From Kiritimatiellia bacterium (GTDB lineage: Bacteria; Verrucomicrobiota; Kiritimatiellia; JAAZAB01), in the NCBI GenBank assembly GCA_028718125.1, contig JAQUMN010000002.1, forward strand, positions 10,463 through 74,462: a DNA stretch of 64,000 nucleotides. Direction: 5' to 3'. Under the pieces are notes generated by a model. It saw only the letters and a program-made list of their open reading frames with translations. It searched no databases and was not told where the DNA came from. A program made the position numbers and the translations under genes. Positions 1-64,000 of this stretch are shown in pieces (position 1 is the first letter of the stretch; every line of letters starts with the position of its first letter).

Positions 1-9
1 CGTTAGTGG

Positions 10-360
10 TTAAATATATCCCCCCCCAGCCCCACCACCCCCACCTCTTGACTGCCCCCCCCCACCGCCACCCGCCACGATCAGAACATCACAAGTCAAT
101 GAACCGCCCGACACGACGAAATTAGTTGTCCCCACATTGGTAAACGTGTGGATGCGGTAATTGCCATTGGTGGTGATTGTTCCTCCGGTTGCCACCGCGC
201 TATTTGTGTTAGTTGAAGCAACAGTTGCGTTAAAGCTCAATTTTTCATAGATCACCGCATTGCTCGATACCGTCAGGTTGTCCACCGCCAAATCTCCCGC
301 CCAGGCCGAGAGGGCCGACAAGAGAACCGCCAATAATGTTATTGCCTTTGTCATTCTCAT
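10..360 (-). CDS. Secreted Gly-rich protein, N-terminal part; reading frame closes just after a G8 homopolymer (probable frameshifted/phase-variable gene continuing beyond the window)
   Basis: Signal peptide-like N-terminus MRMTKAITLLAVLLSALSAWAG; near-identical to the N-terminus of the 907 aa ORF downstream; frame ends GGGGGAGGGYI* directly after the poly-C (minus-strand G8) at 20-27. Confidence 0.6.
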   Translation of the reverse strand: MRMTKAITLLAVLLSALSAWAGDLAVDNLTVSSNAVIYEKLSFNATVASTNTNSAVATGGTITTNGNYRIHTFTNVGTTNFVVSGGSLTCDVLIVAGGGGGGQSRGGGGGAGGGYI

Positions 361-482
361 GTTTCGTTCTCCACTTGTTCAAGCGCCAAATCGTTTACCC
401 GCTAAACACGAAATAACACTAAAATATGAAGGCAAATATTATTATTCCTTTTTTCGCTCTTTCGTGTCACGGACTTTTTTCT

Positions 483-3206
483 TCACTGATCCGTGTAAAT
501 GCCCATTGGAATATTACCGGCAGGAGCGACAAGTGTAATGGCCGAAACAATATTGGTTCCATCCACGCGGACATTGCCAACCACATGCAATTTTTCCGTC
601 GGATTGTCGGTTCCAATGCCCACCTTGCTCATGAACACGTTGGCACCGGACGAACTGGTCTGGTTGATGCCGTTGGAGGAGATTGACAGCGCGGTAACAT
701 TGCTGGCAGCGGTTATTGAATACCTTACAATTACGATGCCGGAGCCACCATTGCCTCCGGTATAACCACCAGTTGGCCCCCCGCCTGCTCCACCACCGCC
801 GGAACCAGTGTTCGCCATGCCGGGCAACCCGTTTTTGCCATTGGAATCATCGCCGCCATTTCCACCGATGGAATTACCGCCAATGCCAGCGATAGATCCA
901 TATCCATCAACACCATTAACGCTACCACCGCCGCCAGCGGCATAATATGTATTGGAGCCGCTTAAAGATGATTGCTCTCCAATACCGCCATATCCTCCAG
1001 TCTGAACACTTGCATTACCACCAACAGCACCTTTTCCACCGCCGCCGCCAGAAGCCCCGGTTATATCTTGCGGACCGCAGCCTGTTCCTCCATCATTGCC
1101 TTGCCCAACAGGAGATGCCACGCCGCCCATGTAACTCCCCCACATAGCACCACCACCACCAGAACCGCCACCATTACCAGGACTGTCGCCGCTAAATATA
1201 GACCCCCCCGCCCCGCCGCCTTTGCACGTAATGGTGTCAAAAGAAGAATCACCGCCATTATTTCCGTTAGTAACTTCAACCCAACTATTCCATACTCCAA
1301 CTCCGCGAGTACCAATTCCACCCGATCCAACCGTTACTGTATATTCCCCAACCGCAATCATAGATGGGGTAATGTTGGTCATTCCACCAGCCCCGCCACC
1401 ACCTCCGCAATAACTCCCACCTGAACCGCCACCCGCCACGATCAGAACATCACAATTAAGCGTCCCCCCCGACACCGTGAAATTAGCTGTCCCCACATTG
1501 GTAAACGTGTGGATGCGGTAATTGCCATTAGTGGTGATTGTTCCTCCGGTTGCCGTCGCGCTGTTGGTCCAGGTCATAGACGAGCCGCTAATGCTTATTG
1601 TGCCTCCCGCCGCAATTGCATTTGAAACCGTCAGATTATCCACAGTCAAATCACCTGTCCAAGCGGCGCCGGCCGGATTAAAGGCCGAGGAGTCATTCGT
1701 CGCCGCACTCCCCAGTCCGAGATTGGCGCGGGCTGTGGCAGTATTCGCAACATCCGAGAGATTGTTCGAAGCCACCAGCACCCCCTCCAACTGGCCCGCC
1801 GTAATTCCGGTCAACTGGGAACCATCGCCATCCGGTGCAAGAAAGGCTCCTGCGTCATTCGTTGCCGCGGAACCAAGTCCGAGATTGGCGCGAGCGGCAG
1901 CTTGATCGGTAATATCCGAAAGATTGTTTGAGGCTGATAAGCTCCCTGTCCCTGTGGGCCAATTTGTGCGGGTTTCATTGCCCAAGGTAATGGCCGAGGC
2001 GATATTGGTGCCATCCACCCGGGCATTGCCCACCACATGCAACATTTCCGCCGGGTTGTTGGTCCCAATGCCCACCTTGCCCATGAACACGTTGGTACCG
2101 GATGCACTGGTCTGGTTGATGCCGTTGGAGGAGATTGACAGCGTGGCAATATTGCTGGAAGCGGTTATTGAATACCTCACGATCACGATGCCAGACCCGC
2201 CGTGCCCCGACGTTTCACCACCATTCCCCCCTGTACCGCCACCCCCACTACCCGTATTTTTCTGGCCAGATGTTGCTTGATGGTCTGCGTAAGAACCACC
2301 ATCCCCACCAACTCCCGAACCACCTAAGCCTTTTGTTCCCGGATCATATTCGCCGCCGCCTCCACCCCCCGCATAAGCCTGTGCTATCCCAGACATGCTG
2401 TTTGTTATTCCTGTCCCTCCATTTCCACCGCCACTCACCGAGCCGTCTCCTCCTACGGACGCCGCACCACCACCACCACCACCAGAAAATGCATTTGTCC
2501 AGTTTGCGCCAGCACCGCCATCATAACCTTGCCCATTAGTGCCGGCTCCACCAGGATGTACTCCACCACCACCGCCACCAGAACCACCTGCATTTCCGGC
2601 CGTTATACTGTCGTGTCCACCGCCACCGCCACCATACGAGGTGATACTTCCAAAACTTGAATTTTCGCCATCGTTTCCTGTTGCGCCCCAACTAACTCCC
2701 CCCCCTCCATCCCCAACAATAACTGAATAATTACCAACGGCTGCCGCGAATCCATTGGAATAGACATATCCTCCCGCACCGCCTCCACCACCGGTACTGC
2801 CCCCTCCGCTCCCCCCACCCGCCACGATCAGCACATCACAAGGCAATGAACCGCCCGACACGACGAAATTAGTTGTCCCCACATTGGTAAACGTGTGGAT
2901 GCGGTAATTGCCATTGGTGGTGATTGTTCCTCCGGTTGCCACCGCGCTATTCGTGTTAGTTGAAGCAACAGTTGCGTTAAAGCTCAATTTTTCATAGATC
3001 ACCGCATTGCTCGATACCGTCAGGTTGTCCACCGCCAAATCCCCTGCCCAGGCCAAGAGGGCCGGCAGAAGGAAGAAGGACAGAAGACAGACAACGGACA
3101 ACGGATGACAGACGCCAGCCTGGAGAAAACGGAAGACAGACGACGGACGGCGGACGCCAGACAGAAACAGCATTGTCTTTGTTGTTAGCATGGCTTTAAT
3201 CTCCAA
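483..3206 (-). CDS. Large secreted Gly-rich repeat protein with two repeated modules and tail-fibre-like VGIGTxNPxExLHVVGNxRVDG motifs
   Basis: 907 aa ORF; two copies of VDNLTVS...CDVLIVAGGGSGG - Gly-rich block - GGSGIVIVRYSITA - GIGT-NP-LHVVG; hydrophobic signal-like N-terminus. Confidence 0.8.
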   Translation of the reverse strand: MEIKAMLTTKTMLFLSGVRRPSSVFRFLQAGVCHPLSVVCLLSFFLLPALLAWAGDLAVDNLTVSSNAVIYEKLSFNATVASTNTNSAVATGGTITTNGNYRIHTFTNVGTTNFVVSGGSLPCDVLIVAGGGSGGGSTGGGGGAGGYVYSNGFAAAVGNYSVIVGDGGGGVSWGATGNDGENSSFGSITSYGGGGGGHDSITAGNAGGSGGGGGGVHPGGAGTNGQGYDGGAGANWTNAFSGGGGGGAASVGGDGSVSGGGNGGTGITNSMSGIAQAYAGGGGGGEYDPGTKGLGGSGVGGDGGSYADHQATSGQKNTGSGGGGTGGNGGETSGHGGSGIVIVRYSITASSNIATLSISSNGINQTSASGTNVFMGKVGIGTNNPAEMLHVVGNARVDGTNIASAITLGNETRTNWPTGTGSLSASNNLSDITDQAAARANLGLGSAATNDAGAFLAPDGDGSQLTGITAGQLEGVLVASNNLSDVANTATARANLGLGSAATNDSSAFNPAGAAWTGDLTVDNLTVSNAIAAGGTISISGSSMTWTNSATATGGTITTNGNYRIHTFTNVGTANFTVSGGTLNCDVLIVAGGGSGGSYCGGGGGAGGMTNITPSMIAVGEYTVTVGSGGIGTRGVGVWNSWVEVTNGNNGGDSSFDTITCKGGGAGGSIFSGDSPGNGGGSGGGGAMWGSYMGGVASPVGQGNDGGTGCGPQDITGASGGGGGKGAVGGNASVQTGGYGGIGEQSSLSGSNTYYAAGGGGSVNGVDGYGSIAGIGGNSIGGNGGDDSNGKNGLPGMANTGSGGGGAGGGPTGGYTGGNGGSGIVIVRYSITAASNVTALSISSNGINQTSSSGANVFMSKVGIGTDNPTEKLHVVGNVRVDGTNIVSAITLVAPAGNIPMGIYTDQ

Positions 3207-3453
3207 GGTATTGCGTGCGTCATTCTTAATATGTATCTCGTAAAGCTTTAACGTTTCTTGACAAGGACTTCAGTGGAGGTTAGTACCACATGAAAAACCG
3301 CTAAGAAAAACAAGCATTTAACCACGGATATCACGGATGACACTGATAATTAATGCGTTAACGATGGCTCGTAAAGGTGAATATTTATTCTTTTTTCGCG
3401 TCTTTTAGCGTATTTCCTCCGTAAGGCGGACAAGTCGCGGGCTATCTTTTCTT

Positions 3454-4680
3454 TTATAACTTTACATTTCCCTCAATTACCACCCTTACGTTTTTTCCAC
3501 GGAGATCGAGGTTTTCGTTGTAAGTCCCGGATTCGATGACCAGGGTGTGAGCGGCATCCGCATCAACCGCGGCCATGCCTTTGCGAATCGTCTTCTTCGG
3601 GCCGGCCTTCTTCCCGGAAATGGCCGACGCCCGGCCCGTAAAGGTGTCGTTGCCCCGCGCATGATCCACGTAGATAATACCTGCATTACCCGTGTCTTCA
3701 TCCTCGCCATCGTCTACATCCGGTTCGGGCGGCACATATATGTTCGTATTCGTTGTATGAAAACAGGCTTCATAGTCACTGACTCCGTCGCCATTGCTAT
3801 CCACGCAGTAGTCAGAGGTCCCCAGTTGTTTTTCCTGGTCAGCATCAAGGCCATCGCCGTCTTCATCAATGTAAAGCAATCCTTCATAAACGATGACCTC
3901 GCCTTCCATTCTCGCCCGTTCGACTGCGCTCCGGACCAAGCCGGATAACTCGCCGCATCGCATATGAATGACGGCCGCATCGGGACATGTTGCCGTCGGA
4001 ATATCGAGGATGACGACGGCCTCCGCATTGCTCCCGGTCATCAGGTTGCCATACAGATTTTCGACCACGACCGCGCCATTGGTATCCAGCAGGTCAACAG
4101 AGAGCGAAGCATTTCCGGCAACCAGATAATGAACGGCATATCGCAGATTGTTGGTCAAGATTGTCAGGTCAAGATCAATGGATAAACTCGCTACACCGCC
4201 CGCCTGTGGCGCGGCCAGATCGCCCGCACCCGCCGATGCGTACCAAAACGACTGCGTCGTTGTTGGATCAACCATCCATTCGCCGCCATTTTTATATGCG
4301 GCCAGAAAAAAGTCGGGGTGCGCATAATCGTATTGGTCACCCGTCGTGAATTGCGGCGAACCCCATTGAATGTAGGCCCGGCTGATGGGGTTTGCATCCA
4401 CATCATCCTCGAATCCATCGTGATCGGTATCGGGCGCAAAGGGGTCCGTCAGCCGAGCGAATTCCTGCCGGCTATTCAAACGATCGCCGTCGTAATCCAA
4501 GTAAGTGTCGGCGGGATTGGTGGGATTCAGGCCAAAGAATAGCTCGTAGGTTTCGTAGGCGTCCATCACACAACCGCCATCTGCACTAAGCTCCGATGTC
4601 TGGTTATAGGCAGCCGCACCAATCAGCGCCAAAGCGGATACCAGGATCGGAATACGCGATGACGGTCGCATGTATTTCAT
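3454..4680 (-). CDS. Secreted protein with thrombospondin type 3-like Ca-binding repeats and C-terminal start of a beta-helix/DUF1565-like region
   Basis: DTDHDGFEDDVDANP, DEDGDGLDADQE, DSNGDGVSDYE repeats; C-terminal IIYVDHARGNDTFTG...KTIRKGMAAVDA...ESGTYNENLDLRGKNV. Confidence 0.75.
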   Translation of the reverse strand: MKYMRPSSRIPILVSALALIGAAAYNQTSELSADGGCVMDAYETYELFFGLNPTNPADTYLDYDGDRLNSRQEFARLTDPFAPDTDHDGFEDDVDANPISRAYIQWGSPQFTTGDQYDYAHPDFFLAAYKNGGEWMVDPTTTQSFWYASAGAGDLAAPQAGGVASLSIDLDLTILTNNLRYAVHYLVAGNASLSVDLLDTNGAVVVENLYGNLMTGSNAEAVVILDIPTATCPDAAVIHMRCGELSGLVRSAVERARMEGEVIVYEGLLYIDEDGDGLDADQEKQLGTSDYCVDSNGDGVSDYEACFHTTNTNIYVPPEPDVDDGEDEDTGNAGIIYVDHARGNDTFTGRASAISGKKAGPKKTIRKGMAAVDADAAHTLVIESGTYNENLDLRGKNVRVVIEGNVKL

Positions 4681-4913
4681 ATCAAAACCTCGTTAACCAA
4701 CGGGGTTGACCGAAATTCAATGGCCAATGGAAAACGGCTTGACAATTTGGAGAGCCGAACTAATGGCTGACAGACGACAGACGACTGAAATCGAATTGAT
4801 TTGTCTCATGTCGCCCCCAAGAAGAAATCAGATCGTTACTGATTTTTATTTTCATACTCTATTGTTTTCTCATATTCGTGTCAATGGTTTTTAAATTTTT
4901 CGTATTCTCAATT

Positions 4914-5002
4914 GCGCGGGTATAGAGGCTATAGCCGGTGTTCAGCCAGAGGCTGACCCGTCTGGCGGAAAAAACCGGCTCTATCGCCTACATGCCCTGC
5001 GC
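4914..5002. repeat. Branched inverted-repeat element in an intergenic region
   Basis: gcgcggg (4914-4920) pairs imperfectly with ccctgcgc (4995-5002); inside, tagaggctatagccggt vs accggctctatcgccta and inner hairpins gttcagcc-aga-ggctgac and ccg-tctgg-cgg. Confidence 0.5.
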
Positions 5003-5021
5003 GAGTTGACGAATATTCGAA

Positions 5022-5738
5022 TCAGCGAATCATCGAATAGCCCCACCTCCACGCCGCCATCAGCGCTTGTCCGCAGACGCCCCAGACAACCGCCTGATCG
5101 CCTGCCAGGCGCCGGATCAAATCCTGCAACGTCAGGGGCGACACCGCCAGCAGAACCAGGCAGACCCCCAGCATATTCATGAGGTAGATCGCGCTGAACG
5201 AAAACAGGCGGCCATAATCGCGCACATCCTGCTGGCCCTGGGCCAGGGCATAAATCGTGAACACGTAATGAAACCCCAACGTAAACCCGACGAGCCCGAG
5301 CCAGCAGAGGACATAGGGGCGCAAATCGAAAAAAACCAGCAGGAGGTAATACGCAATGATAACGACAAAGGTATAGAGGGGGAAGAAATACGGGGCCAGG
5401 GCGATGAGCCAGTTGCTTTGCGATAATTTAACATGGCCGCTGCTCGCACCCACACGCAGGCCGGAAATTCGCGCTCCCAGGAGCGTGCCCCAGAGCGCGT
5501 GCGTCAACTCATGCGCCAGCACATAAAGCCGCACCGGCGCCGGCAAGGCCCAGAACACAAAAATGGCCGCCGCCACGCCCGCGGCAACCATCAGGAACGG
5601 ACGTGCTCCGCCCGTAATGGACAAAGCCGCGGAGGCGGCGATACTCGCCACCACCGTGCGCGTCAAGGCAATGCCGCAGGGAATCAACAGAAGGCCGATG
5701 CAAAAGCGAAGATACGCGCCAGATTTATATTCCGCCAT
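5022..5738 (-). CDS. M50-like (HExxH) integral membrane metalloprotease/permease-like protein
   Basis: Multiple hydrophobic segments with VLAHELTHALWG zinc-binding-type motif. Confidence 0.6.
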   Translation of the reverse strand: MAEYKSGAYLRFCIGLLLIPCGIALTRTVVASIAASAALSITGGARPFLMVAAGVAAAIFVFWALPAPVRLYVLAHELTHALWGTLLGARISGLRVGASSGHVKLSQSNWLIALAPYFFPLYTFVVIIAYYLLLVFFDLRPYVLCWLGLVGFTLGFHYVFTIYALAQGQQDVRDYGRLFSFSAIYLMNMLGVCLVLLAVSPLTLQDLIRRLAGDQAVVWGVCGQALMAAWRWGYSMIR

Positions 5739-5843
5739 AATTTTAAATCCGCGCTTGACTTCCCCGGGTCAATGTTTCACATTACACGCCGTTGCCGTAA
5801 ATCTAATGCCAGCACAACCGGACCAGAGCATGGAGTTGACAAT

Positions 5844-6119
5844 ATGCCTAACATTCACAGTGCCGTTAAGCGCATGCGCGTTGCGGAAAAAGCGCGACTG
5901 ATCAACAGGGCCGCCAAATCCAAAATCAACACGATTCGTCGCCAGCTTTTCGAGATCTGCGCGGCCAACGATGCGGCGAAAAGCAGCAAGGCGTTCAGTG
6001 ATTACTGCTCGGCCCTCGATAAAGCCGCCATCAAGGGCATTATCAAGAAAAATACCGCCATGCGCCGGAAACGTCGCGCAGCGGCTAAGATCGCGCTACT
6101 GGCCAAAGCCAAGACCTGA
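5844..6119 (+). CDS. rpsT: 30S ribosomal protein S20
   Basis: 91 aa MPNIHSAVKRMRVAEKARLINRAAKSKINTIRR...AIKGIIKKNTAMRRKRR, typical S20; start chosen inside the longer ORF 5433-6119. Confidence 0.9.
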   Translation: MPNIHSAVKRMRVAEKARLINRAAKSKINTIRRQLFEICAANDAAKSSKAFSDYCSALDKAAIKGIIKKNTAMRRKRRAAAKIALLAKAKT

Positions 6120-6176
6120 TCGCCGAATTGATCGGCGGGTGCAAATACCCAATGCGGGCTGACGCTCGCAACCCAA

Positions 6177-6226
6177 GGGAGGGCGGGCATGTTGCCCGCC
6201 ACGGACAGCGACACGCTGTCCCTCCC
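6177..6226. repeat. Three-way-junction inverted-repeat element between convergent genes
   Basis: gggag - [ggcgggca tgt tgcccgcc] - ac - [ggacagcg aca cgctgtcc] - ctccc; every stem is perfect. Confidence 0.75.
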
Positions 6227-6333
6227 AAAAACATACACAGGCAAACGTGTATCTGTGTTTCCGTCGTCCCGCCTTCGCCAAGGCTATTGCGGGCAGGCCG
6301 GCGTCTGTCCGACGTCCTACGCTCCCCGGCCGC

Positions 6334-6849
6334 TTACCAGGTTTCCACCACTTTTTCGACAATCCGCTTGGCCAGGTCTTCCGATGCGGCGGGAATGGCA
6401 GCGCGCTTGGAGCTGTTGAGATTGCCTATAAATACAAACGTGGATTCACCGATTACGGAAGCCTCGTTCATGATTTCGCGGGACTTGGCGCGTTTGAGCA
6501 CAAACGATACATGCAGGGTCAGCCGGTATTCGTTTGGCTTGGCCTTGTCAATCGTCTGGTCATAACGCAAGGGCGTCAGCGTCATGGCGTTCAAAGTGGT
6601 TTCCAGAATAACGTCGGCCTCGTTGCCGGGCACGATCCGCAAAGTGCCGTCCTTCTGAAACTCCGCGATGGTCGCGTTGGTGGTGTCAATTTCCAGCAGG
6701 GGTTCGTTGCACTTGTTGATAAAAAGTTTCACATAAATGGCTTTCACATCCGGCGGCAGGGTGCTGCCCAGACGGTAGCCCACGCACCCCGGCAGTATCG
6801 GCAGAACGAGCGCCAGCCCCAGCATCATTGCCGTATATCTGTAAATCAT
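6334..6849 (-). CDS. LptE-like lipoprotein (LPS assembly)
   Basis: MIYRYTAMMLGLALVLPILPGCVGYRLGSTLP lipobox and GYRLGSTLP motif; overlaps the upstream gene stop. Confidence 0.65.
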   Translation of the reverse strand: MIYRYTAMMLGLALVLPILPGCVGYRLGSTLPPDVKAIYVKLFINKCNEPLLEIDTTNATIAEFQKDGTLRIVPGNEADVILETTLNAMTLTPLRYDQTIDKAKPNEYRLTLHVSFVLKRAKSREIMNEASVIGESTFVFIGNLNSSKRAAIPAASEDLAKRIVEKVVETW

Positions 6850-7862
6850 GGATTTTTTCCCTGTTGCTGATTGATCGCCTCGATACGCACATGGGCCTTT
6901 TCCGCCCATGCCGAACGGGGAAATTCGTCAATCACCCGCTCATAACATATCCGGGCAGCAACCAGACTGTTGCTATGCTCCTGCTTGTCGCTGGTAAACT
7001 TGGCGGTATGATCATAGAGTGCGGCCTGACCATACAGGCCGCCTGCCAGCTCGCCCTGGAGCTCCGTCAAATACTTCCGTGCCTCCGCCGCGCTGTCGCT
7101 ATAAGGATACCAATCAAGGAATCCCTGCAGCGCGGCCACGGCATTTTCGCGCAAATCCAAGGCCACGGGATTTTCGCGGGAATACTCATAACAGCATCGC
7201 CCCTGGCTGAACAGAGCCTGCTCCGCCAGGGGGCTCACGGAATAGCGCTGATGATAGGTGCCGTAGGCTTCTATGGCCAGATCGTATTGCTTGGTCTTTT
7301 CATAAATCCGCGCGATGCGAAATTGCAGTTCGGCCGCTCGCTTCCACTGGGTGCCGTTCCGGATCAGCTTCTCGAACAAGGGGATGGCCTCTTCCGGCGC
7401 CTGGTACTTGACAAAGAGGAAATGCCGGTCTTGCGTGGCTATGGCATCCGCAATGGCATACATGCGATCCATAACCTCGTTATACGGGAAAAAACCGGCA
7501 TAGGCCTCCACCAGAAACTGATATTCGTTAAAGGCCTTGGCCGGCTTGCCGCGCTCTTCCAGCAGGCGGCAGTAAGTCAATTGCGCCGCAGGCGCTTGCG
7601 AGGATTCCGGCCAGGCATTCACCAGCGCCAGGCAGGCTTTCGAGGCCCGGATGGTGTGGCCGGCGTCCTTGAGCTCGTTGATCCAGGCTAATTGTGCTTC
7701 CGGAGTCGCCTCGGCCGGCCGGTAACTCTCCCACCAGCTCAAGTCGTGCCGGGCTTGCTTGGTCTCTTCCTTTTTAACTTCTTCTGCCCAGGCCCCGCTT
7801 GTCAGCGCAAAAAGCAGGAGACCGGACATAGCGGCGAATATGATATGCTTCCACTGTTGCAT
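6846..7862 (-). CDS. BamD-like TPR outer-membrane assembly protein
   Basis: Signal peptide MQQWKHIIFAAMSGLLLFALTSGAWA; TPR-like segments (FRIARIYEKTKQYDLAIEAYGTYHQRYSVSPLAEQALFSQGRCCYE). N-terminal 46 aa of the longer ORF excluded as intergenic-repeat-derived. Confidence 0.65.
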   Translation of the reverse strand: MQQWKHIIFAAMSGLLLFALTSGAWAEEVKKEETKQARHDLSWWESYRPAEATPEAQLAWINELKDAGHTIRASKACLALVNAWPESSQAPAAQLTYCRLLEERGKPAKAFNEYQFLVEAYAGFFPYNEVMDRMYAIADAIATQDRHFLFVKYQAPEEAIPLFEKLIRNGTQWKRAAELQFRIARIYEKTKQYDLAIEAYGTYHQRYSVSPLAEQALFSQGRCCYEYSRENPVALDLRENAVAALQGFLDWYPYSDSAAEARKYLTELQGELAGGLYGQAALYDHTAKFTSDKQEHSNSLVAARICYERVIDEFPRSAWAEKAHVRIEAINQQQGKNP

Positions 7863-7944
7863 GAAGGATACATTAAGAACCTCCGCATACGCCGTCAAGC
7901 GGAGAATGCCGGAATTCTGCCGGAATTCGGAATACCTCAGAACA

Positions 7945-8090
7945 TGGAGGACAGCCACGGTGTGCCACCCAAGCAGAGATGTCTCGACTTCGCTCGACAT
8001 GACACATAGAAAAGGTCATTCCGAGCGCATGCGAGGAATTTCGCCGACGACGGGACGGCGGCTGACCTCAGGCTGCTCCCTGATCGCTAT
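7945..8090 (-). repeat. Intergenic repeat patch (TGTCGAGCGAAGTCGAGACATCTCTGCTTGGGTGGCACACC-type)
   Basis: Contains internal inverted words (atgtctcgacttcgctcgacat) and reads in every frame as the low-information MSSEVETSLLGWHTVAVLHV / MTHRKGHSERMRGIS type; lies between two genes. Confidence 0.5.
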
Positions 8091-8539
8091 ATCTTAATTT
8101 TCACCACCACTTTCCGCACCGGCGCCGGACGGCCGGCCGCACGGGAGGGCATGTGCCCATCCTGCGGAAAAAACACAACAAAGTGACGTGGCCGGAGCTT
8201 GAAAAATTGACCCCGCCCATTCAGGAGTTCGCAATCCTTGCCTTCATCATAAGCCTGCGCAACCTTAAGCGACGATATATCGGCATAGCCGATCTTCTCA
8301 ACCCCGGCAATCAAGCACTGAACATCCACATATCGCCGATGAGCTTCCCACACGCCACCGGCCAGGCCCGCCTTGGTTTCATAACCAGACACGCTGGCAT
8401 AGAGATCCTCGCCATCTATTTCGATGCGGCCATCCGGTAATTTTCCCAGGTCCTGCCCGCTAAGAAACCGTAAAGCCTTTTCGATGCGCGGGCTCAAGAC
8501 GTAATAACTGGCGGCATGGGCCAGGTGGTCAAGTATCAT
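8087..8539 (-). CDS. YhcH/YjgK/YiaL family protein (DUF386)
   Basis: GLAGGVWEAHRRYVDVQCLIAGVEKIGYADIS ... HFVVFFPQDGHMP motifs. Confidence 0.85.
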   Translation of the reverse strand: MILDHLAHAASYYVLSPRIEKALRFLSGQDLGKLPDGRIEIDGEDLYASVSGYETKAGLAGGVWEAHRRYVDVQCLIAGVEKIGYADISSLKVAQAYDEGKDCELLNGRGQFFKLRPRHFVVFFPQDGHMPSRAAGRPAPVRKVVVKIKI

Positions 8540-8588
8540 ATTGCGCCTCCCTTGCGTTCCACATGGGTTTTCGTGTCCTGCGTATATG

Positions 8589-9233
8589 TCAGCTCAAAGC
8601 CACGTAAATCGCCTCGGCAATTACAAGGTGGCCGGTCGGGTTGGGGTGTACCGGCTCGGCACAAAACGTGTCGGGCTCATAGTATTTCAACAGGCGTCCG
8701 AACAGCTCGTGTGTCTTGATATGCCGCGTCTTGAAGGCGCGGCTCAGCCTTTCCACTATAGCCAGGTAATCCGGCATCAGGTCCAGGATCTGCTTGCGCG
8801 GGCTGTTGGGCGCGGTATCACGGCTGATATAGAACGGATCTACCAGCAGGATTCGGCATTTTGGCAGAGCCACGCGCGTCCGCTCCAGGATTTCGCGATA
8901 GGCTGTCTCGTAGCGCCCGGGCGTCACGGCTGTGTCTTTCTCGTTGCGATAGTGCGAATGGATGTCATTAATGCCGATTTTGATCGAAAGCCAGTTCGGC
9001 TGCTGGCGGAGAACATCGTCCGTCCAGCGGTTGCGCAAGCCGGTCACGCGATCGCCGCCAATGCCCTTGTTAATTATCGCAATCCGCTTGGCCGGCTCCC
9101 GCATGATCATTAAATCAGCGAACAGTTTTACGTAGCCGCCGCCCAACGGCCGCTGGGAATCCCGCCGCCCGCAATCGGTAATACTGTCGCCAATAAACAA
9201 TATCTTCTGCCCGTTATTAATCTGCGTGGACAT
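8589..9233 (-). CDS. SGNH/GDSL-family hydrolase
   Basis: ILFIGDSITDCG block I, KGIGGDRV, IGINDIH, and VHPNPTGHLVIAEAI catalytic block. Confidence 0.85.
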   Translation of the reverse strand: MSTQINNGQKILFIGDSITDCGRRDSQRPLGGGYVKLFADLMIMREPAKRIAIINKGIGGDRVTGLRNRWTDDVLRQQPNWLSIKIGINDIHSHYRNEKDTAVTPGRYETAYREILERTRVALPKCRILLVDPFYISRDTAPNSPRKQILDLMPDYLAIVERLSRAFKTRHIKTHELFGRLLKYYEPDTFCAEPVHPNPTGHLVIAEAIYVALS

Positions 9234-11571
9234 TTTTGCCCCCTGATGTTTGGTTGTTGGTCCTAATTTCTTCCTCCGTCGTCTGGCGCCTGTCGTCCGT
9301 CATCCGTCTTTCGTCCTTCCTCCGCCGGGCAACCGTCAATGATTTGTGCAGGATTGTCAGCGTCAGGAGCACATATTCCCGGTGCGTTGCGCCCGATTGC
9401 TCAAGCTGGCACCCGCATTCGACCAGCACCGACGCCAGGCGGGGCGGCAAAAGATCAAGGGGCGCGTACCGGATCAGGCGTCCCAAACTTTCGGCCCCCG
9501 CGTCAAGGGATTGCGCGGCCAGGGCTTGTTCCGCCGCATCCAGTATTTCATCACGCGGGGCTGAGAACGGCCACTCGGCCGCGATGCGCTTGTGCAGAAT
9601 CGCAAGCGCCTGCGCGCAGCCCGTGCCAAAGTCCGAGCGTGTCGAACGCCACAAGCGCACAAACTGATGCTCCTCGCCGATAATGCGCACAATGGCCAGC
9701 GCGACTTCACCGCGCAAACTGTCATTTGCCAGACGCTTCAAAAGCACCATCAGATCATCCAGGGCCCGCTCGGCCCGGAAGACACCTAATGCCGAGGCGT
9801 AAGCCACCCGGATGTTGTCGTTTTTTTCATTTTTCAACAGATCGCAAAGCAGCGGCACGGACTCGGCATCGCCCAGGTTGGACAGGGAGCGCGCACTGCG
9901 TGAGCGCAACAGGGCATACTCGGAATGCAAAGCCTGGCGCAAGGCCGGGATGGCGCGCTTATCGGCAATCCGGCCCAGGGCCCAACCGGCCGCCACGCTC
10001 AAATCAGGCTCCTGGCTTTTAAGGATTGCGATCAGGGCATTGGTCAGCGGCTCCTGGGGCGGCATGCGCGCCATGGCCACGATGGCTTCGTAACGCACAT
10101 TGAAACTGGGGTCGCTAACGGCTTCAAGCAGTTCGCCGACGCTCAATGGGTTTTCGGCATCCCCCATGCCCCGCGTCGTGGAAAGCCGATCGGCCTCATT
10201 ATCGGCAAAACGGTAGCGGATCATGGAATTAAAGGCCATGATCGGGTTGCCCTGGATGAACATTGACATGAACTCGCCCGGCCGCACAATCCCGTCCTTG
10301 CGCAAGCGACTGAAGAGAACGGCGGACCCGACCATTAACAACAGACTGAAACCGAAAAGCGGCGAAAACTGGTCCACATGCACAAAGCGCCAACTCAGCG
10401 AAACAGCGCTGCATTGGTCCAGGAGCCAGCCCGCGCCCAACGGAGCCACGGCAGCACATAACCCGGAAAAAGCATAGTGCACCGAGTAATAAGCCGCATT
10501 ACGGCTGTCGGATGGCACCGCCCCCACAAACAAATAGCGCCCGGCGCCGGCGTTGTAGCCCTGGTTAACGATTCCCCAATAAACATAAGTCACCATGGCA
10601 GCGATCAGACTCCAGGCGCCGGCCCGTGGCAATAAAAAGATAATCAGCGGGAAAAATACGGAAAGCATGAGCCCGCTCAAAAGCACCGGCTTGCTGCCGA
10701 AGCGGTCGCCGCTCCAGCCCCACAGGTAGCTGGAGGCCAGCACCCCAAACCAGAAAACAACGCCCAGCAACAGCACCTGGTCGGCGCTTAAGCCCACCTT
10801 GTCCTGCATATAGAGCGGCACGAAGGACAAGCCGAACACGGCCAGACAGAACAGCCCGATGCCGCCCTCATAAAGCAAAAAATTACGATCCCGCATGACC
10901 GCCATGAAATTATTGGCCCCGCCTGTGGAAGCAACCTCCGCCCGCACCGGACGGCCGCCGGGAATCATGGCAAAGGCGAAAAGTGCAATCACACCGAAAG
11001 GAATGCTCAGAAAAAACAGCAGACTGTAGCCGCTCAGGCCGTGGACGTATTTCAGGACCAGGGATGATCCCAGGGATGCGAGCAGACTAAACACCCCGCA
11101 AACGATGGCAGTCATGGCATCCGTTTTGCCGCGCAGATGGTTGGGTATCATCTCGCGCGCCCAATTCAAAAAGCCGGTCTCGCCCACCGCGCGACACAAC
11201 GAAAACGCCGCCGACACACCGATTACCCAGATAAATGCCGCCGGGATCCCGTAGCGCACCAGGATCCACGGCGCAATGCCCAGCAGAATCGTGACCACCG
11301 TGCGCGCGCCGAAGCACCAGAGGAAAATCCGTTTGACGCCCCGGCGCACAACCCATCCCGAAACCAGCAGGGCCAGAAGCGAGAAAAACCACGGCAGCGA
11401 GAGAATGACGCCGATCTGAGTCTTGCTGAAACCCAGCGCGTTGAGAAACAGCGGCAGGATCCCGCTAAACCAGGTCAGAATGACGAACACTACGTTGGCA
11501 GCCTGGCCGCCGAAATACCATGGGAAAGCCCGTATTTTTTCGGCCGTCGTCAGTGATTGATTATGCGCCAT
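9217..11571 (-). CDS. Major facilitator superfamily transporter fused to C-terminal HEAT-like repeats
   Basis: 784 aa; about 12 hydrophobic segments followed by repeated DPSFNVRYEAIVAMARMP / EPDLSVAAGWALGRIADKRAIPALRQAL / EYALLRSRSARSLSNLGDAESVPLLCDLL units. Confidence 0.8.
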   Translation of the reverse strand: MAHNQSLTTAEKIRAFPWYFGGQAANVVFVILTWFSGILPLFLNALGFSKTQIGVILSLPWFFSLLALLVSGWVVRRGVKRIFLWCFGARTVVTILLGIAPWILVRYGIPAAFIWVIGVSAAFSLCRAVGETGFLNWAREMIPNHLRGKTDAMTAIVCGVFSLLASLGSSLVLKYVHGLSGYSLLFFLSIPFGVIALFAFAMIPGGRPVRAEVASTGGANNFMAVMRDRNFLLYEGGIGLFCLAVFGLSFVPLYMQDKVGLSADQVLLLGVVFWFGVLASSYLWGWSGDRFGSKPVLLSGLMLSVFFPLIIFLLPRAGAWSLIAAMVTYVYWGIVNQGYNAGAGRYLFVGAVPSDSRNAAYYSVHYAFSGLCAAVAPLGAGWLLDQCSAVSLSWRFVHVDQFSPLFGFSLLLMVGSAVLFSRLRKDGIVRPGEFMSMFIQGNPIMAFNSMIRYRFADNEADRLSTTRGMGDAENPLSVGELLEAVSDPSFNVRYEAIVAMARMPPQEPLTNALIAILKSQEPDLSVAAGWALGRIADKRAIPALRQALHSEYALLRSRSARSLSNLGDAESVPLLCDLLKNEKNDNIRVAYASALGVFRAERALDDLMVLLKRLANDSLRGEVALAIVRIIGEEHQFVRLWRSTRSDFGTGCAQALAILHKRIAAEWPFSAPRDEILDAAEQALAAQSLDAGAESLGRLIRYAPLDLLPPRLASVLVECGCQLEQSGATHREYVLLTLTILHKSLTVARRRKDERRMTDDRRQTTEEEIRTNNQTSGGKNVHAD

Positions 11572-11642
11572 ATAAATTTCGATGGTGTCAATTTGCAGCG
11601 GGTATGGTAGAAACTAACGAATTCAAGCAACGGGCTTAACTT

Positions 11643-12059
11643 ATGAATGAATCACCTGTCAGTCAAACAAAAAAGAATGCGCTCAAGGCGCGGATGCTGG
11701 CGCTGGGCATCCCTGAAGCGAGTCTGGAGGAAAAATTCATCCTGGGTTCCGGCAAGGGCGGGCAGAAGATGAACAAAACCTCGTCGTGCGTCTATTTGCG
11801 CCACAATTCCACGGGGTTGGAAGTTAAATGCGGCCAAACCCGTTTCCGGGAGCAAAACCGGTTTTTAGCCCGGCGCGAACTATGCGACCGCCTGGAAGCG
11901 CGACAGCGCGGGGAGCAAGGCGCCCAGCGGCAGAAAATTGAAAAAATCCGCCGCCAGAAGCGTCGCCGCTCCCGGCGGCAGAAGGAACGCATGCTGGCAG
12001 GCAAGCGCGCCCAAGCCCAAAAGAAGGAATTCCGGCATCCGCCGGAACGGGCAGAATGA
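11643..12059 (+). CDS. Peptide chain release factor-like protein (RF-1 domain, GGQ motif)
   Basis: EEKFILGSGKGGQKMNKTSSCVYLRHNSTGLEVKCGQTRFREQNRFLARR plus basic C-terminus. Confidence 0.85.
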   Translation: MNESPVSQTKKNALKARMLALGIPEASLEEKFILGSGKGGQKMNKTSSCVYLRHNSTGLEVKCGQTRFREQNRFLARRELCDRLEARQRGEQGAQRQKIEKIRRQKRRRSRRQKERMLAGKRAQAQKKEFRHPPERAE

Positions 12060-12130
12060 TGACGGGCAACGGCTGGACATTACTGATCTGGGACTATTCT
12101 TGACCATCAACCATTGACCATTTTTATTCC

Positions 12131-12207
12131 GCGCCCGTAGTTCAATTGGACAGAGCATCTGACTTCGGATCAGAGGGTTGCAGGTTCAAATCCTGCCGGG
12201 CGCGCCA
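12131..12207 (+). tRNA. tRNA-Arg (anticodon TCG), CCA encoded
   Basis: Acceptor gcgcccg/cgggcgc; anticodon stem tctga/tcaga with loop cttcgga (anticodon TCG); T arm caggttcaaatcctg; 3' gcca. Confidence 0.93.
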
Positions 12208-12478
12208 TCATATCCACCGTGCCACCACGATCCCCGCGACTCATCACATGATAGAACACACCTTCGTATTCTATACTTGGTTCGCGTTGACTCATTGAAA
12301 CATGTTACCGAAGGATAGAGAAAAGCAAGGTATCGTTGACTCATAAAGGGTGTTAACGAAGATGGTTTGATGAATGCGCTAGGTGCGGCACTTTTGACTT
12401 CTACCGATTGGATGAAGATGTTAATCTTATCACCTAATCCGAGGCATTAAGCTGTCGAATTACACGAAAGGCTATGAT

Positions 12479-13471
12479 ATGAAGATGCAAAACGGATTGG
12501 TGCTGGCCGTTTTCCTAGGGATTACCCCGTGTTTCGCCTCCGCCGCCGGTAACGACTGTTCGATTTCCTTGCTAGCCGGCGGGCTGGAGGGATTTGGAAC
12601 CCGGTCTTCGACCTACAGCTGGTCCTATTCCTACATGGAGGGGCTCGGGGAGCACCTAGCCTGGAGCATTTCAAAGATCAACGAGGGCCACGACGAAACG
12701 CATCACCGGGACGGCAGCTCCGTACAACTCTGGGCGCGCACCAGACTGGCTGACCGCCGGCTGGTATTGGCGGCCGGATTCGGCCCCCAATTTTACTGCG
12801 ACACCACCGATTCCGACAATTATTCGGGGTACGAGAACAACCATGGCCCAGGCCTTGTGTTAAGTATCGGCGTTTGGTACTACCTGGACCCGGCGTGGTC
12901 ACTCCAGTTGCGCAGCAACGGCGTGCTGAATGACGATGACATTAACACGCTCTCGCTGATGGTGGGGCTGGGATACGATTTGAATCCAACTGACCCGTCG
13001 AACCCCGGCTTTGACCCCAACGCTATCAAGAAAAACGAAATCACGGTTTTCCTCGGCCGGTCAATTGTCAACAGTTTCGGCTCCGAGCGCGCGTTGGCCG
13101 GGAGCCTTGAATACCGCCGCTACCTGCTGCCCTGGCTGAACGTCACTTTGGGCGGGATATACGAGGGAAAAACCAGCATGGCCGACCGGCAGGGCTTGGC
13201 TCCGCAGGTGTGGTTGGGACGGCATTTCAGCGGCGGGCGCCTATCGCTCGGCGTCGGCCTGGGCCCTTACTTTGCTTATGACGAGCAACGTACAGACAAT
13301 CCGGCTTTAGCGAATGACTTTTGCATGTCGGCGCTGGCATCCTACACGGCCGCCTACCACTTCGAATCGGGGGTGCTGCTCCGCTTTACATGGCACCGGG
13401 TAATCACGGACTCCGATTACAATCGCGACGCCGATGTTCTCCTGCTGGGCATCGGCTACGGCTTTAACTGA
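12479..13471 (+). CDS. Outer-membrane beta-barrel-like secreted protein
   Basis: 330 aa, signal peptide MKMQNGLVLAVFLGITPCFASAA; alternating hydrophobic beta strands; C-terminal VLLLGIGYGFN with terminal aromatic region. Confidence 0.6.
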   Translation: MKMQNGLVLAVFLGITPCFASAAGNDCSISLLAGGLEGFGTRSSTYSWSYSYMEGLGEHLAWSISKINEGHDETHHRDGSSVQLWARTRLADRRLVLAAGFGPQFYCDTTDSDNYSGYENNHGPGLVLSIGVWYYLDPAWSLQLRSNGVLNDDDINTLSLMVGLGYDLNPTDPSNPGFDPNAIKKNEITVFLGRSIVNSFGSERALAGSLEYRRYLLPWLNVTLGGIYEGKTSMADRQGLAPQVWLGRHFSGGRLSLGVGLGPYFAYDEQRTDNPALANDFCMSALASYTAAYHFESGVLLRFTWHRVITDSDYNRDADVLLLGIGYGFN

Positions 13472-13524
13472 TTGCGGCTTCTTCGTTATGTTACCGTGCC
13501 TCGGAAGCCGAAAGGGACGCAAGC

Positions 13525-13570
13525 TGCAAGGGCGTACCCAAAACCGACCCTGCGAGGAGCGCCCCTTGCA
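13525..13570. terminator. Possible bidirectional terminator/structured inverted repeat between convergent genes
   Basis: tgcaagggcg (13525-13534) and cgccccttgca (13560-13570) are inverted with one bulge. Confidence 0.35.
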
Positions 13571-13633
13571 CGCCGGGATAACAGTTGTAGTGTTTCCTGC
13601 CGTTTGACGCGAGGGATGAATGCGATTGTCTTG

Positions 13634-14647
13634 TTAGAACGAATACCCTCCTTCGAGCGAGAGCATCCAGCATTCGTTTTCGAGGCCGGCAGAATCAGTC
13701 GAGGACGACGTGCCCGTCGCGTCCCATATCTCGGTGTCGCCGATAATTTCCGGAATGACTTGATAGTCAAACCGTCCGGAAAAAAAGACGCGGCAGGGGA
13801 AGGTGTAGGTGGCGCGCAGACCGGCGCCGAAGTAATTGCCGTTCTTGAAAGTTTCTTCAAACCATACGTCGCGCAGCACATGATGGTCCTCGTCCTTGGC
13901 CTGGACCAGGGGACTATAGTTAAAATACAGATCGAAATCTAAGCGTTGAATGGCCAGCGCCGCGCCCAGTCCGACATAGGGGATACGTATAGTCTGCTCG
14001 TAATTAATGCCGTTCTCGCCGTTGTCCTCACCCACATCGTCGCGGAACCCTCCGGGTGTCGCCGGGGCGGTCGAGTAAATATGGCGGCTCGCGCTGTCCT
14101 CCCAGGCCCAACGGTTCTCCTTGTATCCCACCATGGCGCGCAGGGCCATGTGCTCGAAACGCAGGCATTCGACCGCCGCATTGAGGTCGAAAATATATGC
14201 GCGGGTCACATCCACATCGCTCAACGACCAGTCGGTCCAGGTCGAATCGTGCTGGTGCAGCAGCCAGTCGGTGTCGTCCATTTGGCCGTTGCCCTTGTTG
14301 CCTGCGCCCCAGAAGCCTGCATTGATGCTAAGGAGGTCGAGGATACGCACCGAGGCCACACCACCCGCCATGACCAGATTTTTCATATCCCACTGCAATT
14401 CGCTGAGTTTATAGCGCGCGCCATCCACCTGTTCATATACGATCTCCCGGGCCTGCCCGTTGAGCCAACCGCCCGAAAGCCGAACTGATGCTGAAAAAAC
14501 GCCGGTGGTGACGGCGGCGGCATTTGGTCCTTCAGTCGCCTGAAGGGCCGGCGCGGTGGAAGGATTGAACAAACCGGCAAACACAACGGCAGCCAAGGCA
14601 ACAACCAGCCGAAGAGAACTTTCAACCGACATCATATATTTCGACAT
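13634..14647 (-). CDS. Outer-membrane beta-barrel-like protein
   Basis: Signal peptide MSKYMMSVESSLRLVVALAAVVFAGLF; ends ...CWMLSLEGGYSF with terminal Phe, typical of OM beta-barrels. Confidence 0.6.
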   Translation of the reverse strand: MSKYMMSVESSLRLVVALAAVVFAGLFNPSTAPALQATEGPNAAAVTTGVFSASVRLSGGWLNGQAREIVYEQVDGARYKLSELQWDMKNLVMAGGVASVRILDLLSINAGFWGAGNKGNGQMDDTDWLLHQHDSTWTDWSLSDVDVTRAYIFDLNAAVECLRFEHMALRAMVGYKENRWAWEDSASRHIYSTAPATPGGFRDDVGEDNGENGINYEQTIRIPYVGLGAALAIQRLDFDLYFNYSPLVQAKDEDHHVLRDVWFEETFKNGNYFGAGLRATYTFPCRVFFSGRFDYQVIPEIIGDTEIWDATGTSSSTDSAGLENECWMLSLEGGYSF

Positions 14648-14854
14648 TATAACCCTCCTTGCATAAATGCCGGACTCAGGTGGCGTTTCAGCCGCCATCC
14701 TCCGGATTGAAATCACGTTATGACAACTCGGTTCTTAAAATGCCGGCAAAACAACTCATTGTGCGATCGGTATCAAGAAAAGACGATTAACGCGGTCGAG
14801 ATCCCGCCCAACTGATTAAACAGATCAGGAAAGCAGGGCGCCGCGACCGGCGCG

Positions 14855-17125
14855 TCAAACAATCTCGATCACTCCATAACAACGCAACCAGGCCGAAGGC
14901 ATGGAAATAACCAAACAGGCGTTCTCACGTTGACAGACCAGCGGTCGCTCTCCCCGAAATTCAGGGGACCGCAGCACGGCCTGCCGGCCTTCACAGCGCA
15001 CCTTGATTATCATCTGCCGGCTTCCGCCCGGCAGGCGTTCAATCTGCGGGAAATTCAACGGCAACGGCATGCGCCCCACTTTCCTGTCATCCGCCAACGT
15101 GCCGGCCGCATTGACTATGTGCAGCACATTTCCCTGCCCGTTTCCATGTAAGCTGATGACCACGCCACGGGGAACGCCTGAGGTCACAACCTGACTCGCG
15201 CTGCCCAACAAGCCTCTAACCACCTGGCTCATGACCGTTTCCACCGTCCACTCCCGGGCAAAATCAACGCGCGCAAAGCGGACGCCGCCTTTGCTCATGC
15301 GCGGATGCCGATTTACACAAACAATCCGCCCCGGTTTCCCGGCAAAGGTCACCACCTGCCCCTTGCCGTATGCCTGCCGAAACACCGCCGGTCCTGAGCC
15401 GTCCGCCAGGGTCATCCAGACGTCCGTTCCCTTGTATGGCTTAAACCGTCCCATGGGCACAGCCAGCGCCGGAACCCGCGCCGCCCCCACTATGGCCTTT
15501 TTCACGGCTTTCCATGCCGGTGACCGTCCCAGGACACCAACATAATCCGCGCCCACCAGAGCGGATAATGGATATTCCCGCCGCCAGGCGCCGGTTTCAT
15601 CCTTCAAGCCCGTCTGATGCGTCACCACGCAGCATCCGCCGCGCCGCACAAATCGTTCCACCATCGCCCGTTGCCGCGTTGACAAGCAGACGGCATTCGG
15701 CAGAATCAGGAGGCGCAAGCGGTCCAGATATCGTCCTTCGGCCAAGTCCGTTTCCAACACCGTATCGAAGGGAATATTGGCCAGCATCAACGTCTCGCAC
15801 CAGCCGGCCCAGCAGTCGGTGCTGGCCGGATCACTCATCCGAACATAATCCGGCGCCTGATCGCCGTCCTTGTGAAGCCACACCGTGCGCGTCGAAAACA
15901 AGACGCCCACTTCCGCCACCGGTTGCGGATGATCGTACAGCCGGGGATGGGCCGCTTCAAAACTGTATACCATCCGCAACATGCGTTCCTGCTCCCTGGC
16001 ATCGACTCTCTCATTGGTACCCCAATAGACCTGTCCCCAGCTCTTGGTCATGCCCCAGCAAAACAGGTTTTCATCCGTATTATTGGGATAAAACAGGCAC
16101 ATGGGCGGGACCCGGTTGCGCGCCGCCAGGGCATTGCGCTGCTTGGATTCCGCTCCGATCCGCAGCCAGCAATGCGTTTGCAGATCGCTGGCATTGACTT
16201 CCGTAAATATCACACTATACAGCCCGTCCAGGTTGTCCAGCGACGACCCCATGCCGCGCGCGCCAAACGCGTTGGCGTTGGAACTGGTATATATCGGCCG
16301 CACCAGCTTATAGCCGTGCTTATGAAAATGCGCTACCAGCCGCTCCTGGTGCGCCCGGTGACAATCAATCCGCCATAAGACCCATGCCCGGTAGGCCGGA
16401 TTATCCAAGTTTCCATAAAATGCCTTATCGTCCAAGCCTGTTGGCGGCATCGTATATCCGGTGGCTTCGTTAAACAATGTCCGGCAATAGATGCAACCGC
16501 ACCCATAATCCATGGGGAAAAACGCTATATCGTCGGTCATGATGCCGTCGATTCCACAGCGATAAACGTCCTCCAGATACCGAAAATAAAGTCGCTGCCA
16601 TTCCGGATTGTTAAAACATTGCACAAAACCGTGGTATTGGCTACGGGCATACTGGCCCGTTCGCGGATCGATCTGCCAGAGAGAGGATAGCCGCACACCC
16701 TCATAAAAGGCGTCGCCCATCTGCATATGGCGCAAGAAGCCGGGGTGATTCTTGAGATGCACCTGCGCCACGTTAAAGTGGCCCGAGCCAACCAGCCGCC
16801 ATTCTTCCTCACCCAGGGGATTGGAGGTTAAAATTGCGCTGTGATGCTCCACCACCTTGATCCCATGCGCATGGCAACTGCGGCAGATTTTACGCAGCAG
16901 CACCAGCAGGCGCGGCCAATCATCGGTGAAATTCCAGCGAAAATGCAAAGAGCCGAATGTAATCACGGCATTCACGCCGGCCCGTGCCAGCTTCGCGGCC
17001 TTGCGATCCAAATCCCGGTCCGTGAATGTCAGAAGCTCCTTGTCGCCAAACCAATAGCTGGCCCAGCGTGATTTCCACATCCACGCCGGCGGTTTTCCCA
17101 AACTGACGCGCTTGCTTTTGCTCAT
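14855..17125 (-). CDS. Putative glycosidase (GHL6/beta-galactosidase-trimerisation-like)
   Basis: 756 aa; GCGCIYCRTLFNEATGYTMPP motif shared with the 27302-29389 protein; LRLLILPNAVCLSTRQRAMVERFVRRGGCCVVTHQTGLKDE GATase-like segment. Confidence 0.65.
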   Translation of the reverse strand: MSKSKRVSLGKPPAWMWKSRWASYWFGDKELLTFTDRDLDRKAAKLARAGVNAVITFGSLHFRWNFTDDWPRLLVLLRKICRSCHAHGIKVVEHHSAILTSNPLGEEEWRLVGSGHFNVAQVHLKNHPGFLRHMQMGDAFYEGVRLSSLWQIDPRTGQYARSQYHGFVQCFNNPEWQRLYFRYLEDVYRCGIDGIMTDDIAFFPMDYGCGCIYCRTLFNEATGYTMPPTGLDDKAFYGNLDNPAYRAWVLWRIDCHRAHQERLVAHFHKHGYKLVRPIYTSSNANAFGARGMGSSLDNLDGLYSVIFTEVNASDLQTHCWLRIGAESKQRNALAARNRVPPMCLFYPNNTDENLFCWGMTKSWGQVYWGTNERVDAREQERMLRMVYSFEAAHPRLYDHPQPVAEVGVLFSTRTVWLHKDGDQAPDYVRMSDPASTDCWAGWCETLMLANIPFDTVLETDLAEGRYLDRLRLLILPNAVCLSTRQRAMVERFVRRGGCCVVTHQTGLKDETGAWRREYPLSALVGADYVGVLGRSPAWKAVKKAIVGAARVPALAVPMGRFKPYKGTDVWMTLADGSGPAVFRQAYGKGQVVTFAGKPGRIVCVNRHPRMSKGGVRFARVDFAREWTVETVMSQVVRGLLGSASQVVTSGVPRGVVISLHGNGQGNVLHIVNAAGTLADDRKVGRMPLPLNFPQIERLPGGSRQMIIKVRCEGRQAVLRSPEFRGERPLVCQRENACLVISMPSAWLRCYGVIEIV

Positions 17126-17235
17126 AACACCTTTACTCCTATGATGATTGTCTACTTCTTCGTCTTGTTTTCCGCCTCAAGTGTGCTCGAATTCGGTTCG
17201 AAAAATGCGTCGGCGATCTTGAGCCGCCTCCTTTG

Positions 17236-18438
17236 TTATTTAGGGCTTTGAACTTCCGGCCAGGAACGGTCATTTAAAAACACCGCGATTACGCCCGAAT
17301 CGGCGCCGGAGGCGCTACCGGAAAGAATATCAGGGAAACCGTCGCCATTGAGATCGTCAATACACCATCCGGCCGGAGTTGCTTTAACCTCAACGACCTT
17401 ATCGGACGCCGATTTGGTTCCCGCGAATGGTTTGCCTTTCTTTTGCAGAAAAATATGGATTTTGGATATGGACTGCTTCCTGTCCGCCACGATCAGGTCC
17501 ATTAAGCCGTCATTATTGACGTCAGCCGTGGTAAAATTCATGCCGGCAGTTCCCTCGATTATCGCGGAGGGACCGGTTCGATCGGCAAAACCCATGGGCG
17601 CGGCCTGATAGTATATTCCTATGTTCCCATTGGTCCCCGAACAGGAGATAATAATATCTTCCCGCTCATCCCCATTAAGATCCCCAACCCCAACCTGAAC
17701 TAAATGAGCCGGCGCCGGGAGCTCGACCAATTTCAATGCATCCTGCGCTTGGACGTTCATGACGATAAAAGGCCCATAATAGATCCGCACAGCATGCACC
17801 GGCCGCGCATCAATAATCCGCGTCGCGAAAATCACATCGTTTACCCCGTCAAAATTCAGGTCCGCCAAAACACCCATGCCGTTATCGTTTCTCTTTGGTC
17901 CGGAAAAATAACCGTCTTGCATCCGGTCGCCGCCCGACCATTTTCGCCAGACAGGTCCGACAAGGAAATCGCTAATTCCGGACTTGCTGATTTTACCAGT
18001 GCCCAGCGTTGTTTCGTATTGATTCACATCATAAAATTGATGATCGAGCGCCAGCCCTTCCCGGCCCAAAAAAAGATGCAAGCGCTTGGCGCTTGTAACT
18101 GCCAGGTCATTCTTGCCGTCGTCATCATAATCGCCTATTTTAATACGATGGGCGCCGGCAATGGCAATTTCTTTGTCGAAGGGATTAGTATAACCGCCGC
18201 CTTTTTGATAATAAATACGCAAGCTATTTTTAGCCGGGGCGGTCCCGCCGCTCCCGCCGGCGTCCTCGAAAGACACGGCCAGATCCGGGAAATTATCTCC
18301 ATTCAGATCCCCTGTCGCGACGAAGAGCGGCTTACCCGAGCTGGTCAATACCAGCGAAGGTTCGGAGGGGAAATTCGCCCACCCCCACCCCGTCAATAAC
18401 ATTAAAACCACGGCGCCGCAACAGATTGTTCGGCTCAT
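17236..18438 (-). CDS. Secreted FG-GAP/VCBS-repeat protein
   Basis: Repeated GDLNGDNFPDLAVSF, GDYDDDGKNDLAVTS, ADLNFDGVNDVIFAT, GDLNGDEREDIIIS, ADVNNDGLMDLIVAD, DLNGDGFPDILSG. Confidence 0.9.
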   Translation of the reverse strand: MSRTICCGAVVLMLLTGWGWANFPSEPSLVLTSSGKPLFVATGDLNGDNFPDLAVSFEDAGGSGGTAPAKNSLRIYYQKGGGYTNPFDKEIAIAGAHRIKIGDYDDDGKNDLAVTSAKRLHLFLGREGLALDHQFYDVNQYETTLGTGKISKSGISDFLVGPVWRKWSGGDRMQDGYFSGPKRNDNGMGVLADLNFDGVNDVIFATRIIDARPVHAVRIYYGPFIVMNVQAQDALKLVELPAPAHLVQVGVGDLNGDEREDIIISCSGTNGNIGIYYQAAPMGFADRTGPSAIIEGTAGMNFTTADVNNDGLMDLIVADRKQSISKIHIFLQKKGKPFAGTKSASDKVVEVKATPAGWCIDDLNGDGFPDILSGSASGADSGVIAVFLNDRSWPEVQSPK

Positions 18439-18460
18439 TCGGCAATCCCCATGTCAGATT

Positions 18461-20680
18461 TCACCCCGATTTCCTGATCAGCGCGTAATTCAGCATGTAA
18501 AAAGGAGGGCCAATATTATTATCGCTATCCTCGATGTTTTCGATGCTCAGGGAATTATCCGCATTTTTCATGAATGCGGCCTTGATGACAAACTTGTGTT
18601 GCGACCAACCGAACTGCACGAAAGGATTCTCGCCCTCGAAAACCACGTTGCCGTTAACCAATATCCGGATCTTGCACTTGTTCGGCCCATCGTCATCCTG
18701 CCCGGAAACGATGAGCGTATAGTCTGAAGCCGGATGTTCCGGCAGATCGAAGGTCGCGTGGAGTTTATCGGCCTTGCTCCGGGCGCCGTAGATCCAGCTG
18801 GCGAGGCGCTTTTCGCACTTGTACGCATAGAGATCAGCTGGGCGTCCGGAAAAACTGTAGGGCGAAAGAAAGATATCTTTGGCCGGATCGAAAGCACTTT
18901 CCTTTTTGGCCATTTCCCGCACATCCTGTTCCTGTTGCCCATAAACCGCAAGGTCCGGATTTTTCAATAACCCGTTCAAGAACGATTTCTGCTGCTTGAC
19001 ATGGTTTCCCAGGCTGGTCCACTTTTCGACCGCGGCCGGGTGATGCGCGAGCGCTTTATCCCAGGCTTGCTCCAATTCCGCAACTTTTTCTTTGATCTCT
19101 TTACTGTTTTTGGAGGCGCCGGGGGATACGCGCAAACCATACTGATCGAACCAACCGAGTTGCCGATTCAACTCCACCAGCGCAGGCCAGGTTTCCGCGC
19201 CGGTGAGTTTCTTGGCCGCCTCCTCGATTGCCTGCGCGGCGTCGTAGGCCCCGGGGTTCCACAGGTAGTCCCACAGGGTCAGGAGCGCCGCCGTCGGATG
19301 AGGCACATTGGTGTTCAGAGCGTAGAGTTCAATGTCATTAAAGAATCCGTCATAGTACCAATCCCGCCACGCCGCCACGGGGTCCGTCACGTAGTGATAA
19401 CCATAGGCATGTAATGCGCCCAGCCCATTCTGGAAAACCCAGGGTTTTCTCCGGATAAGAGCGCTGATCCATTGCACATTTTCCCTGGTTATCCCGGACG
19501 ACCCGACGCTTGGGCCGGTCCAGCAAATTCCGACCTCCTTCGGCAAGCGCGCGCCCAGTGCGGAAAGATATTCGTCCCGGCCTTCAGGATAAGCCGCGGA
19601 CGCAGCGGGTCCCCAATAGAATGGCGGACAGAACCAGAGATGTACCCCCGGATACTTTTCCTTTAAGGCGGCATACAATTTGTTGAGCAAATAGATGTCG
19701 GCTTCGCGTGCGCTCCCGAAGTCCTTCATATCCGCCGAACTGATCGGGAACCGGGTGTCATCCCATAACAGCATTACATTGCCCCCGGCGGCGGCAATCA
19801 CCGAAGCCGTCTTGAAAATCGCGGTAAAATCCTTTTCGTCCTTACTCCGGATCTTCCCCTCGGATGGCCCGCGAATGGGCCCGCCGATGCCGATATACCA
19901 TTGGATCCCCAGGGGATTAAGAAATGCCGCGACTTTCCTCATTTCCGCTTTCCAAGCCTCCGGCAATTCAGCGCGCCAGATTTCCGCCTCATTTAAGGGA
20001 GACTTTCCGTCCAACAATTTGCCGGAATGAAAAATCAGCGTGTTGCACTTGAAGGCCGCCGCCACAAACGCCCAGTCACTGCCGGTTCCCGACCAGGGGC
20101 TTGCCAGCCAACCGCGCTTTCCGGGAAATTCCGGCCAGTCAGATACCTGGGCCTTGCGGGCCGCCGCTTTTCCATCCCGGCGGGCGATCAACTGGTTCAG
20201 GGAAACCACGCCCCAGGTGAAGCCCAGGTTGTCCCGGCCTTGCACAACAAGCGCCGGCACGCCATTATCCTCTGCCGGGAGAATGATATAGCCTTCCGCC
20301 TGCTCAGGCAGTTTTGTCTTAAGTAAAAGGCGCCGGGCCAAAGCCGTATCTCCAAGGGAGATGACGGTCCGGCCGGACAACTTTTCTGGAACCTTGTCAA
20401 CAACTTCCGCCTGTCCGCCATTGGAAGCAATGCGGTCCAGAAGCATATGCACGCGCGGATCGTCCGCTTTGATGCCCGCGCCGAGAAGGATGCCGGCACG
20501 GTCAAGCGGCATGAATTCATCGGCATACGTGACTTCCCGCGGCGCGGGTGAAATGACGCCGGTGTAGAAGGGAATCTCGTACCCGGAGAAATCACCGGCA
20601 AACGCCACGGACATGGCCCCCCCTACAACCAGCCACAACAAACACAATGGGAACGCGCCATACCGATGCTTTGTTTTCAT
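18461..20680 (-). CDS. GH84-like beta-N-acetylglucosaminidase (secreted)
   Basis: Layout of GH20-type N-domain (PREVTY...) followed by KRGWLASPWSGTGSDWAFVAAAFKCNTLIFHSG...LLWDD...YPGVHLWFCPPFYWG...ICWTGPSV...WVFQNG...FNDIELYALNTNVPHPTAALLTLWDYLWNP; signal peptide at MKTKHRYGAFPLCLLWLVV. Confidence 0.75.
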   Translation of the reverse strand: MKTKHRYGAFPLCLLWLVVGGAMSVAFAGDFSGYEIPFYTGVISPAPREVTYADEFMPLDRAGILLGAGIKADDPRVHMLLDRIASNGGQAEVVDKVPEKLSGRTVISLGDTALARRLLLKTKLPEQAEGYIILPAEDNGVPALVVQGRDNLGFTWGVVSLNQLIARRDGKAAARKAQVSDWPEFPGKRGWLASPWSGTGSDWAFVAAAFKCNTLIFHSGKLLDGKSPLNEAEIWRAELPEAWKAEMRKVAAFLNPLGIQWYIGIGGPIRGPSEGKIRSKDEKDFTAIFKTASVIAAAGGNVMLLWDDTRFPISSADMKDFGSAREADIYLLNKLYAALKEKYPGVHLWFCPPFYWGPAASAAYPEGRDEYLSALGARLPKEVGICWTGPSVGSSGITRENVQWISALIRRKPWVFQNGLGALHAYGYHYVTDPVAAWRDWYYDGFFNDIELYALNTNVPHPTAALLTLWDYLWNPGAYDAAQAIEEAAKKLTGAETWPALVELNRQLGWFDQYGLRVSPGASKNSKEIKEKVAELEQAWDKALAHHPAAVEKWTSLGNHVKQQKSFLNGLLKNPDLAVYGQQEQDVREMAKKESAFDPAKDIFLSPYSFSGRPADLYAYKCEKRLASWIYGARSKADKLHATFDLPEHPASDYTLIVSGQDDDGPNKCKIRILVNGNVVFEGENPFVQFGWSQHKFVIKAAFMKNADNSLSIENIEDSDNNIGPPFYMLNYALIRKSG

Positions 20681-20952
20681 CGAAAACTCCTGGTAAATCA
20701 ACCTTCCTTCCGCGGCACGGCATAGCGCCGCTACGGCGCGACGACGGGGAGGTATCGTATTCGCCACCATGACTCGCCAAATGGCGTAAACTCCGGCGGA
20801 AATTTCCTGCGCATCAAATCAGCAAAAGCAAAACACGGGAACTCGTCTCCTCCGCTCATAGTCGCCCATGTCCACATACCTCATCCGCTCTGCGCGCCAC
20901 ATTCGGCAGGTAGAGATCATTATTGTTCTCTGCCGCTATTCATGGCAACGAT

Positions 20953-22353
20953 TTACCGGCCATTTCCGGTGATTAACATCCCTTTCGGCAGATACTCGTA
21001 ACAGCCCATATCCACCACATAGCTGAAGCGGTCAACCCGGCGCGAGCCGGACAGGTCCACCGCACCGGCCATCCATGCCTGGTTTAGGCCGGCATTGATT
21101 CCAGGAGAATCCGCCGCCGGACGAAAGCCGCCCCCCTGGAATACCGGTGCATTGGTGGTGTTATCCTTGCCGGGCAATTCAACCGAAGACATGCAATTGG
21201 AACAGACCACATAATTTGTGCTTAGCACGTCGCTTAGCACATTGGAGCAAATGATGGTGTTCACCAACACCATTTTGTTGCCGGTCGCATAAGCGTCAAA
21301 CACATACAATCCGTATTTCATGTTATTTACAATCGTGCAATTTTCAATCTTACCACCCCCCGTATACCCCGGGCTAACCACCGCCGCCTTGGACGACACA
21401 TTGGTATTATACGCAATCAGACAATTGCGCACCCACGCATTGGAGCCATAAATATGCACGCCGCTGCCGTCGCGCGAGGAGCCGGCTGAGGTCTGCACGT
21501 TTGACACAATTCGACAGTTTTCCACCCCTCCGCTGGTCATGATATTCACGCCCCCACCGCAAGCTACAGCCGTATTATTGGCAATCGTACAGTCGCGGAC
21601 AACGGTATTCGGCGCATCATTCATATAGATGCCGCCCCCGCCATTCCAATTAGAAGTGTGATTTGCCTTATTTCCGATAATCTCACAATGTTCCACAACG
21701 CCAACGCCCGAACCTCTTAACCCCAAACCGCCGCCCAAGCTGGCGGCATTGGAAATTATCAGACAATGCGTTATCTTGCTTTGGTCGGCGTACATTACAA
21801 TACCCCCGCCCCACCACGCATAAATTGACGATTGATTGTTGCTAACAATACAGTTGGTCAGCGTACCGCCATACATCAAAACGCCCCCACCGATATGCAA
21901 ATCGCCGACAACACCACCCCGCATGGTGAAGCCATCCACCATCGCGTTTGCGTTATCCAGGTACAAACACCGGTTGGTGACCGGTTTGTCTACATAATTG
22001 TTGCCGTCCAGGATTGTCGCCATGCGTTCCGCAACCCCAGCGACATTCCAACTCCGCAGCACCACGGCATTGGTAACTACAATCTGGTTGGTCAAATAAT
22101 ACGTGCCGTTGCTGACAAACACGATATTGCCGTTATTGGTGTTGATTGCATCCAAAGCGTCCTGAATGTTCGTGGCCGCCATGCTCCAGTTCGTATACGG
22201 CCACTCCGAAGTCAGCGTACCCGGCGTCACCACAAAGACATTGGTGGCCAAAGCGCAAACACCCACCCCCCACAACACAACCATTGTCAGAAACCGTAGC
22301 CCACGCGCGCCAAACATTGCATTTCTGCAAAATTCTATTGCCATGGTTTTCAT
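20953..22353 (-). CDS. Secreted right-handed parallel beta-helix protein
   Basis: Repeated NxGGGGIYMNDAPNTVVRDCTIANNTA / GGGVNIMTSGGVENCRIVSN rungs; C-terminal DMGCYEY motif typical of such proteins. Confidence 0.8.
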   Translation of the reverse strand: MKTMAIEFCRNAMFGARGLRFLTMVVLWGVGVCALATNVFVVTPGTLTSEWPYTNWSMAATNIQDALDAINTNNGNIVFVSNGTYYLTNQIVVTNAVVLRSWNVAGVAERMATILDGNNYVDKPVTNRCLYLDNANAMVDGFTMRGGVVGDLHIGGGVLMYGGTLTNCIVSNNQSSIYAWWGGGIVMYADQSKITHCLIISNAASLGGGLGLRGSGVGVVEHCEIIGNKANHTSNWNGGGGIYMNDAPNTVVRDCTIANNTAVACGGGVNIMTSGGVENCRIVSNVQTSAGSSRDGSGVHIYGSNAWVRNCLIAYNTNVSSKAAVVSPGYTGGGKIENCTIVNNMKYGLYVFDAYATGNKMVLVNTIICSNVLSDVLSTNYVVCSNCMSSVELPGKDNTTNAPVFQGGGFRPAADSPGINAGLNQAWMAGAVDLSGSRRVDRFSYVVDMGCYEYLPKGMLITGNGR

Positions 22354-22504
22354 GTGATTATAATCCTTCCCCATTAGCATCCTACAGGATGCTCAGGCTT
22401 CGGCGTCCATATGGAACACCAGTGATCCTTCCCCAAAAAAATACACAACTATTTTTTTGTTTTATTCGAGAATTATATCGCACGTTAGTCAAGCTAGCGC
22501 TGAT

Positions 22505-22670
22505 TCAGGACTGCGTCAAGAACGGTCTCGCTGGAGCTCCCGCCGTCGTCCGGCAACTGCCGGACTATGGCGGTCAGGCTGCCCCTCGGCACGAATGCCA
22601 ATTTTTTCGCGATATTGGAGGGCGAAGCGCCTGCGACGCCGCTGGTTTCAGCATGGATGACGCCGGCTGA
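22505..22670 (+). mobile_element. Dispersed MITE/REP-like element, copy 1
   Basis: tcaggactgcgtcaagaacggtctcg...gtccggcaactgccggac...ttcgcgatattggaggg...gacgccgctggtttcagcatggatgacgccggctga; strongly similar to 52131-52324 (inverse) and 63317-63478. Confidence 0.75.
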
Positions 22671-22701
22671 CGCGAGCGCCCGCGTTCACGCGCCCATCCA
22701 T

Positions 22702-25700
22702 TTATTTTTCATAACAAACAACTACTGCTTCATGGACATCGAATGGGCGCACTTCCAACAAAGCTCCGCCATCCACGAATGCGACCTGCAAGGCAACCTT
22801 GTCAGCGGCATAAAACGCTTTCACACGCTTTGCTTCCTGGTCGGGAATCAAAACTTTGATTTTAATCCCTTGCACCGGCATTTGCCTCTCGTCGTAATTC
22901 AACAGTTGCACTAACAAACGCTGCTGTTCAGGCTGCAATTTCGCGTGAACCTCCACGTACCAGGGACAATCCATTGCTGTAATCAGCGGCGCGCCGCCGG
23001 TCAATTTATAACCGGTTTTGACCATGCCCGCCAATATCTCGCGAATGCCTGTCCAGTAGCGTTTGAACAAAGTCCAATGATAAATTGTGCGACCTTGATC
23101 CCACATCAAACCCGGATAAGACGCTGTCAGAAAAAAACAATAGCCCTTGCCGTATTGATTCAAAGACAGTGCCGTTGTTTCGTCGGCCGTCCATTGTCCC
23201 AGGGCTTTCGCCGTCGTTAATTTAATTTGGTCATGCCCCAGGCCGGCGTCATATTCAATCTCGCCGCTAAATTCGGGCGCTGAGGAGATAGGGGGGAATT
23301 GCATGCGGAAGCGTTGGGCCTCCGCTTTTTTGCCGCGCCATGCTGTATCAAGTGTCTCCAGTGGCCAGCGGCAGGTGTTGGTAACAAAGCCGGCCCCAAA
23401 CACGTCAGCCAGGCCATAGTTTTCGCGAGCGCGGCCATAACGATCATATAATGTCGTTGTGCCGGTGGCGATCAAAACACCGCCAGCGCGCACCCAGTCG
23501 CGAAGCAGGTTTTCCTCCTGCTCGGTCATGGTTTTGGCATCGGCCAGAATCAATATTTTATAAGGTCGCAAAGAATCACCGGTCATGGTTTCGGCCCAAA
23601 GCATGTCAGCCTGGATATGCTCGTAGACAAGCGCCTGGTAAATACCGGCGTTATTATCCATGTAAGGGCTCCAGGAATCGTGAGCGTTGCTCCGATCACG
23701 ATCCCGGGCGTCATTCCGATAGATGAGTCCCGCAGTTCGGCCGGAGTGGATAATAGCGACTTCTTGCGGATAATCCGGATTAACCAAATAGGGCTCCATT
23801 TGATCTATTTTGGCGAACATCCGGCGCGTGATTTCCCATGCTTCGGGCCGCCCGCGTCCTTTATCGTTCAACTGTTTGAAAATATCGCCCCAATACCAAA
23901 CATACATTTGCTGGCTATGCAGGAGCGAGATGCCGATCCCGATTTCCCAGCGCCTGGTCAACTGTTGCGGCAATCTCCAGATATAGACCTCCATGCCCAC
24001 GGGATAACGCAGGCCATCACGGCTCATTTCCGCCAGAAACCCGTTTTCATACGCGCAGGTGCTATATGTCGGTTCCGTGCCGTTGAAATCGAAAATATGC
24101 GCCATATTGCCCCAGCCGGCCAGGTTGACAAGTTGGTTGCAGGATGGCCCCGAAATTGTGGAATAATGGCCGATCGCGCTTCCTTTCTTGAGCATATGCA
24201 GGTATTCCACCATTTCCCGCGCGCCCTCGGCGCTGTTGGCGTCCATGGCTTCCGCATATTCCGCGAAACTCTCGCGTTCCTGCCAGCGCGCATCAATATC
24301 AACATGCCTCTGATTCGGCGTTTTTAATGCCGCGCATATATTCGTTTGCAGCCTCAATTGCGCGCGTTGCTCCGTGGAATAGCGCCGTTCGATACGCTGG
24401 CGGTAATAATCGCGAATATCATCGAGGGTGATTTCAATTCCGCCTTCCTCGCCCCATAGGCCGCTGAACGCCGGATACGCGCCATAATAACACACCAAGC
24501 GATTGAAATGCGCCTTGCCAAACGCGCCCACATGATTATACGCGGGCAGACAGCGCATGCCGGCCTGTTCCGCCGCGTCAAAATAGCGCCGCGCCTCCGA
24601 CAAGGGCGACGGCATTCTCCATTCCAAAAATTCGGTGCCGCGCGCGTCCTGCGCATAGCGCACAAAGTTTTCAATCCGTGGCGGACGATTTCCCTCCCAG
24701 GTCAGGTACCGGCCGAAGCCGCGATGAAAGCGACTATCCAGCCAGTAGAAATAGCGCCGTTCCTTTAAAAACTCCGGTTGAATAAGACCGCGTTTTTTTT
24801 CGGCATCCGGATTTTGAATGCGTTCCAAAGCATGCTCGGGGAGCACGCCACCAGATTCTATTTGCTGCCCCCAACTCGGTTGTTTTTGTCGAAAGGCTGC
24901 CAATTCCCGGGCTGTCTGTTCATTGCCCGCTTCCCCCAATGCGAACATCGCCGAAGACCTTATTTCCCCTTCGATATCCGATAAAAGCTCCATGAACATC
25001 GGAAGCGCTTGTTGGTCGCCGATGCGACCCAGGGCAAAGATAGCCGCCGAGACCGTGTTCTGTGGCCCATTGACTGCAATGCGCTGCTGCCAGACATCCA
25101 ATTCCTTATCTTTCCGGTCACGCCGGTAGTTTTTGACTATTTGCATGAGTTGTTCCGTCGCATTGGTCGCGCGCAGCCAACCCAGACCAACAATGGCATT
25201 CTGGCGCACTGCTCCATCCGGATCATTCATGAGCTTCATTAAAACGCCAACCACACGTTCGTCCCCGATTTGTCCCAACGCCTGCGTGGCGCGCCGTCGC
25301 GTCCAGATATCGTTATGCGCCTCCGCCAATTTCACAATCGGCTCCACCGCTTCCGGCACGCGTAGCCAGGCCAAGCCATTTAGTGCATGCCGACGCACTT
25401 CGCCGTCGTCATCTTTTAACAAGGCGATCATTTTGTCCTGTCCGCGGCTATCGCCCAATCGACCTAATTCCCGAGCGCCAATTATGCGCTCCGCCGGGGA
25501 AGAGCTGTCCACCTGTTTCATGGCTGCCATGTAATCCGCTTCAAACCGGCCGATTTCTTCGGCGCGTGTCCGCTCTTCCGTCTTTTTTCTGGCCTGCGCC
25601 AGGCGTTGTTTTTCCGTTTTCAGTTGTTCGCGCAAAGCCGTCACTCCGGCTTCAATTGGGCGCAAGCCCTCGCTCTGAATCCCGGCCAACTCGTCGAGAC

Positions 25701-27120
25701 CTTCCATGTTTGGGGCCGCGTCTTTGCTGAAATCATCATGCAGCAGAATCGCGTTGACTGCGCGTTCTTCCCTTTCGCGCCAGGATCGAACCGCCGCGTT
25801 GATCCGTTCCCAGTCTGTGCGCATTGCGCTGAGCCGTTCCTTATATTTCCGCGTGTCGGCTTCGCTCAAGACTCCATAGCGGCACATTTCGGTCAGATCG
25901 AACTCCTCCAAGTCCAGTTTGGTCTCAACCTCATATTCCTGGCCGGCTTCACCCCGGAACATGCGCCGCAAATCGTTCTTGCGGCCCAAAGCCCGGCCGT
26001 ATACCGCCAGTTCGCCGACGCGCACAGGCCGGATTACAAACTCGTCCCACCAGACTTTTGCGCCAAACACCTTGACGCTCTTCAGCAGAAGGCGAACATA
26101 TAACGTGACATTTGTTTCAACCGGGGTGGTAAAACCGAATGCACATATTTGCCAGTCGTTGCCGGAAAAATCGGCGCTTGCCAGAACCTGCCGGTCTTCC
26201 GTTTCCACGGAAACCATACCCTCGCCATCACCTTCTGTCCGGCCCCAGAAACTTGCGACATATTCCCGGTTCCTGAAATAATCGCCGGGCGCGATTTTTT
26301 GTCTGATTATCTGCCAGTTGCCGCTGTCTTCGGCGTCGGATTCCATCGTGAAACCACTGCGTTCTTTGCCTTCACGCCCCATTTTCTTGGGTATGCCTAA
26401 CGATCCCTGATGGATCCATTCTTTGGGCAACCCATTCGGATTCCAACCCTCATCGAAACCGCCGTTGCGCACAATATTTTGGATGGGTATGTTTTCCGGC
26501 GCCGGTTCGGCCGGCAACGGATCGGAGAAAACGGACAGATCATCGAACCAGGCGGCTGCTTCGGCCGGCCTGGGATTTGCCAATCCCAGCATGACCACCA
26601 TGCTGTTTCCATTGGTCGGTGTTGTAAAAGGCAATTCCAGTTCCCGCCAAACCTGTGCGACCACGTTGGTTTTTGCCAGGATTGCGCGCCCGCGCCCTTG
26701 ACCATACGCGGAAACTTCTATGCATCCGTTGTTCGTTCCATCCGTCCGGCACCAAATCCGCAGACGATAACGGGCGCCGGGTGGATAACTGTTTGCGGGG
26801 ATATATTGAACCAGATATTGGTTGCCGCCCCTGGCGCTGTTCTGAATCCGTAGACCGGCCATACCGCCATGCGCCAGACTGCAATCGCGTTGTGTCCGCT
26901 CCGGCCTGCCCAGGGAACTCCAATGTTTCCACTTCTCGGGCCAACAGTTTTCATGCCCATAAGGCCGCTCGAATCCGCCGTTTTGGATGAGGTTGACAGC
27001 CGGCAAGGATTGAGTTGTGGAAGTCGTTACATTGGTGTCACTCGCGCAGCAGCCGATTGCCAACCAAAAGGATGCAAAGGCGCAAACGAACACAAGTAAT
27101 GTCGAATGTCCGGTTTTCAT
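22702..27120 (-). CDS. Giant secreted putative glycosidase: CBM-like N-terminus, HEAT repeats, GH-like catalytic region, GATase-like segment
   Basis: 1472 aa; two NLIQNGGFERP / NIVRNGGFDEG CBM-like modules; HEAT units (DDDGEVRRHALNGLAWLRVPEAVEPIVKLA); YKILILADAKTMTEQEENLLRDWVRAGGVLIATGTTTLYDRYG. Confidence 0.65.
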   Translation of the reverse strand: MKTGHSTLLVFVCAFASFWLAIGCCASDTNVTTSTTQSLPAVNLIQNGGFERPYGHENCWPEKWKHWSSLGRPERTQRDCSLAHGGMAGLRIQNSARGGNQYLVQYIPANSYPPGARYRLRIWCRTDGTNNGCIEVSAYGQGRGRAILAKTNVVAQVWRELELPFTTPTNGNSMVVMLGLANPRPAEAAAWFDDLSVFSDPLPAEPAPENIPIQNIVRNGGFDEGWNPNGLPKEWIHQGSLGIPKKMGREGKERSGFTMESDAEDSGNWQIIRQKIAPGDYFRNREYVASFWGRTEGDGEGMVSVETEDRQVLASADFSGNDWQICAFGFTTPVETNVTLYVRLLLKSVKVFGAKVWWDEFVIRPVRVGELAVYGRALGRKNDLRRMFRGEAGQEYEVETKLDLEEFDLTEMCRYGVLSEADTRKYKERLSAMRTDWERINAAVRSWREREERAVNAILLHDDFSKDAAPNMEGLDELAGIQSEGLRPIEAGVTALREQLKTEKQRLAQARKKTEERTRAEEIGRFEADYMAAMKQVDSSSPAERIIGARELGRLGDSRGQDKMIALLKDDDGEVRRHALNGLAWLRVPEAVEPIVKLAEAHNDIWTRRRATQALGQIGDERVVGVLMKLMNDPDGAVRQNAIVGLGWLRATNATEQLMQIVKNYRRDRKDKELDVWQQRIAVNGPQNTVSAAIFALGRIGDQQALPMFMELLSDIEGEIRSSAMFALGEAGNEQTARELAAFRQKQPSWGQQIESGGVLPEHALERIQNPDAEKKRGLIQPEFLKERRYFYWLDSRFHRGFGRYLTWEGNRPPRIENFVRYAQDARGTEFLEWRMPSPLSEARRYFDAAEQAGMRCLPAYNHVGAFGKAHFNRLVCYYGAYPAFSGLWGEEGGIEITLDDIRDYYRQRIERRYSTEQRAQLRLQTNICAALKTPNQRHVDIDARWQERESFAEYAEAMDANSAEGAREMVEYLHMLKKGSAIGHYSTISGPSCNQLVNLAGWGNMAHIFDFNGTEPTYSTCAYENGFLAEMSRDGLRYPVGMEVYIWRLPQQLTRRWEIGIGISLLHSQQMYVWYWGDIFKQLNDKGRGRPEAWEITRRMFAKIDQMEPYLVNPDYPQEVAIIHSGRTAGLIYRNDARDRDRSNAHDSWSPYMDNNAGIYQALVYEHIQADMLWAETMTGDSLRPYKILILADAKTMTEQEENLLRDWVRAGGVLIATGTTTLYDRYGRARENYGLADVFGAGFVTNTCRWPLETLDTAWRGKKAEAQRFRMQFPPISSAPEFSGEIEYDAGLGHDQIKLTTAKALGQWTADETTALSLNQYGKGYCFFLTASYPGLMWDQGRTIYHWTLFKRYWTGIREILAGMVKTGYKLTGGAPLITAMDCPWYVEVHAKLQPEQQRLLVQLLNYDERQMPVQGIKIKVLIPDQEAKRVKAFYAADKVALQVAFVDGGALLEVRPFDVHEAVVVCYEK

Positions 27121-27156
27121 ATTGTGTGTGTTTTTGAGTCAGGTTGGCCCTTCCGT

Positions 27157-27281
27157 TTAATACTCCACCGCCGCCAATTCATCGACATCAACATCCCTGA
27201 TCCGGCATATCATACGTTGTTCCGGACAACCGTCTCAACCGGCCGGCGATCGCAACCATAAAACGCCCGCATGATCGGCAC
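27157..27281 (-). pseudogene. 3'-end remnant of a HEAT/GH-family paralog (frameshifted)
   Basis: Minus strand reads MRAFYGCDRRPVETVVRNNV then, one frame over, RMICRIRDVDVDELAAVEY*; aligns with KRVFYGNDQQPVETFSRNDTLICRIRNLEVYEMIVLE* of the 29431-33231 protein. Confidence 0.75.
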
Positions 27282-27301
27282 GCGCCTGTGGCGGCGCGGC
27301 C

Positions 27302-29389
27302 TCATTTCAATTCAATAACCTCATACCCTTTCAAGCTGGGCAAAATCAAAGAGACTGTTTCCGAATATTTCTCCACGAGCAGTTCCCTGTTCAACCACAG
27401 CGCCTTTGCTTCTTTGACATCCATGCCTGAAAGGGCGATTTTCAAGTCGGTTAAAGGCTGGATGAAAGTCATGGGACGTCTCGGGCCTGAGGACCGGTTG
27501 ATCAGGTGAAGAAAAACTTTTTTTCCCTTCCTTCTCAAACTCGCTTCCACCCAGGACGCGTTATCGTTATTTATGGCGACCAAGGGCGCGCAGGTCTTAT
27601 GGCAGATGTTTTTTATCAGATTAAGATATTCGGGAAAATGAAAACAGGAAATGCCCTGCCCGAATGTCCCGGCCAGATAAAAGACCTTTCCTTTGCCGAA
27701 ACGGTTCTCAACAAGGAAAGGTTCGGAGGAAAGCTTTGGGTTGCCGTCATAACGCCCCTTCAGCCTTTCACGGTAATAGATAAGCGGCGTGCCGGTGGTG
27801 GGTTTTACTTTTATCCCATAGGCTGGCGCGGGAATATAGCTGTTCGTTATGTTTTTCAGGAAAGCCGGATCAATTCCTTTTACGGGCGAGACAAAGTCCC
27901 ATTCCATTTTGCCGAAAATCTCTCCGGTGAACTCAACGCCGAAAAGTTCCTGCAACTGGAAATGATTCTGTTTTTGCCCGGTTCCATTATAGAGGGATGT
28001 CTCAAAGGTTGCGATTAAATTTCCGCCTCCCTTCACGAAATCGCTTATTTCAGCGATCGCGCCAGCCGCAAGGCATGCGGCATTCGGCAAAACCAGCAAA
28101 TCATAATTTTTCAAATCATTGATGTTCTCATTGTCAATGACATCCAGAGGAAGCTGTGCTTTCGCCAGACTTTCATAAAGCCCCCGGAATTCCTGCACGA
28201 TATCGCCGATTCCCTCGGCCTTGATCTCGCGGGTAAAGTCGGACAGCGGAATGGAAGAGCCGCTGTAAACTTCGGCCGTGGCGGATGGCCAGAGAAGCGC
28301 TATCCTGGCTAAAGACTTTGTCTGGAAGAAAGGATCGGGATTATCCTTAACGAAACGATTGTAGTCTGTTATTACATCCATCTCGGGCTGGTTGAGATTC
28401 TCAGGCATGACAGCGGTCCAGTAGTTTGCTCCGCCTGCCAGAGTTTCGGCCAGAAGAATGCTGATTTCCTCTTTCGGCAGAAGATAGTATGTCCATGGTT
28501 TGAGCATGCCGCAGCTGAAAACAATGCCCGGTTTTCCCTGCGCCTGTCTGGAAAGGATCCTGGCCGCCATTCCCGCCTTGTAAACAGGAGAGGCGTTTAA
28601 ATCTCCATGCAGAAAACCTCCCTCAGCGCCGAGCAGGTCGCTGTGCTTGATGATGCGGTGATTGTCCCTGCCGGTTGGCCAGTAAGGCGCATTGCTGTTG
28701 CAGTTCATGCATAACATGATTTCCGGATTGGCGGTTTTGACTATGTCATTGGTGTCTGAAAGAAATCTGGCGATGCTGTCGGCCTGGAATTCCACAAGTT
28801 CTTTCCAGAGCGGATTTTTCCGGTCGGACTTCAACGGCATATCCTTGCCCGTCCTTTCCCTGAACAATCTCCGGCAGGTATCGCAGTAGCAGCTTGAATC
28901 AAAGAAAATCGGGCCGTCGTAGAAAATTCCGTCAATTTCATATTTGCATAAATCAGCCACGATCTGAAACACCCAGTTCCGATAAGGGCCGTTAATGCAA
29001 AAGGATGTTCCCGTGGTATAGATATTGTCAATGGCTTTGCCATTTTCCTTGATCTGCTGCCAGTCGGGATGTTCTTTGCCGAATTCCATTGTGTACCAGT
29101 GGACGTTGAAATAAACAATGACCTTTATCCCGTTTTTATGCGCCATTGGCAGATACTCTCCAAGGAGATCAGGGTTTTCTTTCCTGCTCAGGCTCGTTTT
29201 GAAGCAAAAACCGGTCTCATCAAGCCCTGCCTTGTGCTGCATGCAATGGAAATGCTGGACGTTTGCCCCAAGTCGTTTGATGGCCTCCACTTCTTTTTGA
29301 AGCGGGAGTTCGGGGTTGAAGCAACTGCAAATCTCGGCAATCCTTAACGGTTCCTTGTCCCACCAATGCGGCATCTTCGATGTTTTCAT
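27302..29389 (-). CDS. Putative glycosidase paralog (GHL6/beta-galactosidase-trimerisation-like)
   Basis: CYCDTCRRLFRERTGKDMP motif; YDLLVLPNAACLAAGAIAEISDFVKGGGNLIATFETSLYNGTG; start at MKTSKMPHWWDKEPLR chosen. Confidence 0.65.
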   Translation of the reverse strand: MKTSKMPHWWDKEPLRIAEICSCFNPELPLQKEVEAIKRLGANVQHFHCMQHKAGLDETGFCFKTSLSRKENPDLLGEYLPMAHKNGIKVIVYFNVHWYTMEFGKEHPDWQQIKENGKAIDNIYTTGTSFCINGPYRNWVFQIVADLCKYEIDGIFYDGPIFFDSSCYCDTCRRLFRERTGKDMPLKSDRKNPLWKELVEFQADSIARFLSDTNDIVKTANPEIMLCMNCNSNAPYWPTGRDNHRIIKHSDLLGAEGGFLHGDLNASPVYKAGMAARILSRQAQGKPGIVFSCGMLKPWTYYLLPKEEISILLAETLAGGANYWTAVMPENLNQPEMDVITDYNRFVKDNPDPFFQTKSLARIALLWPSATAEVYSGSSIPLSDFTREIKAEGIGDIVQEFRGLYESLAKAQLPLDVIDNENINDLKNYDLLVLPNAACLAAGAIAEISDFVKGGGNLIATFETSLYNGTGQKQNHFQLQELFGVEFTGEIFGKMEWDFVSPVKGIDPAFLKNITNSYIPAPAYGIKVKPTTGTPLIYYRERLKGRYDGNPKLSSEPFLVENRFGKGKVFYLAGTFGQGISCFHFPEYLNLIKNICHKTCAPLVAINNDNASWVEASLRRKGKKVFLHLINRSSGPRRPMTFIQPLTDLKIALSGMDVKEAKALWLNRELLVEKYSETVSLILPSLKGYEVIELK

Positions 29390-29430
29390 TTCTCCTCCTT
29401 CTTGTTGTTTTCCTTCATGGTTTAGATTCG

Positions 29431-32400
29431 CTACTCCAGCACGATCATTTCGTAGACCTCCAGGTTTCTGATCCGACATATCAATGTGTCGTTTCGGCTA
29501 AACGTCTCGACCGGCTGTTGATCGTTTCCATAAAATACTCTTTTCGGTCCGGCGCCGGTTCCCTGCAACGGCAGCTCAAGCTCGATGCCTTTCACCGGAA
29601 CGTTGGTCAGCGAATGGTTGATGAAATGCAGAATCTTCCTGGACGGGTTCGCCTGCAACCGCATGGTGACTTCCACGTCTTCAGGACAGTTTTTCACAGT
29701 AAAGGGAAGTTCGGATTTCGTCAAGGCAAGGCCCTCCTGAACGGAATCCGCCAGGAATTCCTTGATGCCTTTGAAAAACTTAATATCTCTGGCAAAAGGC
29801 GACCGGATCTTCATGCCGGTAGACGTCAATGAAAGCCCGGGATGATAAGCGCTTATAAACAAACAACCGCCTTTGCCATTGCGATTAAACAACACCGCCG
29901 GCTCGCCATTTTCCCATTTGGCTTTGACTGTCCCCGTGGTCGGTTCCACAAGGTCATAGGCATCCGCCTTGCACAGCGTTTGATCGGGCGCCTTGCCGAA
30001 TGACAGGTTCCCCTTGGTCTTTTTGGTCTGGACATATTTGACGCCTAAAACATCGCCAAGCCGATAATCCTTCTGATGCCGCCCCCAAACATCCAAGAGC
30101 GAACTGCCGCCGGTCGCAATCAGGTAGCCGCCACCCGCCACCCATGCGCGGATCAATGCCAACGCTTCGGGCTCCAGGGACCCGGCATCGGAAAGCAGGA
30201 GCACTTTGTAGCGCTTGAGCGTTTCGGCCTTTAGCCCATCGGCATAGATCGGATCGCACTGAATGTGCGCGTGAGCCAAGGCCGCGTACAGCCCGAACTG
30301 ATTGCTGAAATAAGGGCCGTAACTGCAAGGGACACTATAGTCCTCCAGATTGGCTGAGCGTTCGGAGTATATTAAAGCTGTCTCGGCCACAGACGCCGTT
30401 TTGACCAAATACGTGTTCATCTGTTTCGCTCTTTGGGTATGCTCGATGGTCGCCGCCCATATTGCCGCGCGGTCACCGCAAAGCCGCGCATCGCGATCGC
30501 CCCACCCCTGCTTGAAAGTCGTCCACCAGGCAAAAAATTGATTGCCCTGCGCATGGGCGCAGCTCATGGCCAGGGCCCGGCGATAGGTTTCCACATTGCC
30601 GCCCTGATGCAACGCGGAAGTGAAAACCGAAGGTCCCCGGGCATTGGCCCGCAACAGTTCCAGGAAAAAGGACTGAACCGGGTCGCCGCCCACCCAGATA
30701 CTGCAGGCGACCACATCCGCGCAGGCCGACAAGCGCGACCAGCGGCAGGCAAAAGGAATCCCGATAAACCGGGCGCGATTGATCAAGCGCCAGACCACCA
30801 CGTCTTCTTTGACGCCGTGCAGATACTCATACAGCTCCCGCCAATAGGCCGCGTGGCCGTCGGAAAGAAAATCCTGATATTCCATCCAGAGCACTTGATG
30901 GGCCTCACGGTCTTTGGACGTAGGTAGGTCGATTTCGTTCAATGCGCCCAAACCCAATGCTGCCAAACGGGCATTGTCATATTTGTTCTTCAAGTAGTTT
31001 CGGAAAGGACCCACCATTTTTTTTCGATTTTCAGCGCTGATATTTCCAGGTTGCAGGTTGTAAAATGCATAATGGTCGTCACTCAAGACTTCATCCAGTT
31101 GAACGCCAACGAAAGACGGATACTTCGCGCCTTGCTTGATTAGACAGTCCTCCACCTTTTTCCTCCAAACCAGCATGGCCGGGTCAATGAAATAAGGCAT
31201 AGCTGGCGGCTTGCCGACCTCATTGTCGCCTTGGGGCCAGTACAGCATCCGAATGCCATAGCGCCGCATCTCGGGCTCCATATCGCTTAAGGTCGCATGG
31301 AGGTTTTCAGGGGACTGACGGCGAAAGTCATATTGATTCTCGATTACGTTGAAACCATAATGGCCCAGGTACCGCAACGTTTCGACGCGCCCCGGAACCA
31401 GGAAACCGTCATCGAACATGTCCAAAAGGAAGGTGTTTTCCAGCCATGCCTTGGGATCGCCATACGGCTTGGACGTAACGGGCAATTCCTTCCTCAAGAC
31501 CGCCAGCTTGGAACAAAAAGGGCTTGTTTCCGCTTGAAGTTTATCCTTGAACTCCTTGATCGGCGGCAGGTAGCGTTCCTGCCGCGCCGCGCTGGTGGTC
31601 ACGTCAAATTCGTCAACTGCATATTTGGGATGGGGAAGCGCTTGGGCCTCCAAACGCAAATTTTCCCATTCCTTTGCGGTGCGCTCGACGGGCAGGTCCG
31701 CCTTTTTCAGTAGGGCATCGAAAGGCTCCGCGCAACGTTTGCCGAAATCATCCAGCCGGGCGGGGATAGCATGGCGCGCATCAGCGATCTGTCGCTGGTA
31801 GGCTTCATATTCGGCCCCAGATATTTTACCTTTGATCTCTTCGGCGTCAAACCCGGCAATATCAAGCATGGTCTCGATTTCATTGCCGGCGGAAGTGATT
31901 TGAAATAATGTCGCTTTGCGATCACGGCTGACGTCCGCTTTCATTTTTTCCCGGAACAGAAGAACCTTGGCATGTTCCGGGTCCACCGCCCTCCCGGCGC
32001 TCACCCACTGAATGCTGTTGAGCAGCAAGCCCAATTCATTGCCTTGCGGCGGAAGTTCCTTGTTCCCTTCGGCCAAGCCTGTTGCAAAGGCTATCTGCAA
32101 AACACGGCCCCGTCCTGATATTCCGGCCACCACCACCGCGCGCCCCTCGCTGTCCTCGCTTAGAACCTGGCCGGCGGCGCCCGCGGACATGGTAATATAG
32201 TCGCCGTAAGCGCATTCAATTGCGGCGGGCAGTCCTTTAAAGACCGGATGCGCCGGGTCTTTTACCTGAAAAGGCCGGGAGACAAAATACTTTCCCGCAC
32301 ACTTGGCGATTTCCGGAAAAAGCGGGTCGACTAACGGACCATTGTACCCCACGGAGTTATGAAAACATATAAGCCCGCCGCCGCTCAAAACAAAAGCCCG

Positions 32401-33231
32401 CAGCCGGGAACACCAATCGGCCGGCGCGCCGCCGCCTTCTCCCCAGGAAGGGATCAAAATCACCATTTCTCGCACCAGATTCTCCGGGCCGAAATTGTCG
32501 ATATATTCCGCCTTGATATTTTTTTGCGCGCCAAGCGCCTCATACAATCCTTGCGCGCCGTATACGCCGCCGTTGCGGCGGTAAATGCCGACCGGGATGG
32601 GCTTGGCGTCGTCCGCGGCCGCCCGCGCCAGGAAACCTTTCAATATCTTTTCGGCCGTGGCGGCCTCCAGCACCTTGTCTTCGATCAACCGTGAAACCTG
32701 ATCAGTGGTTGTAATTGGAGACACGACCACGTCATCCACCCATATTCCACCCGGAATGCTCGCCGGCGTAGGCATAAATCTAACACAGATCGTACCATTC
32801 GATTTTGCAGAAGAGGGAAACACGTAAGCGGATTTATGCCAGGTTTCGCCCGCAAAATTATGATTAATGGCCTCAGCCCGCCCGCTGATAATAAGCGACA
32901 GCGCCCCTTTAATCTGCCCCTGGGTCTTGCCCTGGAAGCTTATCTGATAATAAGTATCCGGCGTACTTTGGATTTCCTGCTGGATCACCCGCCAATCGCC
33001 ATTAACATCATTCTTCACAACCATTGCCGCTTTACCGACCCGGGCCTGCGTCAAATCCCGATAGGCCGTATCACGGGTCGCCTGCCATCGGGACCAGCCC
33101 GCCGGCAGGGTCGGATCATCGGGCGCCGCATCTTCAAAACTGCCGTTTTTCAAGAGATTGGGCGCGAGCTCCGCGCCCCCCGCCACACACCCCATCACAA
33201 GCATCGCCATGATTAAAATCGCCTTGCGCAT
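29431..33231 (-). CDS. Secreted multidomain putative glycosidase: CBM-like + ThuA-like + GH-like + GATase-like
   Basis: Signal peptide MRKAILIMAMLVMGCVAGG; NLLKNGSFEDAAP; ThuA-like LRAFVLSGGGLICFHNSVGYNGPLVDPLFPEI...; YKVLLLSDAGSLEPEALALIRAWVAGGGYLIATGGSSLLDVWGR. Confidence 0.65.
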   Translation of the reverse strand: MRKAILIMAMLVMGCVAGGAELAPNLLKNGSFEDAAPDDPTLPAGWSRWQATRDTAYRDLTQARVGKAAMVVKNDVNGDWRVIQQEIQSTPDTYYQISFQGKTQGQIKGALSLIISGRAEAINHNFAGETWHKSAYVFPSSAKSNGTICVRFMPTPASIPGGIWVDDVVVSPITTTDQVSRLIEDKVLEAATAEKILKGFLARAAADDAKPIPVGIYRRNGGVYGAQGLYEALGAQKNIKAEYIDNFGPENLVREMVILIPSWGEGGGAPADWCSRLRAFVLSGGGLICFHNSVGYNGPLVDPLFPEIAKCAGKYFVSRPFQVKDPAHPVFKGLPAAIECAYGDYITMSAGAAGQVLSEDSEGRAVVVAGISGRGRVLQIAFATGLAEGNKELPPQGNELGLLLNSIQWVSAGRAVDPEHAKVLLFREKMKADVSRDRKATLFQITSAGNEIETMLDIAGFDAEEIKGKISGAEYEAYQRQIADARHAIPARLDDFGKRCAEPFDALLKKADLPVERTAKEWENLRLEAQALPHPKYAVDEFDVTTSAARQERYLPPIKEFKDKLQAETSPFCSKLAVLRKELPVTSKPYGDPKAWLENTFLLDMFDDGFLVPGRVETLRYLGHYGFNVIENQYDFRRQSPENLHATLSDMEPEMRRYGIRMLYWPQGDNEVGKPPAMPYFIDPAMLVWRKKVEDCLIKQGAKYPSFVGVQLDEVLSDDHYAFYNLQPGNISAENRKKMVGPFRNYLKNKYDNARLAALGLGALNEIDLPTSKDREAHQVLWMEYQDFLSDGHAAYWRELYEYLHGVKEDVVVWRLINRARFIGIPFACRWSRLSACADVVACSIWVGGDPVQSFFLELLRANARGPSVFTSALHQGGNVETYRRALAMSCAHAQGNQFFAWWTTFKQGWGDRDARLCGDRAAIWAATIEHTQRAKQMNTYLVKTASVAETALIYSERSANLEDYSVPCSYGPYFSNQFGLYAALAHAHIQCDPIYADGLKAETLKRYKVLLLSDAGSLEPEALALIRAWVAGGGYLIATGGSSLLDVWGRHQKDYRLGDVLGVKYVQTKKTKGNLSFGKAPDQTLCKADAYDLVEPTTGTVKAKWENGEPAVLFNRNGKGGCLFISAYHPGLSLTSTGMKIRSPFARDIKFFKGIKEFLADSVQEGLALTKSELPFTVKNCPEDVEVTMRLQANPSRKILHFINHSLTNVPVKGIELELPLQGTGAGPKRVFYGNDQQPVETFSRNDTLICRIRNLEVYEMIVLE

Positions 33232-33344
33232 AGTTGGGTTCTTTCGTTTGTAGTTTATCATCCGCAACATTTGATTCTTCGTAACCACTTCCGTGTTCAG
33301 TATTCAGGAATCAGAATTCAGACAGTAGCATCTACTGCGGCATT

Positions 33345-36300
33345 TCACTCAATGATCACCATCTCGTGAATATCAAGGTCGCGCAGCCCAAAACGCAGGT
33401 AGTCGCCCTGCCGTTCAAAAACCATATCTTGGTTGTTATCGGGGTAAAAGACCCGGCCGGCGCTCTTGGGCGCTTTGACCTTCAACGTTATACCGGATAT
33501 TTTGGCTTTTATATTGGCCTTATAATTAAGGATCTGGATTATTTTCCGTTTTCCGCCGTCCTGGTCCTTTAGCACGATTTCAACCGTTTCCGGACAATTC
33601 TCCGCTATTATCTCATCGGGGGTATGACTCAAGTCGCAAGCCTTGGCCAACAATCCTTTTAGCAGGGCAATATTGCCGGGATAATATTCGCGGTAAAGCG
33701 GATAAGAACTCAGCACTTCTTTATACTGACAGGCCAGTCCTGCTCCAATACCGGTCAGAAACAGGCAATATCCCTTGCCGTAAGAGTTGAGCGTCAAAGC
33801 CGGCGAGCCATCTCTCCAAGTCCCGAGAACTTGCGCGGTGACCGGATTGACCTTGTCGTAACCCGCACGCAGGTCGTATTCCACCCGGCCGGTAAACCAA
33901 TCTGCTTTGACATCAGCCTCGGCAACATACTGTTTTTCCACCAGGTCGCGCGGCAGGTCGAAGAATTTGTTGTCGTTCGTGCCCATGAATTCCCGGCCGG
34001 TAAAATTTACTCCGAACACGTCCGAAAACCGATAATTCTGTTCCTCGCGGCCCCAGCGATCGCATAATGAAGTGGATGCCGTGCCGATCAACACTCCGCC
34101 TTTATTCACCCAGTTCCGAATAATAGCCTCCTCCCCCGGGGTAAGGGACCGGGCATCGGGAATGATCAATGTTTTATATTGATCAATTTTTTTGGCTGAA
34201 AGCGTCTCGGCCCAGATCAGATTGAACTGGGCATGCGCATGGCATAGCGCCTCGTACCAGCCGCGCAGATTTTGCGCATAGCGGGTTTCTGTAAACGTCT
34301 GCACCGGTCCTAAAAAGCGCCCGTAAACCGTGGCGGTAGTGCGGCCGGAATAGACCAGACCAAGCTGGCGTGGAGTTTCAACATTGATCAGATAACGCTC
34401 CAATTTCTCCGCTTTTTGAAATGATTTGGTAACGGTTTCCCACATGCCCGGTTTCCAGTTGCCTCTTTCTTCGCCAAATGTTCCGGGATGCTTAAAAGCC
34501 TGGCCCCAGACATAATTCATGAATCGCTGGCTGTGCGCCATACCGATGGCCATGCCCAGATCATAATGCCTAGCATCAGGCGCTCTGAACATGTATACCT
34601 CCATGCCCACCGGCCGCGCCTCGCCGTCACGGCAAAGCTCGGCCAGGAATGCATTATCGTAAGCGGCCGGCGAATAAGAAGGCTCGGTACCGGGCGAATC
34701 AATATACATTCCCAGTTTTGCGTAAACTGAGATGGTATAGCCCTTGCAGGCCGGAGCGACCGTGATATCGTACATGATGGGCGTGTTTTTTCTGCGTTGG
34801 CGCAGCCAGTCGGCGTTTTCCCGCCAATATTCCAGACACATTGCGTCAGCCGTTTCGATGCATTCGGCATATAATACTGGATTTTTCTGTTTGATTTCCA
34901 ACAAGTGCATGTTCTTCAACAAATCGGCGTTAAGCGCGTTATCGGTCAGGCCGAGTTGTCCACGCATTTCCGCGGGATAATCGGATTTTATTTTTTCCTT
35001 CAGCCTGCTTACAAAATACGGTCCGGCAACGCCGCACCGGACAAAGTCAAAGTGCTGTTGGCTGGCATAATTCATAGGCCATTCCTCGCGCCAGATGCCG
35101 CCAAATGCCGGGAAGTCGCTAATTTCATCCACAAGCGCCGCGATTTCCAGCTTAGTAAACGTCTCGTGGCTATCGGGGCAGGGACCGCCGGGGAACAGTT
35201 TAAGGCCAGCGTCCTCGAACGAATGCATGAAGTAATCCGTGAATTCCATCTGCATGTCAACCCATTTGGAATCGTTAAAAAACGCACAACTTTTGTAAGG
35301 CAGATATGACACCATTTGATTAATGCCGTTGCCCCCGGCCTGTCCGGCATATTGATGAATCAGCCATTGCGATGCCGGCCGGCACCAGTAATCTTGCACC
35401 CTCTGAAATATCCGGTGATATCGATTGTTGGCCACATAAAAATTTTTCTTTGTTTTCAGGAAAGCGGGCTGAACAATTCCGGACGTCGCCGGCGTTTGTT
35501 TTGCGGATTTGATTGCAGCGACGGCATACTGCGCGCCTCCCCACACAAATGCAGACCCGCGGCCGCCAACTTTTTTGGAAACGGCAAAAGAGGCAGCTTT
35601 TTCCAGAAGGGGGATATGTTGCGTTGTCCCGCATTTGCCCAGTCCAAGGCATAGTCCATAGAGGAATTGATGGGGGGCGTCTTTTTTGAGGTTGGCCTCC
35701 AGAAGTTTGGCCAGTTCCTCTGCCGCCGCGTTTCCGCCGATCTCACCCAGCGCTTTTGACGCCTGTCCTTTGAGCTCTGCGTTTAATCCGCTCTCCTCCA
35801 GACTGATGCCCTCGCGTATTATCTTAACAAGGCCCGGGATTGCATTGGTGTCTCTGAGCCAGCCCAGCGAAATAATGGCGTTTTCAACCAGATAAAAATC
35901 CGCGCTGTTATTGAGCAAAGGAATCAGCATCGCGGTCGCTTGCCGGTCGCCGATCATGCCCAGCGCCTGTATTGCGCGGCACCGCCGCCACGGATCTTGG
36001 TTTTGTTGCACAATCCCGGACAGAGCCGGCACGGCCGCGTGCGCCCGCATCCAACTTAACGCATAGACCGCATTGCGAAACACAGCATCATCAGGCGCGG
36101 CTAAAAGTTCGACCAATTCCGACACGGCCTCAGGATATTCCAGCCGGCCGATTTCAAGCGCAGCGGCCGACTGTTCGCGCAAGTCGCCGTCTTTGATGTC
36201 CTTCATCAGACGGGCAGTGTCAGCATTCTCCTCCGACGGCATAGGGCGGGCCTTTTTCTCGTGGCTGGCCACAAATCCCGCGACCTTGTCCCGGAGCATA

Positions 36301-37403
36301 TCCGTGATTGTTTCAGGGAAAATTGTCTCGCGCCAGATCATGGGAAAAACTTCGTTGCCTTCGAAAGACGAGGCTTGCAAGGCTTCCAGACTCTGTCTCC
36401 TAATCGCGGCTATCTCTTTTTGCAGAAATTTCTCCTGGTTTTGCCTGGCGGTTTCCTGTGCCGCCGCAAGCTGACCTAAAAGCGCCTCCTTTTCCGCGCC
36501 ACCTTGCATGGCGTCAACAGTAAACCATAGCCGGCTCAGTTCATTATCAATGGTGTAATACAGGTCTTTTATCCGCTGGTCCGCAGAAAGCGCCGCCTGT
36601 GCGCGCGCCGCTTGCAAACGAATCTCCGGCCGGACATATGTGGCTGCGCCGGTTTCCCTCTCCGCCACACCACCTACCCAGCGAATCGAGTTGACCAGCA
36701 GGCGCCCGACATTTTTTGCGCTGCTCTCAGGCGAGGTGGAATAATTGAGCGCGAAATATATGCCCGCAGCCACGACTCGACCTTTGCCCACTGCCGACGC
36801 CACTACCAATGGTCTGGCCTCTTCATCCGTGTCCGTGCAGACAATCTCCACCCCATTACTTTGCCTAACCGTCATTGGCGCGTGTTCGGGATAACAATGA
36901 TAAAAGATAGGATCGAGTCCCGCGGCAACCGGATGGTCAGGTTTTGCCACTTTCATACCGCAACCATACCGTTGACCGGCGCTGTCCGGGCTTTGAAATT
37001 CGGGAAAAAGCACGTGCATGAACCACCTGTTATAGGAATCATGGGCCAGCAACAAGCCGTGCCCGCGGCACACGTATTCAATCAAACGGACGCGGATATC
37101 GCTGTCCAAACGCATGTAGTTGGGCTGCCACTTAGCCCCCAAGAAAAGCGCATCGTAGTCGTAGATCTTTTCGATCCAGCCGGTTTTTGGCAGATACTCG
37201 GCTTTTATGCCTTCCACACCGTTCAAATACTCGCAAACAGCTTTTTCTTGTTCCGGGAATACCCCCACCTTGATCAAGGACTCCGGCTTGGCCTGTTCGC
37301 CGGCCATAATCACCCCGCTTAACGCAAATACACTCATAACAAACACGGCGCTTTTGAACAGGGCGGCGAAGGAACATGTAATCACATTTTGGTAAATACG
37401 CAT
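33345..37403 (-). CDS. Secreted multidomain putative glycosidase: ThuA-like + HEAT repeats + GH-like + GATase-like
   Basis: 1357 aa ORF; HEAT units (DAVFRNAVYALSWMRAHAAVPALSGIV / DPWRRCRAIQALGMIGDRQATAMLIPLL); YKTLIIPDARSLTPGEEAIIRNWVNKGGVLIGTASTSLCDRWGR. Confidence 0.65.
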   Translation of the reverse strand: MRIYQNVITCSFAALFKSAVFVMSVFALSGVIMAGEQAKPESLIKVGVFPEQEKAVCEYLNGVEGIKAEYLPKTGWIEKIYDYDALFLGAKWQPNYMRLDSDIRVRLIEYVCRGHGLLLAHDSYNRWFMHVLFPEFQSPDSAGQRYGCGMKVAKPDHPVAAGLDPIFYHCYPEHAPMTVRQSNGVEIVCTDTDEEARPLVVASAVGKGRVVAAGIYFALNYSTSPESSAKNVGRLLVNSIRWVGGVAERETGAATYVRPEIRLQAARAQAALSADQRIKDLYYTIDNELSRLWFTVDAMQGGAEKEALLGQLAAAQETARQNQEKFLQKEIAAIRRQSLEALQASSFEGNEVFPMIWRETIFPETITDMLRDKVAGFVASHEKKARPMPSEENADTARLMKDIKDGDLREQSAAALEIGRLEYPEAVSELVELLAAPDDAVFRNAVYALSWMRAHAAVPALSGIVQQNQDPWRRCRAIQALGMIGDRQATAMLIPLLNNSADFYLVENAIISLGWLRDTNAIPGLVKIIREGISLEESGLNAELKGQASKALGEIGGNAAAEELAKLLEANLKKDAPHQFLYGLCLGLGKCGTTQHIPLLEKAASFAVSKKVGGRGSAFVWGGAQYAVAAIKSAKQTPATSGIVQPAFLKTKKNFYVANNRYHRIFQRVQDYWCRPASQWLIHQYAGQAGGNGINQMVSYLPYKSCAFFNDSKWVDMQMEFTDYFMHSFEDAGLKLFPGGPCPDSHETFTKLEIAALVDEISDFPAFGGIWREEWPMNYASQQHFDFVRCGVAGPYFVSRLKEKIKSDYPAEMRGQLGLTDNALNADLLKNMHLLEIKQKNPVLYAECIETADAMCLEYWRENADWLRQRRKNTPIMYDITVAPACKGYTISVYAKLGMYIDSPGTEPSYSPAAYDNAFLAELCRDGEARPVGMEVYMFRAPDARHYDLGMAIGMAHSQRFMNYVWGQAFKHPGTFGEERGNWKPGMWETVTKSFQKAEKLERYLINVETPRQLGLVYSGRTTATVYGRFLGPVQTFTETRYAQNLRGWYEALCHAHAQFNLIWAETLSAKKIDQYKTLIIPDARSLTPGEEAIIRNWVNKGGVLIGTASTSLCDRWGREEQNYRFSDVFGVNFTGREFMGTNDNKFFDLPRDLVEKQYVAEADVKADWFTGRVEYDLRAGYDKVNPVTAQVLGTWRDGSPALTLNSYGKGYCLFLTGIGAGLACQYKEVLSSYPLYREYYPGNIALLKGLLAKACDLSHTPDEIIAENCPETVEIVLKDQDGGKRKIIQILNYKANIKAKISGITLKVKAPKSAGRVFYPDNNQDMVFERQGDYLRFGLRDLDIHEMVIIE

Positions 37404-37517
37404 GATCTGACCTTCCATTTAAAACCATTGGCCGTTTGATAATAAATACGTTTGACAACTCAATGCCAGGCGTCTCAATCACGTATTTCATGAAAAAAGC
37501 GTCGATCTACTAAAAGT

Positions 37518-37605
37518 AAATAATACTCTTGGCCGGAGCGGAGGGAAATATCACTTTCCGACCTTCGGATGATAAAATCCGCGACAGGCCGAAGGACGGA
37601 ATCAT
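37518..37605 (-). pseudogene. AraC-family regulator 3'-end remnant (duplicate of the end of the 41356-42225 gene and its downstream flank)
   Basis: Minus strand RPSACRGFYHPKVGK* vs MTPSAYRGFYHQQAGK* at 41356; flanking ctcttggccgg..agagggaaatatcactttcc also shared with 41332-41365. Confidence 0.7.
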
Positions 37606-37919
37606 GGTGTATATGCGATGCACTTCGTAATGATCTCGCCCTGTTGAACATCAAGGCATGGGTTGCCCCTGCAACTGATGTCCGCGTCCCAGAATTCGAA
37701 ATCATAGGTGTTGTGATGCGGTTCAACCAGGGTGCCGTTACAAGCGGAATCCCATGTCGCAATGTAACAATCCAGGCTTTGCATCCAGGCCGTGTCACCG
37801 ACGCAACAGCCTGCCGTAGCAGTTACGGAATCCGTGCCGACCCGCAGATTACTGTGCGGCACGTACCAGGTCAGCAGAATCCGTATGGGTTTCTCCGCAT
37901 CCGGCTTGAGTTTATAAGG
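37602..37919 (-). pseudogene. Degenerate fragment resembling the C-terminal part of a GH116/DUF608-like (glucosylceramidase-type) enzyme
   Basis: KPDAEKPIRILLTWYVPHSNLRVGTDSVTATAGCCVGDTAWMQSLDCYIATWDSACNGTLVEPHHNTYDFEFWDADISC; the EPHHNTYD-EFW segment resembles the family signature; no full-length ORF. Confidence 0.4.
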
Positions 37920-38876
37920 CTACGTTCGTCCAATTGCTTTAACAAGTCGTTCAGTAATTAAAAGAGAATCTTCCCGGGAAACAGGGAAATTCATACTGCC
38001 ATCAATAAGCGCATCGAAAAATTGAGCAGCAAAAGGTTTAGTGAGGGGCAAGGACCGCAAATAATTAACATCGCCATTTTCGTTTACATGCGCCACTCTT
38101 TTGTCACAAAAACTCATCTCAAGAAATCCTTTTGTGCCCAATATAGCGAATCTGTCCCAATGCTTTTTCGGGCTGTTCCACAACATTTTCAACGCCAGCG
38201 ATCTGTTATTATCACAAGAACTTATATTTGCGCCGTCAGAAAAATCCCTGTCCGCAATAAAACCCGAACGATATTCAGTCAATACTATATCCGGCCAATC
38301 TATTCCGGTAATCCATCGGGCGAGGTCATAATCATGCGCCAATATATCAATACCCGGCCCACCATATGACTTTCGATTAAACATCCAGTCAGGGCGCTTT
38401 GGACGGTTAAGAGCGTAATATCTGACCGCATCAACGGAGAGCACTTCGCCGACAAGCCCCTCGCTGACCGCATTTTTCATAGCAACATAAGAAGGATTAC
38501 ATCTGCATGAAAGCATCATACACAAAGGAGTGTTGCTTTTATCAAGAGCGTTTTTTATCCGGTTATAATCCGTTATGGTCACACACAATGGCTTGTCGGT
38601 AATAACCGGAATTTTCCTTGAAATCGCTTCACATATGAAATTACCTCTTGCACCATTATACATAGCAATGCCCACCACATCAGGCTTTTCCGCATCCAGC
38701 GCGTCCAAATATCTGCTATAGCATTTCACCCCCCATTTTTTTGCGACTTCATCCGCAAACGGGGAAGTTTCCTGCGCAACTGCCGCAAACTCAATATCAT
38801 CCCTCGCGTTTACCGCCTGTATCATGGCACCATAGTGAGGGTGATCTATACCAAGCAAAACAAATTTCTTTTTCAT
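37920..38876 (-). CDS. Gfo/Idh/MocA family oxidoreductase
   Basis: KFVLLGIDHPHYGAMIQAV...EKPDVVGIAMYNGARGNFICEAISRKIPVITDKPLCVT (EKP-type motif). Confidence 0.8.
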   Translation of the reverse strand: MKKKFVLLGIDHPHYGAMIQAVNARDDIEFAAVAQETSPFADEVAKKWGVKCYSRYLDALDAEKPDVVGIAMYNGARGNFICEAISRKIPVITDKPLCVTITDYNRIKNALDKSNTPLCMMLSCRCNPSYVAMKNAVSEGLVGEVLSVDAVRYYALNRPKRPDWMFNRKSYGGPGIDILAHDYDLARWITGIDWPDIVLTEYRSGFIADRDFSDGANISSCDNNRSLALKMLWNSPKKHWDRFAILGTKGFLEMSFCDKRVAHVNENGDVNYLRSLPLTKPFAAQFFDALIDGSMNFPVSREDSLLITERLVKAIGRT

Positions 38877-38882
38877 GAATTA

Positions 38883-39776
38883 TCACCCCAAATGGAAAGT
38901 TCTTTCAAAATTATTGTGTGTTATATTTTCATATGCCGTTTTCGATATCATTTTATTTTTCAAAGACTCCTTGAGAAATCCAATTTGAGGAGGAACCGCC
39001 TCATCAACCGATGTAAATCTGTCAGTACCGAAAAACAATCTATCGGAAAATTTTTCAATGAATTTACAACACTTGGCGCTATCTCTGCTCAATGCGATAT
39101 ATCCGCTTCCAGCCGAAATATCGCCATAAAGGTTTGGGTAGTTTTTCATAAACCGCCACAATTTGCCTTCTTTTTTTATTGCACCTTTCACATAACCGAT
39201 ACGCTCCTTGTCGGTTACGGAAGCGATCTCATTCCAAAAACACGGGGAATGCCCTATGAATATGGTTTTCGGGAATTTTCCCAGCATTTTTTCGAGACCC
39301 GGCAAATTCAATTTATCAACAGCGCCATATGAAAGACCTGTTTTGGAAACAAAGTGAAAAAGTATCGGCAGATTTTCTTCGCCGGCAACATACAACAAGT
39401 TCTGATAAAGCCTGTGAGTTATGGGAATGGAAGCGCACATTTCTCCAATCCCAATACACCCGAGTTTTTTGTAAACCGCAAGAAGCTTGGACAGACCTCC
39501 CTTTTTATAATTCATCATGGAACGCGGGTCGATGCCACAAAAAGTCATTAACCGATCCGGGTATTTTCTGGTTGCTTCTATGCATTCCTGATTGCCGGCG
39601 ACTCCGTAATAATCCAAAACCTCGGCATTTATGAGCGGCAAGAGGACTGACTTGTCTATACCTTCACTATTCATTCTTTTCAAAAGAATTTCAACAGTAA
39701 ATGGTTTTCTGCCAAGCAAACGAGAAAATATTTTAAAATTACCATATGTTATGTGAGCATGAATATCTATTATCAT
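38883..39776 (-). CDS. Amidohydrolase-family (TIM-barrel metal-dependent) hydrolase
   Basis: MIIDIHAHITYGNFKIF N-terminal HxH; ILFHFVSKTG; FIGHSPCFWNE; LFFGTDRF. Confidence 0.75.
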   Translation of the reverse strand: MIIDIHAHITYGNFKIFSRLLGRKPFTVEILLKRMNSEGIDKSVLLPLINAEVLDYYGVAGNQECIEATRKYPDRLMTFCGIDPRSMMNYKKGGLSKLLAVYKKLGCIGIGEMCASIPITHRLYQNLLYVAGEENLPILFHFVSKTGLSYGAVDKLNLPGLEKMLGKFPKTIFIGHSPCFWNEIASVTDKERIGYVKGAIKKEGKLWRFMKNYPNLYGDISAGSGYIALSRDSAKCCKFIEKFSDRLFFGTDRFTSVDEAVPPQIGFLKESLKNKMISKTAYENITHNNFERTFHLG

Positions 39777-39852
39777 TTCACAACTCTTTCGATTATTATT
39801 CGTCCGATTAAAAAGCCTCCGGGTTCTCCTGCCTAATCCATTCGATGTCATA

Positions 39853-41115
39853 CTATTTGGAATAAACATTCTCGACCTTTTTAAAGGCTTTAAATATCAA
39901 ATCGGCTTCTTTTTCGCCCCAACTTTCGCGTATGCTTAAAATGAAGCATTTATCGATTGCCTCGAACGTATTGGGACATTTGAATTCCCTGTCGGAATCT
40001 CCCTTGTAAAGCGGCGATGACCAGGGCATTTGAGAGGTTCCGAAAACATTACGTTTTTTGAACCATTCAAAAGCAAACGGCAATGCTGCCGAGTAATCGG
40101 ATGCAAGCTTTACGCCTTCGGCAATAAGCGCGTTGCAGAAATCAAGCTTGGTACAGCGCAACGCGTCCGTATTGGCTTCAATCCTCCACCACCAGTATGA
40201 ATGTTCCGCCCCAGACAAAAGTTCAGGTATTTTCACGGATTTTAGCCTGCCAAACCCTTTTTTGATCAGCATTGCGACAAATGCTCTTCTTCTTGAAACG
40301 ATGCCTGGCAGTTTCTTTAACTGTGCGCTACCTATTGCCGCGGCCAGATCATTGAGATTGAAATTCAACGATGCCACACAGTTTCTGGACCCAGCCGGAA
40401 GCCCGAAAGGTTTTCCTCTGTCAGCCGCCCTTCTGATTGACCAATAAAGATCTTCGTTCTTTGTGAATACGACGCCTCCTTGGCCTCCCGTGCAGTGATG
40501 CTTCCCGGCCATTGTTGAAAAAGCGGCAATATCTCCAAAGCTCCCAACCATTTTGCCATTAAGCTTTGCGCCATGCGACTGGGAACAATCTTCAATAACC
40601 GGAATTTTATGTTTGCGGGCGACTCTTACGATATTTTCAATATCCGCAGGTTCACCGCCGATATGCGCGATGACAATTGCACTGGTTAAAGGCGAAATCA
40701 GTTTCTTTACCTCTTGTGCATTCGTATTATAGGAACCTTTGGCACAATCGGCGACAACCGGAATGCAATTGATAAGAGGGATCGGCATAATCCCGCCGGG
40801 ATCAGTAACAGGACTAACTATAACTTCCGTAAACGGTTCCGGGTTTAATGCTTTCAGCGCGACATATACTGCCGTTGTTCCCGAATTGACTCCATCGGCA
40901 TATCCGCCACCCATAAATTCGGCGAACTCCCTGCAATAGATTTCCTCTTCACCTCCGTTGTAACCGGTTGCCTTGCCGGTCTCTATGCATTTATCGAATA
41001 TCTTATTTGCGGCATCCTTTTCTTCCTTGCCAAAATGCGATCTTGCTTGAAATTCATATTCAATAGTTTTCGAGCCGCCGTTGATTGCGAGTTCATTCAA
41101 TTTTGCGTTCGACAT
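39853..41115 (-). CDS. DegT/DnrJ/EryC1/StrS family aminotransferase
   Basis: NSGTTAVYVALKAL; HKIPVIEDCSQSHGAKLNGKMVGSFGDIAAFSTMAGKHHCTGGQGGVVFT; ends with typical C-terminal region. Confidence 0.85.
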   Translation of the reverse strand: MSNAKLNELAINGGSKTIEYEFQARSHFGKEEKDAANKIFDKCIETGKATGYNGGEEEIYCREFAEFMGGGYADGVNSGTTAVYVALKALNPEPFTEVIVSPVTDPGGIMPIPLINCIPVVADCAKGSYNTNAQEVKKLISPLTSAIVIAHIGGEPADIENIVRVARKHKIPVIEDCSQSHGAKLNGKMVGSFGDIAAFSTMAGKHHCTGGQGGVVFTKNEDLYWSIRRAADRGKPFGLPAGSRNCVASLNFNLNDLAAAIGSAQLKKLPGIVSRRRAFVAMLIKKGFGRLKSVKIPELLSGAEHSYWWWRIEANTDALRCTKLDFCNALIAEGVKLASDYSAALPFAFEWFKKRNVFGTSQMPWSSPLYKGDSDREFKCPNTFEAIDKCFILSIRESWGEKEADLIFKAFKKVENVYSK

Positions 41116-41355
41116 ATTCGCCCCCTTCAATTTTTCAAAACCGCTTCCATCCTCACTCTTGTCCAAAATAACACATGGAGATTTGCGGACGCGGCCGAAC
41201 AAACCATTTGAGGTTTCAATCACAGAACCCTGTGCGATTCAACTGCAATTGGCTTCGGCTTGATCAGGAGAACATGAAGACGCCCCGCTACCGGCAAAAT
41301 CCATTTTTGCATCCGAAAAGAGAAAGTATGCTCTTGGCCGGGTCAGAGGGAAATA

Positions 41356-42225
41356 TCACTTTCCGGCCTGCTGATGATAAAATCCGCGATAGGCCGAAGG
41401 CGTCATGCCGACCACGATTTTAAAGGCGCGATTAAACATGTTAAACTGGCAAAAGCCTACAATTTCAGCGATATTATTCACCTTAATATAGGGCTTATTT
41501 TCCAGTATTTTTTGGGCTTCAACAATTCGACGTTGTAAAATATAATGTTTTATACCTGTGCCCACCGCTTGCTTAAAACAGCGCGACAAATAATCGGCCG
41601 AATAGCCAAAATGCGCGGCCATATCAGCGACGGAATCGGACTTCGAAAAGCTGTTTTCTATCCAGCCCAAAACCTGCGTGGCCAAGGGGTTGACTCGCGC
41701 CGGCATTTGCTTCCTTTGACTGGCGCGTTTTATCAGAACGATTATCTGGTTAAGTTTGGCTTGAACGGCTTCCGGCCACAATGACATCTTCTGCTTCTGT
41801 TCTTCCGCCATTTCAGCCGACAACATTTTTATTAACGGCGCCTCGGCATCATTCAACTTCAACCAATGGGGCATTATGTTTAAAAAATCCGCTTTACCTA
41901 AAATGTCCGCGGCATACCGGCGCTGAAATATTAAAGATATTTTTTCGACGCAATCGCCCGGTGCGGATTTCCAAAAATGATGTTCGTTGGGGAAAACAAT
42001 CAAAAACGAATTGCGTTCAAACGGATATTCCTGTCTGCCGATAAAGTAGGCCCCTTTGCCTTGCACGATGAATTGAAATTCCACGTCGGGATGATATCCC
42101 AACCATAATCCCTTCTTGATCTTATTATGCGGGGGCGGGTACCTTATCCAATTAACGAGCACAGGGATCCGGTCGTCAAGATAATGGATTTGTTGATAAA
42201 ACGAATGACATATTGGTCTTGCCAT
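41356..42225 (-). CDS. AraC-family transcriptional regulator
   Basis: Cupin-like N-terminus (HPDVEFQFIVQGKGAYFIGRQEYPF) and C-terminal HTH (SVADMAAHFGYSADYLSRCFKQAVGTGIKHYILQRRIVEAQKILENKPYIKVNNIAEIVGFCQFNMFNRAFKIVVGMTPSAYR). Confidence 0.88.
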   Translation of the reverse strand: MARPICHSFYQQIHYLDDRIPVLVNWIRYPPPHNKIKKGLWLGYHPDVEFQFIVQGKGAYFIGRQEYPFERNSFLIVFPNEHHFWKSAPGDCVEKISLIFQRRYAADILGKADFLNIMPHWLKLNDAEAPLIKMLSAEMAEEQKQKMSLWPEAVQAKLNQIIVLIKRASQRKQMPARVNPLATQVLGWIENSFSKSDSVADMAAHFGYSADYLSRCFKQAVGTGIKHYILQRRIVEAQKILENKPYIKVNNIAEIVGFCQFNMFNRAFKIVVGMTPSAYRGFYHQQAGK

Positions 42226-42310
42226 ATTTTCAACTTCCATTGCTTCACGGCTTTTAAGCGGATTTTGGTCGAAATAATAAGTGAAGGTACTCCTGGATAT
42301 CGGAGTTCTC

Positions 42311-42340
42311 GGAGGGACGGGCTCTGTCCCGTCCTTTTCC
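42311..42340. repeat. Hairpin repeat GGAGGGACGGG-CTCTGT-CCCGTCC
   Basis: ggacggg (42315-42321) / cccgtcc (42328-42334) perfect stem upstream of the AraC gene. Confidence 0.5.
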
Positions 42341-42407
42341 CGGGCTGACACGGCTATTTCCGCCATCGGGTCTGCGCCATGGCGGAAAGCCTGACCTCCG
42401 ATCTCTG

Positions 42408-42560
42408 AGCTCACACCACTTTGATCACCCATAACAGCGCAACCAGGCCGATGGCATGGAAATGGTTAAACAGGCGTTTTTCCGCCGGCAAACCACGGCC
42501 GCTCTCCCTGAAATTCCGGGGAACTCAGCACGGCCTGCCGCGCCTGAACGCCGCGCCCCA
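42408..42560 (-). pseudogene. 3'-end remnant of a 14855-17125-type glycosidase paralog
   Basis: Plus strand ataacagcgcaaccaggccgatggcatggaaatggttaaacaggcgt...cgctctccctgaaattccggggaactcagcacggcctgccg vs ataacaacgcaaccaggccgaaggcatggaaataaccaaacaggcgt...cgctctccccgaaattcaggggaccgcagcacggcctgccg at 14877-14987; frame interrupted. Confidence 0.8.
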
Positions 42561-42576
42561 TCTTTTCGAGTAATCA

Positions 42577-44556
42577 TTATTCATTTTCGTCAGCCTGCTC
42601 AAACGGCCGTTTCCGGCCAGAATCAGCCGGCAATCCCTTCGGAGTCGCCTCCGTTGCCATTACGAGCCATTTGTGCTTTTCGCGCAGTATTTTGGATAAC
42701 TGATAAAAACTGTTCGGGGAATTCATCGTCTGCTGCAATTTGGTCTCATCAAGATACCGCTGGGTCTCCTGCTCAAGGAGCAGCAGTTCTGCATACATTG
42801 CTTTTGCATGGTCTTTATCCTTTGCCCCAATAAGCTTTGGAATTTCAATGTAACACTTGTGCATCTTGCCATACAGCCTGTTCCAGCCATATAAAATCTG
42901 TTGATATCGTATCAGGTCGGCTATTGCAGCGTTTTCGGCCAAACGCTCCGCATTTTTAAGGTCGAGCGCGCATTCGTCAAAAGCGGCGGCTTCAAAATTA
43001 TTGAAATAACGCTCCATGGCTCCCGCCGCCTTGCCGTAACGGAGCGCGCAGAAGTTCCGCGTCAAAACATCAACATCCGCATTCACGTTCCAAAGCAGTT
43101 CCGCAAGCAGGTAATGATTTAAGAGATAAGCGCGCCACCATTTATATCCCCCCTGGCTTACCAAGCCCTTGACACCGTGGTCCACAAAATATTTGAGCGA
43201 ATTCCTGATATTGCGGGAGAGAACCATAGGCCTTCCATTCCAGGCGGAGCGTCCGCAATAATACTCATAAATAAAAACTTCCGGCACAATTTCAGTCCAC
43301 TCCCGAATAATGCGGCGATAGTAGGCAAAAATATCCGGACAGGAATGGTATGACACAATATTGGTGGCGGCAATATCGCCGGCGGTTTTTTCAAAAAAGG
43401 CGAGCATGGCAATGACATTGGCGCGCGGCTTGGCCTGCTTTGGAACAGGGCCGGTTGCCACGTAACCCTGGAAGACAATTGGCTTGCCGGGGAATCTGGT
43501 CCCGGCCTCATCGGCAACCGAATTCACCGCATTGAGCAATTTATCCGACGCCATGGCCTGCGAGCGTATGACCTCCCATTTCTCGTTCCCACAGAGCGGA
43601 CATTCGCACCATCCGTAACCATCTTCCTGGGATGGATGGAAAAAATCAATCTCCGGATGCCTTGCCATAAAGGCCAGGAAGTTGTCGGTATATATCTTGA
43701 GAGCTTCCTTGTTATAAGTGCAAAATTGACCGGGGACTCTTTTGCCGCTCCCGGACGGCAAACAGTAATATTCCGGGTGCTCACCGAAATATTTTTCCGG
43801 AGCAATAAAATAATGGAACCCATGCGTCGCGGCCGAGAGCATGATGCCGCGCTTTTGTATCTCCGGCAGGAGTGTGTTCCGGTAGTAGTTCGTATTATCG
43901 CATGTCTTAAAACTCAAGCCGGCCCTGTTCATTTTGTGTTTCGCCATCCAGTCTATAATATGCAGGTCGGCCAGGGCATATCCGCGATACTTGAAACCGG
44001 CGCATTCCCGGTATTTGATTTTTTTTAATATGATTTTTTCGCGACGGGGAACGATCTCTTCTTCCGGGAACACTGACGGCCAGAAAACGCCGAGATTCTG
44101 TTCCAGAAAATCGTATACCGCATATAAACTCGCCCGCGGGTTGCTGCCGGCCAGCAAAAGATGACCGTTCCTTGTCTCGACCTGGAAGGCGTCCAGTTCC
44201 TCTTCCCTGGACGAAAAGGCCATGGCGCCGCCCCGTTTCCCGGCTACAAAGCAACTATCTTTGCGCCGCTCTCCGACAAGGGGATTGGAAGCCGGTGTGC
44301 CAACCAAAATCATGCGTTTGAACCTGCCGTCGCCGGCTTTTTTAATGGGTATGTTTGCGCCGCATATCTTTTTGAGATAACCTTGCAGTTCTTCGGCCGC
44401 AAACTTCTCGGGCAAGGAAGCGTTATTACCGACAACAATGACATATGCGCTTGTTTTACCCTCGGCAAGCGTCATATACGCCGGCGCCATTAAAAAGATC
44501 GCCATCGTTAAAATGGCCAGACCCGCCAAAATGATTAATCCGGCATTGATTTTCAT
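42577..44556 (-). CDS. DUF4838-domain protein (alpha-glucuronidase-like N-domain), secreted
   Basis: FAAEELQGYLKKICGANIPI; NPRASLYAVYDFLEQNLGVFWPSVFPEEEIVP; GYGWCECPLCG; FIYEYYCGRSAWNG. Confidence 0.8.
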   Translation of the reverse strand: MKINAGLIILAGLAILTMAIFLMAPAYMTLAEGKTSAYVIVVGNNASLPEKFAAEELQGYLKKICGANIPIKKAGDGRFKRMILVGTPASNPLVGERRKDSCFVAGKRGGAMAFSSREEELDAFQVETRNGHLLLAGSNPRASLYAVYDFLEQNLGVFWPSVFPEEEIVPRREKIILKKIKYRECAGFKYRGYALADLHIIDWMAKHKMNRAGLSFKTCDNTNYYRNTLLPEIQKRGIMLSAATHGFHYFIAPEKYFGEHPEYYCLPSGSGKRVPGQFCTYNKEALKIYTDNFLAFMARHPEIDFFHPSQEDGYGWCECPLCGNEKWEVIRSQAMASDKLLNAVNSVADEAGTRFPGKPIVFQGYVATGPVPKQAKPRANVIAMLAFFEKTAGDIAATNIVSYHSCPDIFAYYRRIIREWTEIVPEVFIYEYYCGRSAWNGRPMVLSRNIRNSLKYFVDHGVKGLVSQGGYKWWRAYLLNHYLLAELLWNVNADVDVLTRNFCALRYGKAAGAMERYFNNFEAAAFDECALDLKNAERLAENAAIADLIRYQQILYGWNRLYGKMHKCYIEIPKLIGAKDKDHAKAMYAELLLLEQETQRYLDETKLQQTMNSPNSFYQLSKILREKHKWLVMATEATPKGLPADSGRKRPFEQADENE

Positions 44557-45770
44557 TCTGATTCCTCATAGAGCTCGAGCTCCGTAAGCGCTTTAAGGCC
44601 GGCCCCGTTTGTGATACTCACCTTTACCGCTTCCACAACCTCGGAGGGATTAAGGTAAATATAATTCACGGATTGCATGCTTGCATAACTGTAATCCTTT
44701 ATCTTCCGCCAGGTATTATTGCCAAAAACAAATAACTCCGCCGATTCCACGCTGCGGGGTTTCAGGCATATGCCAATCCGGGCTATTTTATACGCGCGGT
44801 CCAATTTAACGGTAAAAAAGCTGTTCGCATCATTCCCCTCATACGACCCGTTGCCGTATTCAATTAAACCGTCAAAAACCCCGGCGGCGCCCATGCCGGG
44901 AAATTCCTTTCTTGTCAAATTCATATTGGAGTCAATTTTGATTTTCCCTTCTTTATAGAGATTCAGCAGGTCGACTTTCCTGCCGAGAACGGGATAGTTC
45001 CGAACATGCACTTTGCCGGTATAATCCTCCGCTTCCACATAATAAGTCTTCTGCGCCCGAACCTTTTCCATGCGCGTGTAATCATTCGTCCCCCGGGGCA
45101 GAATGCCGGAGTCGAATATCTTGCGATCCTCGTTGTCATACAGGCATACCTGCTTCAGGTCCGGGGAAAGCACCTTGACGTTCAATTGGACAGTTGCGTA
45201 GCTAACATACAGGTCGTCGTAATAGACTGCGCCTTCCTGATCGTAATAACAGGCGTAAAGCGCGTCGAGCGCTTGAATGTCCTTGTCCAGGACAAAAATC
45301 TTTTCGGAAAACGCCCAATCATGCGTGCCCTTGTCGAAGGATGGAGACGGCCTGTAGGCCCCTGCTTTAACAGAAAGCCCATAAGCGCCGCCCCCCGGGA
45401 TTGCCCCGACGGATTTCGACCAGGCGCCGGACACCAGGGTCATGCCATTTTTAAGCGGGAATGGCGCCGTTTTCGCGCCTACCGACCGTTGTCTTATGCT
45501 CTTGTTAATCCCGCGCTTGCCGGTGAACTTAAAAGAATATTTGCCCGAATGGGCGGCTTTATCCGTCAGGCCGTCGTCCTCATCAACTCCGTTTAAATCC
45601 CAATAAGCAATGACGCGATCGAATTCCACTTGCTCTTCAAATCCGGGATTGTTCATAAAATTAGGAACCGGCAGCGGCGGGTTGGCCGTAATCAGGATGG
45701 TTTCCGCCTGGAGCCTGGCGGCAAAAAATAGAATTATGAAAAGCAACTTGATTATTTTGTCAAACATCAT
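44553..45770 (-). CDS. Secreted protein with CBM-like N-terminus and discoidin/F5-8-like C-terminus
   Basis: NFMNNPGFEEQVEFDRVIAYWDLNG; C-terminal FDGLIEYGNGSYEGNDANSFFTVKLDRAYKIARIGICLKPR...VEAVKVSITNGAGLKALTELELYEE; overlaps the DUF4838 start (ATGA-type coupling). Confidence 0.6.
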   Translation of the reverse strand: MMFDKIIKLLFIILFFAARLQAETILITANPPLPVPNFMNNPGFEEQVEFDRVIAYWDLNGVDEDDGLTDKAAHSGKYSFKFTGKRGINKSIRQRSVGAKTAPFPLKNGMTLVSGAWSKSVGAIPGGGAYGLSVKAGAYRPSPSFDKGTHDWAFSEKIFVLDKDIQALDALYACYYDQEGAVYYDDLYVSYATVQLNVKVLSPDLKQVCLYDNEDRKIFDSGILPRGTNDYTRMEKVRAQKTYYVEAEDYTGKVHVRNYPVLGRKVDLLNLYKEGKIKIDSNMNLTRKEFPGMGAAGVFDGLIEYGNGSYEGNDANSFFTVKLDRAYKIARIGICLKPRSVESAELFVFGNNTWRKIKDYSYASMQSVNYIYLNPSEVVEAVKVSITNGAGLKALTELELYEESE

Positions 45771-46121
45771 CGACTTCCCTTTTCTGTGTGCAAATCTTTT
45801 GTAACCACACAGGTGCTTTGTGACATTGCCCGGTTTTTCGCGCCAGGGAAAGATTTAGCCTGAATTGTTTTTCAGCATAGATCACAAGTCCGGACTTGGC
45901 AAGCATTGGCGCAACAGCTTCGGCGTAATTGTTAGCCGCACGGCCAACAGCCAATGATTTCCGATTTGACCTTCTGCAGCGGCGGGTATAGGCTTGAATT
46001 CAAATCATAAGCAACAATGCCGGCAAAGTATGTGCCAGGCACAGGATGCGAGTTAGTTCGGGCTGCAAATCGCCAAAGACATGTCAAACAACCGCTGATT
46101 CGACCGGGAAGAAAAACGCAT

Positions 46122-49070
46122 ATGCAACGGAAACATGGGATCGCCCTGCAGGACGTCGTGAAATTAAGCGCCGATCGGGTGCTGAATCCTGATGCGCTCT
46201 TAAACTACGGCGGAGTCCGGAAGGCGGATTGCGTTCTGGTGGTTCTTGCCGCCGGCAAGGGAACCCGCTTTGGCACGGCGCCCAAATGCGTGCAGCCGGT
46301 TCGAGGGCTTCCGCTTGGCCGCCATTCGATCAATGCATTTCGCAGCCGCTTTCCCTTTCCGTGCATTGGCCTCGTCGGGTACGCCCACGCGGAGGTGATG
46401 ACCGGGCTGGGCGCGGACAATATCTATGTCATGAGCGCCAATCCGACAGGGGGAACCGCCTTTGCCGCACTTGAAGCCCTTTGTGTTCCGGAACTCGAGC
46501 AGTCCAACGCCCTGCTTGTTATCACCATGGGCGACCGCATCGTGCCCCCTTCCATTTTCCAGCGCCTGTTGGATATGCACCGCGGCGGGGAGCGCGAGGC
46601 GGACCTGACGCTTCTTTCTCTCCGGTATGTTCCGCCCGCGCAACATGGCAAAGGCCGCATTCTGCGGGATTCAGCTGGTCGAATTCAGAGGATCATCGAA
46701 CAGCGGGATATTGATAATATCCCCGGCTCCGAAGATCGCCGGCAACTGGAGGAACTGGCGGAAGGCAACTGCCCGCTATATGCGGTTCGGGCCCGCACCC
46801 TCCGCGAGCGCCTGGGAAAGCTCACCAACGACAATGCCCAGGGCCAATACTACTTCACGGATCTCGTCGAATCCATTTGCCGGGATGGCGGCATGGTGCG
46901 GGCGGTGACAACCGGCGCGGACGATCCGGAATACATATTGTTGTGCTCGGATGTCACGCGCCCGGCGGACCTCGCCCGCCTGGAGTCCATCCTGGCCTCA
47001 TCTCCGGTCAAGACCGGAAGCGCGGGAGGGACGGAAGCCGCGGCGGAAACTATAATGGCGGGACGGTCCGCAGGACAGATCGCATCGATTGCCTGCCAAT
47101 TGCACGAGTTACAGAATTCCACGAGTACCGAAGAGGCGGGCTTCAGCCCGGGCCTCCCCCTGGCCATCGGAATTTCCGGCGGTCGGTTCCGCATCGCCTT
47201 TATGCATCCGGACATGGGCCGATTCTATGGTCCGGCCTGGCAAATGCCAACCGGCGCAGCCGACGCGAAAGGACGGGAGCAAATTGTGCTCCTGGCGCAA
47301 GCCGCGGCGGACGGCCAGATCCATCACTTTCCTGCAAATCCGAAATTCCGCGAGAAAACCGATTCGATTCCAGCAGACGATCCGCGCATGTATCCGGACG
47401 AAACGGTCAATGACGTCTATAAGTATGAGGAGTTCGGGACCCGTATGGCGGAGCAGCTGCTCCTATCTCTCGGGTACTTTTCGGACGCTGAAATCCGAAC
47501 CCGCAAAGAAAAGGAAATCCCTTTGCCGCCGCGTTCGTTGTGGGTGGGAACGAGTATGCGCCGCCCATTTTCCCTTATTTGCAATGCCATCGCATCGCTT
47601 CGGACAATGCGCAGCGGACCGTCTGGAGATCGGATTCAGCGTTTTCTGGGCCGCGACGGCTTCCGGGGGCTGCGCATTGCTTCGACGGGAAATATTCCAC
47701 AGGGCGGATTTTCCAGTTCCTCCGCTTTGACCGTCGCAGTGAAGAACGCATTAAATGTTCTTTTTGGCTTAGGATTGCCCGCTGATACACTGGTGCACCT
47801 CGCCAGCCAGGCTGAGTATGGAACCGGCGTCCGGGCCGGATCGCTCGATCAGGCCACGGAACAAAAAGGCAAGTATGGGCAGGGCTCGCTCATTTCGTCG
47901 AATCCACGCGACAATTACCGGCTATTGGGGGTTTTCCCTGTACCAACGGACCGGTTTCGCTTTTTTTTCCCGTATAGTGTCGATCGCGATCAGGATGCCT
48001 GGAAATGGTCAGCCGGAGTGTATGCCGGAACGCCAAACACGGATATTCCGACCACGGCGGAGATGCGTAAACTTACCGGGAAAGCGGCGGAAATCGCCGC
48101 GATTTTGTGCCGCCTGCCTGCGAATTATGATTTCTTCTCGCAAGTTGCGGAAGACCTGGTCCGCGACGGCCGGCTGGGTGCTGACGCCGAGGGTTTCGTC
48201 CTTCAGACCTTGCGGCGCCTGCCTTTGCTCATTTCCCGCGACGCATTGCGCAGCCAGTTGGAGGAGAATAGGGCTTGGTGGATCGATCAGCTGCAATCCA
48301 CTTATGCGATTCCGGCAACCCAAGCCCAGGTTCAAGCAGATGCAATGTTCGCAACCCTGTTCGTGGGATGGCGGGAGCCATTGCTACAGCGGGGGCTGCC
48401 GAACGGTTCTGTCGCGGAGGAGAGAGGTATTCCGCTTCGCGCCATGGTGGCCTATCTGTTTGTTGAAGTAGAGCGAAATTTTCGGCTCATTCATCATCCC
48501 GAGCGCTGGATTGAGACCGTCACCAGGTCCCAGCGGGGCGACTGCTGTTATGCAATTGATCCAGGCCGGCTTCCGTCGCGAATCGAGCTGATGCGCAAAC
48601 AACCCGGGGACATCGGGCAGGCGGTACCCGAGCGTCTGTCCGCATGGATCCGCGAGGTTGGCGCCGTGCCCTTCGATTATAATTGCGGACTGGACGACGC
48701 CTCGCTTGCCGAGCCCGGCAAATTTTCGCTGCATGGGGTCGAGGGGGGGAATTTCTTCCGCGGATTGGCCCTGATCGATTTGGCGGAAGCAATGCTCAAA
48801 CGGGCTTTCGGAGCTGAAGCCGTCGCGGTGCGGGTCAACGCCGCCGGCCAGGGCGACTACTTTCAGGTTCATGTGGATTCCCGTCTCGCGGAGGTGGAAG
48901 AAGTTAAGGACTTCATCCAAAAAGCATTTTACGATAGATTTGGGCTTGCACCTCATCCGGCCTTCGTTGAGCCCCATCCCGGAGGAGGGGCCATCGGCGT
49001 TCGCCTGGATCGTCTGGACGAATTGCCCGCACTGATCGCGAAACTCGAAGTCCCGAACCCGACGCGTTGA
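46122..49070 (+). CDS. Bifunctional nucleotidyltransferase (MobA/GlmU-like) - GHMP kinase fusion
   Basis: VLAAGKGTRFGTAPKCVQPVRGLPL N-terminal NTP-transferase motif; C-terminal GHMP motif NIPQGGFSSSSALTVAVKNAL; start after RBS-like ggaagaa at 46122 chosen. Confidence 0.75.
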   Translation: MQRKHGIALQDVVKLSADRVLNPDALLNYGGVRKADCVLVVLAAGKGTRFGTAPKCVQPVRGLPLGRHSINAFRSRFPFPCIGLVGYAHAEVMTGLGADNIYVMSANPTGGTAFAALEALCVPELEQSNALLVITMGDRIVPPSIFQRLLDMHRGGEREADLTLLSLRYVPPAQHGKGRILRDSAGRIQRIIEQRDIDNIPGSEDRRQLEELAEGNCPLYAVRARTLRERLGKLTNDNAQGQYYFTDLVESICRDGGMVRAVTTGADDPEYILLCSDVTRPADLARLESILASSPVKTGSAGGTEAAAETIMAGRSAGQIASIACQLHELQNSTSTEEAGFSPGLPLAIGISGGRFRIAFMHPDMGRFYGPAWQMPTGAADAKGREQIVLLAQAAADGQIHHFPANPKFREKTDSIPADDPRMYPDETVNDVYKYEEFGTRMAEQLLLSLGYFSDAEIRTRKEKEIPLPPRSLWVGTSMRRPFSLICNAIASLRTMRSGPSGDRIQRFLGRDGFRGLRIASTGNIPQGGFSSSSALTVAVKNALNVLFGLGLPADTLVHLASQAEYGTGVRAGSLDQATEQKGKYGQGSLISSNPRDNYRLLGVFPVPTDRFRFFFPYSVDRDQDAWKWSAGVYAGTPNTDIPTTAEMRKLTGKAAEIAAILCRLPANYDFFSQVAEDLVRDGRLGADAEGFVLQTLRRLPLLISRDALRSQLEENRAWWIDQLQSTYAIPATQAQVQADAMFATLFVGWREPLLQRGLPNGSVAEERGIPLRAMVAYLFVEVERNFRLIHHPERWIETVTRSQRGDCCYAIDPGRLPSRIELMRKQPGDIGQAVPERLSAWIREVGAVPFDYNCGLDDASLAEPGKFSLHGVEGGNFFRGLALIDLAEAMLKRAFGAEAVAVRVNAAGQGDYFQVHVDSRLAEVEEVKDFIQKAFYDRFGLAPHPAFVEPHPGGGAIGVRLDRLDELPALIAKLEVPNPTR

Positions 49071-49272
49071 ATAACAGCGCACGGTGCGCCCGTGCAGCCG
49101 GTTCGCCAGAGTCCATCCTGGGCATCCGGCCGGACGAGTGCGGCTCATGTGTCGGAACCCGCCAGGTGAACGCCGGTAGTTTATACGAAAGGAAGCAAAA
49201 AACATGAAGAGTCTTTTTACGGCAATGTGCGCGGTGCTGATGATCGGACTAAACGTCAAGGGAGGAGAACAC

Positions 49273-49596
49273 ATGAACAACATACTCAAGGACATTCCTT
49301 ATGCTGACAGCCATATGGGGAAACGGCAACTCGTTGACGAAAAGCACCTCCTTGTCATGCAAGTCGCGCTGAAGCCCGGCCAGCAGGTTCCGCAACATAA
49401 CGCCAATTCCAATGTCCATCTGTTGATTGTCGAGGGCCAGATCATTGTAACTCTGGACGGCAAGGACACCGTGGCCACCAAGGGGGACATCCTCCCCGTC
49501 ACCTTCAAGACGCTCATGAGCGTCCGGAATGCCTCCAAAGAGAATGCATCGTTCCTGATCATAAAGAGCCCGAATCCGAGCGAAATGACACCATAA
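49273..49596 (+). CDS. Cupin-domain protein
   Basis: KPGQQVPQHNANSNVHLLIVEGQIIVTLDGKDTVATKGDILPV; ggaggag RBS directly upstream of 49273; a longer start at 49204 with signal-like N-terminus is also possible. Confidence 0.75.
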   Translation: MNNILKDIPYADSHMGKRQLVDEKHLLVMQVALKPGQQVPQHNANSNVHLLIVEGQIIVTLDGKDTVATKGDILPVTFKTLMSVRNASKENASFLIIKSPNPSEMTP

Positions 49597-49762
49597 TGTG
49601 TTAATGGGCGGCCACGGCAGCATCCGCGGCGCCTTTGTGAGGCCAGCGCAACGAAATCAGCCCTATACAGCCATACAGGCCGCTTTTTTCTGCCGGCTGA
49701 GCGAGAATCATTCCCTGCTACATTCCCGTGAACGCATACAACGGATCAAAAGGCGAGAGACC

Positions 49763-51118
49763 ATGGATAAGACCATGCTAACGGACTTGTATGAGCTGAC
49801 CATGATGGCGGCCTATGTCGACAGCCGGAAAGACGACACGGCGACTTTCGACCTGTCCATCAGGGCATTGCCGGAAGGATGGGGTTATTACATCGCCAAC
49901 GGGATCGAAGATGCGATCGATTGCCTCACCGGCATCCGATTCACCAGGCGGGATATTGCTTTCCTGAAAAAGAAGGGATTATTCAAGCAATCATTCCTCG
50001 ATTTCCTTGAACGCTTCCGGTTTGCAGGCGAAGTGTATGCCGTCCGGGAAGGGACCCCCATCTTTCCCAACGAGCCCATTCTCCGGGTGACCGCCAAACG
50101 AACGCAGGCCCAGCTGGCAGAGTCCGCTCTGCTGAATACGATCAACTTCCAGACAATGATCGCATCAAAAGCCAGTCGGGTGGTGAATGCGGCGGCCAGG
50201 GGCAACGCCGTGGTATCGGAATTTGGATTGCGGCGCGCCCATGAGGAAGATGCGGGGATGAAAGGCGCGCGGGCAGCCTATATCGCCGGGACAGTCGGCA
50301 CGAGTAACGTTAAGGCCGGCATGGAATACGGCATTCCCCTGGTGGGCACTATGGCCCATTCGTTTGTCATGAGTTTTTCAACGGAGTTGGAGGCGTTCCG
50401 GGCCTATGTGCGCACTTTCCCGGTTCGCCCCACATTGTTGATCGACACCTATGACACGCTCCAAGGGGCAAAGCACGCTGCCATCGTGGCCCGGGAATTG
50501 GCAGCGGCTGGCGGGCAATTGGACGGCGTGCGGCTGGACAGCGGCGACCTGGGGACACTGGCAAAAAAAATCAGGAAAATTTTCGACAACTGCGGCCTGG
50601 CCAAGGTACGTATTGTGGCCAGCAGCGATCTCAACGAATACAAAATAGAGGCGTTGGTCAAGACCTCTGCGCCGATCGATATATATGGCGTCGGCACGGA
50701 CCTGATTGCCGCCAAGCCGGTGGCGGCGATCCCCGGCATTTACAAATTGGTCGAAGACACCGACGGAGCACGGATGAAATTGAGCCCCGGAAAGAGGAGC
50801 GAGCCAGGGAAGAAACAGGTTTTCAGGCAAATCGGCGCCGACGGAAAATATGCGAAGGATATCGTCGCATTGCAGGATGAGTCTTTCACCGGTCTTCCGC
50901 TGCTGACCTTGGCGGTAAAGAACGGGCGGAGAGCCAGACCGAAGCCGGCCTTGGCGCAGATTCGCGACTATTGTCTGCGCGAAGTGGCCAAGCTCCCGGC
51001 TAAATTAACCGGCAGCAACGTGCCGTCAAGCTACCCCCTGGAAACGGCGCCGGGGCTGAAGGCAATCATCAATATGTTGACGAAAAACGGCGCACAAAAA
51101 GCCGATTGCCGCGCGTAA
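49763..51118 (+). CDS. pncB: Nicotinate phosphoribosyltransferase
   Basis: MLTDLYELTMMAAY; ATRG-like NAVVSEFGLRRAHEEDAGMKGARAAYIAGTVGTSNVKAGMEYGIPLVGTMAHSFVMSF; VRLDSGDLGTLAKKIRKIFD; VGTDL. Confidence 0.9.
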   Translation: MDKTMLTDLYELTMMAAYVDSRKDDTATFDLSIRALPEGWGYYIANGIEDAIDCLTGIRFTRRDIAFLKKKGLFKQSFLDFLERFRFAGEVYAVREGTPIFPNEPILRVTAKRTQAQLAESALLNTINFQTMIASKASRVVNAAARGNAVVSEFGLRRAHEEDAGMKGARAAYIAGTVGTSNVKAGMEYGIPLVGTMAHSFVMSFSTELEAFRAYVRTFPVRPTLLIDTYDTLQGAKHAAIVARELAAAGGQLDGVRLDSGDLGTLAKKIRKIFDNCGLAKVRIVASSDLNEYKIEALVKTSAPIDIYGVGTDLIAAKPVAAIPGIYKLVEDTDGARMKLSPGKRSEPGKKQVFRQIGADGKYAKDIVALQDESFTGLPLLTLAVKNGRRARPKPALAQIRDYCLREVAKLPAKLTGSNVPSSYPLETAPGLKAIINMLTKNGAQKADCRA

Positions 51119-51194
51119 GAATTGCGATCGGATATCGCCTGGTTACGGCTTATGCCGGCCGATGATCAGGTATTAATTTAAGACCGGCTCTCTT

Positions 51195-52001
51195 TCAGAA
51201 TCGGTATGAAAGGGATGTCAGCAACTGCTCGCGCTCGCCTACACCGGCTTCCACCTCCAAGCCCACCCGCCCCCACAAGTCTGTACTCAGGCCGGCAATG
51301 AAGTTCCACGGTTCTTTTTCTTTGAGCTTCGCATCGTATTTCAACTGGCCGATACCCGGCACGTTCCAGCTTCCGGTATGCTCTTCGTCCACCTCCTGGA
51401 ACATGGCGCCCACCCATATATTGAGGCCTTTCCCCTCCCAAGGGGTATCAGCGCGCACGCCGACCCTGGGAGTCACCACTATAGCGTTGATCCATGAATC
51501 TTCATTGCTTAAATCCGCATAAGTATCCGCAACGGTCAGCGATGCCCATACATACTTGACGCCGTAGGCCAGCGTTGCACCGCCGCCATAGATATAACCG
51601 TCGTCTTCATACTCCAGAGTGCTTAACGGGGGATAGGGAATGTCGCTGATTTTGGTGACTTGCTCCACCCGCCCGAGGATCCCAAACAAGTTGAGGAACG
51701 GAAGCAACCATGTATCCAGTTTGATATTTACTTCATTGACACGGCTTTTCACGCTTAAGTCGGAAGGCACCAGATTAAACTGCCGGCCGATATCGGGATC
51801 AAGTTTTAACGTGTTCAAGTCGTAGCCCTGCCGCTGATAGTAGTAGTTTACCCCGATCCCGCAAGGAATGGCCAGGCTCTTGTCATCCTGCACCCATGAA
51901 CGCCCCACCGGAAGGTAGGTCGCGGTCCCAGCCATCGCAACCTGACAAATACCAAGAACAACTGACACCAGACAACATGCGCAGAACAGATGCCGATTCA
52001 T
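51195..52001 (-). CDS. Outer-membrane beta-barrel-like protein
   Basis: Signal peptide MNRHLFCACCLVSVVLGICQVAMAG; alternating strands; C-terminal LLTSLSYRF* with terminal Phe. Confidence 0.65.
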   Translation of the reverse strand: MNRHLFCACCLVSVVLGICQVAMAGTATYLPVGRSWVQDDKSLAIPCGIGVNYYYQRQGYDLNTLKLDPDIGRQFNLVPSDLSVKSRVNEVNIKLDTWLLPFLNLFGILGRVEQVTKISDIPYPPLSTLEYEDDGYIYGGGATLAYGVKYVWASLTVADTYADLSNEDSWINAIVVTPRVGVRADTPWEGKGLNIWVGAMFQEVDEEHTGSWNVPGIGQLKYDAKLKEKEPWNFIAGLSTDLWGRVGLEVEAGVGEREQLLTSLSYRF

Positions 52002-52130
52002 AGGCGCTTTCCTTTCATAATACCAGCATTGCTATCGTTCAACCCATAGACGCGACTAAATCCAACTTTCAGAAATATTACTCATTGCCAAGATAATGAC
52101 AAGCACAATTTTTATGCAATAATTTCAGTA

Positions 52131-52324
52131 TCAGGGCTGCGTCATCCATGCTGAAACCAGCGGCGTCGCGGTCCCGATACCCGCCCACGGCGGCGTGATC
52201 GGAACGCCCTCCAATATCGCGAAAGAATTGGCATTCGTGCCAGGGACAGCCTGCCCGCAATAGTCCGGCAGTTGCCGGACGAAGGAGGGAGTTCCCGCGA
52301 GAGACGTTCTTGACACAGCCCTGA
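52131..52324 (-). mobile_element. Dispersed MITE/REP-like element, copy 2 (best terminal inverted repeats)
   Basis: Ends tcagggctgcgtca (52131-) and tgacacagccctga (-52324) form 14 bp TIRs with one mismatch; flanked by GTA on both sides (52128-52130 and 52325-52327); central gtccggcagttgccggac. Confidence 0.8.
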
Positions 52325-52410
52325 GTATTCCGTCCGAAATACAACGGTTGACATTGCATTTATTTTACGGCATAAATTATTTGAAAGCGTAGAACAATCA
52401 GGAGGTTAGC

Positions 52411-52908
52411 ATGCGTTACACATCTATGGCCTTGGTAGTGGGTTTGGCGTCGGCGACGTTGGCATTGGCCGGTGAAGGGGTTCAACCCCAGGCAGACAAT
52501 CCACCGACAGCGGTCGCGATCGCAAAGGGAAAGATGGTCAAGTTCGTCGAAGAAGCCGCCGCCTACGTCAAGGAAGTCGGGCGGGAAGCGGCCCTGAAGG
52601 AGTTTTCCAATCCCAATGGCAAATTTGTGCGCGACAAGTGCGAGCTCTACATTTACGCCTACAATTTCAAGTGCGTCTGCCTGGCGCATGGCGCCACACC
52701 AAACCTTGTCGGCAGGGATTTAACCGAAAATAAGGACAGCCAAGGCATGCTGGTTATCCAGGCACTGCGCAACACCGCCGCCAAAGACGGCAAGGGATTT
52801 GTCGAGTATAGGTGGACAAACCCGGCCACCGGCAAGGAGACCCGCAAACTCGGTTACGTTGTCAAGATTGACGATTCACTCTGGCTGGGTTCCGGCATTT
52901 ATCCATAA
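52411..52908 (+). CDS. Secreted single-Cache-domain (type 2-like) protein
   Basis: KMVKFVEEAAAYVKEVGREAALKEFSNPNGKFVRDKCELYIYAYNFKCVCLAHGATPNLVGRDLTENKDSQG...VEYRWTNPATGKETRKLGYVVKIDDSLWLGSGIYP; signal peptide. Confidence 0.85.
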   Translation: MRYTSMALVVGLASATLALAGEGVQPQADNPPTAVAIAKGKMVKFVEEAAAYVKEVGREAALKEFSNPNGKFVRDKCELYIYAYNFKCVCLAHGATPNLVGRDLTENKDSQGMLVIQALRNTAAKDGKGFVEYRWTNPATGKETRKLGYVVKIDDSLWLGSGIYP

Positions 52909-52922
52909 CGCCCGGAACCGGC

Positions 52923-53660
52923 TTAGCGCAACGGTTCGATGGCGTATTCCAGCGTGACAACCGCTTTGGCTGTTTTCTCAATCGTGGCAGTGTCGTAAAC
53001 ACCGCACCCGGAGGTATCGGTGGAGTTGCGCTCGGTGATCTGCAGCACGCCCTGCTGGGCCGAGATCAGCGCCCCCACCCGACCCCGGCTGTTTTCCGCC
53101 AGCACGACCGCCCGGCGATAGGCATCGCAAGTCGCCTTGGCCAGCAATTCAAGCTTGGTGGCCGGGAGCGTGGAGATGAAAAATTCGGGCGGCGAGATAC
53201 TGAGATCAATCCCTTCCTTGATCAACTCGGCAATGGCAAGGGATACGTCGCGAATGGCCGCGACATTGCCGGACGTCACGGTAATCCACTGCGTAAGATC
53301 ATAGTATTCGACTTCATTGGTTTCCTTACCCTGGGCATCGCGCCTGGCCACCTTAACGATCTGGACGGTTTTAGCGGCAATATCCGCGGCGGGAAACTGT
53401 TTTTGCTTAAGATAGTCCATAACGCGGTTGCGGCCGGCCTGCAGTTTGGCGTGCGCCTCTTGCAGGCTGCCGCCCCGCACACTGCAGGCGCAGGTGAACT
53501 TGCCGATATCCGCGACTACGTCTTTCTCGGCATAGCCTTTCACCGTAATGGCCTGTTCATGCCGGACGCGCACAAACAGCTTGGACAGCAAGACCGCCGA
53601 CAGGATCATGCCCAACGCCAGGATTAGCGCCATAAGTGAAAAACGCAGTCCATTATTCAT
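52923..53660 (-). CDS. SIMPL domain-containing protein (DUF541)
   Basis: ITVKGYAEKDVVADIGKFTCACSVRGGSLQEAHAKLQAGRNRVMDYLKQ...VVTLEYAI. Confidence 0.85.
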   Translation of the reverse strand: MNNGLRFSLMALILALGMILSAVLLSKLFVRVRHEQAITVKGYAEKDVVADIGKFTCACSVRGGSLQEAHAKLQAGRNRVMDYLKQKQFPAADIAAKTVQIVKVARRDAQGKETNEVEYYDLTQWITVTSGNVAAIRDVSLAIAELIKEGIDLSISPPEFFISTLPATKLELLAKATCDAYRRAVVLAENSRGRVGALISAQQGVLQITERNSTDTSGCGVYDTATIEKTAKAVVTLEYAIEPLR

Positions 53661-53662
53661 AA

Positions 53663-54976
53663 CTATTGGACGTCACTACCCTGATTCTTGGAGGGGCGCT
53701 TATCGATCGGCTCATAATGCCGCCGGGGCAAGCCGATATAGACTTGGCGCGGGCGCACGATCTTGAAGCTCGCGGTGCGAACCATTTCACGCCATTGGGC
53801 CAGCCAGCCCGGCACCCGGCCAATGGCAAACAGCACCGTGAACATATCGTAGGGAATGCCCACCGCTTTCAGGATCAGGCCGGAATAAAAATCCACGTTT
53901 GGATAGAGATTGCGCTCGACAAAGTATTCGTCCTTCAGGGCCAATTCCTCGATTTTCAGGGCAATATCAAATAACGGGTTGGAAACGCCCGGTTTGTTAA
54001 GCAATTTATGACAAGCCTGCTTTAGAATCTTTGCCCGCGGGTCAAAGTTCTTATAGACCCGATGCCCAAACCCCATGAGCCGTTCCTTGCCGGTCTTAAG
54101 CTTGGCCCGTTCAATGAAGGTCTTGGGATCGGCCCCGGTCGCCAGGATGTGCTCCAGCATGTGGATTACTTCCTGATTGGCGCCGCCGTGGCGCGGACCC
54201 CACAGCGCGGAAATTCCCGCCGAAATCACGGAATAAATATTGGCCAGGCTGGACCCGACCAACCGCACCGTGGAGGCGCTGCAGTTCTGTTCGTGGTCGG
54301 CGTGCAGGATCAGGAACAGTTCCACCGCCCGCACGATGTCCGGATCCTGGCGGTAATCCTTGACCGGCGAGGAAAACATCATATTCAGAAAATTTTCCAC
54401 ATAGCGCAGTTTGAACGACGGATACACCGTCGGCTCCCCGATGGATTTCTTGTAGGAAAAGGCCGCCACAGTGCGGACCTGGGAAATCAGGTTGGCCATG
54501 AATTGTTCTTCGACATCCGGATCCATGAAATCCGGCACGGGGTAAAACGTGGAAAGCGATGCCACCATGGTGGCCAGAATGCCCATCGGGTGCGCGTATT
54601 TCGGAAACGCCACAAAGAAATGGCGCATGTCTTCGTGGATCAAAGACGATTCATTCAGCCGATTGGAAAAAACCGATAATTCGTCTTTTAACGGCAATTC
54701 GCCGTGAATCAGGAGATAAGCGGTTTCCACGAACGTGGATTTTTCGGCTAATTCCTCAATGGGGTAGCCCCGATAGCGCAGAATGCCCTTTTCGCCGTCA
54801 ATGTAAGTAATCCGGCTCAGGCAACTGCCCGTGTTGCCCAGGCAGGTGTCTAGCGTAATCAGGCCAGTATGCTCCCGCAACCCCGAAATATCAATGGCCC
54901 GCTCACCCTGGGTGCCCTTGACAATCGGGAACAAGTGTTCTTTACCGTCAACAACAAGTTTGGCTGAATCCGACAT
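53663..54976 (-). CDS. gltA: Citrate synthase
   Basis: FRYGYPIEELAE-type ILRYRGYPIEELAEKSTFVETAYLLIHGELP; LHADHEQNCSASTVRLVGSSLANIYSVISAGISALWGPRHGGANQEVIHML; MGFGHRVYKNFDPRA. Confidence 0.95.
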   Translation of the reverse strand: MSDSAKLVVDGKEHLFPIVKGTQGERAIDISGLREHTGLITLDTCLGNTGSCLSRITYIDGEKGILRYRGYPIEELAEKSTFVETAYLLIHGELPLKDELSVFSNRLNESSLIHEDMRHFFVAFPKYAHPMGILATMVASLSTFYPVPDFMDPDVEEQFMANLISQVRTVAAFSYKKSIGEPTVYPSFKLRYVENFLNMMFSSPVKDYRQDPDIVRAVELFLILHADHEQNCSASTVRLVGSSLANIYSVISAGISALWGPRHGGANQEVIHMLEHILATGADPKTFIERAKLKTGKERLMGFGHRVYKNFDPRAKILKQACHKLLNKPGVSNPLFDIALKIEELALKDEYFVERNLYPNVDFYSGLILKAVGIPYDMFTVLFAIGRVPGWLAQWREMVRTASFKIVRPRQVYIGLPRRHYEPIDKRPSKNQGSDVQ

Positions 54977-55116
54977 GATATGGCAGAATTTCTGATTTCT
55001 GATCTATGATTTCCGATTTATGCAACGATATGAGGATGCATCGGGCGGTGCAAGTAAAAAATAGTACATTTTCGTTCTGGTTTCCATGGGCGGGTTAGGA
55101 TATATTTACTTACGCG

Positions 55117-56112
55117 ATGAATACACAGCCACCTCTCTACCCGTTAATGTTCAAACCGGTCTATAAGAATTATATCTGGGGCGGTGATCGGATTGCCCGC
55201 CGATATGGCCGGTCCCTGCCACCCGGTATTTACGCTGAATCCTGGGAAATCACTGATCGCGCCGAGGGCATCAATGTGGTCATTAACGGTTCCCTGGCCG
55301 GCAAGGATATCCACGAATTGACCCAAATCTACGGGACCGAACTGCTGGGACGCCCACAGGAACGCTTTCCCCTACTGATCAAGCTGATTGACTCCAAGGA
55401 ACGCCTGAGCGTGCAAGTGCATCCGGATGAAAACGCCGCCAAGTCCGCGAACGGAGAAGCAAAAGCTGAAATGTGGTATGTGCTGGACGCGGACCCGGGC
55501 GCCGAAGTGTTTGTAGGATTTAAACCCGGCGTGAATGAGCACCGGTTCCGGGAAGCCCTCGCGACGGGCAAGGTCGGCGATCTGCTCAAACAAGTGAGCG
55601 TGCATCAGGGGGACGTGATCTACATCCCCGGCGGCTGTGTCCATACCATCGGCGCCGGCGCCCTTATCCTGGAAGTCCAGCAGAATTCCAACACAACCTA
55701 CCGCGTATTCGACTGGGACCGGGTCGGCGCGAACGGCAAGCCGCGCGAACTGCACATCGAGCAGGCAATGAAAGTTATCCTGTGGCAAGGCATTGCCGCC
55801 TCCCATCAGCCCATGCCCTCGGTACCGGCCAAATCTCCTCAAAAAGGCAACACTATCGTGGAACGTTTGCGCACTCCCTATTTCCGATTTGAGGAACTGG
55901 GCGTGGCCGGCATTATGGATTGTCCGCTGGATACCCACAGTTTCCACGCTCTGTTTTTAGAGAAGGGATTGGTGCGGATTAAATCGGGGAGCGTGCTGGT
56001 GGATGTGACCCCGGGAACCACGATCCTTATCCCGGACTGTCTCAAGGAATACGAGATGGCCAACCTGGATACCACCGGCGCCAGCCGGCTTTTGCGCGTC
56101 AGCCTGCCTTAG
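55117..56112 (+). CDS. manA: Mannose-6-phosphate isomerase, class I (type 1 PMI)
   Basis: YKNYIWGGDRIARRYGRSLPPG; KERLSVQVHPDENAA; AEMWYVLDADPGAEVFVGF; VYIPGGCVHTIGAGALILEVQQNSNTTYRVFDW. Confidence 0.9.
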   Translation: MNTQPPLYPLMFKPVYKNYIWGGDRIARRYGRSLPPGIYAESWEITDRAEGINVVINGSLAGKDIHELTQIYGTELLGRPQERFPLLIKLIDSKERLSVQVHPDENAAKSANGEAKAEMWYVLDADPGAEVFVGFKPGVNEHRFREALATGKVGDLLKQVSVHQGDVIYIPGGCVHTIGAGALILEVQQNSNTTYRVFDWDRVGANGKPRELHIEQAMKVILWQGIAASHQPMPSVPAKSPQKGNTIVERLRTPYFRFEELGVAGIMDCPLDTHSFHALFLEKGLVRIKSGSVLVDVTPGTTILIPDCLKEYEMANLDTTGASRLLRVSLP

Positions 56113-56210
56113 AAGAAATTCAGTGATTCAGCGATTCAGCGATTTGGAACCGGGAAATGCGGCTTCTGATGTTAGATGTTCCGGTCCATTGCCGGTCATC
56201 CATTGCCCGT

Positions 56211-57206
56211 CTATTCCGGCCCGGCGTCCGATGTCTGTCGTCTGGCCTCCGTCTTCAGCCCTTCCGCGGCCACCGCGATCGCGCCCAAGTCGCCGATGCT
56301 GGCGCCCAGCGCGCTGACCTCAATCCGGCAGGCGTTCAGAGCCGGCCCCCAGGCAAACCGGCGCAAGCATTCCTTCAGTGAAATCATCAATAAGTCGCCG
56401 GTCTGGCAGGCAATTGTGCCGAGCACCACCATGTCCGGATTCAGGACCATGATGATAATCCCTATGCCTTGCGCCAGGCGCTCCACGTAAGCCTGCCATT
56501 CGCGAACGGCAAACGGGTCCTGTTCCCGCACGGCCTCGACAAACAATTTGAAATCAATGTCCGTCAGGCGGCCGCCGACTTTCTCCGTGAGCACGGTGGC
56601 AATGCCTGTAGCCGCGATCTTTTGCTGAAGAAGCAAACTGGCGCTGCGCCCGCCGCAATACGCTTCGAAACACCCGCGCAACCCGCATGGACACGGCGGC
56701 CCCTGCGGGTCAAGGATGAAGTGACCCACCTCCCCGGCCATATCGACGGCCCCCTGCACGAGCTGGCCGTTGACAATGATCCCGCCACCCATGCCCGTGC
56801 TGTGCGTCAGGTAAACCAGGTTGACAACACCGCGCCCCCGCCCGAAACGGTATTCCGCCAGTGCGCAGGCGTTGGCGTCGTTGTTCATAAAGACCAGCCG
56901 ATGAAAGGCTTCTGTAAAATACGCCACCAACGGCACGAAATCCCATCCGGGCATATTGGGCGGCGCCAGCAGGGCGCCCCGCTTGACGTCTACCGGGCCA
57001 GGCGCGGCAATGCCGACCGCCGCCACATCGGGTATGCCGCTTTGCGCCATGACCTCGCGGGCCAGCGTCACGATGGCTTCCAGGACCTTGGCGGGGCCTT
57101 CTTCAGGACAGGTGGCCATGCGCCGCGCCAGCACCAGTTCCCCGGATTCAGTGCCGATACACACGGAGGTTTTGGTCCCGCCAATATCAATGCCCAGGAT
57201 GTGCAT
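56211..57206 (-). CDS. ROK-family sugar kinase (glucokinase-like)
   Basis: MHILGIDIGGTKTSVCIG; GIAAPGPVD; NDANACALAEYRFG; GTGMGGGIIVNGQLVQG; CPCGLRGCFEAYCGGRS. Confidence 0.9.
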   Translation of the reverse strand: MHILGIDIGGTKTSVCIGTESGELVLARRMATCPEEGPAKVLEAIVTLAREVMAQSGIPDVAAVGIAAPGPVDVKRGALLAPPNMPGWDFVPLVAYFTEAFHRLVFMNNDANACALAEYRFGRGRGVVNLVYLTHSTGMGGGIIVNGQLVQGAVDMAGEVGHFILDPQGPPCPCGLRGCFEAYCGGRSASLLLQQKIAATGIATVLTEKVGGRLTDIDFKLFVEAVREQDPFAVREWQAYVERLAQGIGIIIMVLNPDMVVLGTIACQTGDLLMISLKECLRRFAWGPALNACRIEVSALGASIGDLGAIAVAAEGLKTEARRQTSDAGPE

Positions 57207-57223
57207 GTCTTCGCCTCGGTTTG

Positions 57224-60200
57224 CTATTCCAGATCGGTGCGTTGCTTGAAGAAACGCTCCTGGAGCATGTCCATATAAAGGAAAATGCCGGGGGTCACAA
57301 AGAGCGTAATCACCTGGGCGAAGACCATGCCGCCGACCACCACCAGGCCGAGCGGGATACGGGAAGAGGCATCCGCGCCATAGCCCATGGCGATCGGCAT
57401 GGTGCCCAGAATGGCGCACAGGCCGGTCATCAGGATCGGGCGGAAGCGCACGAGGCAGGCGTCATAGATGGCGTCGTAGCTGTTCATGCCCTCCCTGCGC
57501 CGCTGTTCGGCAAAGTCCACCATCAGAATGCCGTTCTTAGTGATCAACCCGATGAGCACGAACATGCCGATGTAGCCGTAAATCGAAAGCTCACTGCCAA
57601 ACGCCAGCAGGGTCAGCAGGCCGCCAAAGACCGCCACCGGCAGGGTGGTGAGAATCGTGAAGGGATGGATATAGCTTTCGTATAAAATCCCCAGCATGAT
57701 ATATTTGAGGAAAATCGCGACAAACAACAGGATGCCCAGGCTGGCGATGGACCGCTTGAATTCCTGGGCATCCCCGGTGAATTTCCCGACTACGCCCTGC
57801 GGCAGGATCTTGGCCGCCACGGCTTCCATCTGTTCGACGGCATACCCTAACGGAATTCCCGGGGGAATACTGAATGAAAGCGTCGCCGATTCCTGCTGCT
57901 GGGCATGCGGCACATTCTGCGGCCCGGCCTCTTCATTCCAGTTCACGACGGACTTCAGCGGCACAAGCTGACCGGTTACGGCTGAGCGTAAATAAAGCAT
58001 GTTCAGGTCATTGGGCCGGCTCTGGTGTTCCTTCTCGATTTCGGGGATAACCTGATATTGGTCGAGATCGGTGGTGAACTGGGTCACATAGCCGCCGGCA
58101 TACCCGATGGCCAGGGCCTGCTCAATGGTCTGCGCCGTGATACCCAGGGCCGAGGCACGATCACGGTCAATGGCCATGTTCAAGCGCGGCATGGTGAGCT
58201 TGATGTTGTTCTGGACGTTGAAGAAGCCCGGTACGCCTTGCATCGCCAGCTCGAGTTGCCGGGAAGCGGCATAGACCTTATTGCGATCGAGCCCCATGAG
58301 CAGATAGGCATAGTCGCTGCCGACCGCGGTGGATTCGGCCCCGGAGCTGATTTTCAGCACCGGCATGGCCTGCAAATAGCAAAAACCGGAAGGCAGAACC
58401 ATCAGCCGGCCCATGAGCTTCTGTACATAGTATTCGATCGGATACTTGCGTTCATGGGGCGAACGCAGGTGGATGAAGAGGAACCCCATGCTCTGGTCGG
58501 CGCCGATCTGGTAGCCCGTGACACTACCCAGTTGGATTACATCGGGCTCCTCGCTGATAATGGCCATCGCCTGTTTTTGAAAGGCCTGCATCTGCGCGGT
58601 GGACGCGCCCTGCGGCATCAGCATGGCGCCATGAATGAAACTGCTGTCGCCCTTGGGCAGAAAATCCTGCGGCAGAATCAGAAACAAGCCGATCGTCCCG
58701 AGAATGCAAAAGAGCCAGGCCAGCAGCGCCATCCATTTGTGATGGAGCTGCCATCGCAACGCCCTGCCATAATATTGCACCAGCGCCGCTATGGTGCGGG
58801 TGATCATCCGCTGAACGCGGTTGGGGGCCTTGTGTTGCCGGATGATGCGAGCACACATCATCGGCGAAAGCGTCAGCGCCACGACGGTTGACACGATGAC
58901 GGCGTAGATCACGGTCAGGGCGAACTCGCGCAGGTTCCGACCAACCGCACCGCTCATGAATACCAGCGGCGTAAAGACAATGATCAAGGCCACACTGGTG
59001 GAGATCACAGTGAAAGTAATTTCCTTCATGCTCTGGATTGCCGCCGGGATGGGCTTCATACCCGCTTCCATGTGGCGCACCGTGTTTTCCAGCACCACGA
59101 TGGCGTCATCCACGAGGAAGCCGACGGCCAGCACGATGCCCATCAGGGAAAGCGTGTCGATGCTGAAACCCGATATCAGCATGAGGATCATCGTGCCCAG
59201 CAGGGAAATCGGCAGAACGATGCCGGGAATGACGGTTTCGCGAATCCGGCCGAGGAACATGAACATCACCAGCACCACCAGGACCAGGGCAATGAGCACC
59301 GTCTCCTGGACATCCTGAATGGATTCCCTGATTGGCTGCGCGGCGTTATGCAGCGCTTCGAAATCAATGGAGCGCGGCAATTCGCGCCGGGCCGTTCTCA
59401 GCGTCTGATCGATCATGTCGGCCACCTTAACCGTATTGGCCCCGCTGATGCGCGAGATGGCCATGACCACGCACATGCTTTTCTCCGCCGACCCGGTTTT
59501 ACGGTAGCGAATGTCCACCAAGTCGTCGGTAATACTGTCAATGCAGCGGGCCACGTCCTTCAGCCGCACCGGCGCGTTATTTCGATAGGCGATGATCAGC
59601 TCGCCATATTCACGCCCGGTGCGCAGCTGGCCTTGCGGCTCGAGCGAAAAGGTTCGCGACGGGCCGTTGAGACTGCCGCCCGGGATGTTGACCGTACCGG
59701 CTTTCAGGGTCAGCGCCAGCTCGTCCACCCCGATCTGATAGGCCGCCAGCTGTTCGGGGATAAACTGGATTCGCACCGCCCGCTGCGCGCCCCAGGTCTG
59801 TACCTGGGAAACCCCCTCGAGCATGCTGATCTTTTTCGCGATGATATGACTGGCATAGTCAAAGAGATCCCCGTGCGACAACGTATCGGAAAACAACATC
59901 AGGAAGTAGATCGGCTGATCGGACGGATTATATTTCTGATACGTCGGGGGATTGGGCAGGTCCTTGGGCAGATTATTTTGCGCGCGGGTAATGGCAGCCT
60001 GCACGTCCGGCGCCACCAGGTCCACGTTGCGATCCAGGCTGAACGTCAGATTGATGGTCGTAAAACCCTCTTTGTTGTCCGAGATCATGGACTGCAGGCC
60101 ATTGATCTGGGTAAACTGGTTTTCCAGGGGCGTAGCCACGGCTGAAGCCATGGTCGCCGGGCTGGCCCCGGGATAGGCCACGGACACCTGGATCACGGGA

Positions 60201-60325
60201 TAGTCCACGGTCGGCAGGCTGTTGACCGGCAGCCGGAAATAGGCCCACACGCCGAACACGGCCATGACCACCATGACCAACGTCGTCATAATCGGCCGGC
60301 GGATAAAGATTTCCGAGAAAGTCAT
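57224..60325 (-). CDS. RND efflux transporter inner-membrane subunit (AcrB/MdtB-like HAE1 family)
   Basis: 1033 aa; FIRRPIMTTLVMVVMAVFGVWAYFRLPV; SYPGASP-type VAYPGASPATM; VGFLVDDAIVVLENTVRHME. Confidence 0.93.
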   Translation of the reverse strand: MTFSEIFIRRPIMTTLVMVVMAVFGVWAYFRLPVNSLPTVDYPVIQVSVAYPGASPATMASAVATPLENQFTQINGLQSMISDNKEGFTTINLTFSLDRNVDLVAPDVQAAITRAQNNLPKDLPNPPTYQKYNPSDQPIYFLMLFSDTLSHGDLFDYASHIIAKKISMLEGVSQVQTWGAQRAVRIQFIPEQLAAYQIGVDELALTLKAGTVNIPGGSLNGPSRTFSLEPQGQLRTGREYGELIIAYRNNAPVRLKDVARCIDSITDDLVDIRYRKTGSAEKSMCVVMAISRISGANTVKVADMIDQTLRTARRELPRSIDFEALHNAAQPIRESIQDVQETVLIALVLVVLVMFMFLGRIRETVIPGIVLPISLLGTMILMLISGFSIDTLSLMGIVLAVGFLVDDAIVVLENTVRHMEAGMKPIPAAIQSMKEITFTVISTSVALIIVFTPLVFMSGAVGRNLREFALTVIYAVIVSTVVALTLSPMMCARIIRQHKAPNRVQRMITRTIAALVQYYGRALRWQLHHKWMALLAWLFCILGTIGLFLILPQDFLPKGDSSFIHGAMLMPQGASTAQMQAFQKQAMAIISEEPDVIQLGSVTGYQIGADQSMGFLFIHLRSPHERKYPIEYYVQKLMGRLMVLPSGFCYLQAMPVLKISSGAESTAVGSDYAYLLMGLDRNKVYAASRQLELAMQGVPGFFNVQNNIKLTMPRLNMAIDRDRASALGITAQTIEQALAIGYAGGYVTQFTTDLDQYQVIPEIEKEHQSRPNDLNMLYLRSAVTGQLVPLKSVVNWNEEAGPQNVPHAQQQESATLSFSIPPGIPLGYAVEQMEAVAAKILPQGVVGKFTGDAQEFKRSIASLGILLFVAIFLKYIMLGILYESYIHPFTILTTLPVAVFGGLLTLLAFGSELSIYGYIGMFVLIGLITKNGILMVDFAEQRRREGMNSYDAIYDACLVRFRPILMTGLCAILGTMPIAMGYGADASSRIPLGLVVVGGMVFAQVITLFVTPGIFLYMDMLQERFFKQRTDLE

Positions 60326-60360
60326 GACGATTTCCGTAATTTAATGTTAAGGTTATTCAA

Positions 60361-60435
60361 AGACGCGGCAACAGAGTGCCGCGGCTACAGAAAGAACTTT
60401 CCAAAATGTAGCCGCCCCACTCCGTTGGGGCGTCT
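60361..60435. repeat. Compact four-way-junction inverted-repeat element between efflux genes
   Basis: agac-[gcggca acagag tgccgc]-[ggctaca gaaag aa ctttc caaaa tgtagcc]-[gcccca ctccgt tggggc]-gtct; all 75 nt assigned with no unpaired junction bases. Confidence 0.8.
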
Positions 60436-60487
60436 GAAAAGGTGTCCGCCACGGGATCTAATTTAAAAACAGTCATTAGGCCAAGGC

Positions 60488-61636
60488 TCATTTGCCTCCC
60501 GGCGCACCCGCCGGGGCCGTGCCGGATGGCGCTTGTTGGGCCGCTTCCGCCACGGACGCGCCCGGATACAACATCAACTGGCCCAGCACCACCACTTTTT
60601 CGCCGGGCTTTACGCCCTCGATGATCTGCAGCAGGTTATCGTATCGCACGCCCGGCTTGACCATCCGGAGTTCCGCCTTGTTATTCTTGTCCACGACGAA
60701 CGCATAGGGCCCATCCTTGCCGAATTGTACGACGCTTTCCGGAACCATCACCGCATCGCGGGCAATGCCGGCCAGAATGCGCACCTCGATAAACTGCTGG
60801 GCCCACAGCTTCCGGTCGGGATTGGGCACCTGCCCGCGCAACAGGATCGTGCCGGTTTGAAGGTTGACGGCGTTGTCGAGGAAGACCATCTCGCCCCCAT
60901 AGCTGTTCGTCTCGCCGCGCGGCGCGATTTCGATCCGGACTTTCCCCGCCGCCATTTCCCGGCGCAGGATTTCCAGATACTGTTCCGAGACCGATAAATC
61001 CACGAAAAGGGGATCGTACGTGCGTATATTGGTCAGCTTCGTCTGGTTGGCCACGGCCAGATTGCCGTTATCCAGGAAGCGCTTGGAACAAACCCCATTG
61101 ACCGAGGAGGTGACCATGCAGCGCGAGAGATCCAGCCGGGCCTGATCGAGTGCCGCCGCGTCAATCTGGAGCTGGGCCGTGGCAGCATCCAACTTGGTTT
61201 TCAGCGTGTCGAATGTTTCCGCCGAAATCATGTTTTTCGCCAGCAGCGGGCGGTTGCGTTCCAGCGTGAGGCGGTTCAATTCCAGGTTGGCCTTGTCGGC
61301 GGCCACCAGACCATCGGCCTGGCGCACCCGGATGGAATAATCGCGGGGGTCAATCAGAAACAGCGGCTGGCCGTTGGTGACGATGGCCCCATCCAGGATA
61401 AAGGTTTGAACGAGCATCCCCGAAACCTGCGGGACAACGTCCACGCTCGCCTGGTCTTTCGTATTTCCGAATGCGTCGATCACCACCGGCGTGTCCATTT
61501 TCACGGCCAGGGCGGTTTGCACCGCCGAGGGCGGGAATTGCGGCGGGCCATTCTGGCGTTGGGAGCAGGCACCCAGTGCCAGGGCCAGTGTGCAGCCGGT
61601 AACGAGGATGACGGCAAAACGCACATATCGGTTCAT
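60488..61636 (-). CDS. RND efflux periplasmic adaptor (MFP/HlyD-like) lipoprotein
   Basis: Lipobox LALALGACSQ; VDVVPQVSGMLVQTFILDGAIVTNGQPLFLIDPRDY; directly upstream of the RND pump. Confidence 0.92.
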   Translation of the reverse strand: MNRYVRFAVILVTGCTLALALGACSQRQNGPPQFPPSAVQTALAVKMDTPVVIDAFGNTKDQASVDVVPQVSGMLVQTFILDGAIVTNGQPLFLIDPRDYSIRVRQADGLVAADKANLELNRLTLERNRPLLAKNMISAETFDTLKTKLDAATAQLQIDAAALDQARLDLSRCMVTSSVNGVCSKRFLDNGNLAVANQTKLTNIRTYDPLFVDLSVSEQYLEILRREMAAGKVRIEIAPRGETNSYGGEMVFLDNAVNLQTGTILLRGQVPNPDRKLWAQQFIEVRILAGIARDAVMVPESVVQFGKDGPYAFVVDKNNKAELRMVKPGVRYDNLLQIIEGVKPGEKVVVLGQLMLYPGASVAEAAQQAPSGTAPAGAPGGK

Positions 61637-63105
61637 GGCTGATCCTTCCTGACGGGGGTTGAGAAAATTCCTTCGGTCCGCGCCGCCCCGCCCTTTTCCA
61701 GGCGGCCGGTGGCATAGGCGAGGTTGGCCAGAGCGGTGAACGCGTCCTGCCGGGCGGATACATACTGCGTCCGCGCCTGGGCCAGCTTGCTTTCGGCATT
61801 CAACAGGTCGATAATGTTGCTAAGTCCGTTCTTGTAACTATCCAGCGCCAGGTCATAGGAAGCCGAGGCGCTGGCAAGATAAGCGATGCTGACCGTATGC
61901 CGTTCGAGGGCGGTTTCGTAGTTGTAATACTGGGACCAGACATTGGCACTGGCCGCCAATTCCGCCTGTTGGAGTTGCGCCTGGGCGGAATCCGCCTGCG
62001 CCGCCGCGGCGCGCTTGGCGCTGAGCGTCTGGAAGCCATCGAACAATGTCCACTGGAGCGTGGCACCTGCACCGTATAGCCAGTCATTCGCCTGGAATTC
62101 CTGGCCGTTCAGGGTGTCATAATAATCGCGGCTGACATTGCCGTTAACGTAAAGCGAGGGCCAGAGGGTCGAGCCCGCCACCCGGATAGCGGCCTTCCTG
62201 GCGGCCAGCGTGGCGCGCAGGGCGGCAATATCCGGCCGCCGGTCAAGCGCATCGTCAATCAGTTGCCGCATATCCTGTGGTGTAATCGCTTTGGGCACAT
62301 CGTTGGTCGGGGCCACCACCTGGACCGTTATATCGGCCGGAACGCCCATAGCCTGGGCCAGCGCACCCCGTGCAATCTTGAACTGACCCTTGGCATTTAC
62401 CAGGCCATAACGCGACTGGTCGTAGGCGGCCTGAGCCTGGAGCACTTCCAGGTCGGTACCTACGCCGGCGTCTTTGCGCACCTGCGCCGTTTCAAGTGCC
62501 GTTTGGGCATCCTTCACGTTGGCTTCGGCCGCCTCAATGCCGGCCTTGGCGCTGACCAGGCCATAATAGGCGGTCTCCACGGCCAGCAGAACATCCTGGA
62601 TGGAGCGGTTAAAAAGATAATTCGTGGCATACACGGTCTGGAGGGCCTGCTCCACGGCCGCACCGCGTCCGCCGCCGAAATTGATGACCAGATAATTGAG
62701 CTGAAGCCCGGGGCCATATTTATTGTAGTCCAGGTCAAAACTATCCGGCTCCGCCGTGAGCCGCTGGCGATTGATCCCTACCGTGCCGACAACGGTCGGC
62801 AGGAAATAGCCCTTGGCCTGTTCAACCTGTGCGGATGCGGAGCGAGCATCACTCCACGTCTTGCGGCTGGCCGGATTGTTTTGCAGCGCAATATCCAGCG
62901 CCTCGGCCAGTGGAAGATCATTGGTGAAATCCGCTTTCTGCGCACGGATATCCTGCCAAATATTGTCCTGATTTTGTGCACGGGCCGGGGGTTCCCAAGG
63001 GGATGTCGCATTGTCCGGCGCCGGGGCCGAAACGCATCCGGCCAGCATCGCTGCCAGACCAGCGCTAACCATCGCAACCGGGAATACGGAACATTGGCGT
63101 CTCAT
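61633..63105 (-). CDS. TolC-family outer-membrane efflux lipoprotein
   Basis: Lipobox LAAMLAGCVS; paired OEP repeats (ALQNNPASRKTWSDARSASAQVEQAKGYFLPTV; ALRATLAARKAAIRVAGSTLWPSLYVNGNV). Confidence 0.92.
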   Translation of the reverse strand: MRRQCSVFPVAMVSAGLAAMLAGCVSAPAPDNATSPWEPPARAQNQDNIWQDIRAQKADFTNDLPLAEALDIALQNNPASRKTWSDARSASAQVEQAKGYFLPTVVGTVGINRQRLTAEPDSFDLDYNKYGPGLQLNYLVINFGGGRGAAVEQALQTVYATNYLFNRSIQDVLLAVETAYYGLVSAKAGIEAAEANVKDAQTALETAQVRKDAGVGTDLEVLQAQAAYDQSRYGLVNAKGQFKIARGALAQAMGVPADITVQVVAPTNDVPKAITPQDMRQLIDDALDRRPDIAALRATLAARKAAIRVAGSTLWPSLYVNGNVSRDYYDTLNGQEFQANDWLYGAGATLQWTLFDGFQTLSAKRAAAAQADSAQAQLQQAELAASANVWSQYYNYETALERHTVSIAYLASASASYDLALDSYKNGLSNIIDLLNAESKLAQARTQYVSARQDAFTALANLAYATGRLEKGGAARTEGIFSTPVRKDQP

Positions 63106-63280
63106 GTTGATCGATCCTGCCGGCTTTGGTGCACGCGCGCCCCCGGGTGATCTGGCTTTGCGTGAGCCGATGCATCAGCCGGTCCAGGCGATCGGCAAGC
63201 TGCTCCAGAGAAATAGCGCACGACCTGTTGTTACCTGAATATTTCGTAAAATGAAATATACGTGATATGAAATAAATGAC

Positions 63281-63316
63281 AAGCCTGTTGTTGGAACAGG
63301 CTGTTGCTGGAACAGG
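63281..63316. repeat. Tandem pair of 16 bp imperfect palindromes (ctgttgYtggaacagg x2)
   Basis: ctgttgttggaacagg followed directly by ctgttgctggaacagg; abuts MITE-like copy 3. Confidence 0.6.
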
Positions 63317-63478
63317 CAGGGCTGCGTCAAGAACGGTCTCGCGGGAGTTCCCTCCTTCGTCCGGCAACTGCCGGACTATAGCGGGCAGGTTGCCCCTCCA
63401 TGAATGCCAATGTTTTCGCGATATTGGAGGGCGGAGCTCCGCGACGCCGTTGGTTTTGGCATGGATGACACAGTCGTG
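63317..63478 (+). mobile_element. Dispersed MITE/REP-like element, copy 3
   Basis: cagggctgcgtcaagaacggtctcgcgggagttccctccttcgtccggcaactgccggactatagcgggcagg...tggatgacacagtcgtg; 10/13 terminal inverted match; near-identical core to copies 1 and 2. Confidence 0.78.
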
Positions 63479-63682
63479 TTGGAACATGTCAGCTACAGGA
63501 GGGTGTAGCGGCGGTTCGTGAGAACCGCAATCCCATTTTCGACACGTTCCCGCTTTCGCGGGAAATGATTCGGCCTTCGTAACCAAAAGACACTTCTACG
63601 ACGTCGACTCGGGCATCCAGGATGGGGTGGAATTAAGAAGCGACTGGATTGCCGCTTTCCAGTCGCGCTACGCCGGCTTAAT

Positions 63683-64000
63683 TTATTTTTCCATTTCCCT
63701 GGCCAATTTAAGCAGTTGTTTTATCTTTCCGATCCGGCTCATATCATCCAGGGCAAAAGTGATGATATACGGCTTGCTTTCGGCTATTTTCCGGTAACGC
63801 TGGTCAAGTTGTTCCTCCGTCAAATCGCGTATATCCCAGGACAGAATGCGGCTCATAAAGAGGCAGGGGCAACTGCGCCGGAGCAATTCCGGCGTTAAAT
63901 ATTGATCGGCCGACGGATCGTAACGTGTAATATTCAATTCGCGCAGGAATGGCAAATGACTTTCGCGCAACAGTTCGCTGTGCAGGTTCCGCTCGGTGGC
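63683..64000 (-). CDS. Hypothetical protein, C-terminal part, truncated at the window edge
   Basis: Frame remains open from the window end through ATERNLHSELLRESHLPFLREL...to the stop at 63683. Confidence 0.5.
   Translation of the reverse strand, partial: ATERNLHSELLRESHLPFLRELNITRYDPSADQYLTPELLRRSCPCLFMSRILSWDIRDLTEEQLDQRYRKIAESKPYIITFALDDMSRIGKIKQLLKLAREMEK

Follow-up and report, generated by a model that had tools for sequence, protein, structure and literature searches.

Several described glycoside hydrolases share the build of the proteins analyzed here. GH42 beta-galactosidases (Gan42B, 4oif/5dfa; BiBga42A, 8ibr) have a barrel, a trimerization domain, and a C-terminal domain in the same order as P0002, P0004, and P0005 (type A below), and their acid/base Glu, nucleophile Glu, and following His align with putative counterparts in type A (profile E 4.2e-13). 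They differ from type A in that identity is about 13%, the barrels of these three proteins have no Pfam match, most type A proteins lack the Cys cluster, HEAT, ThuA, and CBM modules are added, secretion is probable, and a subgroup without HEAT repeats lacks the nucleophile. The GH151 alpha-L-fucosidase ALfuk2 (6tvk) is collinear with the family of P0003 over the barrel, GATase-fold, and C-terminal domains (E 1.1e-28), its nucleophile D154 aligns with P0003 D188, and CxCxxC is common to both (PMC10154630), whereas the barrel of P0001 has no direct 6tvk match. At most two GH151 enzymes per genome have been reported (PMC10154630), in contrast to the 13 proteins of the P0001 and P0003 group (type B) across the searched G000 and G008 regions. 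A trimeric three-domain build also exists outside GH42, in the GH164 beta-mannosidase Bs164 and the GH5 mannosidase Op5Man5 (Verrucomicrobia), and the abstracts on the two enzymes mention HEAT or ThuA modules for neither (PMC7105311, PMC8233224). GH164 is among the Foldseek matches to our type A models, but its sequence relation is weak (6t5o, E 0.047).

In the window, meaning the whole 64,000-nucleotide stretch analyzed, a sequence-only reading had placed five related putative glycosidases, and all five open reading frames are present where it put them, on the minus strand (Table 1). The consensus segment by which they had been grouped fits P0002, P0004, and P0005 well, P0003 less well (NYDLLVLPNAACL...FVKGGGNLIATFETSLYNGTGQ, then LFG), and P0001 least (LRLLILPNAVCL...FVRRGGCCVVTHQTGLKDETGAW, then LVG), while the VFG block said to follow it is literal in P0002 and P0005 but nowhere else among the five. 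The Cys motif ascribed to two proteins is exact in P0001 (CGCIYCRTLFNEATGYTMP) and P0003 (CYCDTCRRLFRERTGKDMP). PF08532 (Glyco_hydro_42M) exceeds its curated Pfam cut-off in all five, with E values of 4e-9, 4e-8, 2.9e-14, 1.1e-8, and 5e-12 for P0001 to P0005, so the shared segment is not due to chance. The proposed "GATase-like core" is thus indeed common to all, but it is the known GH42 trimerization domain and a non-catalytic part. Judged from their sequences, the five proteins are homologous and form a diversified glycosidase-like family, which divides into two groups by barrel.

Table 1. Features of the locus, in window coordinates.
Feature	Position	Strand	Basis or remark
P0005, ThuA-like + HEAT + type A (GH42-like) barrel + GH42M + C-terminal domain, 1357 aa	33345..37418	-	signal-like N-terminus
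P0005 ThuA-like domain, aa 61-249	36672..37238	-	homologous to P0004 ThuA-like domain, E 2e-11
P0005 HEAT array, aa 399-640	35499..36224	-	PF13646 E 8e-20
P0005 type A barrel, aa 647-1010	34389..35480	-	hhalign to GH42 E 4.2e-13; conservation
P0005 barrel residues: E779 putative acid/base, E940 putative nucleophile, H962 invariant	34389..35480	-	conservation
P0005 Glyco_hydro_42M, aa 1047-1230	33729..34280	-	PF08532 E 5e-12
P0004, CBM-like + ThuA-like + type A barrel + GH42M, no HEAT, 1285 aa	29431..33288	-	signal-like N-terminus
P0004 type A barrel, aa 618-961	30406..31437	-	D732-E733 pair; aligned nucleophile site without Glu
P0004 Glyco_hydro_42M, aa 968-1151	29836..30387	-	PF08532 E 1.1e-8
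P0003, type B GHL6/GH151-like barrel + GH42M + C-terminal domain, no signal peptide	27302..29479	-	Pfam
P0003 D188, aligned with GH151 nucleophile D154 of ALfuk2	28916..28918	-	profile alignment
P0002, CBM_4_9 x2 + HEAT + type A barrel + GH42M + C-terminal domain, 1472 aa	22702..27120	-	signal-like N-terminus
P0002 two CBM_4_9 domains, aa 43-366	26023..26994	-	PF02018 E 6e-11
P0002 HEAT array, aa 528-775	24796..25539	-	PF13646 E 3e-31
P0002 type A barrel, aa 778-1112	23785..24789	-	profile comparison, conservation
P0001, type B barrel, TDD...CGCxxCR motif + GH42M, no signal peptide	14855..17125	-	D198 = nucleophile equivalent
Right-handed beta-helix protein, immediately downstream of P0002	20953..22380	-	PF13229 E 3.5e-24
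GH84-like NAGidase + GH20b domain	18461..20770	-	PF07555 E 5.5e-20
FG-GAP beta-propeller protein	17236..18438	-	PF13517
Upstream same-strand genes: MocA oxidoreductase, amidohydrolase-like, DegT aminotransferase, AraC regulator, DUF4838 protein, one unknown	37920..45770	-	

No Pfam model matches the barrels of P0002, P0004, and P0005 at E values up to 0.1; this includes the GH42 model PF02449, which is present elsewhere in the genome and whose cut-off is passed by a P0004-like paralogue (C27) found in the genome search. When aligned by hhalign to 27 GH42 barrels, the type A barrel profile gave a probability of 97.9 and an E value of 4.2e-13 over 254 columns, control profiles of HEAT, CBM, and ThuA domains gave no match, and the PDB matches of the type A profile are GH151 6tvk and GH42 chains. 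In P0005 numbering, E779 and H962 are kept in 45 of 45 type A members and E867 in 28 of 28 HEAT members, while E940, which aligns with the GH42 nucleophile, is kept in 24 of 29 HEAT members (Q, G, or H in the remaining five) and in 0 of 16 members without HEAT, the subgroup of P0004, where the acid/base Glu is kept; the equivalence of E779 and E940 to the GH42 acid/base and nucleophile is mapped by profile alignment only. Direct profile comparison of the type A and type B barrels gave no significant match, and they are therefore treated as separate branches. AlphaFold2 models of the P0002 and P0005 cores, built from four-sequence alignments that left out the genome-search loci, have a mean pLDDT of 55, with the barrel below 50 over most of its length, and pTM values of 0.63 and 0.56. 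As the barrel was left unmodeled, we base no fold claim on them, and the Foldseek matches to GH42, GH164, and GH151 rest mostly on non-barrel chain.

For the type B proteins, the link to GH151 is most direct in P0003, which matches PF14871 (E 1.4e-13) and PF02638 (E 1.6e-11) and whose family profile aligns with 6tvk in three collinear stretches. The pairing of D188 with D154 assumes that the numbering is shifted by 29, as the chain lengths of 689 versus 660 suggest; E286 is invariant in the P0003 family, and the alignment stops short of the general acid/base E235 and the inter-subunit H503 of 6tvk. The P0001 profile reaches 6tvk at an E value of 0.29 only, in GH42M and not in the barrel, and its barrel is homologous to that of P0003. 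The true start of P0003 is probably the internal Met31, at about 29389, which would remove its apparent overlap with P0004.

The N-terminal cargo differs between proteins as had been proposed (CBM, ThuA-like, HEAT, or none), although the ThuA assignment falls below the Pfam cut-off. P0002 carries two CBM_4_9 domains and HEAT repeats, P0004 one CBM-like and one ThuA-like domain, and P0005 a ThuA-like domain and HEAT repeats; by Pfam and domain parsing, P0001 and P0003 have no N-terminal cargo and P0004 has no HEAT array. PF06283 (ThuA) scores 23.8 bits against a cut-off of 33.4 in the P0004 N-terminal domain and has no reported Pfam match in that of P0005, and the label is instead based on the homology of these two domains (E 2e-11) and on weak ThuA matches in paralogues. 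Signal-like N-termini, by a hydrophobicity-based prediction only, are found on most complete type A proteins and on no type B protein.

At least 22 HEAT-bearing copies exist in this genome, and the ThuA-HEAT-GH order also occurs in a sister genus and in another family of the same class. HEAT-bearing members are patchy and class-restricted (5 of 346 sampled class genomes); across three lineages the usual arrangement is ThuA-HEAT-core, with CBMs replacing ThuA in one small group only. The picture of swapped modules mostly fails, since HEAT and ThuA distances follow those of the core (r of 0.84 and 0.91 by Mantel comparison); free swapping is rejected on these values, and the modules are mostly co-inherited. 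The HEAT arm is also better conserved than the barrel (median identity 44% versus 29%), which could reflect repeat packing and not a partner. Diversification within one locus does not hold for type A either, as the closest relatives of P0002, P0004, and P0005 are carried by other contigs or by a different MAG, and local tandem diversification was rejected on that basis. An 18-row alignment found no relatives on viral contigs and no conserved stretch on genome contigs, where a three-row alignment found one locus, L125, in a Victivallaceae MAG. The suggestion that ThuA-HEAT-GH and CBM-HEAT-GH are undescribed agrees with the open-licence literature, in which we found no description of either, nor a paper combining HEAT, a glycoside hydrolase, and a trimerization domain.

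At a probability of roughly 0.6 for the reading as a whole, we propose that P0002, P0004, and P0005 are secreted, highly divergent GH42-like glycosidases and that P0001 and P0003 are their cytoplasmic, GH151-like support. Type A would belong to a three-domain GH42-like superfamily with a (beta/alpha)8 barrel, a GATase-fold trimerization domain, and a C-terminal beta domain, and P0002 and P0005 to a HEAT-bearing clade with a conserved HEAT arm N-terminal to the core and, at the tip of this arm, ThuA-like domains or CBMs. By homology, these proteins may trimerize through GH42M and cut glycosidic linkages through the retaining mechanism of clan GH-A, in which E779 would act as acid/base and E940 as nucleophile. 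The role of the HEAT arm would be to anchor or position a catalytic head that diversifies rapidly. As the P0004 subgroup lacks the aligned nucleophile, it may use another residue or may not be a standard hydrolase. P0001 and P0003, with an Asp nucleophile and no signal peptide, could finish imported oligosaccharides in the cytoplasm.

It could be argued that all five belong to an ordinary characterized CAZy family (GH42 or GH151) of known architecture, with HEAT and ThuA incidental, as GH42M is present in every protein, the P0003 family is GH151-like, and the type A profile is homologous to GH42. We consider this unlikely: the type A barrels of P0002, P0004, and P0005 are without a Pfam match up to E 0.1 and without PF02449 among the matches listed, HEAT members are rare and class-restricted, and we found no paper in the open-licence literature that links a GH42-type enzyme with HEAT or ThuA. 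It seems similarly improbable that a large part of the family has no catalytic activity and serves in glycan binding or scaffolding. The nucleophile Glu is absent from all 16 members without HEAT and replaced in five with HEAT, and glycan binding by the CBMs and ThuA-like domains is conceivable, but one would not expect inactive enzymes to retain an invariant acid/base Glu and following His, or E867 throughout the HEAT members.

The cluster had also been read as a likely system devoted to a single complex glycan, which is possible but doubtful. About 15 same-strand genes, including an AraC regulator and GH84-like, beta-helix, and DUF4838 neighbors, speak for it, and the order of P0002 followed by a beta-helix gene seems to be repeated in L125, where, judged by eye, a beta-helix-like gene follows the P0002-like gene and a gene resembling DUF4838/NAGLU precedes it. 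The FG-GAP beta-propeller gene is a recurrent partner of the GH84-like gene. Against a single glycan stand the distant location of the closest type A relatives, the genome-wide expansion of the GH84-like family (about 20 near-full-length copies) and the beta-helix family alongside the HEAT-bearing glycosidases, and neighbors that vary between loci (e.g., GH36, GH106, GH2, and SASA esterase). A system for sulfated glycans was rejected, since the presence of only three sulfatases in the genome argues against a sulfated substrate. This locus is one of many in the genome, where beta-helix paralogues are enriched near HEAT-bearing glycosidases and GH84-like paralogues are also present there, and the set as a whole is probably directed at glycans of varied chemistry and not at a single one. 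The HEAT arm might even be a shared docking module that places many secreted GH42-like heads on one cell-surface or scaffold partner, a cellulosome-like logic based on HEAT repeats for diverse glycans, which we regard as distinctly improbable.

If the type A barrel is active, it would probably represent a new glycoside hydrolase family inside the GH42-like superfamily. Having so many copies within a single genome offers a natural series for studying how specificity diversifies beside a conserved arm, and the HEAT arm itself raises a testable question about the display or assembly of these enzymes on the cell.

The five ORFs proposed by the sequence-only reading are present at the expected positions, all on the minus strand (see table), and in a Pfam search all five proteins exceed the curated cut-off of PF08532 (Glyco_hydro_42M). 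The segment previously described as GATase-like is common to all five and is in fact the trimerisation domain already known from beta-galactosidases; its literal consensus fits P0002, P0004, and P0005 well and is diluted in P0001 and P0003, the two proteins that match the claimed cysteine motif exactly. In GH42 and GH164 this domain lies C-terminal to the catalytic barrel (PMC7105311), and its GH151 counterpart is a Rossmann-fold domain (PMC10154630).

Coordinates of the window proteins, their neighbours, and selected type A relatives (L numbers, loci of relatives, each with its own coordinates)
Feature	Position	Strand	Description
MFS protein	9217-11571	-	MFS transporter domain; C-terminal HEAT repeats (aa about 462-619) resembling the glycosidases' HEAT arm
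One-strand gene run	13634-45770		
Omptin	13634-14716	-	Outer-membrane protease of the omptin family (PF01278, E 6e-57), at end of run
P0001	14855-17125	-	Type B
GH84-like NAGidase	18461-20770	-	
P0002	22702-27120	-	Type A; CBMs, HEAT
P0003	27302-29479	-	Type B
P0004	29431-33288	-	Type A; CBM-like, ThuA-like, without HEAT
P0005	33345-37418	-	Type A; ThuA-like, HEAT
Kinase fusion	46017-49070	+	1017 aa; NTP_transf_3 and GHMP kinase domains; resembles sugar kinase/nucleotidyltransferase fusion
L106	9495-11243		P0004-like; passes GH42 Pfam cut-off; GH42-style CxxC...F..YLKQKY kept after acid/base Glu
L101	7457-10798		Two adjacent stretches match barrel profile; additional GATase-like piece C-terminal of core
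L108	8757-12017		As L101
L089	1612-4143		Two adjacent stretches match barrel profile

The type A barrels (P0002, P0004, and P0005) are without a Pfam match. The type A family profile nevertheless aligns with 27 GH42 barrels from relatives (probability 97.9, E 4.2e-13, 254 columns), a comparison in which control profiles of HEAT, CBM, and ThuA found nothing. A P0004-like paralogue on contig C27 exceeds the GH42 Pfam cut-off, and the L106 protein links type A to GH42. As AlphaFold2 left the type A barrel unmodelled, Foldseek matches of the core to GH42, GH164, and GH151 mainly back the rest of the core.

Across an alignment of 45 type A members (29 with HEAT and 16 without; P0005 numbering), E779 and H962 are invariant. 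By HMMER, E779 aligns with the acid/base Glu of GH42 (hhalign is about one column off here); by hhalign, E940 aligns with the GH42 nucleophile Glu. HEAT-bearing members have EE at 778-779 (29/29) and mostly E940 (24/29), whereas those without HEAT, including P0004, have DE (16/16) and never Glu at 940 (0/16). The putative catalytic signature thus coincides with architecture.

For type B, P0003 matches GHL6 and GHL10 in Pfam, with DUF6259 below cut-off, and the profile of its family (n=5 members) matches the GH151 alpha-L-fucosidase 6tvk over three collinear stretches (E 1.1e-28). In pairwise alignment, P0003 D188 stands opposite 6tvk chain position 183, which would correspond to the published nucleophile D154 (PMC10154630) because the chain has 689 residues and the structure paper's numbering 660; D188 may therefore be read as its equivalent. 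The P0001 barrel is homologous to that of P0003, both having an Asp-then-Cys-cluster arrangement, but gave no direct match to 6tvk, and type A and type B barrels gave none to each other. A strongly hydrophobic N-terminal stretch in most complete type A proteins, lacking in type B, suggests that type A is secreted and type B cytoplasmic.

Diversification within one locus is not borne out for the type A proteins. The genome (4.13 Mb, 92 contigs) holds 44 PF08532 matches and 22 strong matches to the HEAT-type barrel. The nearest relative of P0002 is 55% identical and on another contig, and the best identities are 36% for P0005 and 34% for P0004, so that distant family members meet in this locus. 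Of 346 genomes of the class, 5 had members in the HEAT-type barrel search: besides the 22 above, there were six matches in a second genus of the family and further members in three genomes from a different family, and the four same-genus genomes searched had none. Scanning named genomes yielded a single member, in a Victivallaceae MAG, with a beta-helix-like gene after the P0002-like gene and a DUF4838-like gene before it (both judged by eye). The HEAT-type group is rare and patchy.

Nor are the modules freely swapped, being mostly inherited together: inter-module distances correlate (core-HEAT r 0.84, core-ThuA r 0.91), and the ThuA-HEAT-core order recurs in the other genus and the other family. 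As module nearest neighbours agree in less than half of cases, occasional exchange between close paralogues is possible. CBMs replace ThuA in five proteins (P0002, L096, L097, L104, and L125), and copies without detected ThuA mostly start at contig edges. Median identity is 44% for HEAT versus 29% for the barrel, HEAT being the higher in 97% of pairs.

Concerning substrate, a sulfated glycan is unlikely, since the genome has only three sulfatase matches. The genome carries about 20 near-full-length copies of the GH84-like neighbour (paralogues 32-47% identical to the window copy), and the beta-helix neighbour family occurs in more than 20 places; 8/20 and 9/24, respectively, lie within 10 kb of HEAT-bearing glycosidase-like genes, against 2.0 and 2.4 expected under uniform placement, which ignores general clustering of carbohydrate genes. 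GlcNAc-containing glycans, from GH84 and a NAGLU_N trace, are a plausible guess, no more.

In conclusion, the original observation is sound as to homology, with its interpretation corrected on three points: the trimerisation domain, the genome-wide family, and mostly joint module inheritance. No described counterpart of HEAT-armed GH42-like enzymes was found in the open-licence literature searched. Relative to that literature, these proteins would represent a new putative enzyme family, expanded in a few genomes, with putative glycosidase activity and trimerisation.

Follow-up and report, generated by a model that had tools for sequence, protein, structure and literature searches.

REPs and REP dimers of the GTAG superfamily were described by Di Nocera in 2013 (PMC3733652), and REPINs were described by Bertels and Rainey in 2011 (PMC3116915). 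RAYT-REP pairs have already been reported in the literature, and REPs also serve as insertion targets of other insertion sequences (PMC1525189). The CGTC-type REPs, including Neisseria dRS3, have no known dedicated transposase (PMC3733652). IS91 has its stem-loop end upstream of tnpA and its second end on the downstream side (PMC3189936). IS801 has a terminus that resembles its target and produces no target duplication; it mobilizes adjacent DNA and acts in trans, and miniature or one-ended derivatives of IS91 and IS801 capture DNA (PMC3189936). Reports of REPs inside IS91-type ends were not found in the literature searched, which was covered in part.

The element described here lies in a 64,000-nucleotide stretch of DNA from a Kiritimatiellia bacterium (referred to here as the window), in the 162-nt gap between a periplasmic adaptor gene and an RND pump gene. 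We propose that it is a nonautonomous IS91-type (HUH-Y2, rolling-circle) unit of approximately 122 bp that carries a GTAG REP dimer, a reading to which we assign a probability of roughly three in four. The features of the locus are listed in Table 1.

Table 1. Features of the adaptor-pump gap and its flanking genes (window coordinates)
Feature	Positions	Strand	Remarks
RND pump gene (AcrB/AcrD/AcrF family)	57224..60325	-	ACR_tran 5e-275; downstream of the insertion
Insertion target TAATTTAA, left copy	60337..60344		Direct repeat of 60459-60466; adjoins the left end of the unit
Left end ATGTTAAGGTTATTCAAAG	60344..60362	+	Diverged copy of ATGYATAGGAATTTCAAAG; 19.7 bits against the left-end profile
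Inserted mobile unit, ~122 nt	60345..60466		Edges uncertain to within the 8-bp repeat
Left REP	60361..60389	-	TGTAGCCGCGGCACTCTGTTGCCGCGTCT on the minus strand; exact match to the family consensus; stem covariation, 30 distinct copies
Spacer GAAAGAACTTTCCAAAA, separating the GTAG tails	60390..60406		Read from the sequence; varies among copies
Right REP	60407..60435	+	TGTAGCCGCCCCACTCCGTTGGGGCGTCT; exact match to the family consensus; covariation
Right end GAAAAGGTGTCCGCCACGGGATCTAATTTAA	60436..60466	+	Eroded form of AAAGTTGCCGCC..GGCGGCCTAATTTAA (ter-like, with hairpin); right-end profile score, 15.6 bits
Periplasmic adaptor gene	60488..61636	-	HlyD_D23 2.4e-10; upstream of the insertion

A GTAG-type REP dimer between adaptor and pump genes

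The sequence of positions 60361-60435 is AGAC GCGGCA-ACAGAG-TGCCGC GGCTACA-GAAAGAACTTTCCAAAA-TGTAGCC GCCCCA-CTCCGT-TGGGGC GTCT. The first-pass annotation had described this sequence as a perfect four-way junction, and the four stems that it described, the outer one and those of three hairpins, are present with abutting junctions. It had also held that all 75 nt are used; however, the middle arm encloses 17 nt, in which GAAA/GAAC/TTTC could provide a 4-bp stem and the remainder is unpaired. The inner gaaag-aa-ctttc hairpin drawn there cannot form with its 2-nt loop. Folding of the 75 nt was compared with that of shuffled sequences, giving a z score of -5.77 (0 of 200 shuffles equaled it). As RNA, the cloverleaf reached -35.2 kcal/mol, compared with -38.2 kcal/mol for the best fold of the plus strand and -43.5 kcal/mol for that of the minus strand, which is the one transcribed. 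As DNA, it reached -17.3 kcal/mol, compared with -23.2 and -25.5 kcal/mol for the best fold. The cloverleaf deficit is 3.0 kcal/mol for plus-strand RNA, 8.3 kcal/mol for minus-strand RNA, and 5.9 to 8.2 kcal/mol for DNA, and the ensemble probability of the cloverleaf as RNA is 0.0016 (plus) or 5e-7 (minus). The best fold is a long hairpin in which the left half pairs with the right half, leaving symmetric GG/GG and CC/CC mismatches. A cloverleaf RNA was rejected, since this long hairpin is more stable on both strands, as RNA and as DNA, and since no Rfam family matched the element near threshold. The element does lie between the adaptor and pump genes as had been noted, but both genes are on the minus strand, and thus the transcribed RNA is the reverse complement of the fold originally drawn.

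The 75 nt are two inverted GTAG-type REPs arranged as a tail-to-tail dimer. The two halves are the same GTAG-led stem-loop: each starts with TGTAGCC beside a small palindrome, with stems of 6 to 7 bp, and stem positions are swapped from GG/CC to CC/GG between them. This swap preserves each small hairpin and disrupts pairing between the halves. The consensus of the REP family is TGTAGCC[GC-NN-CA]CTCNGT[TG-NN-GC]GTC. Copies were found at 14 places in the genome of the window (E<=1e-3), with further copies in G001 to G004 of the same genus and in G008 of a sister genus. When GTDB genomes were scanned for exact half-REPs, 41 stretches were obtained, from Lentisphaerae, Kiritimatiellaeota, Chthoniobacter, Victivallis, and Kuenenia MAG records. 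Among 30 distinct REP halves, 98.1% of stem cells were paired, compared with 80.4% after shuffling, and stem covariation was 0.474, compared with 0.159 (0 of 500 shuffles reached 0.474). Stem registers that had been slid paired at most 60.5% of cells. The first-pass annotation had stated that a lack of compensatory changes among copies would speak against its structure. Such changes were found; what they support is each REP hairpin on its own and not the cloverleaf taken as a whole.

The dimer resembles GTAG REPs and REPINs in its GTAG tail, unpaired dinucleotide, GC-rich stem-loop, and 3-nt tail, in being a tail-to-tail heterodimer, and in its alternative folds, either as separate hairpins or as one long hairpin. 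REP doublets in P. fluorescens have a head-to-head arrangement, whereas the GTAG tails of the window dimer point inwards. At loci L011, L014, L015, and L374 of the genome of the window, the first-hairpin loop of the REP dimer holds a nested palindrome, CCTGCCCGC...GCAGGCGGG.

Insertion of a unit with IS91-family ends

Orthologues of the adaptor are present in G001, G003, G004, and G008 (65 to 88% identity). The element is missing from the orthologous gap of three of these genomes (G003, G004, and G008), and the empty sites of G003 and G004 contain a single copy of the A/T-rich TAATTTAA. In the window, TAATTTAA stands on both sides of the ~122-nt insert as a perfect 8-bp repeat, and the empty site is of matching length. 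The inserted unit is longer than the 75 nt first taken to be the extent of the element. These comparisons also bear on the earlier suggestion of a structured RNA, considered here as one that is conserved in the efflux operon and would set the adaptor:pump ratio through mRNA processing or stability. REPs between genes of one operon can affect mRNA stability, and the transcribed strand does contain a strong hairpin, but the element is missing in three relatives with the orthologous operon, copies of it occur at unrelated loci, and the Rfam search adds to these objections, so that we regard such an RNA as highly improbable. A side effect of the element on expression is possible and would here concern the pump and efflux. 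The same gap of G001 (L124) holds a different long palindrome, CCGCGGATTGCACGGATTACACTGA...TCAGTGTAATCCGCGGT, and therefore another repeat invaded the gap there.

A second polymorphic unit was found in G003 (L029), between genes that are 3 nt apart in G000; the site is empty in G000 and G002. At the same site in G004 (L231), the same outer sequence encloses a different GTAG REP dimer. Because G003 and G004 share this outer sequence around different dimers, we define it as a frame, ATGYATAGGAATTTCAA - cargo - AAAGTTGCC(hairpin)GGCCTAATTTAA. The two dimers are unrelated, and either cargo exchange or independent insertion would account for their presence in the same frame at the same site. G003 L034 was considered as a further empty site and rejected as uninformative, since the orthologous gaps in G000 and G004 contain other repeats. 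Three further frames from the comparison of G000 with G003 were uninformative for the same reason.

An autonomous partner with these ends was identified in G007, a genome of a sister genus. This 1.58-kb element consists of the left end, tnpA on the minus strand, GATAAAGTTGCCCTCCCGATCGCGCTTCGCGCATCGGGATGGGCCTAATTCAAT, and the right end with its hairpin. The 400-aa tnpA product is an IS91-family transposase, matching NF033538 (IS91 family) at 292.8 bits (cut-off, 125) and containing the domains Y2_Tnp (PF04986; 8.2e-45) and Zn_Tnp_IS91 (PF14319; 1.7e-19). As in the IS91 family, the end with the GC-rich stem-loop (the right end) lies upstream of tnpA and the left end lies downstream. The right end of the element coincides with the contig end, and its outer flank lies beyond the contig. 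Two tnpA-bearing copies in G007 have ~680 bp in common, starting exactly at ATGYATAGG, and differ before that point. An IS91-type transposase gene was not found in the 1.65 Mb of DNA read from G000 and G003, which belong to the genus of the window.

The window unit has the same two termini as this autonomous element, in diverged form. Its left end, which corresponds to the ori-like end downstream of tnpA, has 5 mismatches in 19 positions, and its right hairpin is eroded. The paired ends score 35.4 bits, and no reversed-sequence control scored above 24. Since its ends are diverged, the window unit may be an old relic.

The perfect repeat of the window copy initially suggested an 8-bp target duplication, which was dropped after the flanks of 23 units were compared. 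The left and right 8-mers of the same unit agreed at 4.35 of 8 positions, compared with 4.29 for those of different copies (P = 0.39). Since the two flanking 8-mers of a unit agree no more often than shuffled pairs do, the 23 units show no target duplication; the window copy is the one with a perfect 8-bp repeat. Both flanks resemble TAATTYAA, the target consensus. This consensus was not imposed by the search, because the left-end search pattern fixes bases from -1 onwards (partly) and leaves the eight upstream positions free. Since the flanks resemble TAATTYAA yet are not copy specific, the units have a terminus that resembles the target, with nothing duplicated, as is the case for IS91/IS801. 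The target itself is unlike the GAAC/CAAG of IS91/IS801, which we treated as a property of the characterized members and not as defining the family. A conventional DDE-transposase MITE with an 8-bp target duplication would account for the perfect TAATTTAA on both sides and the empty site of matching length. It is nevertheless very unlikely, given the flank comparison of the 23 copies, ends that are not inverted repeats of each other, and the occurrence of the same ends around a Y2 (IS91-family) element. An integron attC site was also rejected, since by eye the end motifs resemble RYYYAAC/GTTRRRY in the wrong order only.

With the nonautonomous IS91-type unit as the preferred reading, a transposase that acted in trans on the ends ATGYATAGGAATTTCAA and hairpin-GGCCTAATTTAA would most likely have copied the unit to TAATTTAA in the adaptor-pump gap. 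The enzyme that moved the window copy would be of the IS91 type.

Unrelated palindromes within the same ends

Frames were counted in 1.25 Mb of stretches from the genome of the window. Paired ends of at least 20 bits occurred 37 times, compared with 2 times in reversed sequence, and strong left ends numbered 40, compared with 2 in the control. One of six palindrome types was present within 150 nt after 20 of the 23 strongest left ends, compared with 3% of random positions. These cargo types are the window REP together with other GTAGCCGC palindromes; GTAGGCCCGG; GTAGGGCGGG; CGTC/dRS3-like GGATTCCCG..CGGGAATGAC; GTCATTCCGAGCG; and CCCTCTCCC. The folding energy downstream of left ends was slightly below background (mean, -27.2 versus -23.1 kcal/mol; standard deviation, 6.5), a difference so small that cargo was judged by repeat type and not by energy. 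Of the 10 genomes of the family, 8 contain the left end, and it was found additionally in G019 and G119, with 0 control matches (146 genomes); cargoes differ among G007, G008, G019, and others. Among the collected REP loci, both frame ends accompanied 5 of 13 tail-to-tail REP dimers and 0 of 16 head-to-head dimers, against a background of 0.1%.

The presence of several unrelated kinds of palindromes within the same ends in this family suggests a second route by which REPs spread. In the preferred reading, these ends carry a range of palindromic cargoes that can take one another's place, the REP dimer among them; it may have entered the ends through capture by the rolling-circle element or through RAYT-mediated insertion into that element. 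As a broader proposition, we lean slightly toward the view that unrelated REP superfamilies (GTAG, CGTC/dRS3-like, and others) have been dispersed in the family as interchangeable cargo of nonautonomous IS91-type units. The spread of REPs is an old question, and across the family at least six types of palindrome lie within one pair of ends. If this view is true, these ends provide a route of REP dissemination beside that of RAYTs and a carrier for the CGTC REPs, which are without a known transposase (PMC3733652); a CGTC-type REP, GTCATTCCCGCGAAAGCGGGAATCCAG, is an alternative cargo in the same frame and is not the window's sequence. Such a route would link two HUH systems (Y1 RAYT and Y2 IS91) and would explain how strong hairpins arrive inside operons, here that of an efflux adaptor and pump. 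A test of this view can draw on the empty sites, the empty frame, and the autonomous partner, with the two ends plus tnpA as a defined donor.

Unlike IS91 and IS801, the nonautonomous units are short (~45 to 250 nt) and have unrelated palindromes as interiors. Helitrons are eukaryotic rolling-circle transposons, and the units may resemble them in having a terminal hairpin followed by CTAA (CTRR-like), an A/T-rich target, and variable captured cargo. Unlike Helitrons, the units are bacterial, and the 400-aa IS91-type transposase has no helicase domain.

One locus of G004 (L424; C324 4900-6275) has both ends and no cargo, an empty frame with the sequence ATGCATAGGAATTTCAAAGTTGCGGCGTCTGCCGCCTAATTT. 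In a MAG titled Victivallis vadensis MiH-14oct19-33 (L073, 6742-6806), a tail-to-tail dimer of the window REP occupies the same frame (24.8 and 14.3 bits). Because this record is outside the named relatives, frame and cargo may have spread further.

Search for a cognate RAYT

Approximately 90 Y1 transposase loci from REP-bearing genomes were read. A cognate RAYT was absent from the first 30, and one was found after 60 more. This gene, in Lentisphaerae bacterium GWF2_49_21 (G061; L178, 769-1248), encodes a 159-aa REP-associated tyrosine transposase that matches NF047646 at 85.1 bits (cut-off, 80) and is related to Escherichia coli TnpArep (4er8; 2e-8). On either side of it lies GTAGCCGCGTCACTCTGCTGACGCGTC, which is the same REP family in head-to-head dimers, and the gene is likely the cognate transposase of the REP. 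A cognate RAYT was not found in the genome of the window (93% complete assembly), where the Y1-type genes found are flanked by other repeats.

These results bear on a simpler account, in which a plain, REPIN-like REP dimer was moved by a RAYT (Y1 HUH) and the flanks are a preferred landing site instead of a mobile frame. We consider it unlikely, even with the G061 RAYT flanked by the same REPs and with head-to-head dimers of the same REP occurring frameless in G001 and others: neither the frame nor the REPs are present at the empty sites, frames occur with unrelated palindromes or with no palindrome inside, and the 93% complete assembly yielded no cognate RAYT. The failure to find a cognate RAYT in this genome and the position of the window dimer inside the ends of another transposon set it apart from GTAG REPs and REPINs, which it otherwise matches also in having a RAYT-linked copy (in G061). 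The first-pass annotation had offered three guesses, of which the one naming a RAYT-like hairpin transposon as the source was the closest. The RAYT type of the REP dimer was borne out by the GTAG motif, multiple copies, and covarying stems, together with the G061 RAYT gene that has these REPs on either side, but no cognate gene was found here, and the boundaries of the inserted unit are IS91-family ends and not REPs.

Three genes of the genome of the window were rejected as the cognate RAYT because of their flanking repeats. L027 (1401-2498) and L028 (1401-2510) are Y1 transposase genes with long terminal inverted repeats of their own (GGTCACGTCTCGACATGCGACAA; GGGGTCAGTCCTAATAATAGCAAATAA) and resemble the TIR-flanked "TIRYT" genes (PMC3733652). 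L206 (C1, ~33168-33548) is a RAYT-like gene flanked by GTAGGGACG(GC)..TCTCCGA REPs and forms with them this genome's own, different REP/RAYT pair. A longer interspersed repeat (GCTGCGTCAAGAACGGTCTCGC..., GCTGCGTCATCCATGCTGAAACC...) has three copies in the window, at 22506-22663, 52132-52302, and 63317-63478, and is present at further places in the genome.
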